NCBI GenBank assembly: GCA_002118135.1 | Contig: BDIU01000205.1 | Location: 1 to 64,000 of the forward strand | Direction: 5' to 3' | Origin: Trebouxia sp. TZW2008 | Taxonomy: Eukaryota; Chlorophyta; Trebouxiophyceae; Trebouxiales; Trebouxiaceae | Length of the DNA: 64,000 nucleotides | Shown: positions 1 to 64,000 of the stretch, piece after piece | Numbering within the stretch: the stretch's first letter is position 1 | Layout of the letters: the number at the start of each line of letters is the position of its first letter | Notes under the pieces: generated by a model | What the model was told of the DNA's origin: nothing | Database searches by the model: none | What the model saw: the letters and a program-made list of their open reading frames with translations, nothing else | Program-made: the position numbers and the translations under genes

Positions 1-1933
1 TGTATCTGCTCCACCACCTGTCTCGGTCTGCCACAAATTGCATGCAGCCTTCTTTGCTCATCAATGGGATGTCAGGCACATTCATTGCCTTCAACAGCCT
101 GTGCATAGGTCACTTCAATCAGTCAGTTTTCAATGGAAACGCTCAGCAACGATCCAGAGTGTACAGCTTAGCAAGCCGCTTAGCACAGCATTCCTATCTA
201 TTTGCGGCAGCAGTAGTAAGGCACCGGCATCTGTGTCGGCTTGCCTTGCTAAACCTGCTTTCCTTGGATAGACAGCAGCTGCTCCAAAATTTCGAATACC
301 TCAAGAGCCATGCACCATGCGATCATTCAATTTTATGGCAGATTTGCTCTGTCAACACCACGTTGCTTGACAAATACAGTCTTAATCCAGCAAGCATGGG
401 TCATAATGCTGGGCTTAGCTGATTCTGCGTGCAACAGCAGTTTAAATTAGGTCATAATTACCATACAGCAGACCTTGCATCAGCCTTCACCACAGTCCCA
501 CTGAACCAGAAATGGCAGCATCAGGGCTTCCCAAGCAGCCTCTGGAAACAATTGCATGCCACAGTATCCTCCTGTTTGCAAAGCTCAAAACAAGGCAGCT
601 TGGTGAGACAAGTCTTGGGCAACACTCCTAGCACTTGTGCTGGAAGTTGTGGTACATTGTTGTTATATATTGTTGTTCCTCAGCAACTTCGCCAAAGTTT
701 AGCATGCTAGTGTGGACGCCAACGGCAGCTTGAAACCCTGTGCTGACTTGGATACTAGCTGAAAGCTGAGCCTTATGCAAAACGCAACTTTCTGCAAGAG
801 TACCGTGCTGTGCGAGCCAGTCTAGTTTGAACTTGCCCTTGGTCAATCCTCAAGCCAGATGGCTTGCAGACTTTGAGACGTGGCAACATTTATGCTTACG
901 CCTCAAAGCCTGCAAACCATCTCACCTGATACTGATTTCACCTCAGAATTTAGCCTGGTGCTTTGCTGCCCTCCACAGCAAAACTCCAGCTTAGCTACAA
1001 AGCCCTTGCCTTGAACAGAGCAATTTAGGCATGAGTCATGTCGCAGATGCTCTCATGCCCAAGTGACCTCAAATCTCAAAGCCCTCAATTAAGCACTGGC
1101 AGGTCAAAGTGAGACTGCATTCTGGAATGTGGGACTGCTATGCTTTGTGTCTGTGCAAATACACCAAATCCAATAATGTACCTCATGCATGGCTGCAATT
1201 CTGTTCAGTGGGCATGTTTCTCAGAAAACATAAGTCATTGCTGACAGAAGCAGTTCCAGCATGGTGGCGTTCTTATATCTGGTTGCAGCTGTGATCAGCT
1301 TTGCAGCTGCACTTGTATCATCAACGCTGTTGCTACCAACATCTTGATTGAGGTTTGTGCATTGCTGACTAAGCTCAAGACGCAGAAACATTGAACATCT
1401 GCTCCACAATTTGCAGCCAAATAGCAGACCGAAGTTGAAATATGTATCAGCTAAGGAGCCCATGGGCTTCCTTGCCCTTGCTGAGGTCTGCACGTGTGAG
1501 AAGGTGCAGCGCAGCTCTTGAAGTTTTTGTGACATGCCGAGACAAAGCAGCAGCAGAAGCTTGGTCTTAGATGGCATGCACGGTCAAAGGCAGGCGTGAG
1601 CTTAGCTCCCCGTTTTTGATGCGCTCAAACTGCTGTACACTACCCGGCGTGACAGCCTCTCCGCTCTCCCTGATCAATGACACGCTGCACGCTCTCAGTG
1701 TAGCGCAGCAGGCAGATGCCGACTCGCAGCACGAACAGTCGAGCTTAAGCTGAGGTGACTGATGTGATCGCTGCAGCTGGTTTTGACCCTCCCGTCCGGA
1801 CTTCTGCGCTATTTGCAAGGCGCCATTGTCATCGTTCTTGCTTTTTGTCCCGGGATTGCAGACGCCACCGGTAACAGCAAGCCGAACCCGTAGGTTTGAA
1901 ACGTCCTAGACCAGTAGACACTCCGTCGTTTCC
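1..1933. other. No recognised gene
   Basis: I see no conserved protein, RNA gene or transposon here. Small open frames occur on both strands (for example 1567-1818 on the minus strand) but none has recognisable motifs or clear splice partners. The last few hundred bases should contain the promoter and 5' leader of the NAR1 gene starting at 1934. Confidence 0.5.
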
Positions 1934-4900
1934 ATGCTTAGCTTCTGTCGGACTCACCCGGGCGTCGTCCTGTGCCCCTCTGTTCGATCCCTCGCAGTCT
2001 GCAAGCCGGAAATCAGAGCACGGTCGATACCCAGAAGTAAGTTTCGCTCATGTCGACCCGCCCGTGACTGCTTAAGGGCAAGATCCTGGTGCAAGGCATG
2101 CCAACGCCGTGCCGTGGACGAGGAAACTGATATAGCATCTGGCGTCGGCATTTGCCACCCGTTTGATGTTTCTGAGCGTCTTCTTCTGGTTGCCAGGGGT
2201 ACAAGCGCAGGCAGCACGCTTTGCGGCACAAGCACCAACTTCGGGCACAGGAGGCAATGGCATAGCCAGCACACAGAACGACTCAAGTGTGAAACAAGCC
2301 AATCCTCCTTCGCCAGGTGTTTCAGTTCAAGAGACTCCACCTCTTCTGCCCCCTCCTGCCATCTTTGCAAAGGTATGCGCTGCCGGCCATCTCTCACCAT
2401 CACTTGGGTTAACTTCCCCACTACTGCACAACATCATGCAATCTCAACCAGAAAAGCCGTAGGCCTCTTTTCACCATCTCTTGCTTTTGCTTTGCCGGCA
2501 CAGCATGACATTGTGCAGCTACAGGGAGCAAAGCTGCAAGCTATGAGGCAACATACAGTGAGTCATCCACCACATTGCCTTTGCTCGTTCACCTGCGTTC
2601 AGCAAACATGTTCAAAGCTGCAGCGGCGTATGCAGCCAATGCCACTTTTGGTTCAGAATGCTTTGCATTGCTTGTTTTTAATTGCAACTGAAAGGTCAAT
2701 GCAGAGATGCGTCTGAGCAAACGAAGTTTGGTCAACATTTGACCTAAAAGCTGTAGAGTTGGGCATAGACAAGGCAAATCTGCCAATTTTGAAATGCTTT
2801 GCCTTGTAGCTGATGGGCGGCATCTTCATTGCCTTCAGAGGTTCTGTGCAATTCATGCAAAAGCGAGCTGCAGAAATGCGTCTGACCTGGTTGAGCTGTT
2901 GTACAGGCTGCATACAGCGCAGAGCTGGGCACAGCTAAGGCAAATCTGCCAGTTCCGAAATGTTTTGCCTTGTTGCTGATGGGCGGCATCTGCATCGCCT
3001 TGGAGGGGCTCTGCACTTAATGCAAAAGCGAGCTGCAGAAATGCATCTGACCTGGTTGAGCTGTTGCACAGGCTGTAGAATTGGGCACAGCAAAGGCAAA
3101 CCTGCCAATCATGAAATGCTTTGCTCTGTCGCTGATGGGCGGCATCTTCATTGCATTTGGAGGCGCTCTGCACTTCAGTGTTGGACCCAGCTGTAGAGAA
3201 CTGGCAGCAAGCAATCCTGGATTGGTCAAGATCCTGACAGGCAAGTCACAATTTTGACACACGTATGTGCGGATTTACTTGCATTTGCATTTCAAAGTCA
3301 GCTGTAGAGAGCTGGCAGCAAGCAACCCTGGACTGGTCAAGTAACTGACAGGCAAGTCACAATTTTGACGCATTTAAGGATTTGCTCATACTTATGCATT
3401 AGTAAGTCAGCTGTAGAGAGCTGGCTGCAAGTGTCCCTGGACTAGTCCAGATCCTAACAGGCAAGTTTGCTAGTGGTGTCTTTAACAGACAAATCAGACT
3501 ATGTGCGCGGTATCTGCATTGCCTTTGGGAAGGCTCTTCACTAGTGTGTGGATCAGCTGTAGAGAGCTGGCTGCAGGTAACCCTGGACTGGTCAAAGTTC
3601 TGACATGCAACTCTGTTGAGAAAGCAAGGCTGCAAAGCAGAAGCCATACACAGCTTTGTCTTGTGTGTGAGACCGGTCATGTTCTGCAGGGCTTTTGAGA
3701 CATGGTTTTTCCGTTGCTTTGTGTTAAGTTAGTTAATGTTTTCATGTGCAGGGCTGGTAGGGCTGCCATTTGGACTGCTGCTGGTGCTGCTCTGCAAGGC
3801 CAAATTAGACGTAGCTTCAATGTGACATGCTTTTTTGTGTCTAGCTGTTCATCACAAGTGAGACCTGCACAACTGTGCAGGGCTGGTAGGGCTGCCATTT
3901 GGACTGCTGCTGGTTCTAGTCTGTGGAGCAGAGCTGTTCTCTGGCAACACAGCTCTTGTTGGCGCTGCGGTGAGCTAACAATGTCTGCTATCTTTGCTTC
4001 ATGTCACCCTTGATAACGACCATGTTTAAGCAAGGTTACCCTGCTGAGTCTAGTGTTTGCCTCTGGACTCAGAAGTCGTCACCCTTTTTGCAACATGCAT
4101 GCAAGGACAATGCAAGCAGCCATTGAGAATGGCCAGTCTGGAACGCTTATCCAGCAGAAGTGTATGCCATGCTGTGCAGCGATCCAACATGAAATGCACA
4201 AGAGAGCAGGCAGTGCATAGTTATGGCATCAGCTCCATTGGCACCCAGCCAGCATTCTAGGCTGCACTGGTCTGTTCACGACAACATATTCATGACCGGG
4301 TTGTGGCAAAACACAACTACTACTGTCACAGTTGTATTGTACTGTGCGGCCGTTCAATGACAAATGACAAATGCACTGTTAGCAGTTGGCGCACAACTGG
4401 GGCATCGCTTAACTGGTTCCCCATGCACCTAGCAAAGCTGCAAAGCAAATTGAGTAAACATGTTGAGGTTTCATGCAGCGCCTTGGTCAGTGCATTGGCT
4501 TGTACAGTACAGCAGTGTCTGACAAGGGTTTATGATGTGCCTGACAAGGGTTCATGCTGTGCATGACAAGGGTTCATGCTGTGCATGACAAGGATTTGTG
4601 CTGTGCATGACAAGAGTTTGTGCTGTGCAGTGCTTCAATGGCAAATGCCCAACAGAGCAGTTGGTGCATAATTGGGGAATCAGCTGCAATGGCAGTCAGT
4701 CATAATCATGAGTGACATCAATCTAGTCATGCTAACACATGCAAAGTATTGTTTGACAATGCTGTCTGAGGCTGCGCCTAGTTGCAGAGGCTCTGGCCAT
4801 GATGCCTATCGGCGTAGACTTTTCTTTCTTTACTTCTTCAGTGTCCTTCTGTGCAGCGGTTCAATGGCAAATGCACAACAGAGCAGCTGGTGCGCAACTG

Positions 4901-6614
4901 GGGCATCATTTGTTTGATTGCCACTGTTGCTTGTAGCATGGCAACAAGGGGTATGCGACTGTATCTTGTGCTATGCAGCGCTTGAACGGCAAATGCACAA
5001 CAGAGCAATTAGTGCGTAACTGGGGAATCAGCTACATTGGCAACCAGATTGGCATACTCGGTGTGATTGCCTTGTTGAATGGGGCTGGCAATCAAGTTAC
5101 ACAACAGCACTCCAAGTGAAGATGTCAATTTATTATTATGCTGTGCAGCGATTTACTGGCAAATGCACAACAGAGCAGCTGGTGAGCATGTGGGGCATCA
5201 GCTACATTGTTAACCAGACAGTAATTTGGACTGCATTGCTCTTTACACAATGGCACATAAACTGCAGGTTTGAATGCAAAAGGTGTGATGCTGTGCAGCG
5301 TTTCAATGGCAAGTGCACAACAGAGCAGCTAGTGCGCAACTGGGGCATCAGCTACATCGGCAACCAAATTGGCATACTCGGTGTGATTGCCTTGTTAGAT
5401 GGGGCTGGCATTTTCTCATACAGCACTCCTGGAATCTTGTCCACAGCTATGACCAAAGTTAGCCTCACATTTCAGCAGGTAATGGTTATCCTGAGCTTGT
5501 TGCTTTTACCCAGACCACATTGCTTTCAGTTCATGATGCCCCAGTTGGCATCTTCTCATACAGCACATACAGCTGGACTTTGCAGCTATCAGCAAAGTTT
5601 CAGTCACGTTTCAGCCTGACATTCCAAAAGATATCTCTCAGCTTGCTGCATGAATTCAGTTTTTTTCCCAGATTGCTTTGGGATACAAATGCTCTCCAGG
5701 TGTTGCCTGAATGAGGACATCTGCAACGTTTGCACTTTCTGTTGTTGCTGCTTTGGTGTTGATGCAGCATATATGTGCCCCATTTTTGTGTCATGACTTA
5801 CGATGCATTTCATGACACAAGCGTGTCACTGCAGGTGCTGTATCTAGGTTGGTTGTGGGTTTCTCACTTGCTGCAACAGAGCAGATATCCGTCAACACAG
5901 CAGCTATCTGAGACTTGACAGCAACATGACAGTCAGCATGGTTGCAAAGCAGACTGACTGCAAATGAGCAGCTCCAAAGAACAGCAAGCAAGACTGCTTT
6001 GGCTGCAGACATGGCCGCTATAATGTGCTTGATGTTCATTCAAATCTTTGTGGATAAGCACACAAACCAATTTGCCAAGATTGCCAAAACCCCCCTGAAG
6101 AGTGCCGGCAGACACAGGCACTGAAACATGTTTGTTACTCTGCAGGCATTCTTCAGCGGCATTTTGGCCCACTGCTTTGTGCGGCTAGCCACATGGATGG
6201 CTTCCGGCTCCAACAGTTTAGTCAGCAAGCTAGTTGCAGTCTACCTACCCATCTCGTCCTTCATTGAGTTCTTGATGGTATGTGCAGGCTTTCTTCAGCG
6301 GCATTTTGGCCAACTGGTTTGTGTGCCTAGCTACTTGGATGGCTTCTGGCTCCAACAGCTTAGTCAGCAAGCTAGTTGCAGTCTACCTACCCATCTCGTC
6401 CTTCATTGTCATCGGATTAGAACACGGTATCGCCAACATGTTTATCATTCCATTGGCAATCAGCCTTGGAGCTGACATCACTGTGGGGACTTATCTCATG
6501 AACAATTTGTTGCCAGTCACTTTGGGTAACATGATTGGAGGCGCTCTTGGTGTTGCTGGTTTCTATTCTTTTGTATATGGCAATGCAGGCCAAAAGCAGC
6601 CGCAGCAGGCATGA
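1934..6614 (+). CDS. NAR1: NAR1-type formate/nitrite transporter, 6 exons
   Basis: Member of the FNT (FocA/NirC) channel family. Green-algal NAR1 carries nitrite across the plastid envelope to nitrite reductase. Exons by splice signals and phase: 1934-2036, 2197-2372, 3072-3240, 3881-3969, 5299-5478, 6288-6614; total 347 aa. The first ~90 residues (start MLSFCRTHPGVV) precede the FNT domain and look like a plastid-targeting leader. Seen FNT signatures: PPAIFAKAVELGTAKANLP at the domain start, LPFGLLLVLVCGAELFSGN, the NWGISYIGNQIG block, and GLEHGIANM, whose His285 matches the central pore histidine of the family. Exon 3 ends in a GC donor (position 3241). Exons 3, 4, 5 and 6 all have extra partial copies in the adjoining introns; only the chosen copies keep an open frame and compatible phases. 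Substrate (nitrite versus formate or bicarbonate) is inferred from family and neighbours. The plastid location is inferred. Confidence 0.88.
2750..3608 (+). repeat. Echo copies around NAR1 exon 3
   Basis: Two decayed copies of the 5' part of exon 3 lie upstream at about 2750-2850 and 2921-3010. They read KAVELGIDKANLPIL and HTAELGTAKANLPVP but carry stops or frame breaks. Three copies of the 3' end with its GC donor lie downstream at about 3301-3355, 3410-3465 and 3553-3608, reading SCRELAASNPGLVK and close variants. All are direct repeats. The intact exon (3072-3240) sits between the two sets. Confidence 0.85.
3745..3835 (+). repeat. Echo copy of NAR1 exon 4
   Basis: The acceptor and the first ~60 bases of exon 4 occur twice: here (AGLVGLPFGLLLVLLCKAKL, then divergence) and at the functional exon 3881-3969. 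The upstream copy loses the conserved GAEL motif and has no good donor, so it is read as a decayed duplicate. Confidence 0.75.
4160..5298 (+). repeat. Array of six decayed copies of NAR1 exon 5 start
   Basis: Sequences matching the acceptor and the first 60-120 bases of exon 5 begin near 4171, 4339, 4624, 4851, 4974 and 5142, before the functional exon at 5299. Most keep the acceptor TGTGCAG. Protein remnants read QRFNGKCTTEQLV with substitutions, then run into stops or unrelated intron sequence. Spacing is irregular (about 120-285 bp), which suggests repeated independent duplications rather than one amplification. A copy of the exon 3' part (GIFSYST) also lies downstream near 5545-5640. Confidence 0.82.
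6146..6287 (+). repeat. Near-identical upstream twin of NAR1 exon 6 start
   Basis: This 142-bp unit repeats the first ~130 bases of exon 6 with few differences. It has its own good acceptor (cag ending 6145). It joins the functional exon through the ten bases GTATGTGCAG, a donor-like and an acceptor sequence fused together. Use of the upstream acceptor with read-through shifts the frame, so the downstream acceptor (exon from 6288) is required for the full transporter. Confidence 0.85.
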
Positions 6615-7824
6615 GATATGCTACTTCTGCAAAATGGCAGGCTTTAGCAGAAACAAACAAACCCATTCCATTGTCAGGCATTTTGACCGGATGGTTCGCA
6701 AGTAGAGCAGCAGGAAGCATGCTTGTTTGTTCTTCTGTAGTTGAGGCTTTGTGTGAAGCAAAGCTTGTACAGTCATACATGCATGTCAGGCTTGTGCATA
6801 AGCAAGCTTGAAGAGCAAAACCAATACAGGAGAAAGCCCACATATGCCTTCAAGTATGCATGTAGTGGTTGATCAGTCATACAGTTCTCTGAGAAACATC
6901 GCATTCAGTTTTTGGATGTTTGTGTGACATCCTTTGTTGCGCACGCGCTGGTGCAACACAGCATAAAATCTGTCTGGCTTCCACTGCACTGCTTGCTGGG
7001 CACTGGCCGAGACTCAAAATCGCAGAGACAGATTATGTGTTGTGCCTAGAGTTGCTGGACCAAACGAACTATTACTGCTATTTGTGTTGCGCTATTAATG
7101 CTATTTGTTAGCATTTAGTGATTTTGAGCTACATTCTGGTCAAACAGTGCAATCGCTGCATTTATATTGTGTCCGAAGTTATTTTTCAAGTTTGTGAAAC
7201 CATTTCATGCTGGCAAAGCAGCAAACTTGCACATTGCATCACGAAAGTTGCATGCACGGATTACTAAGATGAGGCGGCAGCAATGTTTACAGTATGCCAA
7301 ACTATATTGGGAGAAAACAACACAAATGCAGCAAGCACTGTAAGGCCAAGGTGTACTCTACAAGGGTTACAGGGTGTCAGCAAGGTGGCAAAAGGCATAC
7401 GCAGACAATTGAACCAAAGACCCTAGAGCAGAAGAGGAGTGCTGCAGTTGAGGAATAGACGAAATGTCTTGTGGTTCAAGATCCTATGCACCAAGGCGTA
7501 GTCATGTTCATGCACCTGACAAAGCTACTCTGACAATGTGACTGCAACTTAATGCTAAGCGTACAAGTAATCAGTCCTCAAACCACACTGTAAACAAGAC
7601 AAACAGTGCACACCTGACTGATCTCGTATTGCTGTCCGTAAAAGACCAGTGAAGCATGCAGCAAGTCAACAAAGGCCCTATGACAAAGACTTGCGCAACC
7701 TTGCCCCTTCATTAAACATAGATTTGTGGGCAGTTTGAGCAGCAGCCCGCAACGCATGTCGCCTTGCACACTTGGGTTCTGCCCAGTAGAGATCAATAGC
7801 GAGTATGGGTCTTGACAGCAGACC
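6615..7824. other. Intergenic, tail-to-tail
   Basis: Space between the 3' ends of NAR1 (+) and the bHLH gene (-). It should contain both 3' untranslated regions. I see no conserved coding sequence or transposon here. Confidence 0.5.
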
Positions 7825-10071
7825 CTAGGCTGCTGGAGGGCGGCGCACCCCATCCTGTGAAGTGTCAAGGGTACTAGGGCTGAGCCAACTGCCAGGCCCT
7901 ACCACAGGCATTGCCATTGACATCTGCATCTGTGCATGCTGCATGGCATTGCTAAACATGTCATCAGGTGTATTGCCCTGTGACTTGGTCCTTCCCTTCA
8001 CTGACAGCTTACGCAAGTTACGCTGTAGAGACGCATTCTTTGCTGATCCTGATCCTGAGGAGTTGTTGGCGCCTTCAGACTTGACTGACATGCCTTGACT
8101 GACGCCTCCAGAATCGCCCTGATGCTGACTGCTGCTGGACTGGGTGTCGATGACGGGTGAGGCGAAGTGTGGGAAGGCGTCGTCTAGGAGGTCGTGGGAT
8201 GGGAAGGGTTCGATGCTTAGGGCACTACCCATGGGCTCCTGTACATGCGTGTGCTGCTGCATCATCATGTCGCCATGTTGTAGCCCCTGTGCTTGGAGGG
8301 CTTGTGCGGGCACGCCCTGAGCTTGCATGCTCTGCAGATTCTGAGGCTGAATTCCTTGCTGCATCATTCCAGCAGCCATGCCTTGTGCCATTGCGGCCTG
8401 CTGCTGCGGGAGACCTAAGCTGTTCTGTGCTGTCATGCCCATGTACTGCATCATGCCTGCCTGAGGCCCGTTGAAATGACCCACAGGGACACCTGCATGT
8501 GAGCAAATGCGTCAGCATGTGCATTGCATTTCGCAGGTGTCTAGCAGTAAGTCGCTGAAAGATGCTGTTGCGTCGTGCCTGCCTGAGGGCCGTCAAAGTC
8601 AGTGATAGGGATACCTGCAGTTGTATTTACCCAGCATATGCAATGCACTGTCAAGAGGCCAAATGGTGAGCAACAATATACTGCATCAGCCTGCCTGAGG
8701 CCCATTGAAGTGACCGACAGGAACACCTGCACTTGAGCCAGTGCAGCAGAACATCTGTTAGGCTTCTGGAGTGTCTTGAGAGACTGAGAGCCATTGGAGG
8801 GACCATTAGGAATACACACACTGCAGCCAATGCCTAAGCTCATGCGTTCAGTTGACAGAGGCTATATGGTGCGCAACAAGACGCTGCTACATCAGGAGAG
8901 GTTTCGAAGCACAGCCGCATGCTTGTGGCACTTGGTGCTGATATGCTGCAGCAGTGTACATGTGCCATCAAGTAGCTGTTCACTGTGCTGCAACTGCTGC
9001 ATTGTTGCAACACAATGTAAAACAGTATAATGGCACATACATTGGCTGGAGCACAAAAGGATGATGCCAAAGACCACCTGCATTCCTTGCAACCTGGACC
9101 AGCAAAAACAGCACAAACACCTTGCAATGTCTTGCCCTGTGCAATGCAGAGCACAGTGCATTAGCTACAAGGACGGACTAGACCCACCTGGTGCTACACT
9201 AAAGCCAGGCTGCATCTGTTGCTGTGGCTGCTGCTGTGAGAGTTGTGGCAGCAGTGAGGGACCAGCTCCGCCAGCCTGCTGCTGGAAGTATGCTTGCTGC
9301 AGCATCAAATCTGCCTTCTGCTTCTCGACGGTGCCTACTCGCTCCTGCAAGTCGCAAACAGAGTGACCGCCTGAAGCGCGTACTCATGCATCTCAGATCG
9401 GAAGGGTTACGAAGCTGCTGCCGTGCTGCTCACCTCAAGAAACTTGTTCAGCTGCTTCAGCTGGCCATTCTCAGCTCTGAGCTGCGTCACGACGCGGATG
9501 GCATCCGCAACGATGCTGGTCTTGTCGGTTTTGACGTCTTTGCGAGGGTCCAGAGCCTTTGAGAGCTCCGCGAAACTGCAGCAGAAGGAGCAGAGTTGGC
9601 TCTCGTTCATGCCGTACGACTGCTACAGAGCGCTTTAGCTGACTGACGATAAGATTATGCTGTTCAAGCACAGCGCGCTGTACAGCACCTGTCGTTGAGC
9701 CTCTCGCGCCTGGCACGCTCCCGGCAGGCTTTGTTCCTGGCTGTGTCCAGCTTGGCTTCCTTCTCATCTGAGCCTTTGCGTTTGAGACCAGGCTCGATGT
9801 CAGCTGCTCCGATGCTGGTGCCGGCTTGCTCTTCAGAGCCTAATTGTGCTAAGAACATCTCTAAAGACTCCTTTTCAGCTAGTTCGAGCTTTCTCTTTCT
9901 GTTCATTTCTGCTGCTTGAAATTGCTGAACTGTGACAGGGGGTGGTTCTCTAGTGGTTTGAGGTAATCTATTTTCAGAGGCTGGCACTTCAAAGCTCAAC
10001 AAGTCATCGTACAGACCAGTGTACTGTATGGCAGCAGCAGACAGGGGCTCATTTGTCCAAGCTGTGTCCAT
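7825..10071 (-). CDS. bHLH transcription factor, ILR3/IVc-like, 4 exons
   Basis: Exons on the minus strand: 10071-9689, 9575-9434, 9344-9188, 8492-7825; 449 aa. Residues 113-127 hold the basic region (NKACRERARRERLND). The helix-loop-helix follows (FAELSKALDP, KTDKTSIVADAIRVV) and runs into a leucine/glutamine-rich coiled coil. This order and the KTDK..I..DAIRV motif resemble plant subgroup IVc bHLH factors (ILR3, bHLH34/104/115), which regulate iron homeostasis in land plants. The C-terminal ~220 residues are low-complexity (Q, M, S, G) and probably regulatory. At the exon 1/2 junction the predicted residue is Ser where relatives have Arg/Lys. I chose the ATG at 10071 because the longer frame upstream has no ATG. 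The 5' flank carries six CACGTG boxes, the core site bound by many bHLH proteins, so self-regulation is possible. The target pathway in this alga is unknown. Confidence 0.8.
8585..8740 (-). repeat. Two echo copies of bHLH exon 4 start
   Basis: Acceptor plus the first codons of exon 4 (VPVGHFNGPQAG) recur at about 8690-8740 (same peptide, then stop) and 8585-8625 (IPITDFDGPQAG, altered). Both lie in the intron upstream of the functional exon that starts at 8492 on the minus strand. Confidence 0.72.
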
Positions 10072-11056
10072 CAAACGGCAAGCACGCTGTTCGGTCTTGT
10101 GGGGCCACTGTTTGGCCCTCACAGATGCGCGCGGATCGTACACAGCAACGCCAGCTACCCTTGTTGGCCAAGGCTATCGCCTAGAAAATCACTGGCGCCA
10201 GGTTAGGGCGCTGTCGGCTAAACCCTATTTGCTGAATTCAATGGGCTGGTACATTAGGCAACACATCGATGCTGTCACGTGTGCAAATTTTCGGTCACAG
10301 CCGCATTTCGTCAACGGAAAACATGTGCCGGCACGTGCAGAACTGCTAATCAGTTTCCTCATGGGGCTCATGTGGCCAGCACTCGCACTGCAAGAAGGCT
10401 TCACGTGCGCAATAAGAGCCTTTCTGCACGTGAGGTGATGCTCCACGTGAGGCTTACCTCACGTGCGGAAGGTCCTTTTGCTTAGCCTCGCTGCATATGT
10501 CGCCACCGCTCTGCGAGAGCAAGATAGGCTGCAGTTGCTGGTCGAGCGCATGCACGAACTTTTGCACCTGAAGTGTGCATGCCATGATGATGCTGGTCAC
10601 ATGCTGTCCACTGATGCAACAGCGACTCACACATGAAATACGTTTTGTTAAACTTGTTGCATGCTGTGCAGTTTTTCAGGTCACTATGACAGCATAACAC
10701 AGGACACATTGGGCGCCTAATTGGGAAGCAAACAGGTGCGAACTTGGGTCAATGCGACACCGCAGCCCACATGATCGTCAGCTCCGCCACAGCAAGGTAT
10801 TGCAATCATCTTGAAGGAGGCCGGCTACATGCAAACCATGTCCAAACAAAGTCAAGGCCATTCTGATGCACACGTACATCCTCAAATCAGCCAACACAAG
10901 ACACAGGTGCACACATCATGCATGCAGCCTTGTAACAGGCTGGATCTTGGCAACGTCACTCTTGGCTGTACTCTTTCCCAAGCAGTGACATTAAATGCTG
11001 CTGGACGAGACAAGGTAGTTGGGCAATTGTCACTGTCATGTACCACTTCCACACAC
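10072..11056. other. Intergenic between bHLH 5' end and exportin 3' end
   Basis: Holds the promoter of the bHLH gene, including the CACGTG array, and the 3' end of the exportin transcript. No further coding sequence is recognised. Confidence 0.55.
10276..10465. promoter_or_regulatory. Six CACGTG G-box/E-box elements upstream of bHLH gene
   Basis: Perfect CACGTG palindromes at 10276, 10332, 10402, 10427, 10444 and 10460. The last two form an inverted repeat with 9-bp arms (CACGTGAGG and CCTCACGTG) around a 4-base loop. They lie about 205-395 bp upstream of the bHLH start codon. Function is inferred from the known binding preference of bHLH/bZIP proteins. Confidence 0.65.
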
Positions 11057-14000
11057 TTAAGCATCAACCATTTCTTCCTGCGCCTCATTTGGATTGAGCA
11101 TTCCAGGAATGTTTGCAAGCCTTTGACGTTCAGCCTGCAACCGGCACACAGATCATGCTTTGTCTTGATCGACGCAGCGACGTCTTCATGCAGTACGTGC
11201 AAGCACTGCGCATTGACACAATCCAAGCACTTGCTCTGAAAAGGGGCCAGGCATGCACAGCAGGCCGGAGACTTGGCGTTGAACAGTCACTAATCCTTGT
11301 GAGGTCATTCAATATCAAGACATCCTCAATGCAAGGACAAAGCAATGAGTGACCAATCACTGCATTTTGTTTGCAGTGGTGACTTTCAGAGCAAGGACAA
11401 CCTAGTACAAGGACAACTCTTGGTGACCAATGCAGGCGTTATAAGGAGTAAACATTGTACCTGTCGCGCTGCGGCTGCTTCGTCAGCAAACAAGTCAGCG
11501 TTGTCTTGACTTGAGAAGGACTTGGTCTGAACTAGAAAGTCCCTCAGGTGGTCTTTGAAGGCTGCATGGTCTTGCAGCTCAAACATGCCCGCAACGCATG
11601 CCTGCACAGCATTGCTAATGTGAGCTCTGAAGTTTGCAAAGTAGAGGTGCGCAGAAGCTTGCTGACCTGCTGAAAATATGCAAGTCAGAGAATGCAAGAA
11701 GGCTACTGCAACGCACTTTGGGCCTGTTCTGCTTGTGTATCTTATTGCAGCCAATCTGTTGATTTGAGAAAAATGGGAATATCGCCAGGCTGCTGATCCA
11801 TTCCAAGTCTGGTCTGCTTTGCAACCAATACGCACAGACATACGAGGCGTAACAGCGCAAGACAGTTTGACCTCATGGTACAGTTAGATAGAGAAAGAAG
11901 CGTTTGGTTGTGCAACATGCAGACACAGCATATGCACAAATGAAGCAAAGGCTGACTGTCAGCAGCTGCAGACAGACAGGGCCACATCTGCAGCAATATC
12001 AGGTGACACAGGGGATTGCGGTTCAGATGCAGCTTTTGTGTGCACATGCTGCTGATGAGCTATCACAGGTGAAAGCAAATACAGAAAGGTTTGGGTGAGG
12101 GCAGTAGCAGGAATGCCGTTGTATCAACGGATGAGGCACAAACTGATGCACAAAGACGGCATTGGTGAGGTACACTTCATGTCTTTGAGCTGAGGCAGGA
12201 AAAGAGTCTACAAATCCTTAGCAGGGCAAGTCACAATGACATCCTTACCTCAAGTTGCGCTGGTCGCAGGTTGGGGAAGCTTCTGCTCAACAGGTCACGC
12301 ACAAACTGATGCACGAAGACGGCATTGTTAGGGTATGCTTTGTCCCCCTGCGCTGCTTCATCCCACAGAGGAGCTTTGATCACCCCGCTGTTGACTATGC
12401 TGAACAGGTGATGCAGTATCCTGGCATGCAGCTTGAAGCCTGGCTTGTGAAAGCTGTCTGCAGATTACACACATAGCTGCTGTACTTGACATACTGCTTT
12501 CCAATGTCTGGAACTGGAGTGATGGTTGCACAAGGCAGAAGAGTGAACAGACGATCCCAAAGCAACATGTCTGGTTGCCTACAAGCTTCAGACGCAGCTG
12601 CTGCTGTTTGAGGCATGTCAGCTAATACACATGCTTGCTATGATGCAGGGCAACGTCAGGCACTGTGCAATATGGACAGGGTAGACAAGCAGCGTCGAGG
12701 AGTTGCTAACCTGTCATGACTGCAAAGATCTCCTGCATGAGCGTCAAGTAGTAGGTCTTGTGAAACTGCGTGGCAAAGTCAGAGTGCTGGAAGGACTGCA
12801 GCATCTCTAGTAGCAAGTTCAACCCTGCACACGCATCAGACACCAGTTAGGTGATATGTCATAGTCACCCAAGGAAGCATCGCTCCGTACAAGCAAACAG
12901 CTTGACTGCACTATCAAAGAAGCCACTGCTATGAATAGTCCAGTCGTATTAGCAAAGGTTTTTGCATCAACAGCACCAGTGCAACAGTCTGATTGCTGCA
13001 TACCTACAGAGCTGAAGGTGTGGCATGCATTCAGCAGAGATGACAAAAGCATAAATTTTGTTGACACACGTGAGAAACCCAAGGACACCAATGGCACATA
13101 CTGCTTCAGCCAGCCCCCTTGGCTAAAGCAAGTAAATTTGGCAATGGCATCAAGAGATGATGGTGCAGCATCTGGACCTTGTTGCAGCATTGCATGAAAG
13201 GGCAAGTCAGGCGGTGGCTTCATTTTGTGCAGGGATACAGAAATCCTGTCGGCTTAAGCTTGTCCCTGAGTAGCGTGCCTTGGGAGGCTGTCATACCTGT
13301 CTCTGCAATATTCCTCTCGGTGTGGCGGAAGGCCCACACTGTGGAGTTGATAACTAGCTTGAGCTGCTCTGGAGACATGGTGAACAATGTGTTGAAGCAG
13401 TGGTTGGTGATGGCTCGCAACAAGCTGAAGAACTGCAACCGGTGCTCAGGATAGACCTGCAGTTAAGAGGTGAAGTGAACATTGGAAAGGAGCACTTGAT
13501 CCACCCAGTTCTCAAGTGCTAACATAAGCATTCAGATGGTGGGTCAAGTACATGTACTGGACACTGTACATGAACTGGCAAGTCATGCATCTTTATGCGC
13601 TTGATGCAATCGAGGTGGCAAGGCTTTGTACTTGTGACAGACTGCAGACTGTCAACGTTGCAGCACAGCACAGCACAGCACAGCACAGCACAGCACAGCA
13701 CAGCACAGCACAGCACAGCACAGCACAGCACAGCACAGCCAAGAATGACATTCATAGTAGTATTGCTGCTGACAGAACACTCTGAACTAGCTATACAGTA
13801 GCACTATCACTGCAAGCTGTGTCTTACAAAGAGCAGCAATGCCTACACATCTGTGCAGCTTGAGCTGCCCAACATACAAAGTCTTTGCAAAAAAGCTCAC
13901 CTCGAAGTCTTTGGTGATCATGTCAAGCGTGACTTGGAAGACTGCTTCAAATATCTTGGGCACCTCTGACAGCATGCGGTCCTTCAGCTTGTTGATGATG

Positions 14001-17000
14001 GCTGCAAATAGGCTGAGAACCTCCGCATCCCTGCAAGTGTGAAAGAGACAAGATTGAAATGCTTCTGCCAGTCAGCTATGGGCTCTTCAGCAACAATGAG
14101 ACGAGAAAGACTGCTTCAAAGATCTTTGCACTTCAGACAGCGCTTGGTTCTGCATCTTCTTCATGATGGTTGCAAACAGGCTGAGCACCTCTGCATCCCT
14201 GCAACCAGGAATGCGCAATCCTGGAGATTTGAGCAATCTTTGAGATGATTTTGCTGCTCAGGAAAAGGGGAAGCGCAGATGGCAAAAGATTGCCTTTCAG
14301 TCAATCAGGTAATTGCTGCAAACAGGCTGAGAACCTCCGCATTCCTGCAACATGGAAAAGCAGAACTTTTGATACTTTCGCGGGTTAGCAACAGGAGAAA
14401 GAATGGATGACAGACAGCATACGATCCTTCAGCTTTATAATGACGGCTGCAAACAGGCTAAGCACCTCTGCATCCCTGCAACCATCGATGAAGCAAGATT
14501 TTGAATGTGTCTTGGCTGATTCCTGCCGCACCCATCAGCATTATTGAACATGCAAGTCTTGATCGGCAGAATGAAACAATGCATGCACAGCCTCTGATGT
14601 GCAACTGCTAATGCTAGTTTCTAGTAGAGAGGGGCACATTATCAGACTTATGTCGAGCTGGACAGTCATTGTATACTTGTTGGAAAAGGCACAACTGGGA
14701 TGTGCAGGTCAGCACAGCTTGCTTTTGCACAGAATCACAGCAGTCGATCAAACGATCCATTTCACCGCTGCTCAATCAATCAACCAATGAGCACATGCCC
14801 AACCACTCCTGCGCGGCAGTCGACCAGCCCACCAATTCAGGCAGCAATAGGCTTCATCAGCGATTCAGGCACCTGGGACATTGCGTGTGTAGTCTCTAGA
14901 ATAGGCTCCATCATGAGGGGCACCATATGGGTGGCCATCAGGTTCAGTCAATCAAACTCATAAACCTGTCAAAATCATCCAAATGAGTACCTCGGCAACT
15001 TTGCATGCACTCAGCCAGTTGACACACTACTCCGAGCATCAATCAGATCGACCATACCTGGCGTCTGGGACGTTGCTTGTGTAGTCTCTGACGATAGGCT
15101 CCATTATAAGGGGCACCATGTGTGTGGCCACCAATTCAATAATCAATCATACAACGTACAAGTGCAACCAAGCAACCTACCAATCACCCATGTACGCACT
15201 CAATCCACAAATCAAATCATCAATCAGGGCACACCAAACACTTACTCGTACCTTGCATCTGGGACATTGCGTGTGTAGTCTCTGAGAATGGGCTCCATCA
15301 TGAGGGGCACCATTTGAGTGGTCACCAGGTTCAGGTCCTCACTCTTGTCTACGAAGGTCTCAATCAGCTTCAAGGTCACCTGGAACAGCAGCAAGGGTGT
15401 CAGGCAGCATCCCATAAGTCTGAGGCATATCAGTAAGTATTGTGTGTGTGGCCATGAGTTTGCATGCGTCATCAGATGACCAGCACTGCAACCATGTCAA
15501 ACGCGCACTCGCATCAAGCAAATACTTGCAGATAAGCAGAGCAGCTGCTCATTAATTTCAAGTGAGAGCCTGAGTGCATGCTTATCGATTGGTTGATCAA
15601 TCCGCGCAGTCAATCCAAGCAATCAACCAACGGGTGACACAACCAACCAAGCAGTCAGTCAGTCAAGCAACCAGTCAGTCAGTCACACGTAGTGATCAGC
15701 CATCACCTGTCACTTTTGCCCATCAGCCACAAGTGCAAGAAAGCCATTGTTGGCCATCGCCATTGCAATGAGCTTGATGTCTCAAGAGCACAGTCATGCA
15801 GTCAGTACAGGACACCAGTATGAGCAGGGTGAGGCAGCTACCTTCTTAACGCTGCGCATCGTCTTGACTTGGGCAGTCTTGGAAGCATGGGGCCCGCCAG
15901 TCTGGATGGACTGGGATATCAGCTCTGAATACATCCTGTGCAGCAGAAGAGTGTCATGAGATGTCATGCAAAGGGTCCTCAGCACCAGCTACTTGACATT
16001 GTAGGAGTTGTACATGATATCTGTGAAAGAATGCAGAAATGAACGGCCTGAATCATGTCCTGCAGAGAGCTTGATGCACAGCCACCATGCAATGGCCAAA
16101 AGCAAAGCATTTCTGGCTGCTATGAGCTGTGCTACTTTGACGAGAGGTGGTGTCAGCAACTGCTTGAGCAACTGCTTGACCACTGATCAACCAACACATA
16201 CAGGATAGACTGTATATCTCCATTTACAGGCATACCAATAAATCACACCTTCTGGCACAGGCGCCAGATGTAGGTGGCCTTGATCCTGTTTTACCGCGCA
16301 AACAACAGAGCTTCATGCTTTGCACACACAGCATAAGCGCTGACCTGTAGACATTGAGGGAGTCTTGGTAGATATGGCTCATCTGAGTGACGAATGGCTG
16401 ACCCAGAGAGGAGCAGACAGACACATTGGTCTGCAGAATGTTCTGGATGTTCTTCACCAGATCAGTCTGCCGTAGAATGTCTGCTTGTGCCTTTGCCTGC
16501 GTGATGATTTGTTCCCAGGTTGAGTTGGGAGGGCCCATCAGTCTCTCCTGCAGCACAGCACAGCTCAATCAACTGCTGCACAGCACAGAGTGATTGGCTG
16601 TTGCACAGCATGACTGCCGCGGAATGTCTGCTTGTATTCTTGCCTGGATGATGATTTGCTCCCAGGTGGAGTTGGGAGAGCCCGCCAGTCTCTCCTGCAG
16701 CACAGCATAGCATGATCAACTGCTGCACAGCACAGAGTGATCAGCTGTTGCACAGCATGACTGCCGCGGCATTTCAGCTTGTGTTTCTGCCTGGATGATG
16801 ATTTGCTCCCAGGTGGAGTTGGGAGGGCCCATCAGTCCCCTGCAGCACAGCACAGCACAGCACAGCACAGCACAGCATGATAAACTGCTGCACAGCACAG
16901 AGTGTTTGGCTGTTGCACAGCACAACTGCCGCGGAATGTCTGCTTATGTTCTTGCCAGGATGACGGTTTGGTGCCAGCCCATCAGTCTCTCCTACAGCAC

Positions 17001-20000
17001 AAAACAAACCATCAGAGGCCCGATTGCATTGCACTAGATGAATATTGGCACAGAATGATCAACTGCTGCAATTGGATGTATGCTGTTGGTTCCCAAAGAA
17101 TCTCAGGTTAGCATGGCACAAAATGATTCACAGCACAGAGTGATCAGCTGCTGTACCTCACATGGATTTTTCATCAAGCCAAATTCAGAAGTGAGGATTG
17201 CGCTGTGAGTTGAGGCAGCCGACGCCTGGACTTCTGATCAGGCCCAACAACTACTTGTGTTGCATGTTATTGGGAGTCAAGTCATTGCGCAACACATTGG
17301 CAAGTATACTTTGCACTATGTTTCATGTTGCAGGTAATGAGGTTGGGCGCAGTGCAGCATGCTCGCAGGCATGAAAGGCAATAGCATGTGAAGGTGAGTG
17401 GAACTGAGGAAGCAAGCACCAGGTAATGTTGCTGTTTGTCTGGATTGGCATCTGCTCCAATCATGAGACCAACAGCCTCATAGAACATGTGTATTTGATG
17501 AGTCTCCAGATCTTGGATGGTCAGCGTCAGGTCATTCAGCAGTTCGGAGATGAAGGTCTCCTGCTCGCCAATCTGCAGGCAACACAGGCTTAGATACAAG
17601 AGGTATTCAAGCCTTTCAACGTGGACCTTGTGAGAGGCGACAGAAAGAAAATATGCAAGCAATGCAGGCCCAGACATGCTTTAAATTGCTCAAGGATAGC
17701 ACAGGACGAAACTGGTTAATGACAGTTGATTGCTCCAGTGCGTACCTAGCTGGACCTGCTGAGCCTGACTGGCATACGTTTGAATAGACAAAATGAGTGA
17801 TGCAGGCCCAGATACCGGGGGTAAAGCGCAAAAGGTCTGCGCATTGTATGTGCATGCAGGTGACACCAAAAAACATTGTTGACGTCTTCAACACCAACAG
17901 TTGCTCCTGACTGACATGACTGTGAGCAGAGCTTGCTGCTTTGAGTGCCTGAACCTGCACAAACTTTCTTTCGAGGTCTAAGGAAGGCCTCACACGCGAG
18001 TAGCAGTCAAAATGCACAGTGTGAACAGTACTGTATGCCAGTCAAAGATCCACAGTTTGCTGTAGCGTGTACCTGAACCTGCACAAACTTTCGTTTGCAC
18101 TTATGGCAGATCTTGAGGAAGGTCTCACACGCCATGTCTTGGACTCCCGGATGGGTCTCATGCATGAACTCAAACAGCTTGTTGACCACAGTCTTCAGAA
18201 ACTTCCAGTGATTGCGCAGAAAGCGAGGGTACTGCCCGACCACATACCTGCATCACGTCAGACGTGAATTGTGCATGCTGCATCTTCATCAGACGCTGGC
18301 CATATGTCGCAGACAGATGTACAGTGCTTACAGTAGTGACAGCGCAAGCATTTGCTCAATCACTGTAGCAGACAGCAATGTGCAACGCTTGACTAGCATA
18401 CAGATGGACGTCACACCTGCAGGGAAATGCTCCAGCACGATATAACCAGTGCATATATTGAAGGCATCATGAACGTTTTGTGGAAAGCTGATCAACCAAT
18501 AAGTGATACTCATCAGTGCAGCTTGCTCAATTTGTCTGCTGAGCTCAATTTCATACCAAAGAGGTGCAAGCCAAAGGTGTATATGAATATTTACATGCAA
18601 AAGCTGACAACACAATAGATGTATATCGGTGAATTTGACATGGCTGCAATCAGCCAGGGCTGCTGACATCACGTTGAAAGCAACGACAGCCTTATGATGC
18701 TTGCCCCTTGTACTCTCACAGGTTCAGCAGCCTACAATTCATGCGCTGGAGTGACATTGAAAATGATGCAACCAGTCTCAGCTGCTTACATGATGTTGGA
18801 AGCAATGACAGCCTTGTTGTCTTTGCCCCTGGTGATCTCACACAGGTTCAACAGGTCCCTGATGACCGTTACAAGGAATCTGTTCTCCTGCTCTTCTAGC
18901 ATGGAGCCACTGATGGACCCGATGGCCCAACATAGGGTGTTCAAACCAGCCCATGACAGCTCCCGCCCATTTTGCAGGGCGCTCTGCAGCCAGCAGTCAC
19001 ACTACTTGTAAGAATTCCTGACAACTATATCAGTGGCATGGAGTCACTAAAGGACACAATGCCCCGTAAAAAAATGTTCAAACCAGCCCATGACAGCTCT
19101 TGCCCGTTCTGCAGGGCGCTCTGCAGTCAGCAGTCAAATGTCGTGTACAAGGTCACATTCACATGAGTAAGACAGAGCCACTGATGGACCCAATAGCCCA
19201 ACAAAGGGTATTCAAAGCAGCCCATGACAGCTCCCGCACATTTTGCAGGCCGCTCTGCAGTGAGCAGTCACACTAAATGCAAGGTCATTTTACAGGTACA
19301 TGAATAACATGGAGCTGCTGGTGGACTCATAGCGTTGACAAAGGGTGCTCAAATGAGCACATGACAGCTCTCACCCATTTTGCAGGGCGCTCTGCTGGCA
19401 GAAGTCACACTAAATGCAAGGTCAGTTCACAGGCACATGAGTGACATAGAGCCACTGATGGACCCGATGGCCCAACAAAGGATGTTCAAACCAGCCCATG
19501 ACAGCTCCCATCTAATTAGCAGAGCGCTTCGCTGTCAAAGTTCACGCATCAAATGCTATAGCCGCAGGCGTCCTTTTATGCATTTAAATAATTTCAGCAA
19601 ACCCTCAACAGCAGCAACAGCTTTTCCTGTCAAAAGACAATGCCACTGGACAGTGATGTAAACAAGTCAAATACCTTGGGCTGATCAACATTCTTTGTAA
19701 AACTAGGTGACATGCACAGCACATTGGACAGAATCCAAATCAGAAACTTTGTGTGATATTGTATGACTGTTTGGATGCTTGAAAGGTGATGACACTTGCT
19801 GCAATGAGCTGTGTGCTGAGTGTTCATATGCTTCCAAGATCTTTAGGCAATGGTGTGTTCACTGCAAGGCAACACACCATTGCCCAAAGATCATGGAAGC
19901 AGGACAGGACAACAGACACACACGCTTTGCATTTATGCTAGCATGTGTATACAATGCTACAAGCAGAAGCATTACAACAGCAACAGCAGGCAATGCATAT

Positions 20001-23000
20001 GCAGGCACGCTTATCCGATCACATGATCACTCTCTGTATTGCACTGAGCTGCAGTTGCGAGCATCTATGAGCACCGCACCTGTAATCGTAGCTGATCCAG
20101 CATCTGGTTCTCTGTGTCCTCATGCCCCAGATTGCTGAGGTACACAAGTGTCTCATGCATGGTCTTGTAGCGCGCCAGCGTGTCTGTGTCCTTCATGGTT
20201 TCTCGCACAATATTGCCATTCTCATCTTCAACCACAATAACTTCTTCAGGCTTAGCCATTCTGGCTATCATCAAGCCTCGCAGCTTGGAAAGAGTGCCAT
20301 TGTACAGGTTCTTTCTGCTTGGAGTCTGCAATGGCATAAGCAGTGAGCTAGATGGAGCATGGCTGATTAAGCGGCAACCGCGTTTACGTGCTGGGGATGC
20401 AAAGAGGGTTGCAAGTTGCACACGACAACTCCAGCAAGTCAACAAAAATAGCAGCATTGTGCTGCTTCTGCTTCACTGACGTCAACTCAGTTGCATGGCT
20501 CATGAAACAGACTGCATGCAATGTGTCCCAACAATGCACAGCAACCAAGTGGAGAAAGCTTGCGCGCTTACTAAGGGCACAGGGCCAAAGGAAAACTGAG
20601 CATTGACATCTGTTGTCTGGCTTGTTGTGTAGACGTCTGGTACAAACAGATTCCAGTAATCCAGGCAGATCTTCAAAACCTCATCGGCATCAACGTATGA
20701 GATCTGGACTAGATACTGCAGCCCTGTGAGCAGGGCATGCTGATTTTCTGACCCTTTCTCCATGATGCTGATGTGAGCCTGCAGCGCATCAAGGTGAGGT
20801 CAGCTTGGTGACACTGCAAATTTGAGTTGGCTTGGCGTCAGGGCAATCTGTGCAGGCAACAAAGTCCTCAGGCCGCAAAATTGCTGAGGCCAGCTTGAGA
20901 GGACTGCGACTTCATGCTACTCAAAGAGCTCTTCCCTGAGTGTATGCAATGCTGCCATTGTCAGCAAGAGCCTGCAACAGATAGACTTGCAAGACACCAC
21001 ACTTGCAACCATATATTTACTGGTCCGACCCTGTTGTCATAAGCACCTCAGTCATGACAGCAGCACAGTCCTGCTGCCATATGTATGCGCTTACCTAGCT
21101 TGCAAAGGTTGCCGTCATCATGCTGAGGCTTGCCATTTGGTCATTGGACTCTCTGCTTATGCTGTGCAGAGCCGTTAGTCATAATAGGCAAAAGTTGATG
21201 TTCATGCATGTCCCACAAGTGCTGCATCTTGTTGCAGTGATGCTAACATGCTATGCAGTTATCAGCATAGCGCATGAACAGTTATCAGAACATAGAACAT
21301 AAGATCAAGACCATCAGCAAGCATGACCCTACCTTCAAAAAGCTGGTCAGAAAGATCGCTAGATTCTGCACAAACTCTTGCTCATCATCAGACCCTTGCT
21401 CATACGCCTTAGGGATGTCTGTGTTGGGTGGCAGCACTGACACAAGCTGGTTCATGAAGATGACGTACAGCTGCACAAATTGTGCATCTGCTTCTGGACC
21501 AACAGACAGACCGCCAATCTGCAGACATACCACACCAGACCATCACATTGGTGCAAGCATGACCCTGCAGAATGCTCAATAATATGTATACACGAAGTGC
21601 ATTGTGGCAAGGCAGTGCTGTTTGGTCATGCCGGCAATGTTTGTGATCTGCGCTTGCCTCTTGATCTGGCATGTGCTGTGAAGCTCATTAAGGGCTTGCA
21701 ACGCGCAGGTTCATTGCTCATGAAAGGATGTGCAGGAAAACTGACAGGAGCATGCACCAATGCGGAAAGGGGAAGCAACTCAAAAGTATGAGTTGCATGA
21801 GTCTGAGCTGCTGTCAGCTGCGCTTGGCTAGCTTGCAGCCGCAGCTGAGCTCTTGATCATGACACATGGTGGATGAAGCACAACCAGCTGACGGCGACAG
21901 GAGCGATATTTGTCATGACAAGTTTGCTGCTTTCAGAAGTCTGAAGCGTGTTGTCGTCCAGAATGCAAAGCCATGTGTGAGTTGAAGAGTGGCTTGCCTC
22001 AGTGAGACACTGCAGCGCCAAATTCCTAAATGCTGGCTGTGGGAAGAGCTTGAGCAGGATCTCCACCAGATTTGACTCAAAAACATATCCCAATGGGACC
22101 CATGAGAGGTATGCGTAGAGTGTGCCAAGCGTGGCTCTGATGAGATCTGGCTTCTGAGATGCGTTCAACACAAAGAGGCACAGCTCGTGGATCTGTTTGA
22201 ACTCTGAATTAAGAGAATTCTTGAGATCCTTGATCTTGGCCTGAGTCATCTCGCCTCGTGAGAAGTCAAATACCTCCTCACTCAGCAGCTTGAGAATCTG
22301 CATGCTGTTCTCGCAGAGTGTCTCACTGGTTTTGGATGCACCCACTATGTCTGCTATGAAGGTTGGCCATTTGTGAGGCCAATCTTGCTTCAGAACTTGC
22401 ACGAGAATGACGTTCAGCTTGTTGAGAAAGACTTTCTGCCGCCTGAAGGTCTGCTCATCTGATGAAAGTTTGATGATGAGATTGGAGATGTAGTTTTTGA
22501 TGCCTTGCCTCTGCTCCTCAGGCAAGGCACCCCACCGAAACTTGATGACGCTTTCTAGTATCTGCAGAAGTTGCAAGATAGCTCATGGTGCAACAACAGG
22601 CACATGACGTGCTATGACGCATATACTAAATGGTGCCGAGTGACCAGCAAGCAGTGTCACTCACCTGCAGAGCAAAAAACTTGGTCTGCTCTGTGGAGGA
22701 GCGCTCCAAGATACTGTCAACTTTTGTCCAGGCATCTGGCTGTGCTTGCAGTTCCTTCAGGATAGCCTCAGCTGAGCTCCGCTACGTACACAACGAAGTC
22801 GCGTCAACAAACCTCGAACGCAGCAGCTTAGTTCTGGAAGATCACAGAAACGTGCACAGATCAGTGCAATCAGTAGAGCTCGACCGCATCGGCCTTACAA
22901 AGGCGTGCGATGTCACGGCGCAAGCAAATGTTGCACACAGCACAGTTAACTTGATGTCTTTTAGTCTGCAAACTGCGCTGCAAGCGTAAACGGTGTTGTT

Positions 23001-23136
23001 GTGATGGAAAAGGCTTCCGCACCTCCTGGTTGGACCCTGCCCCATAGAACGCTTTGATGGTCGAGTCTAGCAGGTTCACATCAAAGGGCTGCTTGGAGTC
23101 AAGCAGCGGCGAAGCAGGCGCCCCGGGCGCTGCCAT
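11057..23136 (-). CDS. XPO1: Exportin-1 / CRM1 nuclear export receptor, 18 exons
   Basis: Karyopherin that exports leucine-rich-NES cargo through nuclear pores with Ran-GTP. Minus-strand exons: 23136-23023, 22781-22665, 22561-21998, 21518-21333, 20778-20572, 20325-20080, 18983-18790, 18247-18073, 17572-17420, 16547-16345, 15935-15842, 15379-15252, 14030-13901, 13456-13297, 12824-12711, 12457-12249, 11601-11461, 11134-11057. They sum to 3213 nt, 1070 aa, the usual CRM1 length. Seen: importin-beta-N/CRM1 N-terminal region ([18 protein letters not shown]), the [15 protein letters not shown] block, [20 protein letters not shown], whose Cys matches the leptomycin-B-reactive cysteine of human CRM1, [18 protein letters not shown], and the acidic C-terminal end EEMVDA. 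The third exon ends in a GC donor (21997-21996). Several exons are flanked by decayed copies. It starts 442 bp from the divergent LCB1 gene. Confidence 0.93.
11285..11455. mobile_element. Degenerate MITE-like repeat, copy 1
   Basis: Contains repeated AAGGACAA motifs and a central TGACCAATCACTG block shared with 50631-50808 and more weakly with 63165-63310. It lies in the last exportin intron. Ends are poorly preserved. Membership in the same family is judged by eye. Confidence 0.45.
13661..13739. repeat. (CAGCA)n microsatellite
   Basis: About 16 near-perfect units of the pentamer CAGCA in an exportin intron. Shorter runs of the same pentamer occur at about 16551-16565 and 16841-16877, where on the minus strand they form TGCTGTGCTGCAG, the pyrimidine tract and acceptor of exon 10 or of its echo copies. 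Confidence 0.9.
14155..14490 (-). repeat. Three echo copies of exportin exon 13 start
   Basis: On the minus strand, acceptor plus [16 protein letters not shown] sequence recurs at about 14430-14485, 14310-14347 and 14155-14205, upstream of the functional exon (14030-13901). The copy at 14155-14205 keeps the longest match ([15 protein letters not shown]). Confidence 0.8.
14855..15130 (-). repeat. Two echo copies of exportin exon 12 end
   Basis: The 3' half of exon 12 with its donor ([20 protein letters not shown]) recurs downstream at about 15057-15125 and 14866-14940. The second copy carries a deletion that breaks the frame. The functional exon is 15379-15252. Confidence 0.82.
16615..16995 (-). 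repeat. Three echo copies of exportin exon 10 start
   Basis: Minus-strand sequences like [14 protein letters not shown] with their CTGCAG acceptors recur near 16695-16615, 16840-16750 and 16995-16930, upstream of the functional exon at 16547. Each copy ends in the same CTGCCGCGG / short CAGCA-rich stretch. Confidence 0.82.
17935..18000 (-). repeat. Echo copy of exportin exon 8 end
   Basis: The last ~60 bases of exon 8 (functional copy ends at 18073) are repeated downstream with substitutions that break the frame. The terminal KFVQVQ coding sequence is still visible at nucleotide level. Confidence 0.65.
19030..19525 (-). repeat. Four echo copies of exportin exon 7 start
   Basis: Minus-strand copies of [25 protein letters not shown] sequence occur near 19450-19520, 19300-19385, 19175-19260 and 19030-19115, all upstream of the functional exon 18983-18790. 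A damaged copy of the exon 3' end lies downstream at about 18690-18765. Several keep the CTGCAG acceptor and read for 20 or more residues before a stop. Confidence 0.85.
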
Positions 23137-23578
23137 GGTTGGATTGTGCGAGGTGCTGTCAGCGCTGTTATGGCCAGCCTCAACACGGCATTGTATGCCA
23201 AGGGTGCCAATGTGTGACAGGTACGAAACCTGCAAGCTCACCCGGACAGACAAAACCACAGCACCTCCGTGACAAGCTGGCACAGCAGCGCAGAAGGCAC
23301 GATCGACAAGGCCAGCTTAGACCTATTGCCTTGATCGATTAGGGATTTTACAAGCAGTCTGGGGATGCACTTTTTGAAATAAATGCTTGTCAACTTTAGG
23401 TCACAGGCAGCGCAAGTTTGCTGCATTGTGCGCGAGAGGGGCACCTTGATTGACGAGCAGGACTTTGCAATCGTATCGACGATCTGCGACTTGCTACGTG
23501 GTATAATGGAAGTACTCGCCTGACGTGAGCGTTTCGTTGTCTGTCGACTCTGCACTCTGTTGAAGAAAAGCCGGCCAT
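23137..23578. promoter_or_regulatory. Shared divergent promoter of XPO1 and LCB1
   Basis: 442 bp separate the start codons of exportin-1 (-) and LCB1 (+). No TATA box or other single core element is convincing. Shared use is inferred from the short spacing. Confidence 0.5.
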
Positions 23579-26500
23579 ATGAGCAGCTTTCGCAAAACAG
23601 CGCTTTCCTTGCTGTCAGTTGGCTGTGTATTGCTTGTGCTCAACAAGGCATCAGCACAGAGTACTGTCGAGGCATTCTTGCCCCAGTCCCTGTCGAGCGT
23701 GCCACAAGCACTTGTCTCCTTGATCACACGGTTCTGGGAGATCTTCGGTCCTGGAGGCGAATTTCACCCGACTGCTTTCATCGAATCCAAAGGACATCTT
23801 GTGCTCGAGGCATTGCTGATACTTGTCATCCTATACCTTTTTTTGCAAAAAAGCTTCAATCCTTCCTTCCAGAAAAACATACAGGCTGAGTTGAGTGAGC
23901 AGGTGAGTCTTGTAAACTTCATGTGACGACGCACATGGAATGCAATATAGCCACATTGAAGCATGAGAGTACCTGCCGTGGGGTACCACCTGAAAAGGTA
24001 TTAGCTAAGCCAATAGCTGAAGGCAAGTGGCCAGTGACTTGATACAGGACATTGAGGACCTTTGTGCTGATTGGCAACCAGAACCTCTGTTCAAGGCAGC
24101 AGCTGAGAATCAGCCTGACTATGACCCTCCTGTCATCTCAGGGTATGGTCATCTGAGTTACATCTGTTTTGCTGAGCACAGTCAAAATCAAGGAAATTCA
24201 CAATGCGTGATTAATTACTTGCCAATGCAGTCCACCGTCCACATACATCACAGCCAATGGCAAGAAGGTGCTCAACATGGTTTCTACAAATTTCCTGGGT
24301 TTTGCTGGCGATCAGTCGATAGAGGTACTGCTCTTGCAGAAGCTCAACAATGCTGTACACTTTGTCCAAGCCTGCCATGTATGTCACGTTTTGACGTTGT
24401 GCTCTAAGCGGTGACCTCTGCCAATAAGCAGCAGGCTCACAGACAACATGTCACCAGATGCTGCACATGAGCAATTTGTGAACACATTTGTTACAAAGAG
24501 CAGATCATATTCGCATTGCTGTGCTGATTTTTGTACCACCAGTAAAGCTGGCATGCCTCAGTGTAGATAGCAGACTTGACATGCATTGAAGGCTTTGCAG
24601 GGGCTTTTGCTCAAAGACAAATGCTTGCATGTGATGCAGGAAGCATGTGCAGCAACAATCAACAAGTATGGTGTAGGGTCCTGCGGCCCAAGAGGGTTTT
24701 ATGGCACCATTGACGTACACCTGGACTTAGAGAAGTCGCTTGCTGAGTTCATGGGCACAGAAGAGACCATCATCTATGCCTACGACCTGGCAACAGTACC
24801 CAGCGTTTTGCCAGCCTTTGCCAATGCAAAGGACATCATCATCTATGATGAGGTCAGCAAGCAAGGATTGTTGCCCTAGGTGATAGCAGACTGCCACCAC
24901 TGCAGCATTTGTCAAGCTACTTTGGCCCAATGCTATGATTGCAACAGAATGCAGCCTGCACAATCACTGAGTATGCATTGCAATGAAATGTCATATACTC
25001 TTGCTCAGTGTGCCCTGAGAGCTGAGTTCTCAGAATGGTTGCCATCATTGGGGTGTTGTGCTATTGCAGGCAGCTTGCTTTGCTATTCAGAATGGTGCCA
25101 CCCTTTCTCGAGCTCAAGTCAAGACATTCAAGCACAACGACATGAACGACTTAGAGCGAATACTCAAAGAACAGGCAGCTAAGGATAGGCGCTCCAAGTA
25201 AGTGCCCATGGACCCTGTCAGGCTCTCTTTTGCATGCTTGATGGCATTGTATCAACCCACAGTTGATGCATGCTGTGTTAGTTGCCTCAATGCAACTGGG
25301 ATGTAGTGCTTCAAAGCACATGCGTCAAAGCATAGGTCAATATTGCTCACAGTCCCACTTGATTAGACAAACCGTCTTGGTCAAATCTGTTTCCTGTTGC
25401 AGGTGCACATGTTGATCAATCTGCTCAACCAACTGAAGCATTCCAGCTTCATCTGGCTCAGCTGACATTTTGTTAAGGCATGCTAGAGCACAGCAGCAAG
25501 GGTTTCAACACATTGTGCATGAGTATCAACAAAGTGTGCCCACATTCTCGATTGTATATACCTTGGCATACTCAGTGTTGCTGGACTGGCTGCAAACCCA
25601 GAAAGTGTTGCTCTTCAACTCTGCTGTAGCAAGTCTGTGTGGCTTGCATCATGCATACACTGCAGCTCCAAAACTTGCCGTTCTGCATGCATTGCTCCAG
25701 TACGTTGTAGCTGGTCTTGCTGAGCCTGTCTAGCACGCATTTTGCTGAAACAAGTGACAAAAACATGAGATGAAGTGAAGTGAAATGAAATGATTGTCTG
25801 ACGCCAATGTTGCAGGCTCCGGCTGAACCGCCGCTTCATTGTGGTTGAGGGTATCTCTCACAATCTCGGCGACATAGCACCCTTGGATGAAATCAAGGAG
25901 CTCAAAAACAAATACAAATACAGGCTACTGGTGGATGAGTCCTTGTCTTTTGGAGTTTTGGGTCAGAGCGGCAGAGGCGCCGCAGAGCATTTTGACCTGA
26001 AGCCAAGTGATGTGGAGATTGCAGCAGCGTCCATGGGTAAGGCTATCTCCATATGCACAGGCTGCAACACGCATAATTGCAAGCCCCACATCAGCAAATT
26101 GAGCCAAGTTGGCAGCAGTCCTTTGCTGTGAGCAGGGGTATGGCAACTAATGCATGCACAGGCTTTGACATGCATAACTGCAAGCCCCACATCATCATTG
26201 AGCCGAACTGGCAGCAGTCCTTTGCTGTGAGCAGGTGTAAGGCAACCACTGCATGCACAGGCTGCAATATGCATCATTGCAAGTTTGAGCCAAGTTGGCA
26301 GCAGCACTTTTCTTGAGCAAGGGCAAGGCAATCACTGCATGCATATGCCGCACCAGGCATGACTGCAAGGCCTTGCCAGCAGCAGCAGTTCACACTTTGA
26401 GCAAGAACCAGGTCTGCTGATCAAGAGACTGCCAGAATGTCTGGCAAGCTTTGAAATTACGCCATACCAGGGGGGACAGACATTGCCAGCCTTCGTATCA

Positions 26501-27605
26501 TGATGCACCTGCAGCCTGTGCTGTGTCTATAGCACGCAGTACAGGCTGCAGGTTCTTTTTGCAACTCACTGGGCCTTCTCCCCTGCAACGCAAGCAGTCC
26601 AGGCTGCTGATTCCCAATGCAAGCAGGGTTGGGCAGTGACACGCCACTGATTCAGCTTCACACTGTTTAGTTGCACTGGCTTACACTCACGGCGGCTGAT
26701 TGCAGGAGGCTGCATAGGCCTCAGGCAACCATCATTTGCACATGATTGAATGGAAAGCTGGCAGAAGCTTTGCCACAGCCACATGCTGTTGGCAGGGTGC
26801 AGCAGATCAGCTTGATGGACGGTACACTGCACATGCAGGCAATGCTCTTGGGTCCATTGGTGGCTTTTGTGCTGGAGACCGTGACATTGTAGATCACCAG
26901 CGCTTATCAGGGTTGGGATACTGCTTCAGCGCATCATTGCCTCCGTACCTGGCGACAAGCGCCATTTGTGCGCTACAACAAATGCAGCAACAGCCTCTTG
27001 TGTCACAAGTCCAACAAAATGCACAGTTTATGCGGAAGTTGCTTAAGCAAATTCCTCAGCTCAAGGTATGCCTGCTGTATTCTGCAATGAGGCATGAACT
27101 GCACGTTTTGCTAGCAGATTATGAGGCCTTCAGGAGCCTGTTGCTGAGTGTGCTTGTATTCACCCATTCTGAACGCAGTTTGCACCATTCAACAATTTTC
27201 TGAAAGACTTGGAACTCTTTGCTTGTTTGTTTCATGATAACTTGCACAAGGCCCACCTTCATCATTGCCGGCACTATCAGCAAGCATCTGAGCAAATTTT
27301 CATGTCACGTGCAGGTGCATGGTCTCCCTAGAGACAATGTGGCGCCTGTGATTCATGTTCAGCTTGCAAATCCCCCTCAGGAGATCTGGCAGGGCAAGGC
27401 TCTGCTGCAACGTGTGGTGGAAGATGCTTTTGAAAAGGAAGGCGTTTTCTTCTCTGTACATCGCTTGTCAGACCTGGACAAAGCATACGTGAACACCCCA
27501 GCAAGTCTTTGCATTTCTGTCACAGCTCAACACAGCCACAATGACATTGAAAAGGCTGCAGCCGCACTGCAGCGAGCATGCAGCCGATGTTTCAGCAGTT
27601 CATGA
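23579..27605 (+). CDS. LCB1: Serine palmitoyltransferase subunit LCB1, 8 exons
   Basis: Non-catalytic partner in the ER-bound enzyme that condenses serine with palmitoyl-CoA, the first step of sphingolipid synthesis. Exons: 23579-23902, 24048-24142, 24231-24324, 24640-24852, 25070-25197, 25816-26036, 26839-27065, 27315-27605; 530 aa. Seen: a membrane segment near residues 75-97 ([17 protein letters not shown]), [20 protein letters not shown] with Cys186 at the position of human SPTLC1 Cys133, [18 protein letters not shown] with the aminotransferase-fold Asp325, and [12 protein letters not shown], which lacks the PLP-binding lysine as expected for LCB1 rather than LCB2. The protein is longer than plant LCB1 (about 480 aa) because of an N-terminal stretch that looks like a signal or anchor ([18 protein letters not shown]). 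Intron 6 carries a ~90-bp tandem repeat that begins at the exon 6 donor. Confidence 0.9.
26037..26400 (+). repeat. ~90-bp tandem repeat in LCB1 intron 6
   Basis: About four direct units, each with a GGTAAGGC/GGTGTAAGGC donor-like start, TGCATGCACAGGCTGCAA, and a GTTGGCAGCAG end. The first unit starts at the functional exon 6 donor (26037), so these are repeated donor-plus-intron sequences. Confidence 0.75.
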
Positions 27606-28147
27606 AGCCTCAAGTGTGTTGTGCGCGCAATCTCACCAAGCTAGTTGCTTGCGTTCAAATGCAGCAGCAGTTGGCAGCTTCATTGGCAGGCACCAACCGT
27701 GGCTCTTTGCTCGGGGGGGTTTACTCGCATGGCAGTAATGATTGCGTTGGTCCGCGTGGAGATTTGCAGAGCGTATCAATGCGTCAGCTATCCGTTTCTA
27801 AGGATCACATGCAAGCCACATGGACTTGTTGAACTGCTCAGATGTGTTATTGCTTTCGAATCTAAATCGGTTAGTTAGTTGATGCAGCTAATGTACTACC
27901 AGCCACCAATAGGCTGCGAAAGATTGGACGTCGAATTTGTTGCGGCAAGCTATACGGTTAACGGCCATTGTGCTGACAACATCGTGCAGCTACGCAGCTC
28001 AGGAGCTCGACATGGCAGTCACAGTAGCGTGTAGACTTTGTTGTCAGCCCTGTCGTGCCTAACGCTTACCTCCTATCCTTCTTACAGAAACACGCTCGAC
28101 AAAGCTCTCGTCCTTGACAAACTTGTAGCTTCGTGCACGTATCAGCC
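27606..28147. promoter_or_regulatory. Intergenic LCB1-NIT2, likely NIT2 promoter
   Basis: 541 bp between the LCB1 stop and the NIT2 start, same orientation. It should hold the LCB1 3' UTR and the NIT2 promoter. No specific element is convincing. Confidence 0.4.
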
Positions 28148-31100
28148 ATGCAAGCTAGCTGTCGCAGCACATGCGACCAGGCAGACCTGAAGTTCAAGCT
28201 CAGCAGAGCTTTGCTTCATTTTCAGGACAGACTGCTGGAAGCGAACATCTCACCAGGATCTTTATGCCAGGTACGCTGCTGCGTACCTTGGCCTGCTTAC
28301 AACGTCAAGCCTTTGCAAACGTCTTGCTTGGCTTCGCCACGGCCCCTCTCTGTTTTGAGTGTTCGCAAGGCAGCAGCTTTGGTTGTGCTCGCCGTCTGTA
28401 TTACGGGCTTTGCATCAAAGTTCGGTTGCGTCAAGACTTCAATGGCATGGCCGCAGACATCTTCTCCCTTGTTTTCAGGTGTGGATGCCGGAGACGTCCG
28501 AAGAGGGAGACCAAGTTCTGAAAGCAAAGGTAGCTTTGTGCCTAAAAAAAGCTGCTCAAAAGCTTTTCAGCAGCTTCGAGTGCAGCTCCTGCTGCAAGCC
28601 TTGTTGAGTTCACAACTCAACAACACATGTGTGCTTTTGATACCTTGCAGGGCCAGCCATACTGTGCAGCAGGCGTGGTTGACCTACTTGCTTTGTTCCG
28701 GTGTATCTCGTGTCGCTACTGCTTCAGCACAGATGTCAACAAGCCAGAACTACTTGGGGCGCCAGGCAGAGTCTTCACTAGCAGACAGGTACACTGTTTC
28801 AGCTGACCAGCACCAGCAAGCGTGTCCGCAGCTTGTTTCAAGCAGCTGTGTAGTTTGGTGACAGCCCATTTTCAGCAGACTATCTTTCAGAAGTTCTGTG
28901 GCTGCAAGATCTGGCAATCACTCACTTTCTGCTGCTGCAGCCCGAGATGACCCGCAATGTCCAGCAGCACAGCAAGGAAGTGTACCTGCGTGCTCAGGAG
29001 GCTCTGCACTGTCGTGTGCATTCCACCTTGGTTCTTCCCCTGTACAGGTAAGATCACTGACCGTTGAAGTGGCATCAATTTGCAAGCCGCAGTCCTGTGC
29101 ACACTAAATGTGTTGCTGTCGTCAGCTGTTGATTTTGACTACAATGCTATATCCACATTGGCTTTTCCCAGCAGCTGTTGCTCTTGAATGCATTGCCATA
29201 TTCACGCTGGCTGTTTACACAGGCATGCTGACCGGGCAGAAGTTGTTGGGATTCTTGAGGTCATTCAAACAACAGAAGATATGGTGTTTGGCGATTTGGT
29301 GGCAATCTTGAGAGAGGTGCGTTTCTAGCTTTCTCTGCATCATCTGCTTTGCATTCCTTCCATTATCTTGAGTTTACATGCAGCATTTCAGGTATCTGTA
29401 TCATCACTCAGCGACATCTCACTGCCACTGCACCTGTTTACTAAGCTTACATATTGTGCACCAGCATGGCACTTGTCAGCATGTGACCTCAGTAAAGCAT
29501 GAGAGCCTGTGTAAGCCTTCACAGAGGCATTTGGGTCCCGCTGTAAAGTCTCAGTACTGTGTCACCACAGGTCCTGGAGCAGTGTTTCCTGTTCATGTGA
29601 AACCGCTTACAGCAAACTGAAGCATTTGAAACGCCTCATTTCATTCAGCCCGTGTTCATACTGAATGGATGCATGCAATGATGCATTTGAGTACCCTCCA
29701 AAGTTTCATTGTTTTGTCACCACAGGTCCTGGAGCAGTGTTCCCTGTACACGTGTGACCGCTTACAGCAGACTGGACTGGGTAAGATGCGGCCTGCAGCA
29801 GCAGCTGGAGCAGTGTCAGCCACTACCAGCAAGGGAGACAACTCCACACACATGTCAGCTTCACAGGTCAGAAGCAGACTTGTCACCTTGCATATACATT
29901 GTACTTGCTTGAGAGCATACCATTGCGCCTTTGCAGACTTCATACTGCTCAAAGCCTTGATGTCCTGATCTTAACTCTGCATATACATGTCAGCCATGCA
30001 ATTTGGAGGCAGATTCTCTATGCATTGTATAGGAAGAGTACATAGAGCTTGGATGAAGGCTCAATTATTATAAGTAGGTCCAGGAGATTGCATATACTCA
30101 AGTGCATACCTGTCAGTTGTTGCAGAGATTGTATTGCTAACAGCATGGGTGTCCCACAAGGATTATTGGTGGCTGGCAGCTAGCTGTCTGCATCACAGAA
30201 AGCAGTTTGAGGTCTCCAAGATTGAATCCTAGCTGATAGCTTCTCGTGTGCGTTGCAGAAAGCCTCGTCCCATGGCAGTCCAAATTCCATCCGCAATGTT
30301 GGTCGAGATTCGTCCACTCCAGAGGTGAGCCAATTTCTCTTTTCCCCTGCTTTATGGTGTTCACAGGTTGCCACGCTAGCCACATTTTGTTGCTTCACTG
30401 CCCATAACCGCCCAGCGTCTTGGCCTGGCCACTGTCCGTCAACATGCTGGGACAAGCTTGCATGTTCCACAACAGCCTGATGCAATTCCTTGCTCAACAC
30501 TCGTGAAGGCGTCAGCAGCAGCAGCAGCTACCTGCAGTGCTTTCAACATATTGCATCGCAGTCAAAGCTCAGAGACTTTGCCAGGTGACTTACACTGTGT
30601 CACTCATTTGCAGGGTGTGGATGAAACCAGCAGTCACCTGCCAGAGGTCGGGGACCACAGTGTGCGCAATGGCAACCCACAACTTAGAGCAAGCCTGTTC
30701 GCACATTTGTCACAGCAGCAGATTGCAGCGACTGCACCTCACCAGCAGGAGGTTGGTGGCCTTGTCAGAGGAGCCAGTGATGCAGCAGTTGCACTGCAAC
30801 TTGCACAGGTGATGCCTGCAGTAGCAAGCGCCCAGGCCTCTTTGCATCACTGTGTATACAAGTGCAGTCCACAGTTGAGTGCCAGCTGGTTTGCACATCT
30901 ATCACAGCAGCAGCTGGCAGCCACTGCACCTCAGCAGCAGGAGGTTGGTGGAGTTGTCAGGGGAGCCAGTGATGCAGCACTTGCGTTGCACTTTGCCCAG
31001 GTATCACATTGCATTAGCAACAGATCATGCCTGTCTTCATCCTCATGTCTGCAAGTCAGGGACAGCTTGTTTGCTGAGCTGTCACAGCAGCAGCAGCTGC

Positions 31101-34100
31101 ATCTCACCAGCAGCAGGTCGGGGGTCTTGCTGAAAAGCAAGTAAAACAGCGATTGCAGAACAGCTTGCACAGGTCACTTTGGCACTAGTACTGGCAACGT
31201 TGTGTTGAAATCCCTGGCACAGGTGCTAAAAGTCCTGTCTGGCCAGGCTGGCCTGTTTCAGCTTCCAGTCAGGACGTTTGATATTCAACGCTTGAAAGGC
31301 AGACAGGATCATGTCTTTTCACATCAACATGGGCCCCGCTGCTGCTGCACGGTGCACTTACCTCAAAGCCTCATTCAGTAACATGGTGGTGACAGGCTGC
31401 CTTGAGTTGAGAATGTCCCACTGTCCCAAAGGCCAGCTTGTAAAGCGTGGCTTTCAGGCAGCCTTTGCTGCAGTGACCATACTTTCCTCTGGCAGCTTGG
31501 CATCCCTGTTGTGAGGCTTAGCAAAGGCTGCTAGCTCAGCCAAAAGGGCCACCAGATGTTAGCAAGGTGCAATAAGACACATATTTTGGCCAAACGGGCC
31601 ACACCTGGCGCCCTTTATACATACGAGTCCGTCTGCAGTTGCCTGTGTAGTCTGACTCCTTGCAAGGTAAAGCTTGCGCTGCACGTGCACAGGGACCTCA
31701 ATTCGGTGTGAAGATAGGCAACAATGCACTGCAGCACCTTGCACCCTCTTCACATACAGCCACAGTGAAGTTGCCTATGTGGTTCTGGACCTTTTCAGTG
31801 CTGATACTTGCTCTGCGTGTGTACAGGGACCTCAGACTGGCATGGTGACAAGAAACAGTGCCTTGCAGCAGAAAGCACCGGCAAGCATGATGACTAGGGC
31901 ATCAAGCCTTGCAACTGCTGGAGGAGATGCCAGCAAGATATCCTCATGTAAGCAACTCTGACGCAGTTTGGTCATCTCTGTTGTATGAGCTTGAGCAAAC
32001 CATTGCTGGTGATGTCTGTTGTGTGTGCATAAGCAAAACGCAATTGCAAGCATATGTGTCTACTTCGCACTGGTCAACTTTGCAGTCCTTGACTCGTACA
32101 CGCTGGCTTGAACCTTGTAGTTTCCGTGTTACAGCCTTGCTACCCTTGACCAAAGCTCACAATGATTTGATCAAGCCTGAGGTAGACATTTCTGCGTTCA
32201 GGTTTTGATGAGGAAGAAATTGGAAGTGAGGATGGTGAAGGCTGGGAAGACGACATGGAGGACTCTGCTGAAGGAGCAGGCTCTGGCGATGCCAATGGGC
32301 GCCTTGCAAACAGGCGCCGTGGCAAGGGCACAGGCAACCCTGGCAAGCCTGGCAAGAAATTGCGCTTGGCTGATCTGCAGTCACAGTTTGGGGTTGGACT
32401 CAAGGTATGGATGATGTCTGCTCTGTGAGGCGCTGCTGTCCAAGCCCTGCCTGCACACCAAGATTGTTCCCAGTCCGACTGAGGAAAATCTGAGATACAT
32501 AGCAGTGCCTTGATGAGTGTCAACATTTTGCTCTGTGTTTTCTGGCAATGTGTGTGGTTAAAACTTTTGGAGAGCTGACTGGTTGGACCTGCTGCAGGAA
32601 GCTGCAAACAAGCTTGGCATATGTCCAACTACATTGAAGCGTGCGTGTCGTCGTCACGGCATTCAGCGATGGCCCAGGCGGCAGTTGGCGCGCCTCACTC
32701 GTGCTATCGACCAGATCCGTAGCTCGGGCGGCCCAGAGCCCCCGCCAGTTCCGGCTCCCTCCGGCAGACCTTTACGCAGCTCGTCCACAGCCCTGATCAC
32801 CACACCGGCAGGCTCACAAGAGTCAGCTCCGGCATCTTCAGCTGCTGCGGCTCAGAGCGACCCTGGCGCTGACACAAGGTGGTCAGCTTTGAACCAGTTG
32901 TCTCACACTTTCAGCGCCCCTCTCGACGAGGGCTCTATCCACGGGGCAAGCAGGCTGCCAGGGACAGCGGTTTTTGTAACAGCACCAGCTGTTGAAGGGT
33001 CACTCAGCCCAGCTCTGATTCACCAGCCAAGCAGCTGTCCTGAAAGCCACAACCTTGAGCTGAATCCTGTCATGATTCCAGCAGAAGTAGAGGAGACCAA
33101 TGAGCTTGGACTTCCAATTGGTCTAACAGGCTTGCAGCCAGAGGATTGGACACATCTCAAGGAAGATCCCTGGTCCACTTCCCACAGCGACAAGATTGGT
33201 GCTGTCAGTGCAGTCGCTGAGCCTGACTCCAGCCACATGCAGCTGGATGGCGACAGCTGTTGTATGAGCCTTGCTGATGGCATGGTAGCAGAGGAAGATG
33301 AGACTGTCCATGGTACACTCTTGCACCGCGAATTTGCATCAGACTGTTTGCAAGTCAGCATAACATCACATGCATACAATGTGGCTTTGTCACTATGTGA
33401 GCTTTGGGCTTTTTGCTATGTTGCATCATGTAGAGCTCAATAGGATCAACGCATGCATGTGCCAATATTAGCACACGGTCAATTTGCATGTGCTGATGAC
33501 ATGTATAGGGCCAGATGACATGTGCATGACTGAGATGCACTCAACAGACGACCTGTCAAGCTAAAGTGTATCTGTTGATCTGCACACGATGCATATGATC
33601 TGCATACGGCCAGCCTGGGTATGCAACCTCTGCAGTGCATCTTGCATTGGTCACTTTGCAAGGTCTGCTTCTGAAGCTGGTGTCATCTGCAGGTGCTCAA
33701 GCTTTCCAGCGGCATGCATCTTTGGGACAGCGGTGTTCAGGCTTACAGCATCTCAGCTCAGGCCTGTCGTGTCTGACCAATAACAGCCTGTCACACCGTG
33801 CAAGCACCACCAACCTCTTTGATCAGGTCAGTGCATGACTTTATTAGACTATGTTGGTTGCAAAGCATACCAGTACGGCATAGCAGCTCAGAGCTCACAG
33901 GCATACAACTTTCATGTCTGCATGTCAAGCGGCACGTCGGTCTTATTTCTGGCATGTGATAGGCTCAGAGTCTTGTCAGAGGCACAGAGGAAAAAGCTGT
34001 AGGGTGCGAATATCAGTTGATGTTGCAGGGCGTCAGAATTCCCACTTCATCAAGGGCACTTGCTGGTCTGGCCAACTCTCACAGCCCTCACCTGGAGGAA

Positions 34101-34962
34101 GGCCTATTGGCACAGTCGCTGGAAACCCATGTCCCTCATCTTGGTAGGCCATACTTTGACTGCACAAACACTGCACTTGTTTGCCATCTGATCCAGTGGG
34201 TTGTGTGCATGTTTGCCTTGTGGCGTTGAGGCAAATGTGTTGGGAAACCTGCCCGCCCAATCTTGGCAAGCATAACTGCCCAATCTGTGGCTGCCAATCA
34301 TCCTGTTCTATTTACAGTTTGTGACAGCTCGTTGCGCTGCTGCTACTTCGCTGTAGTACACATGGCAGTGTCCAAGCACAGCAATTGCGCAACTCAAGCA
34401 TACAATATAGATTTTGCGGCGCTGCTGGTGCATAGCTACGTCATAGATTTGAGGCTTTGAGACCTGCCTTGTGTGTAGCTGCGTCAGAAGGCCTTTGTTG
34501 CTGATGACCTCCACAAGTTTTAGCACAATGCAGCATACTGTATGGCCTGAGTCCTGAGACCTCTGATTGTTCACTTCAGGTCCTGCAAGGATGCCTGCTT
34601 CTCTGCCCAACATGGCAGCAGGCACCAGCACCTTCTTCAGAACCCACGCAGGCCTCAGCATGACTCACCTTGGCCTGGGCCACAGCCACAGCATGGCCGC
34701 CTTCCAAAACTCCTTTGGATCGTTAGGAGAGAGCCTGCAGGCTCATCGCGAGGGACAATCTCAGCACGATGCTGCTGCACACAATTTGTCCATGCAGCTC
34801 TGTAGTGGCTGCCCAAACCCCTTTGACATGAGTGACAAGGAGCAGATGACTCACTTTGGGGAGCAGGCAACCCCCCTGCAGCCCCTGGGGGGTGACGAGC
34901 TCAGCGCTGACATGGGTCTCATGGATGGTGACATGTTGGAAATGCTGCTCAAGCCAGAGTGA
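28148..34962 (+). CDS. NIT2: NIT2-like RWP-RK nitrate regulator, 15 exons
   Basis: Transcription factor of the NIN-like/NIT2 family, the activator of nitrate-assimilation genes in green algae. Exons: 28148-28270, 28479-28529, 28651-28788, 28941-29047, 29223-29316, 29726-29866, 30259-30324, 30416-30808, 30875-31000, 31827-31947, 32202-32404, 32598-33312, 33693-33826, 34029-34143, 34580-34962; 969 aa. The N-terminal ~155 residues match the NLP nitrate-responsive GAF-like region (QVWMPET, KGQPYC, GAPGRVFTSRQPEMTRNVQ, CRVHSTLVLPLYR). An acidic stretch precedes the RWP-RK domain (about residues 504-561: GKKLRLADLQSQFGVGLK then GICPTTLKRACRRHGIQRWP). The signature reads RWPRRQ rather than the usual RWPxRK. 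There is no C-terminal PB1 domain, as in algal NIT2. The last residues (GDMLEMLL) look like an acidic-hydrophobic activation motif. Exons 8 and 9 encode a duplicated ~42-residue block. The boundaries of exons 7-10 and the exon 12 donor are the least certain. Confidence 0.85.
29558..29622 (+). repeat. Echo copy of NIT2 exon 6 start
   Basis: The acceptor and first ~45 bases of exon 6 (VLEQC...) are duplicated about 165 bp upstream, with an in-frame stop after a few residues. The functional copy begins at 29726. Confidence 0.78.
30675..31140 (+). repeat. Threefold exon repeat in NIT2
   Basis: Three copies of a ~130-bp coding block: within exon 8 (LRASLFAHLSQQQIAATAP), exon 9 (LSASWFAHLSQQQLAATAP), and a decayed third copy at about 31057-31140 (DSLFAELSQQQQLH, then a frame break and stop). 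The first two are both open, phase 0 at both ends, and can be spliced in frame. Confidence 0.85.
31686..31760 (+). repeat. Echo copy of NIT2 exon 10 start
   Basis: A cag acceptor followed by a GPQFGVKIGNNALQ frame resembles the functional exon 10 start at 31827 (GPQTGMVTRNSALQ), about 140 bp upstream of it. Confidence 0.7.
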
Positions 34963-37081
34963 GCAGAGGTTTTGTGACAACAGGGAAGCGGAACTTGCAG
35001 GCTCCCTCATGACATGACAACAGGGGAATAAACAGTACAGGGGCATGTGGTCCCAGGCTGATCGGCGGTTGCTTCTGTTATGGTGACACTGTCACAGTGT
35101 CTGAGACCGACTATCAGAGCTGCTGTAGTTTGGCCGCCACGTGGTAGCACCACAAGCAGTCAAGCGCGCATCAATATGTACAGCGTAATCAGCCAAGCCC
35201 CCACAGCGCTTTGGCATTTCACTGGATATGAAGCTGCAACACCCAAGAAATTTCTTGCAAGGCAAACTGCACAATGCAGGGCAGATGTTCTATGATTTGC
35301 CGACTGGTTGCAAGTCATACAGCCCTTGCTGGGATACAGAGATTGGCTGATGAGACGCTTTAGCTCATTGCCATCGAATTGTACTCTTTTGTTAGCCAGC
35401 ATTGCCATTAGCAGCTATCGCTGCCAATCAATTGCTTTGAATCTCTTGCCCCTCAGGCAAATCTTTTCATGTTTCTGCAAGGCAACTTACTGATCCCAAC
35501 TATGCAATGGAATGAAGGAGCTAATTTGCAAGAGTCTGTGTCGTCCTGGTTTCATTCTCTTCTGATGTGCAATTTGACATGCTAATATCATCAGTCGGCT
35601 AGTGTACATGATTTAGCACCATCGTCTAGACTATTTGCTGACTCCCTACATCACACACGCTCTTTCCCAGCATTTTGAATGCAGGTCTCTTGATTTTACG
35701 GTCTGTCAGGTCTGTCTTACTCCAGACTTGTGGCGGGTTTTACCATATTTCTGTATTTGCAGTGGTCATTTGAAATTGATAGTCTTGTGGCGTGGTGCTT
35801 GACAGCTGGTCAAGCACTGAATGGTGCCAATGGTTGCGTTCCAGGGTTTCTTGGCCCTGTCTTAGCATTCTTGTCCATTCGAGCCTAAGAGTAGTATTAA
35901 TCCAGGCTGTTCTGACGGAGTACCGAGGTCAAGGCTACCGATATACAGTTTGGACCATGCTTACTTAGGCAAGACATTTCAGCCGTGTGACATCCTGAGT
36001 TTGCTGGTTTTGAAAATTGTGCATACAGTCAGTACATCAGCCAATTGCGTATGTACCGATTGTGGGTCTTCTGATGTCGAAGCATGTTTCAGAGTAGTGA
36101 ACTGTGGCAAACTTGTATAGCTTACTCCATTACCTTGGATCTGAATGTCAGTTTCTAGTCCTTGTGTTCTGGCTGTCCTGTAAATGCTTCATGTTCTGAT
36201 TTGCTGGCAAGTACAGCAGTCACTGTCACTGAGGCAGTCTTCAGCATGAAGCACTCAACTGGATAAACTGCCAATATTCTGCTTAGTCAAGCCTGAAACC
36301 CGCTCTAGACCTCAAAGCTTACTTGGTGTCTAGTCTAATCAAATTTACAGCATAGCACTCAAACCTTGAGCATCGTGACCGCTTCTCAACTGCCACGATA
36401 TTGCTGTGCAACGCGGTCGTTGAGGCCATCAGAGCTTAAGTGTTCACTTAATGACATGTCATAAGCCAATCATGCCCAACGCAGCAACCTTTGCTTGTTT
36501 TGCATGTGTACACTGATGTGTTAGCACTTCAAGCTGGCCCAAAGTTGCTGAAAGTCAAACCTACGTGGTGGTGGTGGTGAACAAGGGGATTGGCGCATGT
36601 TCTGCCCTAACATGGTGAATTGCGTAAAGTTCAATGACTCCCAAGCAGTTCCTGCTACATTGTTCAAGTCCTCCCATCCTTGAGCTGCAACAAGTGGATA
36701 TGTGATTAATTGTGGAAACCTTGCATAATTTTCTTTATATTTTAGACCATGTGTGTGCAATCACAAGGCCATTTATGACCAAAACCAGTGTGGAGCAACC
36801 ACACACAGCCATTATGGCCAAAAATCTTTTGCGGTGCCTTCAACATGAAAACGACCAACCAATGCATACCCAGCCGACAACACCATAGCAGGAAGGAAGT
36901 GCGACTTTTGCTATGATAAATCTGGCTACTGTATAGTCATTTGCTATCATCTGTTAAGTCCAATATTGTGATCACTGACACCGCAGAATTTTCCCCAGAA
37001 TGCCTGCTGCTTTGTTGTTACCCATCAGATTTATAGCCCTGACGCAGCTTGAGACAGCTTCTCTGCTTGTTTCAATTTCTG
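34963..37081. other. Intergenic, tail-to-tail NIT2/NAT
   Basis: 2.1 kb between the 3' ends of NIT2 (+) and the N-acetyltransferase (-). No conserved coding sequence, RNA gene or repeat family is recognised. Confidence 0.5.
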
Positions 37082-40000
37082 TTACCAAAATCTGATGCCA
37101 AATCTTTTCTGCAATTCTGCATCTGTCTGTTCAGATCCCAAAGGGGCCGCCTCTACATTTTCAACCACCCGATCACCTGATTTGCCACTTTCAAACACCT
37201 TGAAAGCCTTGCCATCGTACGTCACCCTGCCATGCTCAGTTTGAATTGCTGCAATTTTCATGTTCATCATTGCTGCTTTTGGTGCTGATGAGCACCACCA
37301 ATTGTAGATGGCATAATCTTTCTCAAAACATGCTGCAAGATGGAAGAAGTACAAGTCCTTCCACCCGCCTTTGCTGTCAGTGCACTGTAGGTAGTAGCCA
37401 GCTTTCTGCTGATGCTGTTTCCAATCTTCTTCAGAGATTTCCGAGCTTGAGCCTACCAGACCCTTTCTCAATCTGTGTCTGTACCCTGGAACACAATGCA
37501 CATCCTTTGCTGTCAGTGCACTGTAGGTGTTAAGCAGCTTTCTGCTGATGCTGTTTCCAATTTTCTTCAGGGACATCCGCGCTTGAGCCCACCAAACCCT
37601 TTCTCAGTCTGTGTCTGTACCCTGTAACATAGAGCACCATCTTTGTTGTGAGTGCGCTGTAGGTAATAGCCGGCTTTCTGCTGATGCTGTTTCCAATCTT
37701 CTTCAGAGACATCCGCGCTTGAGCCCACCAAACCCTTTCTCAGTCTGTGTCTGTGCCCTGTAACACAAAGCACCATCTTTGTTGTGAGTGGTAGGTAATA
37801 GCCAGCGTTCTGCTGATGCTGTTTCCAATCTTCTTCAGAGACATCCGAGCTTGAGCCCACCAGACCCTTTCTCAGTCTGTGTCTGTGGCCTGACAGACAG
37901 ACGACAACAGGTCAGTGTTGCCAGCTTGACATGCAATCTGTTGCACATCGTTTTGGCATCAAAGACCTGCTTTTTTAAAGGGTTTGGATCTGGGATGAGA
38001 CAGGGAGTTGGGGCGTACAGACTGAGCAGTGTCGCTTCTGTACCAACTCCAGCACAGCTATGACACACAGTACAATGTGCAAATGCAACAGCCCTCAGGA
38101 GTCTGCTTGGGTCGATGTAAGCTGCACATGTACAGTAGCTTGCAAGCGGCACACCTTAGGTTCTGCTGTCTTTAGGAGGGTCCAAATCCAATTGATCAAT
38201 GCGTAATGTATGGCGCGGTACTTGTGCATCAAAGCCAACATCAGCAGTGGTGATAAGGTAGGCTTATGCAACTTGCCATATGCACATTACAAAAGGCGCA
38301 AGGTTTCAAATGCCATACCATAAGTCCTGCTGTCCCTAGGAGGGTCCAAGTCCAACTGATCAATGCGCAATGGGTGGCGAGGCACTTGCGATCCAAGTCC
38401 CACACCAGCAGTGGTCATAAGGTAGGCTTATGCAACTTGCCATATGCACATTACAAAAGGCGCAAGGTTTCAAGTGCCATACCATAAGTCCTGCTGTCTC
38501 TAGGAGGGTCCAAGTCCAACTGATCAATGCGCAATGGGTGGCGAGGCACTTGCGCTCCAAGTCCCACACCAGCAGTGGTCATAAGGTAGGCTTATGCAAC
38601 TTGCCATATGCACATTACAGAAGCCTCGAGGTTTCAAGTGCCATACCATAAGTCCTGCTGTCTCTAGGAGGGTTCAGGTCCAATTGATCAATACGCATTG
38701 GGTGGCGAGGCACTTGCGCTCCAAAGCCCACATCAGTCAACCATTTGCTGCCATCCTGAAATGACACAATGCTGACCATGTGCTCTGTGCCTGTCAGCTG
38801 ATTCTCATGCTTGTCACCATCACTGCCTGTCACCACTCTGCAAAGCATGAGTGGTCCTGTCAGCTCATTCTGTATTGCAGGTGGCTAGCTTCAGTGAGAC
38901 TAGCAAAACGACATAATGCTGACCATGTGCTCTGTGCCTGTCAGCTAATTCTCATGCTTTTCTTTGTCACTGCCTATCACCATTCTGTATAGCATGTGAT
39001 GTAGATTGAGTTTGACTGACAGACGCATGTTTGGCTTGCCATGTGTCTAGCAGCTGATTGTGATGATGCCTGTAAGCTGATCCTTATTCTTGTCAACATT
39101 GTTATCCTGTACAGCATGAAATGGTCAGCCTCTGTTAGACTGGCAGAATGACATAATGCTGACGATATGCTCTGTGCCTGTCAGCTGATGCTCATGCTTT
39201 TCTTTGTCACTGCCTGTTACCATTCTGTATAGCATGTGATGTAGATTGATTTTGACTGACAGACGAATGCATGTTTGGCTTCCCATGTGTCTAGCAGCTG
39301 AATGTGATGGCATGTGCTCTGTGCCTGCCAGCTGAATGTCATGCTTGTCCACATTACTATCCTGTACAGCATGAATTGGACAGCTTCCGTGGGACTGGCA
39401 GAATGACACAACGCTGACCATATGCTCTGTGCCTGTCAGCTGATGTTCATGTGTCTCATCGTCACTGCCTGTGACTACCCTAATAGCATGAGGTGCGAGC
39501 ATTGGGTGAGTCTGACAGAATGAAACAATGCTGAACATGTGCTCTGTGCCTGTCAGCTGATTCCCATGCTTTTCATAGTCACTGCCTGTTGCCACCCTGT
39601 ATAGCATGTGATGTAGATTGAGTTTGACTGAGAGCCTGATGCATGTTTGGTTTGTCAAATGTCTTTCAGCCGGTTCTGGTGGTAATCATATGCTCTGTGC
39701 CTGTCAGCTGATTCTTATGCTTGTCAGCACCATGTCTTGTTTCTGCTCTGCATAGCCTGATGTTGACACTTGACCTCCCTATACTGCATGAAGTGGAGAT
39801 ATGGAAAGACTGCACAACATGATGTGGACAGATGAGTACCATGTACAGCATGTTGTGGACACATTGAAAACTCTGTAGTGCATGTGATGACATAATTACT
39901 GACATGCGATGCTGTAAGTATGATTCAGATACATACCATGCATTGCACAGGGTTACACAGCAGCACTTACCAGCACGTTCATGATTGCTGCAGAGTTCAG

Positions 40001-40808
40001 ATGATCAAGGTGTTGCACATGTTTGAGCAAGCACCTTCATGCGTGTGTTGCAATTAGCAATCGTAACGCAATTTGCAAGCATGTGTGCCTTGTCACGTGA
40101 GTCACACACACTTTGCCATGCTGCAAACTGTGAAGCATATTGCATGCATGTGAGCTTCACCAAGCTCAACAATGCACGTTGTAATAAATTTGCTGTGTCC
40201 TGAAGCTGTTACATGCCAGTGCCTGTCTGGGCATCAACAACACTAGGAGCGCATGGCCATCACTGAATTGTCGACAGCTTTTGATCACCTGCCTGCTGCT
40301 GTGTACAGGTCAAACCCCAAGCTTTGTAGAACAGCTGCAAACAAGGTGTTCTGCTCAAAGCAGTAGCCGCCTCTGAGTTGCTTGACCAGTTTATGGAAGA
40401 CCTTATGTAGCTCAGAGCTGATGCCTTCTTTCTTCTGCACAGCCTACAGACAGCCAGACGTGGAGAAATGATAAAATCAAAGGGCTCAATAAAGTAGACA
40501 CATGCAAGTTGTAGAACATGGCCAACCTTGGGATGGTGTAGGGACAGGTTCTCAAACGGGATGTGCGTGACGTGCGCAAATTGCAGCTCGGTCAACGTTT
40601 TCAGTGAGGGCGGCAGCTTCTCTGGCCGCCGCTTGACAGCATCGATGCGTTGCAGATACTCTTGCAGATGTGGTTGCGAAAGTGTTGACATACTGGTGAC
40701 GCTGGCGCGCAGGTGTAGTGTTCGGCTTTTGACTGCCTGCCTTTGACGCAGCAGAGTCAGTGGCGGGGCCGCGTGGGCAAGATGTGATGCAAGTCTATGC
40801 ACGAGCAT
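37082..40808 (-). CDS. Arylamine N-acetyltransferase, 4 exons
   Basis: Cysteine-protease-like acyltransferase that moves acetyl or other acyl groups from CoA to arylamines, hydrazines or amino sugars. Exons on the minus strand: 40808-40527, 40443-40289, 38837-38647, 37485-37082; 343 aa. Seen: HIPFENLSL near residue 87, the RGGYCFEQN motif with nucleophile Cys122, His165 in GTEHMVSIV and Asp181 in LTDVGFGAQ, giving the family Cys-His-Asp triad, then a typical C-terminal lid ending in ELQKRFGIRFW. About 40 extra residues at the N terminus (basic, Ser/Arg/Leu-rich) could target plastid or mitochondrion. Exons 3 and 4 are each surrounded by extensive arrays of decayed copies of themselves; the chosen copies are the only ones with intact catalytic residues and compatible phases. 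Its physiological substrate is unknown. A link to the nitrogen cluster is only positional. Confidence 0.87.
37555..37900 (-). repeat. Three echo copies of NAT exon 4 start
   Basis: Copies of RHRLRKGLVGSSxxxSEEDWKQHQQ (given piecewise: RHRLRKGLVGS, then SEEDWKQHQQ) start near 37615, 37745 and 37890 on the minus strand, about 130 bp apart, upstream of the functional exon at 37485. The nucleotide match includes the acceptor side. Confidence 0.88.
38155..38610 (-). repeat. Three echo copies of NAT exon 3 end
   Basis: The 3' half of exon 3 (PRHPMRIDQLDLNPPRD) with its donor is repeated downstream at about 38490-38575, 38325-38410 and 38160-38245 in units of ~165 bp. Several copies are nearly identical, so some duplications are recent. 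Confidence 0.9.
38930..39760 (-). repeat. Six or more echo copies of NAT exon 3 start
   Basis: Copies of TGSDxxKHExQLTGTEHM-type sequence (seen as QLTGTEHMVS) lie near 38930-38995, 39150-39235, 39305-39375, 39410-39490, 39525-39605 and 39690-39750, upstream of the functional exon 38837-38647. The duplicated part includes the codon for the catalytic His but ends before the catalytic Asp. Confidence 0.88.
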
Positions 40809-41523
40809 AAGCCGGGCTCTTGTCTGCGCTCTTTTCAGTTATTTTCGCGCACGCTGTGCACTGAATTAATGCACATGCCATGCTTAAAAGTCAACGCTTT
40901 GACATGACGTCGAAGTCAAGCGAGATGATTACTACACTTAGGTGACTTTGGGATGAGTTCATCGCTCCGCTCAGCTGATGATCCGTTGATCAGCTGGCTG
41001 ATCAGTCACAGCTCGCAAGGTTCCCGCAAACTTCCCGCGCGACGTGTCTCACTTCCGCTGCCCAGGCTTGCAAGTGTTCTTGGATTGAACCAAGCACTGA
41101 CTGGAGACGAATCGGCGCATCGTATGAGGGGTTGCTTCCGAAAGCAGTCAAAGATTCTGCGCAATTGACGAGATGGCTTGCATGTGTTGCAAGTTTCGCT
41201 GGACAACTCGATCCAGCCTGTGACTCTCATTTCTTCGCGTTCTTGGCTGTTGAGCGCTTGGTCAACCAATGCACATAGCGGCAGTTTTGCCGAGCACACG
41301 CGCTTGCCAGCTGATCGCTGCCGCCTCGTTGCGAGTTCAGCGTCTCCGACGCTTGTCAGCAGCACGTGTTGCTGGCTCCGCACGGCACTCCAACGACTCA
41401 GGCTGACGCGTGACGGGAACCGAGTGTAATCTGTAAGCTGAACGGCGCCGAAACTGAGCTCGCCTCGTTGCACGATGCAACATGAAAGCAATGCCAGAAT
41501 CTCTTGCGTCTTGCAGGCCGCGC
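40809..41523. promoter_or_regulatory. Divergent promoter of NAT and coiled-coil gene
   Basis: About 715 bp between the NAT start (-) and the small coiled-coil gene (+). The sequence TTGCAG just before 41524 could be the acceptor of a 5'-UTR intron of the latter. No core promoter element is convincing. Confidence 0.4.
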
Positions 41524-42267
41524 ATGGGCGCGTGTGTCAGCAGTGATAATGGTCCAAGAGACGCGCATGCGTCTGCACCTGCAAACCCCTCGCATCAGCG
41601 CCCCACAGACCGAGCTGAATCAGAGCCTCCACAAACAAGCTTGCTGACGAAGCACGACTTGCAAGCTAGACAGCAGACTGATCCTGATGCTGCAAACCCA
41701 GCGAAGCAACTAACAGCTGCTGAAAGCAGTCAGTCTGTGGCTGAGGTTGAGCAACCTGAAACCCCTGAACAGGGAGAAACGCTGTCCAATGTAGTGACCC
41801 CTCAGCAAACCTTGTCACAGCAGCAGTTACTGGACACACTAACTGATTGGCAGGAGCAGCATGATAGTCAGCGGGCAGAGCTTACTAACCAGCTTCTGTT
41901 GCAAAGTCAGGAGATCAGCAAACTTAGGGATCAAATCATAGATCTGCAGGCCTTTCGCCAGCACCAGCAACGGCAACAGCAGAGAGCTGCATATATAAAG
42001 TCCAAGATGTTTCCTAAGTATGATGAGCAGGGTTTGGGAATACCCTCAGATTGCTGTGCGGCTGCCATGGCATGTTGCCTAGCTATAGAAGAATTGAAAA
42101 ATGATCTCAAAATTGAGGGACAAATCATCAGCAAGCAATTTGAAACGCTGATGTTGCTCAGAAACCACAAGAATGGCAGTTTTCTTGCCAAGACTGCAGA
42201 AAGTCTCAGCCAACCTGACACTGCGTCAGCATGCACATGCACCCATGATGCATCACATTCAGACTGA
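41524..42267 (+). CDS. Small coiled-coil protein with MGACVSS N terminus
   Basis: Single open frame of 247 codons from the ATG at 41524; an upstream in-frame ATG at 41482 would add 14 residues. I prefer 41524 because MGACVSS is a classic N-myristoylation plus palmitoylation signal and a splice-acceptor-like TTGCAG lies just upstream. Residues ~20-100 are polar and proline/serine/threonine-rich. Residues ~105-155 (WQEQHDSQRAELTNQLLLQ, QEISKLRDQIIDLQAF) form a probable coiled coil, followed by a Q-rich patch and a second helical part. I do not recognise a named family. A peripheral membrane scaffold or regulatory protein is an inference from the lipid signal and coiled coil. Confidence 0.6.
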   Translation: MGACVSSDNGPRDAHASAPANPSHQRPTDRAESEPPQTSLLTKHDLQARQQTDPDAANPAKQLTAAESSQSVAEVEQPETPEQGETLSNVVTPQQTLSQQQLLDTLTDWQEQHDSQRAELTNQLLLQSQEISKLRDQIIDLQAFRQHQQRQQQRAAYIKSKMFPKYDEQGLGIPSDCCAAAMACCLAIEELKNDLKIEGQIISKQFETLMLLRNHKNGSFLAKTAESLSQPDTASACTCTHDASHSD

Positions 42268-42377
42268 AGCCTTGAAGTGGTACCAGCACCAGTGCTTGTA
42301 CATTGTATTGCTGGCAGATGAAGTAAAACTTAGGCCTATATTTCTGTTGATCTGGCTTCACAATCCTTTTGCAAAAT

Positions 42378-42382
42378 TGTAA
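42378..42382 (+). terminator. Possible TGTAA poly(A) signal
   Basis: TGTAA, the polyadenylation signal common in chlorophytes, lies about 110 bp past the stop of the coiled-coil gene. A pentamer can occur by chance. Confidence 0.3.
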
Positions 42383-44166
42383 AAGATCAGTGTACACATG
42401 TTACATTCTGCCTGCATGTTGCCCTCAAGTGTTTGGCACCTTTATTTTTTGCAACTAGATTTAGCGATATTCAAGTTTTGGTGATGGCTTGATGACTTGA
42501 TTCGGTGTACCTCAGCCACGGCAAATAGAGTTTCGGTAAATGGCTTTGCTTTTTGGGGTTGCATACCTGTTCAACTTCTGCATTGTAAGCTGAAACTCTG
42601 AAAGTGGCTCAGTGCTTGAGCCTAAGTGTAACACTAGAAACAGTTGCAGGTCAATGTTGATGTGTGGTGTGGATACACAACCTTGGTTCACAAGAGCAGC
42701 ATCATTTGCCAGTGCTGTGCATTTGATCATGTGCATTGGGGCAAATGTGACGCTGTAGCAGGGCGATGCTGCCTATGCATTGTTGCTTTGACAGTGCATA
42801 TACATACTTGGTCTCAGACTGCCGACTCATAGCGTGCTGGCAGCATTACAGGGTGATACCTTTGCCGTTGCACTCAAAGCATGCTGGCAGCATCGCAAAG
42901 TGACAACATTGCAGTTGGACTCAATGTTGACGTGCTTCAGCTGCAAGAAGTATACATGGCAGGCGCTTATGTGCACACGTGCTCCATTGCATGAAATATG
43001 CTGGCAGATGGTCGTGCAGGAAGGCCAGGTCATGCAGCAAGGCCAAATGCAGGAGGCGCTGTGTTACATTGATACACACTGTTGATAAATCAAATCAGAA
43101 ATGAGAGGTCAAATCTGCTCAGTGGCTGTAGCACAAGCAGATAACCAAGCAGCACCAAGCCTACTTGCCAACAATCAAATCCTTTCTTAGGAAACAGGGC
43201 CACAATCAGCTAGCGTACAGCAAAAGCAATCAAACTTATAGAGCATAAGATTTGCATCTCAACGTCTACATGCAATGCAGACAGTACTCAACAATGTCTG
43301 ACATCTCCAGACTTCAAGCAAACCTAGACCTGAGCAAACCTAGACCTGAGCAAAACATGTAATGCACCACCAGAAGGGAGCTGGAGAGCTGTGTAGACAT
43401 CTAACCGCATATCAAATTTATTTTCTTCCACGACCCAAAGCGAGCCAAAGAGCGAACACAGGTTGCCTTGCTCTCTGTCTGCAGCTTCAGTCTCCTTCTG
43501 CAGATGTTGTGTATGATGTTGAAGACCAGCAAAGCATCTGTGTTCCAAATCTTGCTGATCGTGTAACTCTGACAGCTGGACCAAGTTCTGATCAGTTCTG
43601 ACTAAGCAGCTGCTGTGGCAAGCTCCTTCTCAGCACTGCAGCCCATCACAACGCATATAAACCTCAACACATGTAGAAGTTGCATTTGAGGATGCAAGAA
43701 TCTGCCAACCTCTTTCAGTGCAGCCACACCTCTCAGTGCCACACCTTTCAGTGCAGCCATATGCTTTCACTTCAGCCACACCTTTCAGTGCAACCATGCC
43801 TTGCTTGCACCAAACGCTACAAGGAAGCACTGCTGGCACTGCACCACGAGTGGCAGCTGCTGCTTGAGCTGCTAATTCTGTTGTTTCAGCTACAGATGCC
43901 ATGGGCAATCTAGGCAATCAATGCAATCAAGACCAACGGTTGACTCACAGAGCAGGTGCATGCAACCACTATTACAGCAGAACAAGATGAACACGTAGCA
44001 ACACTTACCTTTGTTTGAGCTTGGCACCACGTTCCTCTAGCAACAAGTCTCTAAGCTTAGGCAGCGGAATACAAAGGAAGAAGATGAACAGGCAAAAGGC
44101 AACAGAATGCACACCACAACAGAAGAAGAAGAAGAATGATAAGTCAGTGACACAGAAGGCAACGAC
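42383..44166. other. Region between coiled-coil gene and nitrite reductase 3' end
   Basis: Tail-to-tail intergenic sequence. Near 44000-44065 it contains a copy of the nitrite reductase 3' coding end with donor (LPKLRDLLLEERGAKLKQ). An open frame at about 43917-43630 on the minus strand could be an additional 3' exon. Nothing else is recognised. Confidence 0.5.
44000..44066 (-). repeat. Echo copy of nitrite reductase exon 11 end
   Basis: Repeats KLRDLLLEERGAKLKQ about 165 bp beyond the functional copy and is followed by a consensus donor (GTAAGT). In the functional copy the same position reads GGGTGAGT, which contains both the TGA stop and a donor match. Confidence 0.8.
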
Positions 44167-47100
44167 TCACCCTTGTTTCAGCTTGGCTCCATGCTCTTCT
44201 ATCAACAAGTCTCTGAGCTTAGGTAGCAGGATGCTCTCATCACAAGCCACACCCTTTTCAAACTCTTCTGCCAGTTTTGCGCCCTCGCCAATTTGACCTC
44301 CTTTGAACAGACGCACGCCTTCTACTGCTTTGCCATTCATCTTTGCTGGGCCACCCATCAAGCCGATGTCAGCCACTTGTGCCTGCAATTTCAGATCAAG
44401 TGTGAACAGTAGCAAAGTCAATGGGTGCAGCCTGAAGCTGATTTCTCTGCCAGTTTTGGCCCCTCGCCAATCTGACACCCTTTGCACAAATGCACACTTT
44501 CTACTGCTTTGCCGTTCATTTTTGCTGGGCTGCCCATCAACCCAATGTCAACCACATGGGCCTGAACATACACCCGTGTATATACATCTGCATATCAGTA
44601 CGCATAAGAGGTGTGTATAGCGGCCTATACAACAGACATACAACACCCATCTCAACACTGCTTGCATGACCTTGCGTTGTATTACTGCGGCTACACTATC
44701 AGTTCCCAACTGACAAACAACAGCAGCCAAACCTTTTGCTGGGCTGCTCATCAACCAAAAGGCACTTATTCATGCCTCGAATTTGCAGCAACCCGAGAAG
44801 GGGTAGCAGACAACATAAGAGTTCACCATAGCAGACAAAGGCACATATAACAAAGAGACAAGAAAAGCAGAAGACATTGCAAGAGAAGAGTCTTGATGTA
44901 CCTGACCACATGAGTTAGGGCAACCAGTCCAGTGGATTCTGACTGGCTCAGGCACATCCAGCTGCTGTTCCAGCTTCTCAATCAGGTCCTGGGCTCGATT
45001 CTTGGTTTCAATGATTGCCACACCACAAAATTGAGCACCAGTACAAGACACCAGCCCCCTTGTTAAGTTCCCAGGGTTGATTTTGAACCTGCGTGGCAAT
45101 CCGACAATTGAGATTTAAGACTCGCTGCTAAATGCTGGTTCGAATTTTGGTGTGTGTGGTGAGACTCACTGCCAAACAGGCAGCCACATAGCTATGCTGT
45201 GGTGTAGGATATCAGTGAATGCCTCAGGGGACTTGTGTGGAATCTGCATTGTAAGTCTGACCATCTAGTTTGACTGATACTGCTTGCAAACATTGCATGG
45301 CTCAAGCATGTTAGCTTGTGTCACTGTACATTCACCAAGAAGCTCTGGAAAACCATATTGAAAATGCAGCAATAAAGCACAAAGCATGGGAGAAAATGTT
45401 GTTGCATTGCAGCAACAAGCACTTACTTTGAGAAATGCTGGTGTTCTTACAGCAACAAAGTTTTGAGGCTACTGACCTTTGGAAGAGGGGCTCTTGCCGC
45501 ATGGCATGATGCATGGATCACAGCAATAAAGAGGCTTCTGCTTGATGCATCATGTCATCAAGCAGAATTCCCTTTATCGCTGTGATCCATCCATCATCTC
45601 ATGCAGCAAGGATGTCAGCAGTCATCACATAGCATGGGGCATGACATCAGAACTGTAGCCCAAAGTGCAGCAGCAAGTTCAGGCCACTGATTGTTGAAAG
45701 AGAAGCTCTTGTTGCCTGTCTTGTGTTCCCATTGCCGTCAAGCTCAGTAGAGTTGCACACTGTCTCAATGCATACAGAGGTCCAAAGGCTCATGGCAACT
45801 ACAACTTAAGACCACTACACATTCGGAGGAGGTGTGCTGACTTTCTGCGCATGACATTGTATAGCATAGGGCATGAGAAAAAGCAATGACAGCTACAGCA
45901 GCAACAGGTTGGGGCTTCTGACCTTTGGAACAAAGGCTCTTGTTGCATGGCATCCAAGTTGCTCTGTGGGACATTTGGGAAAATGACATCCTGCTCCACT
46001 GTCAGCCTCATTGTGCCGTCACCATACCTGCAGCATGCAGAACGCATTCAATGTCCACGCATTGCCAGGCAATGTGCTTGCAAGACATTTCAGGTAGACG
46101 TGGTAGTAAGTTGACTGTTGTGCAATCACATATCTGCAGCGTGCAGAACACTTTCAATGTCCATGCATTGCCAGGCAATGTGTTTGCAGGACATTTCCGG
46201 TAGATATGGCGATAAATTGCCTGTTGAGTCTCACTGTTTCAGGTGCAAATGCAACAGGCTTCAAAAGCTTACTGAGCAGAATAAAGGTCGGACCTTTGCA
46301 ATGCAAGCAAAATGTGACTGCAGATAGCCAATGCAGCAGGGAAGTTTGCGAAGTTGCAACATCTGCAGTGTACTAAATGTCTGCTGAGTAAATGTTTCTA
46401 GTCAGGCGCCTGACTGCAACTGCTGACTGCAATTTACAGAGAGTGTAATCTGCGATGCACATCTGCAATGCATGTAAAGTCGCCAATGCCTGCTGAACGT
46501 GGCCAAAAGTGCAGAAGAGCTTACATCCCTGCGCTGCGGGCAAAGCAATTCACACTTGCTGTATGCAGAAGGCCAGCCACGCAGCGACACTAGACTTCAC
46601 AATGAAGAGCGAAGCAACAGACGAGCTCGCTGTTTGCAATGTGGGGAAACATTCATGTCATGTGACTGCATGCAGCCAACAAAACCAAGCTTCGCATATG
46701 CAATCAGGACAGAAATGTAACAGAAGAGCTCACTTTTCTGCTACGTGGGCAAAGTCATCCATGTCGTGTGAATGCATGCGGCCAACAGGCACACATGCCC
46801 CCACCCAAAACAGTCCTTCCTGTCTCTGTGGGTGAATGCCCAACACATCACGCCTCTTCCACACGTCATCATACTGCAGGACCCACACATGACATTGATA
46901 AGCTGTCAAAAGCAAACATCCAGGTATCTTTCCATCAGCATCACGCAACCAACAGGCACACACGCCCCCACCCAAAAAAGTCCTTCCTGTCTCTGTGGGT
47001 GAATGCCCAACACATCACGCCTCTTCTACACATCGTCATACTGCAGGACCCACACATGACATTGATAAGCTGTCAGAAGCAAACATCCAGGTATCTTTCC

Positions 47101-50100
47101 ATCAGCATCACGCAACCAACAGGCACACACGCCCCCACCCAAAACAGTCCCTCCTGTCTCTGTGGGTGGATGCCCAACACATCACGCCTCTTCCACACGT
47201 CATCATACTGCATGAACCAACCGAGCAGTCAGCATGCACTCATCAGCATGCTGTCAGTTTCACAGATCCCACATGGCCTGTTCTTGAATCGAAGCAAATG
47301 ACGTAGGCCCCCAGAATAGCCCCACCGTTTTCTGTGGGTGGATGCACAACACATCACGCCTCTTCCACACACCATCATACTGCATCGAGAAGATCAGCAG
47401 TGGGCGTGCTGTTGCCTCAACAAGGCAACTGCATTACGCAGAACAGCTGCAACACATTGTGCATCTTCAATTCATCGCCGTACTGCAGGAATCACTAGAG
47501 TTGGCAAACTGCTGACACAAGACACCCATGTGTTTGACCCCTGCTATACTGCATGATACAGAGTGACTCCTCCTGTGCCTGTGCATGAATGCCCAGCACA
47601 TCATGCCTGAATTTGGAATCCCATGAAGCCCGCATTGTACTGTACTGCAATGCTATTGTTTACTGCTTTCCTGACAGTATTGCAGTTTCAGCAAGACAAG
47701 CAGAAACACCTTGCTGTCACGTGCTTGCCAGGCTTGAGATCGTAGCCAATGTAACTGCTGACAGCGATGCTCATGAAACTTGCACTTTCTATGAGACAGG
47801 GAGCTTACTTTGACATGCTTGCCAGGCTTGAGGTCATATCCAATGTACTTGCTGACAGTCTGTCTGAACTTCTCAGCTCCCATGTCTTCAACCAGCCACA
47901 TCAGTCTAGTCTTCTGCCTGTCTGCCACACGCTGCCCATGATCCCTGCAATGACGAAACACAGTTCGCTCATGCAGTTTAGTCCAACTTGGTAACGCTTG
48001 AAGTCTGGGATGATCTTTCTTTTATGGGCAGACTCAATCAACTCTGGCCTATGGAAACTGGCCTGACACTCCAAAAAAGGTAACAGATAGATTATCAGCT
48101 CCCTTGTCTTGCCGCTCCCATGTCTTGTCTTGTCGCCACACGCTGCTCATGATCCCTGCAGGAGGGGACTGAAGTTGTACACAAGACGCAACACCAAGTT
48201 GATGAGAACAACAAGTCTTTTGCTTTGCAAAGTCCGCATACAGCATGGTTGTTCAAGTAGCTTGGGATCTGTGATGCTGAATGCATCTCACAACAGCTGC
48301 AAATGGCATCAACGGTACCAAGGCATTGCTGATTGTGCTTGTTTAGGGCATGAAAGCAATACTGCCAAACGTGAGAGCAGAACAGAGCCTGGAGACCTCT
48401 AGGACGCCTTTGGAATAGAGCACCACTCTATCCCACTCGCTCGAATTTACACATTGTGACATGTACAAAGTAGAACAGCACCTGAAGACTTCTAGGATGG
48501 CTTTGCAGTAGGGTGCAACCTCTTCAATGTCCAGCCAGGTGTCTCCTGGAATGGAGGTGGCATTCCTCTTGATACTGAAGTAGCCTCCCAATTCCACATT
48601 AAATCCAACCTGCAACAGCAAAGTACATAAGTGAGAATGCCTGTACAACCAATCAACCAGATTTGGTTCCACATGTCAGCCAGGTGGCTCCTGGAATGGA
48701 GGTGGCATTCCTCTTGATACTGAAGTAGCCTCCTAGCTCAGCGTTGAAGCCAACCTGGACCGATGAGGGGAGACACATCCGGATTTGGCAATCAGAACAG
48801 CATGTGTGACATCAGCAGAACCAATGTCTTCAATCTGGCAGCAGCTGACTGCAGGCATCACTGCAGGCTATGATCAGGCAGGTCACAAGATGCACCTGAC
48901 TTCGATGTTTTCAATCTGGCAGCAACTGACTGCAGGCGTCATTGCAGGCTATGATCGGGTGGGTCACAAGCTGTGCATGAGTTGGAAAAGAGAGATGATG
49001 GTCATGACACTGCATACAGTACTACCGATGATGCCTTGAATGTCAGTCACAGCAGTGCTGCTAGCGAAGTCCAGTCTTTGCCGAGTGGCACTGAACAGAC
49101 CCTTTCACTAGGTAGTGCAAACAGAGCAGAGTCATTCACACCTTGCCAGTTTCAGGGTCCTTGGCAGCGTACAAGCCCACATCATTGATATGCGTGTGTG
49201 CGAAGTCATCCCTAGTAGTAGCCAGCCCAATGTTGATTTTCCTGGGCAGGTTGACTAGCTCTGGGTTGCCTTTGCCATGGTTGGTGATCATGTTGTCAAT
49301 TGCTTTGCAGAGCGGCCTTGAGTCCACAAACTCGTGAGGGTCGATGCCGGCAATTGGACTGCCTGTCATGTTGCGCACATTGTCCATGCCTGCAACAAAG
49401 CAGAACTTGGGTCAGTACCTGTTGCTTTGCCACCCATTTGTGTGAGTCCACGCCAGCAATGTGACTTTCTGTCATGCTGCATGCATTGTCTACATTGCCT
49501 ACATGAGGGCAGACTGGCACCTGTTTGAATGGAGGAATATCAGCATGCAGCCTGCCTGAAAATGTTGTTGCTGCTGCTGCTGCTTAGTGCAGCGACACAG
49601 AACAGGTGCACAGCTAGCAACACACCAGCCTACGGCTTGTCCATCAAGATTCAAAAAACGGTCAAAAGACAAATCAGCCAAAGGTCAAAGGAGCTAAACG
49701 CCAGAGAAGGACTAGAACCCTGCACCTATCTGCACAGATGGTAAGCCAATGTCTCACAGCCCTGAGCAAATGGGCCCTGCATCTTCAAGGGGAATGCCCC
49801 GCAGCTGGCACAAGCCACAAGCCAAAAGCGAAAATAGTAAAAAGCCCAAAGAAGGGATAGAACCACATACCTGTCTGCACAGATGATAGGCCTACTTCCT
49901 GCAGCCCTGAGCAGATTGCCCCTGCGTCTTCAAGAGGAATGCCCCTGAGCTGAATGTTGGCTCTGGTTGTGATGTCCAGACAGCCCTTTTCCCCATACTT
50001 CCGGACAGAATCACCCAGAAATCTCATCTGCTTTGCGTTCAACTCTCCATTGGGCACCTATGGATCACATAGAACAAGCCTCAGGCACACACCCTGTGTG

Positions 50101-52594
50101 CCATTGACAACTTTCAGTGCTAGATGTGAAGTCTAATTGTGATGTCCAGACAGCCATTTTTGCACCATACTGCCTGACGCAACTGCTCAGGAACTGCAAC
50201 TGTTCTGCTTTTGGCTCTCTGTTAGGCACCTGCAAACCCGCAAACACACCCATTTTGTGGTCTTGATCACACGCTTGCCGTGGAACGTGCCTTGCTTTGG
50301 AAAGTTCTTTGGTCATGCAGCAAACAGAAGGATGGCAACAGAACTGACGCCAACTTTATGCCACAATAGAAATTGCCGCATAAGCATTTTTTGCTTTGCA
50401 CAGCATGACAAGCACCCTGTAGCAAAGCTTGTGAGCGCAGCATTAAAGAATGTTGCAAGCCGTTCTTGGCAAGAAGAACCTGTAGTGGCTAGTTCTGCTG
50501 TTGTCATGAGCACAGCAACGCCAGCCTCTACAGGTTCTTCCTCCCAAAACAACTCACAATTGCATTCAATGCAGCAGCAGCTTAATCTGTAAAAGTTTCC
50601 AGCAGCCGCGGCAGCTGCAGAAGACAGATACAGTAGACTCTTGTTGTAAGGACACTCAATGTAAGGACAATCTCAATGTAAGGACAGTGCCATTGGTACC
50701 CAATCACTGGATTCCGGCTGCAGTCATCGCTCTGAGTCCCTAAGGAGAACTTGACGTAAAGACAACTTTCTTTGGTGCCCAGAGCAGTCGTCACAACAAG
50801 ACTTTACTTTGCTGTACCTTGAGCCTCATCATGAAGAAGCCGGGAGTCTTCTTCTTCCTGTGGAACAGGCCGGACCACTTGAGCCTCAGATCCATGTCGT
50901 CCAAATCCAAATCCTGCCATGTGCTCTTGCCTTCCCTATAAACATCACACATTGCTGTTGCGGGCTATATCTTTGTATACAAAATTGGCATGCCTTGGTC
51001 ATGGTGCCAGATGCACATCCAGACTTTGCCATGTGCTCTTGCCCTCCCTGTAGTGATGATACATTTAATCTTTACCTGATGTTGCAAGCAGCCTTCATAT
51101 GCAACTGCTATCTCATCCAAATCCAGATCATCACATGTGATTTTACTCTCCGTGAGACACACATGACAAACGTGCCATTTTCTTGCAAACATGATGACCA
51201 CGCTGCAGCTGCTGGTGCACATCTAGATCCAATAACAACAGCAGCAATTGCTGTGCAAACTTCTGACAGAAATGCGCTCAGTCCCCGTACATAATGAGAT
51301 AGTGATAAATAAAAATGATTACACTTGCAGCACATGTGCTAGGTGTGTGTGTCCCAAGTCCTATCCCGCCAGCTTGTTTTGAGACTCACGATAAGGACAG
51401 TTGATGTTAAACATGCAAAAATCAGACAAAGCAATGTCGTTCGATATCTTCCTAGGTCGACCCATGGGTTTGCCCCATTCATAATGAGTGCCAAGCTCAT
51501 GCACCTCCTGCCATATTTTGAAGTCTATGCAAGACTGTGCACATTGATACAGTGAACATCAAGCCCTGTGAGAGCAATCAGCCTAGCATGCTGTACCTGA
51601 CTGGAGCGGCCAATGTGATGATTTCAGCAGAAACAAGTCCAAATTGCTATGGCTTATGAATACAGTCCATACAAATTGCTGTAACCCAATTGCTGTACCT
51701 GATGAGAGCACCAAGCTCATGCACCTCCTGCCACATCTTGTGACCGCCCTTCTTGTTCTTCATCTTCTCAATCTTGTTCGCCTTCTTGTCCAGAGCGCGC
51801 AGCTGCACGACAAGACATAGAAGTCAATGTGTGCTGTGCGGAGTTTACAGTGATGAAGCAGAGATGCATTGACGCACACTACTGCTGCAACAAGTTTGCT
51901 GGCTTGAAGCGCGCCAAGGCGCATCAACACTGTGACTGTGCAGATCTGCTTGCCAGGGGTTGATCACAATTGATCACGAGTGAACAGAGCAGACTTTCAG
52001 TAAACAACTAGTGGCCTGTCGATCAAAGAAAATCCCCAAAATGAATTGGCAAGGCAGGCTTTGTTGTCATGGCGCACAATATGGCTGAAACAGAGCTGCG
52101 CTCTGTTGCATTGCATGGCATGAAGTGATCAATTGGCAGCAGTCAGCAACGCTGCAGATACAGACTGCATGTGCATTGCAATGGAAGCAGCTGGACGCGT
52201 TTGGGCACATCAAAAAGCCCTCTAGATCATTGACGAAGTCAGCAATGCTTGTAGCAGCTGTCACAAAGTGCCTTACCCTTGCTTGATTGGTGAGGAACTT
52301 CAAGCCACTGGTCTCAAAGTCGAGGCCTTGGTCATCAAGAATTGCTTGCACTTCTGGGCTGATTGCTTCTGACTGTGCTGGGGGAAACACATCTTTCACC
52401 TGGAACGGATAGTCACTGCCGTTGCTGACTGCAGCGCCGTTGCCGTTGGCTGAAACACCGTTGCCTGCGACCGCAGCTGTGACTGTGACCCGCTGAGTTG
52501 GCTGACGACTCCTAAGGGCAGCCGTGCTGCGAGCGCGGTTGGCTGAAACTTGAGGCAATACGCTGCTGGTCGCGGGCAGACTAAACGTTTGCAT
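44167..52594 (-). CDS. NII1: Ferredoxin-nitrite reductase, 11 exons
   Basis: Plastid enzyme reducing nitrite to ammonium with six electrons from ferredoxin, using siroheme and a 4Fe-4S cluster. Minus-strand exons: 52594-52277, 51802-51699, 50935-50818, 50057-49871, 49389-49142, 48609-48482, 47944-47809, 46873-46734, 46027-45923, 45088-44902, 44382-44167; 628 aa. The first ~60 residues (MQTFSLPATSS, S/A/R-rich) resemble a transit peptide. Seen: LKWSGLFHRKKKTPGFFMMR, the TTRANIQLRGIPLED block, MDNVRNMTGSPIAGIDPHE, VELGGYFSIKRNA, LGIHPQRQEGLFWVG, MRLTVEQDVIFPNV, and the cofactor cysteines in SCTGAQFC (Cys510, Cys516) and GCPNSC (Cys551, Cys555). The stop overlaps a good donor, so a further 3' exon is possible. 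Most exons have decayed edge copies in the introns. Divergent from NAR2; co-regulation by NIT2 is likely from family knowledge. Confidence 0.93.
44455..44775 (-). repeat. Two echo copies of nitrite reductase exon 11 start
   Basis: Minus-strand copies of VADIGLMGGPAKMNGKAVEG: one at about 44455-44570 (VVDIGLMGSPAKMNGKAVES) and a shorter damaged one near 44700-44770. Both lie upstream of the functional exon at 44382. Confidence 0.85.
46090..46235 (-). repeat. Echo copies of nitrite reductase exon 9 start
   Basis: The acceptor region and start of exon 9 (functional start at 46027) are repeated upstream as ~110-bp units near 46090-46135 and 46195-46235, with the shared CTGCAGCGTGCAGAAC intron sequence in between. 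Confidence 0.6.
46480..46690 (-). repeat. Echo copies of nitrite reductase exon 8 end
   Basis: Damaged copies of the end of exon 8 with its AAAAGTGAG-like donor occur near 46495-46570 and 46620-46685, downstream of the functional end at 46734. The match is short and judged by eye. Confidence 0.5.
46797..47400 (-). repeat. ~175-bp tandem array carrying nitrite reductase exon 8 start
   Basis: Three near-identical direct units (about 46797-46970, 46970-47148, 47148-47330) plus a fourth partial copy near 47330-47390. Each carries the CTGCAG acceptor or a variant and the exon 8 segment RRDVLGIHPQRQEGLFWVG on the minus strand. Only the first unit (functional exon 46873-46734) continues into the rest of the exon. 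High identity shows recent expansion. Confidence 0.9.
47685..48175 (-). repeat. Echo copies around nitrite reductase exon 7
   Basis: A copy of the exon end (IGYDLKPGKH-like) lies downstream at about 47690-47750. A copy of the exon start with acceptor (DHEQRVATRQD) lies upstream at about 48095-48165. The functional exon is 47944-47809. Confidence 0.75.
48385..48765 (-). repeat. Echo copies around nitrite reductase exon 6
   Basis: A near-identical copy of the exon start (GFNAELGGYFSIKRNATSIP) lies upstream at about 48680-48760. A damaged copy of the end (KGVLEVSR) lies downstream at about 48390-48440. The functional exon is 48609-48482. Confidence 0.85.
49435..49510 (-). repeat. Echo copy of nitrite reductase exon 5 start
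   Basis: Minus-strand sequence VDNACSMTESHIAGVDSHK resembles the functional start MDNVRNMTGSPIAGIDPHE at 49389, about 115 bp upstream of it. Confidence 0.78.
49735..50235 (-). repeat. Echo copies around nitrite reductase exon 4
   Basis: A copy of the exon end (GIPLEDAG, then a stop) lies downstream at about 49735-49805. A copy of the start (VPNREPKAEQLQFLSSCVRQ) lies upstream at about 50120-50230. The functional exon is 50057-49871. Confidence 0.85.
50631..50808. mobile_element. pogo-like MITE in nitrite reductase intron 3
   Basis: About 178 bp with imperfect inverted ends: CAGTAGACTCTTGTTGTAAG on the left and a complementary ACAACAAGACTTTACT on the right. TA lies beside the left end, and a TA also lies a few bases beyond the right end. 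Internal direct repeats read AATGTAAGGACA. The TIR pattern resembles pogo/Tigger (Tc1-mariner) elements. There is no coding sequence, so it is non-autonomous. Its right end is within ~10 bp of the exon 3 donor. Confidence 0.6.
51005..51145 (-). repeat. Echo copies of nitrite reductase exon 3 start
   Basis: The acceptor region and start of exon 3 (EGKSTWQ) recur at about 51010-51045, and a weaker DLDLDE-like remnant occurs near 51110-51140, upstream of the functional exon at 50935. Confidence 0.7.
51470..51525 (-). repeat. Echo copy of nitrite reductase exon 2 end
   Basis: Sequence coding WQEVHELG is repeated about 200 bp downstream of the functional exon 51802-51699. Confidence 0.75.
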
Positions 52595-53373
52595 GGTCCC
52601 TGCGATACAGGACCACCGTCGTCAATCCTAGCATGCATTGAAGTCAGCATTGCCTGCAGCCGTTGACGCTATACAGTGTGCAAACGCTCAACAGGCTCAG
52701 AAGAGGAACCTCAACCTCTCGCGTTGCCGAGCGCTGAGTATAGAATCGCTGATATGGGTGGCAACTCACCGCAGACTTTGACTTGATCGCAGCGCGGCTT
52801 TGGATGCTGTGAGACGCTGTCCAAAATGTATCGCAAGACCGTGTCAAACCGGATCACTGGTCGAAAGTGCAGAGCTTCCTGAGTCCGCTTCGGACGCGCA
52901 GATGTCTGCAATGAGCGCAAATAAGCTCGCCTCACAACTTACAATGCTCAGCGCTCGCGTCTTGCCGGCTGTGCCTTCGCAGTACCGGATCCTGCAGGAT
53001 ACCTCCCCCAACAACTTTGCACTGCAGCGAGAATAATGTAAATTTAATTCGCAGAAAGGGTACAAAGTAAGTAAACTCCGCCTTGGTGCCGTTGTTTTGG
53101 GTCATGTGGCCTCACGTGAATGTCCATGTGGTTGGCTTTCAGACTCTCGCTGTCGTTTTTGCCTGTTCAAAAAGCGTTTACTAGCGGTCGATGCTCACGT
53201 GACCCATTAAGAGCCTGGTCCCGCACTTAACATGGGTCAACTTCTGCAGACAGGTACTCCAGCCGTCGCCGCGCCATTCCCAAAACACACGCTGCTTGGC
53301 GAGCTGCATCATCTGTCGTTGTCAATAGTCGATTTCTGCTGTCGCGTGACTCGAGGCTAGCACGTCAAGCGCT
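52595..53373. promoter_or_regulatory. Divergent promoter of nitrite reductase and NAR2
   Basis: 779 bp between the two start codons. Holds CACGTG boxes at 53113-53118 and 53196-53201. The short spacing of two genes of one pathway suggests joint nitrate control by NIT2. No site can be assigned to NIT2 from sequence alone. Confidence 0.6.
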
Positions 53374-54576
53374 ATGTCTGTCACTTCGCGAGCTGGCTTT
53401 GTGGCTTCGTTGCTGCTGTGCCTGCTGGCCAGCTTAGCGAGCGCCAACGTCCCAATCTCAAACCCCACAAGTAAGCATTGCGCGACGCGAGCTGCTTTCG
53501 ATTTCGAGTCGGTCACAATAGGTGCTCACAGTTTTGTGTTGTCGCAGCGCTCACTTCGCTGAAGACCATTTTGGGCGTCAACGTTAGCTTCATGATTGAC
53601 GGACAGACAGTCGCCGGCAACCCACTGTGCACATCGCAAGGCTGGAACTCGCCATGCATGCCAAAAGTTCACGCCGCCCAGTCCACCAACAAAGTCGTGA
53701 TCAACTACTCAGTGCTCTCCAACGCCACGCTAGAGTCGACTGCGCATGTCATCCTGAAGGCTTGCTACGACAAGACCTCTACAGTTGACCGGTCCTGGAG
53801 GAAAGCTAACAACATCCTTGTGGTGAGTCCAAGCCTCACTGTATTTCGGCTGAGCATATGGACCTGCCCCCTGTATGTTCTTGCATACTCTGCTTGTTGA
53901 TCACATTGGCTGCTACCACAGCGCATTGAGCTCAGCAGAGGCATGCTTGAGCTTGTTCCCCAATATGCTTGTCACCAGATTTGATGTGAGGGTCGTGTCA
54001 GCAACAAAGCTTGTTCACACAGCAGCTGCAATCTGTTGCACAGTGTTTGGCACAAAACACTCATGAAGGTGCTGTCAGTGGTGCCAAACAGCCACAATCT
54101 GTTGCACTGGAGCCGCTGCTAATGATTGCATTGCTATTGTACCGAGCAGGGTCACAGAACCTCACTAGTAAGCATGCAAATGATGTACAAGTGCCGAAGA
54201 TGCATGCTACGTGTTCTGTTATGTGCGGTGCCGATGAGTGCTGTGTTGTCTTCAGTTGGACAAACAGTGCCCCTTCACAGTCGCCACCACTCAGACGCTT
54301 CCTCCCACTTCTGGCATGGCCATGTGGACTCCCCCACAGACAGTCCCAAATGCCGGCTACTTCATTAGGGCTTATGCAATCTGCCCAAATGCCACCTACG
54401 GACCCTCTCCATGTGGCTATGGCAACTCCAAGGGTTTCTTCTCCATCAACCAAGTTGACTCACGGCCAACAAACCTCAAGGGAGCCGTCATTGGCATGTG
54501 CCTTGCTGGCCCCATTCTCTTCTTCACATACTTTGGCATTGACTCTCTGCTGACAAAGAGGCGGGCAAAGCACTAA
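53374..54576 (+). CDS. NAR2: NAR2 nitrate-transport accessory protein, 3 exons
   Basis: Small membrane protein that binds NRT2 transporters and is needed for high-affinity nitrate uptake at the plasma membrane. Exons: 53374-53470, 53548-53822, 54256-54576; 230 aa, close to family length. Seen: a signal peptide (FVASLLLCLLASLASA), the family motif CYDKTSTVDRSWRKANN near residues 105-121, DKQCPFTV, GYFIRAYA, and one C-terminal membrane helix (about 199-222) with a basic KRRAK tail. It starts 779 bp from the divergent nitrite reductase gene. The NRT2 partner is not in this window. Confidence 0.9.
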
Positions 54577-57500
54577 ATCTTTTGTTCAGCAGCTTCAGTC
54601 ACAAACTGCAAGTGGCAGGAAGGCTTTGTATCATTTCGTGTATCAGTGACAACACAGTCAATAAGGCAGAAGGTTTTGTTTTGCAGCGGCTTTCAAGTCT
54701 TTGTTATAGTCATTCAGGACGCCATATTGAGTTTGTGTGAATGTATGCAGCTTTTAATTGTCACAGTACCAGGTCTTCAGTCCTGTTGAAACTTCTGCAG
54801 TCTGGCCTTTCATGTTGTTCCATTGTTTTCTGATTGAAATGCTACTTCGACACTGCAAGCATTAGTTTGATTTTTTGTGATTGGGCAGGTTGCATGAATC
54901 TGCCTTTCATGCAACTGCTATAATTTCTTGTCTGACAAGGTGAACTTTTCTTCAAAATGGTGGACACTGCTGTGTAAGAACACGTGCAATTGATCTGAAG
55001 TGTGCAGTGCACAGCTCATTAGTCATAAAGCACGCAGTGCACAGCGTGTCAGTCATGAACTGCGCAGTGCAAAGCTCGTCAGTCATGAAGTGTGCAGTGC
55101 ACAGCTCGTCAGTCATGAAGTGTGCAGTGCACAGCTCGTCAGTCATGAAGTGTGCAGTGCACAGCTCGTCAGTCATGAGCTATGGCTTGTCAATCAGACT
55201 GCACGCACAGCTGCAGCTGATACACATTGCTTGGTTTCAAGGACCTTGCAAAGCGCAAGGATCTGAGACTGCACTCGCAGCAGTCATGCCTTTTTTTTGA
55301 TGCCACACATCAGTGATTCAGACTGAATGGTCACTTGGGCATGAGAGCATCTGTGACTCACCTAAGACAAAACGCTGCCCAACTTTGCACATAGTGTAGT
55401 GTTTTGCCACAACTCAGCAGTCGGCAGAGCCACAAGCCAACTGATCATGTCCAATCGTACCGGGTTTTCATTTTCACTTGCTGCATCACAACAATTAAAC
55501 ACAGCAGTGGCACTATCTCTCTGAATCAAATTACAGAGCTTGCACTATGGTGCAACTGCTCAGATGCATCAGGACTTGATGACAGTTTGCAATGAGCGCA
55601 TCACAGGAACCTGTTGCATCTGGTATACCGTTGTACATACTGCAACAAATAATCATGGAGCATGATAGCATCTGCAACATTTGAGACTCAGAGGTCACTT
55701 GGGCATGAGAGTATATGTGACATCGCGCTGATGCATATGCCGCACAATTCTGCACAGAATGTAGATCTTACAGTTGCTGCTGCTGCATCTGTCTTGTGCT
55801 GTAGACTGAGCTGAAGCTGCGCTGTAACTCTCGTCTGCAGCAGCAGCTTTCAGAGGAAGCGTACTGCTGTCATGCTGCAGCATGCCCGCTTGTGCTGTCA
55901 GAAGCTTTTGCAAGTGCAAATCAGATTTTCCACGACAAGTCTCACAGCAGGTTTGGTGCAAGCAAGTGGAGATGCAGCTGCAGTTCTGCCTGCAAAGAAG
56001 TCCGGACATTGCATCACCGCTGATGCATGTTGCAAGCACTTGCCTAACCTCTGCTCTTGAGACAGCACACAGCTGCTGACACCAGGACAGGTGCGCGTGG
56101 CCAGTCATGAGCGCTTCAGACCATGTTTGACAGCAGCTGAGACAATCATGACAGGTTTTGCACCCTGCTTTGCGCATACAGGCAGGACTGCTGTCAGCAG
56201 CTGTGGCAGGCAGTACTGTTCAGTGATGGTAGCTATGACATCCCACTGTTTCTGCTGCTTAGTGACAGAGCAAGATGCAGATGTGCTGGTGCAAGAGGTG
56301 TGTGTGGCAGGTAAGGCTCTGCTGCAGGTCACAGCAACTGTTTGCAGTGATTTGACCTGCAGCAGATGTTTTCTGACGATTTGAACGCAACCTTTGCCGT
56401 CTCTGTTGTTTCACAATGTATCTCAGCTTCCATGTAGTACATATGCCGCAATTGAAACGGTGTCAAGCACAGCACAGGGATTCAGCTGTTCCTGATCAGT
56501 CTGATCAGAGTCACGTTTTTCCGGAAGGCATCACACCGACGGCACGGCTCACGCAGACTAGCGCCGTTGCACAAGCGTCAGTGCATGCTCCATCTGCAGC
56601 TGCTGCGGCCGTGCAGACGATGGTTTGCCGTTTATCTTGCTACCTAGGTGTTCCTGAGACCCATACTTGCTGCCTGAATTGATTTGCTGGCAAGCCTTAA
56701 ATAGGAGCCAAATTTCCCCTGATCATTGCCCATCAGCACAGCCCAGCCTGATGGCCACTATCTGCCTACCATGCTGCTCAGCATGGCTCCCTTAGCCCAC
56801 CATAGGCCCCGAAATGCCCACAAAATGCCCATGCAAGCCCACAAGATGCCCACGCCAGCTCACAAAATGCCCACAAAAACCTACAAAAGCCCACACAAGC
56901 CCATGTTAGCCAGAACTAGCCCAGCATGGCCTACAACAGCCCATGGCCCAAAAGCCTACCACTGCTCAAAACCACTAAATCCATGAAACAAGTCGCGGTG
57001 CTTGCATAGCAGCACAGGCAAAAGCTCAGATGCGTCAAAATTTATTGATGAGAGGCTTTGACAAAGGCAGCATTGCGCAAGAGTCTGTTGCACTTTGCAT
57101 TGCAACAGCTTCCTACTTGGTCATGCAGGCAAGCATGTTGGGCAAGCAGTGTAACGCGTCGTAAAGCGGTGTGACATTGCCTGCGTTGTAACTTTGGCAG
57201 GCAAGTTCAAGTCAGGCATAGTCAGTGCCAATGGCACATATGTACTCAGAAACCAAAGCTGATTGCTGAGTGGCTGTGCAACAGCAGTTGACACAATGCA
57301 TTCTTGATGTGCGCAAGCTGATGAGTCATACAAGTACATGCGCATTGAAATTCAGCAGAGACGCCAACACTGTATGATCTTGACCAAGAACAGCATGCTG
57401 CATTGATGCGCTGTGTGCAGACATTGAGCTTGTAGCGTATCATGCCATGCAGATGGCACATGTAAGACTTTGCCCAAATCCAGTCTGCAATGTGCGTGAG

Positions 57501-57652
57501 CAGTGAAAGAAAAGAAAAAGAAAAGAAAAGTCTACGCCGTCAGGCGTCATAAGGGGAGCCTCTGTCTAAAGAGGCAGCCCTGGAATGCTGTTTTCAAAGC
57601 AACATCCCACAGAAGATTGACCTACGAGGGTTCAGCCCTTTGTCTTTTGCGT
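54577..57652. other. No recognised gene; repeats
   Basis: Contains the 30-bp tandem repeat at 54995-55180 and a CCCA-rich low-complexity stretch at 56790-56960 (GCCCACAAAATGCCC-like units). Open frames, including a cysteine-rich one at 56177-55695 on the minus strand, match no family I know. Confidence 0.5.
54995..55180. repeat. 30-bp tandem repeat, about six units
   Basis: Unit AGTGTGCAGTGCACAGCTCG plus TCAGTCATGA. The first units are diverged and the last three are identical. Both strands are open across it, so the apparent repeat proteins are not evidence of a gene. Confidence 0.9.
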
Positions 57653-57657
57653 CTATG

Positions 57658-57965
57658 GTTTGAGCAGTGATACAATGCCTGGTGTTGACTGCAAAAATTC
57701 AGCCAAAAATCCAGTAGATCCAGCAGCAAAGCATGCTTTGTCAGGCCCACTACCTTGAATGACATTGTTTGGTCTGACTTTCAACAGTTGAGCATCAGGC
57801 GTCCATATCGCGACGCTCAAGACAAGCCTGCCTAGAGAGATAGGACTTGAGCCACGCATACCTAGCAGTATGTGCTGGAACCTGTAACTGTTTGTCACAA
57901 TCAGCAAAGCAAACAAGCCGTAGAATGACAATGCTGCTAGCAGAATTCTGCCTCCAAGGACGCTT
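57658..57965 (-). CDS. Possible exons of an unknown membrane protein
   Basis: On the minus strand a hydrophobic stretch (LLAALSFYGLFALLIVTNSY) is followed by a good donor (CTAG|GTATGC). Then comes an open end reading GSTGFLAEFLQSTPGIVSL and a stop near 57658. Similar but damaged sequence lies at about 58035-58165, as seen around true exons elsewhere in this window. No family is recognised and the exon structure is not resolved. Confidence 0.25.
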
Positions 57966-57989
57966 CAAGTGCTGCTGCAGGTGCTGAAA

Positions 57990-58016
57990 GGTTTAGGGTT
58001 TAGGGAGTAGGGTTTA
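57990..58016. repeat. Short interstitial TTTAGGG repeat
   Basis: Two adjacent TTTAGGG units and a degenerate third (GTAGGGTTTA), the telomere repeat type of many plants and green algae. Too short to be a telomere. Confidence 0.7.
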
Positions 58017-58629
58017 TGAGCTTCCACTGACCCATCCCGCCTTTCGCTGTCTGCCGGGCGTGCAATCTCCTGCAATTCTGTACATCCACTGTCCTCATTG
58101 TGATGCTCAGCACAAGCCATCCTGGCATCATAGGACTTAGGCCACACACACTCAGCACATAGGCTGGAAAGTGTCACCGATCACTGCTGTTGTATTGTTT
58201 TGACTGCCTGCCTGACTTGCATTCGCTTGCATTTGCTTGCCTTTGAGAACGATTGCAGCTGACAGTGTATTGAACTTGGCCTGTGATTGTGCAGCTGAGC
58301 ATGGCAATTTGGTGTATTGAAATTTAAGGCATCTTCAGCTTCCACATCGTGGTAAACGTGGCACTTTATTGTCTAGTACAATCATGGAGCAATGGTGCAA
58401 GCCCCAAAACAAGCCTGTTGTATGGCTTACACAGAAAGGGTGAGACATACCTGTTATCTACCTTGCGTTCGTGCGGGCACAAGTACCAAGTCAATCAATG
58501 AATCAAAGGCACAAACTTGTCAGAAGTACAGCAGGTTGTGTGACCATGTTGCCATGTCAACATTGGTAATCGAGACATCATGGTAATTCCTTCCTGGGCT
58601 TGTGGTTGAGCAGCTACAGATGTGCCTCG

Positions 58630-58630
<1 letters not shown>

Positions 58631-58683
<53 letters not shown>

Positions 58684-58712
58684 CGTTGCTGTTGATGTTG
58701 CCGTTGCTGTTG
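58631..58712. repeat. (GTTGCT)n hexanucleotide repeat
   Basis: About 13 units, interrupted near the 3' end. It gives long Val-Ala or Leu frames that are artefacts. Confidence 0.92.
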
Positions 58713-60218
58713 CCAGTGGCGCCAGCACCTTCCCAGCACACGAAAGCTGCATGCCAATGTGCCTGCTTAGTCACAGCTGCTGCAAAGTTGCCTGTCACCC
58801 ATGTCAAAAACATTGTCAAATGGTGGCTGCATTCAGACGCCAAGGCAAGGTGGCTGCATTCATAGATGTGACTGCAGGTGTAGTGGAATGAACAACGCAA
58901 ATTGAACCTTGCGCCCAGGACACAAGTAGCCCAGTAATGCCTGCTGCATTGCAGGCAAGCAAGGTGACACTGACTGTGCAGCATGCAATGATTCACTGTT
59001 TCTTGGATTCCAGGCAAAAGGCAGTGTGTGCATGTATGTGTGCCTGCACTACATCAAGCTAGAGTGCTCGTCACTCACAGCTCACTATCCTGTGTTGAGT
59101 TGTCGCTGGATGCATCTTGCCAAGAACTTCTTTTTGTGAAACTGATAGGATCAGTGTGGAAGACAACAGCGTGCGTTGCATTGATGGCATGCACAGCACT
59201 TACTTCAATGGGGTGATGTTACTTTCAAGCCTCCAAACTACTCACATTAGGCAACTGCCACAAGTGTCAAAGGAGCGCGTTGTATTGCTGGAATTGCCCC
59301 AGTGGCTTTCAGCTCGTGATGTCGAGTGTACTTGCATCAACTTCATAAGCCAACTTGTTAGGGACTGACATTGGGCTTTGAACGGTTGACTGGGCATAAC
59401 TTGTTTGGTTTAACAACGGCATCATGGTCTCCAACAGACTAAATGTACAGGCTAGAGCTCTGAAATGAAGGCTTCAAGTGGCTTGACTTCTGTGCATGCA
59501 AAGCCCGGCAGCGTGCATAGCTAGCTAGCATGTCATGCAAGGGTACATCATGCCATGCATAAGTGGAAGCTTGCAAACGTACCAGCGCCAGCTGTGGCAA
59601 AGCACAAGCCTCAGCTTTGATGCATGCCGAGCTTTGTAGCTTCAGACCTGCACACGTTGCAGTTTTGCAGCATGACTAATGCTAGGGCAATATTGGACGG
59701 GGCCATGTGGAGGCCACATGAACGCTTGGGTTACCAAAGCAGCACAGCATGCGGTCAGGTCAGCCGGGTTCAGCAGCTGCCATCAAACGCAGCTGTAGCT
59801 GGCGGAGGCGCTTGGGTGCAACAGCTGTCGCAACGGATGCGTGCGCGGATTGCCGGCACGAGCACCAATCTGCTGTTCGACATATCCGCTGCGTCGGGAA
59901 GTCGTGCGACCAAGCGGTTCTGGCTTCTCGTTCAAACTCAATTTTTGAAAGCTCTCGTTGAAGTGCATACGACGTCGTAAGGTGGCTTGGATATTCCAAG
60001 ACACTGCCAGAGGGCCTTTTGTGTGGTGGTACTGTACGACTGCGCTCATCCAGTGTCATCGAGGGTCAGCTTAGCACGCGCCAAGTGTTGACCGGCCTGT
60101 CGGACGAGGAGGCTTGAGCTTGCAGCTGCAGCAATACAGCAAGAGAAGCTCCAACATTCGTCATTCGCCATCTTTCAGACATCATTCCCACGCTGCTCCA
60201 AGGCCAGTCCAGTCGGCG
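58713..60218. other. No recognised gene
   Basis: An open frame at 59117-59368 (+) ends in LLELPQWLSARDVECTCINF and looks protein-like, but I recognise no family and see no clear partner exons. The last few hundred bases are the promoter side of the expansin-like gene. Confidence 0.4.
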
Positions 60219-61596
60219 ATGGGTGGTCCAAGGTGGAGCAGCGAGAGCTGGCTGACAGCCATCGTGGTCACTGTCTATGCATGCCTTCAGCCAGCAGACG
60301 CCTACACACTTGGCCGAGCAACTTACTACGGAGCAGGGGATGGCTTCACATTGAACGACGGTTCCTGCGCCTGCCACAAGCAGGACGTCAAGTCCGGCTG
60401 GCTCAGCAGTCGGTGTGAGAGTGGCTTCTGCTTTGATTACATAGGTGAGAAAAGCAACCTTTGCATAGCTTCTCAAATTAGCGTGCAGCCTGTACATGCT
60501 GCTTGCATCAGGTCTGCTTGAAGTGTTGCAATGACCGTGCACCTGTGTGCTGTGAATGTGAAGATGCGCGATGTCAGCAGCTTTGTACAACATTGTACAT
60601 ATGCAAGTAAAACCAAAGCGTGCCTAGGTGCAGTCTGTACTAGCTGCTTGCATTATGTCTCCTTGAAGCGTTGCAATGACACTGTACTCACATGGTGTGG
60701 GTGCAGGAATGCACAATGTCAGCAGCTTCGTCAGACACGCAAGTCTGCATTCAAGCTATTGCAAACATGCTTTGTTACTGCTGCAGCGGCAGCAATTCTG
60801 TACTACCTATGGTCTAGGTTAGCACAGGACTGGGCTGGTTCAAGACAGTCGATTCCTCCAGTACATACCTAGCTGGCCTGCTGAGCCCGTCTGATACACG
60901 TGTAGATTGAATCCTGGGCTGCTTCTGTCTTCAGACTCTCCTGTATCAGTTTGATGCCCCCTAAAAGCGCTGGCACGGCGTTATGTTCATCTTCATCACA
61001 AGCAGACCAGCAACATGTCAGCTCTCTTTGCATGTGCAGGCTCCCCACAACCAAGTCCTGGTGATGGCCTAGTGGCAGCAATCAACACACCAGGACTGAA
61101 CAACACTGATGAGTGCGGGACATGCTATGCCGTGTCCTGTGTAGATGGGCCCACTAGAGGTTCACCAGGTTCAGAGTTCAGAGACTCAGGCTGTATCAAT
61201 AGCAAGCCAATCACTGTCATGATCACAGATTCATGCCCTTGCGATCATGCTAATCCTAACAACCAGAAGTGGTGTTGTGGGGACAAAACGCACCTGGACT
61301 TGTCATATTCAGCGTTTGCAAAGATTGCAGACCCAACAAAGGGGGTGGTGGATATCAGATGGGAGAAGTTGGAGTCCTGCACCCCGCATAAGCATGCAGT
61401 GAACACCAAAACATGTGACAATCTAGAGAAATACAGAGCGGCTTTCAAAGCTGCAGATATATGCAGGATGATTTTTGGTGCCTCCCTATCTTTCTTGTTT
61501 GCTGGCTTTGTTCTGGTCTATCTGATCACAGGCATCTGGCACAGGGTGTATCAGTACAGGCAAGAAACTGTGCATGAGCATCTGTGTGATTGCTAG
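60219..61596 (+). CDS. Expansin-like DPBB protein with C-terminal membrane anchor
   Basis: Exons 60219-60444 and 61040-61596; 260 aa. An N-terminal signal or anchor (WLTAIVVTVYACL) is followed by a double-psi beta-barrel of expansin type: GRATYYGAGDG, ECGTCYAVSC, ITVMITDSCPC and HLDLSYSAFAKIA. The expansin HFD motif reads HLD here. Many cysteines fit disulfides of a secreted fold. The C-terminal CBM63 domain of plant expansins is absent. A single membrane helix at about 219-241 (FGASLSFLFAGFVLVYLI) with a short cytosolic tail replaces it. A role in cell-wall loosening or wall binding at the plasma membrane is an inference. I chose the ATG at 60219 because the longer frame begins without ATG. 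The intron holds a ~150-bp duplicated segment (near 60505 and 60640). Confidence 0.75.
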
Positions 61597-62424
61597 TCTA
61601 ATGCCTTAAGGCCCTTGTCAATACTGGTGCAAAGCACTGTGCCATGTTTTAGTGAAATAATAGCATGGTAGCGTTTCCACTGGCGGTCACTTACAGGTCT
61701 TGTTGTGTTTGCAGCGTCTCAAGCAAAAACCATATGATTTATGTGTCATCAGCAGTGTTATGTATGGTTTGTGAGACAGTACTGAACAACAAATATCAGT
61801 CTTGATTTTGTGCAAAATTTTAGTTTCCCCTAGTTCAACCTGCCCACCGTGAGACATAAATGTATGATTTCTTTGTGTCGCTGACATAGTGATCCAGCTG
61901 CTTAATTGAGCTGAACATGACGAGCCATATGCTCTGATCTGCTCATTTCAAGGCTTGTCATTTCGCTGTAACAGCTGCTGTACTGCAAGCATGCATCTGG
62001 CATCGCGCATTCATGCACATATGCATGCACAAGTTACTGCGTGCCCATATGTGCGACCGCTAATGTTGAGTAATGCCAAAGTAAATATTTAGATTGATGC
62101 ACTGCGGATGCATGCAGCACTCAAGCCAAACAGCAGGTGTACACAACCTTACTCATTACAAAAAAGAACAGTGCTTGTGGATGTTTGCTGTGAGCAAGAG
62201 CATGTCATTGTGACGCGTTACTTATGACAACCGAACTGATGGTTGAATTCCAGAGTTGACATCAAATTGGCTTTCTACCTGCAGATGTCTGCACACCCTT
62301 ATCATGTAATGACCAATCAGTTTAGCAAAGCATAGTCAGAACGCAGTTGCAGTTCATCAAATAACTGAAATGAAATCGCAAAGCTGTTCCTGCAAAGCTG
62401 CTGTGAAAGAATATGTTTCCAAAA
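61597..62424. other. Intergenic
   Basis: Between the expansin-like gene (+) and the 3' end of the short-chain dehydrogenase (-). No conserved feature is recognised. Confidence 0.5.
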
Positions 62425-63080
62425 CTACTGCTTTACGTTATCTGGAGGTCCTGACCGTGTCCTCTCGCCTGCCATTGTCATGATGGAGATGTCATCAGGC
62501 AAGGCATTGGATGAGAAGCTGAAGACCTGCACAGCCCAGCAAGCTCTTGAGATGGCCAGGCTGCTGCTTCAGTGTGGAGTAAGGCGGGGTTAGCACAAAT
62601 TTTGGCAGTGACGAATCCCATGCAAGCTGCTTCGGTGTGACACAATTGCATGGGTGAACATACTTGACATTCAGGCCTTGATATGAGCCAATGTACAGCG
62701 GGATTCCGGGAAATTGTGGCAAGACAATTTCTGCCAAAGCGCAGAGTTCACATACCAATATATGGGTATTGAACCTGCACGGTCATCAGAATCAAGTGCA
62801 CACCAGCATTACGGCTAGGCATGTCACTGGGTTGGCCTCCTTTGCACGTATCAGATGATTATGCAATCACACTTGTTGTAAACAACACCAGATTGGCAGT
62901 GATATTTAGTCTTGGCATTGCCACCAGGGTTTTGCTCACCAGCATGGCAGCCTTGGCAATGTCACTAGGTTGAGCTTCCTTTTCAGGTACGGGCTCCATG
63001 TCGTCTCTGTCTATAGTCATGGGTGTATACGTTGCTGGAGGGTAGACAGTCACAACCTTGATGCCCTTGTCCTTGAAGAA
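62425..63080 (-). CDS. Short-chain dehydrogenase/reductase, last exons only
   Basis: Two exons on the minus strand: 63080-62940 and 62526-62425 (stop at 62425-62427), joined in phase. The protein reads KGIKVVTVYPPATYTPM, then PSDIAKAAMLVFSFSSNALP and ends GPPDNVKQ. This matches the C-terminal third of classical SDR enzymes, where the GIxVxxxxPPAxxTPM loop follows the active-site helix and PxDIAxAxL is the last conserved helix. The catalytic YxxxK and Rossmann parts must lie upstream, probably outside the window. A possible small exon (VGLQGLEQRLHN) near 63413-63376 does not fit the phase and is not included. Substrate unknown. A decayed copy of the first exon's end lies at 62795-62860. Confidence 0.6.
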
Positions 63081-63164
63081 CTGCAGAAGCAATTGGATAG
63101 GGTGACAAAATTGCCAGAAGCATGTTGTGAAGCATACCGTAGTTTCTGATCTTGTACACAATTC

Positions 63165-63310
63165 TGTATATAAGGATTCTGTATACAAGGACATTGTCAA
63201 CGTAAGGACAATGCTGTTGGAAACCAGTCAAAGCCTTCTGACTACAGCGGTGCCTTTGAGCAAGGCCAATTCGGTACAAGGAAAAATTCCTGGGTACCCA
63301 AAGTTTCTGG
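63165..63310. mobile_element. Degenerate MITE-like repeat, copy 3
   Basis: Carries TATACAAGGACATTGTCAAC, GTAAGGACAATG and GGTACAAGGA motifs in the same order as the elements at 50631-50808 and 11285-11455. Termini are eroded. Confidence 0.45.
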
Positions 63311-63706
63311 GCTACAGAGGCAGATCATTTGCACAAAGCACGGTACAGTGCAAAGAACATGGTGAGGTGAGCTTACCATTGTGCAGCCTTTGCTCCAGCC
63401 CCTGAAGCCCCACCTGCACCACACCACACAACACTGCTCACTTTAGACAGCACTCCAGAACATCACAGACGTTGTCACACCACGCAACCCTGCTCAGCAC
63501 AGGCATTTTGGCGCAGCATAGCAAAGTTGTCACAGCGCAGCAAATTTGTCTCAGCACAGAAAGCATGTCACAGCCATGCATGACACAGTGGCAAAAGCTT
63601 GTCACAGAACAATGAGCTTGTCGCAGCCACCACACAGCACAGCAAGGTTGACACAACAAAGCAAGCTTGCCAAAGCATAAAGCTCAGCATAGTCTCTATG
63701 GCCCAG

Positions 63707-63877
63707 CACGTGTGACGCAGCATGCACGTGCTGGTGCACGCTGCGTCACCGGCACGTGACGCAGGTGCTAGTGACATGCTGGTGTCATGTCACCAGCACA
63801 TGAGGCAAGACACGTGCCTCACCTCACGTGCTGGTGATGTCACCAGGTCACGTGAGGTCACCGGGTCACCTCACGTG
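63707..63877. promoter_or_regulatory. Seven CACGTG elements in 171 bp
   Basis: Perfect CACGTG at 63707, 63725, 63753, 63811, 63825, 63849 and 63872, with many overlapping inverted repeats of the type TCACGTGA/GGTCACC. Could be a bHLH/bZIP-bound control region or a palindromic repeat. The sequence around it is short-repeat-rich. Confidence 0.6.
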
Positions 63878-64000
63878 ACGTGTTGATGCGAGGGTCCCAG
63901 ACCACAACACCTGAGTATGCCTGGCCTTGGCATGGTTGTCACAGCACAAGCTTGTCGCAGCCATTGTGACACAGCACAGCAAGCTTGCTAAAGTGTAAAG

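Follow-up and report, generated by a model that had tools for sequence, protein, structure and literature searches.

Tandem genomic duplication is a source of introns; where it happens close to an exon boundary, sequence resembling the exon is left in the intron. In tandem exon duplication, as with mutually exclusive exons, local copies of an exon stand in tandem, and the duplications known as FLT3-ITD and pol3-ITD are in-frame and lie within coding exons. Internal tandem duplications of the pol3-ITD kind are short direct duplications inside genes (PMC12633238, a preprint). In yeast, PMC13334657 reports Okazaki-fragment-maturation (rad27/FEN1) duplications and small inverted triplications with a unit of 148 to 160 bp.

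The alga Trebouxia sp. TZW2008 presents a pattern that shares features with each of these systems and departs from each. Its closest protein matches are to Trebouxia, with C0004, C0005, C0010 and A1-2 among the genomes matched. In the 64,000-nucleotide stretch of contig BDIU01000205.1 analysed here (the window), decayed copies of exon edges lie beside intact exons. As in intron gain by tandem duplication, exon-like sequence has been left in introns, but no new intron was seen and a neighbouring exon is overlapped in 0 of 36 alignment rows. The duplications are short, direct and inside genes, like FLT3-ITD and pol3-ITD; unlike these, they extend across splice junctions, and coding function is confined to one of the two copies. 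Tandem exon duplication differs in that here only parts of exons are copied (a whole exon is contained in 0 of the 40 pairs of the three modelled genes) and frame is lost in the copies. Like minisatellites, the intronic copies form tandem arrays, some with 3-4 copies, but the units are longer (100-200 bp) and the copies diverged. By analogy, the pairs may be likened to Okazaki-type (rad27/FEN1) duplications, being short and local with a unit of about one nucleosome repeat (median 147 bp here). The triplications of that type are inverted, whereas the alga's local pairs are mainly direct (314 direct, 48 inverted); moreover, the Okazaki-type events were reported for mutants and tumours, whereas the alga holds old, decayed debris in a genome with a FEN1-like exon. 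Given that exon, nothing points to the loss of a flap endonuclease, and FEN1 loss is unsupported. Among the literature matches listed, titles and abstract openings contained no description of the exon-edge pattern.

Gene models of XPO1, nitrite reductase (NiR) and Prp8 were built by homology, from spliced protein alignments; Prp8 lies outside the window on contig C218 and was picked without regard to the pattern. For an arbitrary sample of 187.7 kb (about 188 kb) of the genome, exons are ab initio predictions, made with a stricter setting of the exon finder after the initial one had heavily over-predicted. The local direct copies that an earlier note had read from the letters of the window are real and far above chance: at 34 bits or more and within 2 kb, the window holds 106 local direct pairs, against 0 in each of three Markov controls. 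Bases inside such pairs amount to 19.1% of the window and 14.1% of the sample, which has 121 non-redundant local pairs. Across 196 non-redundant pairs, identity runs from 65% upward and is at least 95% in only 4, in keeping with the graded age that the note had described. Its proposal that short tandem duplication acts across the genome, here with a unit mode of 120-200 bp, and is followed by selection for one intact exon is likewise supported by the 121 sample pairs and the neutral decay of the copies. The window also contains short-period repeats, with periods of 5-47 bp.

In XPO1, NiR and Prp8, alignments that reach a splice site lie on the expected side in 36 of 36 rows, the acceptor-side copies upstream (22/22) and the donor-side copies downstream (14/14), with rows overlapping within arrays; the other copy overlaps no exon in any of the 36. 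This is the arrangement that the note described, and the exons named for it, XPO1 exons 7, 8, 10, 12 and 13 and NiR exons 2-9 and 11, were all recovered, with XPO1 exon 16 in addition (Table 1). The wording that most exons are ringed by copies went too far: copies occur at 15 of the 30 exons of XPO1 and NiR, and at three of these 15 (XPO1 16, NiR 2, NiR 5) the alignments are interior, short of the splice site; in Prp8 they occur at 5 of 30 (exons 11, 12, 17, 20 and 28). Nor does the recurring geometry, although present, serve as independent evidence, because any tandem duplication across a splice junction must leave this layout, its sole viable outcome. Pairs are present in all four further regions that the note had named NAR1, NAT, bHLH and SDR, but Pfam supports the names of only NAR1 and NAT; Pfam matches were absent for predicted exon 9434-9575, neighbouring the bHLH copies, and for predicted exon 62940-63080 of the SDR gene. 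The NiR exon 1 start (52594) was read from the open frame and is uncertain, as is the last exon of 19 bases; the copy analyses used 52592, two bases short.

Table 1. Gene regions and exon-edge copies in the window (positions of the whole stretch; exon limits in parentheses).
Feature	Position	Strand	Basis or remark
NAR1 (formate/nitrite transporter) region	2755..6408	+	PF01226 at 6276-6611
NAR1 region, arrays	2755-3175; 3188-3466	+	units 166; 111
NAR1 region, pairs	3745~3874; 6141~6283	+	unit 142 (second pair)
NAR1 region, copies flanking a predicted exon	exon 5299-5478	+	exon is an ab initio call
bHLH gene (name from the earlier note), acceptor-side copies of predicted exon (8130-8492)	8569-8619, 8676-8744 (span 8569..8744)	-	
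XPO1 (exportin-1), 18 exons	11060..23136	-	protein P0001 of Trebouxia sp. C0005, spliced alignment with 0 frameshifts
XPO1 exon 16 (12249-12457), downstream copy of interior part	12124..12172	-	
XPO1 exon 13 (13901-14030), 3 acceptor-side copies	14107-14204, 14312-14350, 14413-14481 (span 14107..14481)	-	
XPO1 exon 12 (15252-15379), donor-side copies	14869..15133	-	
XPO1 exon 10 (16345-16547), acceptor-side array	16614..17001	-	unit ~147 bp
XPO1 exon 8 (18073-18247), donor-side copy	17927..17997	-	
XPO1 exon 7 (18790-18983), donor-side copy	18629..18730	-	
XPO1 exon 7, acceptor-side copies	19036..19541	-	tandem array, unit ~137 bp
Arylamine N-acetyltransferase (NAT) region	37368..39760	-	PF00797
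NAT region, arrays around predicted exon (38647-38837)	37369-37886; 38163-38736	-	units 136; 164
NAT region, arrays around the same predicted exon	38887-39472; 39395-39608	-	units 240; 117
Ferredoxin-nitrite reductase (NiR), 12 exons	43891..52594	-	spliced alignment to P0122 over 52339..43891, 0 frameshifts
NiR exon 11 (44171-44382), donor-side copy	43998..44065	-	
NiR exon 11, acceptor-side copy	44446..44564	-	
NiR exon 9 (45923-46027), donor-side copy	45448..45507	-	
NiR exon 9, acceptor-side copy	46118..46226	-	
NiR exon 8 (46734-46873), donor-side copy	46616..46681	-	
NiR exon 8, acceptor-side array	46949..47385	-	unit 167 bp
NiR exon 7 (47809-47944), donor-side copy	47710..47764	-	
NiR exon 7, acceptor-side copy	48092..48160	-	
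NiR exon 6 (48482-48609), donor-side copy	48376..48418	-	
NiR exon 6, acceptor-side copy	48673..48757	-	identity patchy; homology ends at splice site
NiR exon 5 (49142-49389), upstream copy of interior part	49440..49490	-	
NiR exon 4 (49871-50057), donor-side copy	49676..49807	-	
NiR exon 4, acceptor-side copy	50137..50231	-	
NiR exon 3 (50818-50935), acceptor-side copy	51014..51065	-	
NiR exon 2 (51699-51802), downstream copy of interior part	51491..51520	-	
SDR gene (name from the earlier note), donor-side copy of predicted exon (62940-63080)	62797..62850	-	

The modal unit length is shared by exon-edge and non-exon pairs, and the two have similar distributions of copy distance. Since, moreover, 62 of the 121 pairs in the sample lie clear of any predicted exon (7 span one), the process is not aimed solely at exons. 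Sixty pairs are adjacent across over 80% of the distance between the copies; 48 of these have units of 101-208 bp, with a median of 147 bp (our own count). In 25% of the 196 pairs the alignment covers above 85% of that distance. Of 23 edge pairs that lie less than 220 bp apart and whose intron part measures 44 bp or more, we count 11 in which the intron part can be detected at p<=0.05.

The intronic copies behave as neutral debris, with frame-breaking indels and third codon positions about twice as divergent. For copies on the expected side of a single exon edge, those overlapping another exon being dropped, 97 of 104 indels have lengths that three does not divide. Differences at codon positions 1, 2 and 3 are 0.100, 0.082 and 0.218 in the 46 copies whose homology extends more than 15 bp into the intron, and 0.122, 0.099 and 0.248 in the 60 in which it stops sooner; the ratios of the third to the first two positions are 2.40 and 2.24. 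A signal of coding constraint in a hand-summed subset was gone over all 106 copies. Gene conversion keeping exon copies young was also set aside, its signal being too weak for a general rule. Mismatches were scanned for patchiness only in pairs that measure about 45-260 bp and carry 4 or more of them; 9 of the 64 edge pairs reached significance, as did 5 of the 68 non-exon pairs.

The reading we prefer, at a probability of roughly 0.55, is that many tandem duplications of about nucleosome-repeat or Okazaki size occurred and that the exon copy was kept while the intronic copy drifted, with births presumably in Okazaki processing and an edge excess presumably due to survival. The data show the geometry, the unit length, the neutrality of the copies and their occurrence across the genome, with local duplications lying within introns, over exon edges and beyond predicted genes. 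Where a junction falls inside a unit, purifying selection would keep the copy joined to the rest of the exon and the intronic copy would drift neutrally; acceptor debris would always lie upstream, and donor debris downstream, because the copy attached to the exon is the one retained. Because the exon partner is constrained, an edge pair should remain identifiable for longer than an intron pair in which both copies drift, and similarity should tend to fade near the splice site, where constraint ends. The births themselves may come from errors in lagging-strand processing. What edge excess is left over would reflect survival, and not directed birth: edge duplications would survive because, once the copy has decayed, removing the duplication by recombination within its exonic portion would harm the exon. 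The 48 inverted pairs, the FEN1-like exon and the lack of an edge excess in the Prp8 region count against this explanation.

A bias toward exon edges, which the earlier note had proposed to test, survives the controls to a modest degree in the sample and the window genes; in the Prp8 region the unit-length test gave none. Our initial null, drawn from alignment lengths (28 vs 6.7), was rejected: alignments lose all but their exon part as they decay, which makes the comparison unfair. It was replaced by unit-length placement and a decay simulation run with a local aligner. By unit-length placement, 32 of the 40 pairs in sample gene bodies lie at exon edges, where 19-23 would be expected; of the 36 edge-or-intron pairs in the three modelled genes, 28 are at the edge, against an expected share of 0.48-0.53. 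This is more than a uniform-birth model yields, which counts against our explanation. Against shifted controls, edge pairs number 33 vs 22.3 below 80% identity, 33 vs 13.8 at 80-88%, 11 vs 3.9 at 88-95% and 2 vs 0.3 above 95%, so that the excess does not grow with divergence. Identity is here a biased clock, since edge pairs diverge more slowly.

Such an excess is also what would be seen if splicing, transcription or exon-positioned nucleosomes placed breakpoints in the exon and the adjacent intron. A bias of this kind at birth would suit the gene-body excess, which remains when only pairs of at least 60 bits are counted (24 edge pairs, 4 not), the presence of an excess at every identity level without being larger in the most diverged pairs, and some copies that stop at the splice consensus despite 92-94% exon identity. 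It would also suit the surplus of acceptor-side over donor-side copies (22 vs 14 at modelled exons and 47 vs 23 at predicted exons, in total 69 vs 37), which our model does not predict and which counts against it. Because the excess does not grow with divergence, and because of this surplus, birth bias was weighted up and the main explanation down. We nevertheless consider birth bias rather unlikely, given the similar unit length outside exons, the Prp8 region and an exonic breakpoint depth that shows no departure from uniform (KS p 0.15; 45 of 60 edges, exons of 90-230 bp); that depth also leaves breakpoints phased by exonic nucleosomes unsupported. Biased survival and biased birth are both possible causes of the edge excess, and we lean to survival. 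As a tentative and rather unlikely extension, exons might anchor intron growth: edge duplications would become irreversible after the spare copy decays, whereas pure-intron duplications could be freely deleted. A one-way ratchet would then fill introns with the edge debris of neighbouring exons, and the splicing machinery would meet strings of near-identical acceptors.

Several high-identity pairs lack detectable homology in the intron part of the unit, a further point against tandem birth and decay. Some events could have copied an exon piece alone, set apart by a unique spacer, by a flap-based route that includes internal sequence. The L011 pair 4688~4836 (106 bp, 92% identity, with a 42 bp spacer without homology) and the window pair 3745~3874 (50 bp, 94% identity) would fit, and internal sequence between two units is reported for unprocessed 3' flaps (preprint PMC12633238). 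Many arrays, however, are tandem repeats with their intron parts duplicated, and simulated tandem birth with neutral decay and indels puts 25-51% of ends, depending on indel rate, within 15 bp of the splice site, against 60 of 106 (57%) observed, which makes spaced duplication improbable. Copying bounded by splice sites at birth, for all its striking examples, was rejected on the same comparison, the ends of the 106 copies being only somewhat above the decay prediction. Selection for a function of the copies, whether as pieces of alternative or poison exons or as decoys for splicing, is more doubtful still: among the 22 acceptor copies AG is retained in 19, and scores are fair (mean 4.85 vs 6.8 for real sites), but GT in only 7 of 14 donor copies, and the codon-position pattern and frame-breaking indels fit neutrality. 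Intron gain through tandem duplication of exonic AGGT segments likewise predicts exon-end copies within flanking introns; with no neighbouring exon overlapped and an AG of their own in most acceptor copies, we give it almost no credence. An assembly artefact is just as hard to credit. Tandem arrays are difficult to assemble, but identity is below 95% in 192 of 196 pairs, and indels in the edge copies break the reading frame.

Tandem duplication with decay of the intronic copy, if genome-wide, would make this alga a natural archive, much like a fossil record, of replication errors of nucleosome size that became fixed. The series of near-identical acceptors at XPO1 exon 10 and NiR exon 8, where the modelled exon uses the last, offer a test of splice-site choice. 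In genomes of this kind, decayed exon copies are liable to be reported as exons by gene finders and by searches for protein families. This happened here with an XPG-like gene, whose repeated exon piece surfaced in a Pfam search run for another purpose and adds to the support for our reading.

The window contains 106 pairs of local direct copies (at least 34 bits, copies at most 2 kb apart), compared with none in each of three Markov controls. Copies are present at exons 7, 8, 10, 12, 13 and 16 of the exportin-1 gene (XPO1) and at exons 2-9 and 11 of the ferredoxin-nitrite reductase gene (NiR), with only an interior part copied for XPO1 exon 16 and NiR exons 2 and 5. All exons listed for these two genes in the earlier note are thus recovered, and XPO1 exon 16 is added. 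As an independent test gene we used Prp8, found through its PROCN domain on contig C218. Because 15 of the 30 exons of XPO1 and NiR, and 5 of the 30 Prp8 exons (11, 12, 17, 20 and 28), have copies, the description of "most exons" as ringed by decayed copies of their own edges is too strong.

Gene models, feature positions and Pfam support (window coordinates unless a contig is named)
Gene	Position	Strand	Model or support
XPO1	23136..11060	minus	18 exons, 1070 residues, 0 frameshifts; aligned with Trebouxia sp. C0005 protein
NiR	52339 to 43891 aligned	minus	12 exons, 0 frameshifts; aligned with algal nitrite reductase
Prp8	contig C218, 26263..7672		30 exons, 2359 residues, 0 frameshifts; spliced protein alignment
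NAR1	6276-6611		PF01226
Arylamine N-acetyltransferase	38.6 kb		PF00797; second match at 40.5 kb below cut-off
Aminotransferase class I/II	24640-27504	plus	PF00155; absent from the earlier gene list

The window covers the opening 64 kb of contig C197, one of the 527 contigs of a 68.5 Mb genome assembly. Gene models were made with a purpose-written spliced protein-to-DNA aligner. With 81% identity, the C0005 protein is the closest match of a joined XPO1 query; a joined Prp8 query shows 92% identity over 89% of its length to a protein of Trebouxia sp. C0004, and the source is accordingly a Trebouxia-like green alga. In the NiR model, the first exon's start, near 52594, was read from the open frame and the 19-base last exon is uncertain. 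XPO1 exon 3 has an apparent GC donor at 21996-21997. Among the other gene names proposed earlier, NAR1 and arylamine N-acetyltransferase have Pfam support, while the exons tested for the bHLH and SDR genes matched no Pfam family; nor did the exons predicted at 32.2 kb and at 34.6 kb. The aminotransferase class I/II gene, which presumably resembles serine palmitoyltransferase subunit 1, contains arrays with units of 99 and 86 bp at 26053-26369.

The claim that acceptor-side copies lie upstream of the exon and donor-side copies downstream holds without exception in XPO1, NiR and Prp8: this is the arrangement in all 36 alignments extending to a splice site (22/22 acceptor, 14/14 donor), and none of these copies overlaps any other exon. 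In the sample of other stretches described below, with ab initio exons, 29 of 35 cases have the expected geometry, and the six exceptions could be attributable to wrong exon calls. If a doubled unit comprised an intron end and an exon start, only the downstream copy would connect to the remaining exon; for an exon end and intron start, only the upstream copy would. The connected copy would be retained by selection. From how splicing works, then, the geometry would be no evidence for a special process, because selection keeps only the exon-joined copy of a junction-crossing unit. In the three genes the AG is retained in 19 of 22 acceptor copies and the GT in 7 of 14 donor copies. XPO1 exon 10 and NiR exon 8 each follow an array (16467-17001 and 46782-47385, respectively) in which similar acceptors recur together with the sequence upstream of them. 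In both models the last acceptor of the array is used, and the arrays offer a natural test of exon definition.

The edge copies are neutral. We compared 106 of them with their exons (36 at homology-modelled and 70 at predicted exons), keeping copies on the expected side and dropping those that overlap another exon. Differences by codon position were 0.100/0.082/0.218 for the 46 copies whose homology takes in over 15 bp of intron, against 0.122/0.099/0.248 for the other 60, giving ratios of 2.40 and 2.24; a ratio near 2 is roughly what drift at every site of the copy, combined with drift confined to synonymous sites in the exon, would produce. Of 104 indels, 97 are not multiples of three. In the three-gene set, 7 of 349 differences create stops and 32 of 35 indels break the frame.

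The suggestion that the process is genome-wide is borne out by Prp8, by a sample of 19 stretches (187.7 kb) and by a further locus. The sample was chosen by contig number, neither randomly drawn nor by pattern; seven stretches lie on contigs already named by an earlier genome search, and one (L017) overlaps a gene match from it. Local direct pairs cover 14.1% of sample bases and 19.1% of the window, and their number per sample stretch ranges from 1 to 28, a more than 20-fold range in density. Direct pairs outnumber local inverted pairs by 314 to 48 at 34 bits in window, Prp8 region and sample together, and by 91 to 1 in the window at a stricter setting. The further locus, L023, carries an XPG-like gene (about 900-1970 and 2678-3128, found with PF00867) that shows the same phenomenon: one exon piece is present three times, with starts 155-172 bp apart and stop codons in two of the three, beside further local arrays.

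An exon-edge bias, as had been proposed, is present as a modest excess in the gene bodies of sample and window and absent from the Prp8 region. The exon finder was trained on XPO1, NiR and Prp8; in leave-one-gene-out tests its predictions overlapped 51 of 60 exons, and 3 of the 55 predictions were false. Predicted exons are touched by 59 of the 121 sample pairs; circular shifts gave 39.6 (sd 5.4), and none of 1000 shifts reached 59. In the Prp8 region the figures are 7 of 16 observed and 7.7 under shifts. Sample gene bodies (at least three predicted exons) contain 32 edge pairs; of the other pairs, 8 avoid exons altogether, 8 lie within an exon and 5 span a predicted one. Under uniform placement of units not wholly exonic, with detection of edge pairs favoured by a factor of 1.35 to 2.1, 19.1 to 23.2 of 40 would be edge pairs, versus the 32 observed (z 4.2 to 2.9, assuming independent pairs, which array pairs are not). 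The corresponding figures are 23 of 28 versus 11.5 to 14.5 in the window and 7 of 14 versus 6.9 to 8.3 in the Prp8 region. The sample excess survives stricter thresholds, with 24 edge and 4 non-edge pairs at 60 bits, but with only exons scoring 10 or more, z drops to 1.6-3.0. In the modelled genes, of which XPO1 and NiR had been singled out in the earlier note as striking, edge pairs make up 28 of the 36 edge-or-intron pairs, versus 48-53% under simulated uniform birth, decay and detection; four further pairs lie inside exons and none contains a whole exon. The excess in the sample is real but modest and uneven.

Part of it is accounted for by detection: at a simulated divergence of 0.2 per lineage, 0.82 of edge pairs are detected versus 0.39 of intron pairs. 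Survival bias, birth bias or both could lie behind the remainder. Somewhat against survival, more diverged pairs show no larger excess over shifted controls (33 vs 22.3 below 80% identity, 33 vs 13.8 at 80-88%, 11 vs 3.9 at 88-95% and 2 vs 0.3 above), although identity is a biased clock, edge pairs diverging more slowly at equal age. Neither bias explains the surplus of acceptor-side over donor-side copies (22 to 14 at modelled exons, 47 to 23 at predicted exons, 69 to 37 overall, array copies counted singly). Exon-to-copy gene conversion is no more than occasional, with patchy mismatches in 9 of 64 edge pairs versus 5 of 68 non-exon pairs. We lean towards a putative irreversibility as the cause of the remaining excess: once an exon part has decayed, recombination through it could no longer remove the duplication without harm to the exon. 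Exon-phased breakpoints are not supported, the exonic breakpoint depth not differing from uniform (KS p 0.15; 45 of 60 edges, all from exons 90-230 bp long).

Some pairs combine 92-94% identity in the exon part with a spacer and flank that share no sequence. Homology in such pairs begins at TGCAG; the window pair starting at 3745 and 3874 includes about 41 bp without a mismatch. In a sample pair (L019, 9063 and 9308; 91% identity) homology ends at GTRAGT. Of 23 edge pairs less than 220 bp apart whose intron part measures at least 44 bp, that part could be detected (p<=0.05) in 11 pairs and was borderline in another 3, a share below the 76-88% detectable under simulation. Splice-site-limited ends occur in 60 of 106 copies, somewhat above the simulated 25-51%. 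Either intron parts are rearranged more than simulated, or the exon piece alone was copied in some events.

The pattern is real and genome-wide, and its individual steps are of known kinds; the data do not demonstrate a dedicated exon-edge system. What is noteworthy is the extent of the pattern, together with the exon-edge excess.

Copies lie 120-200 bp apart in 80 of 196 non-redundant pairs from window, Prp8 region and sample and below 60 bp in none, with similar distributions for edge and non-exon pairs. In 60 pairs the alignment fills more than 80% of the distance, and 48 of their units measure 101-208 bp (median 147). Tandem Repeats Finder gives periods of 5-47 bp and then 86-271 bp in the window, with none of 48-85. 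Because the BLAST threshold and low-complexity filter lose some of the very short units, our reading relies on both tools agreeing. A unit size near 150 bp points to lagging-strand synthesis with nucleosome spacing, size being the only basis for this link to Okazaki processing. Unprocessed 3' flaps are said in a preprint (PMC12633238) to give duplications in which an internal sequence separates the units. An XPG_I domain occurs on four contigs of this genome, and one exon matches FEN1 of known structure (E 2.7e-20), so that FEN1 is apparently not lacking.

Perfect CAGCA pentamer microsatellites lie 3 kb apart in two XPO1 introns (13661-13739 and 16843-16877), and a 30-bp minisatellite of 6.1 copies with 88% matches lies at 54996-55178.
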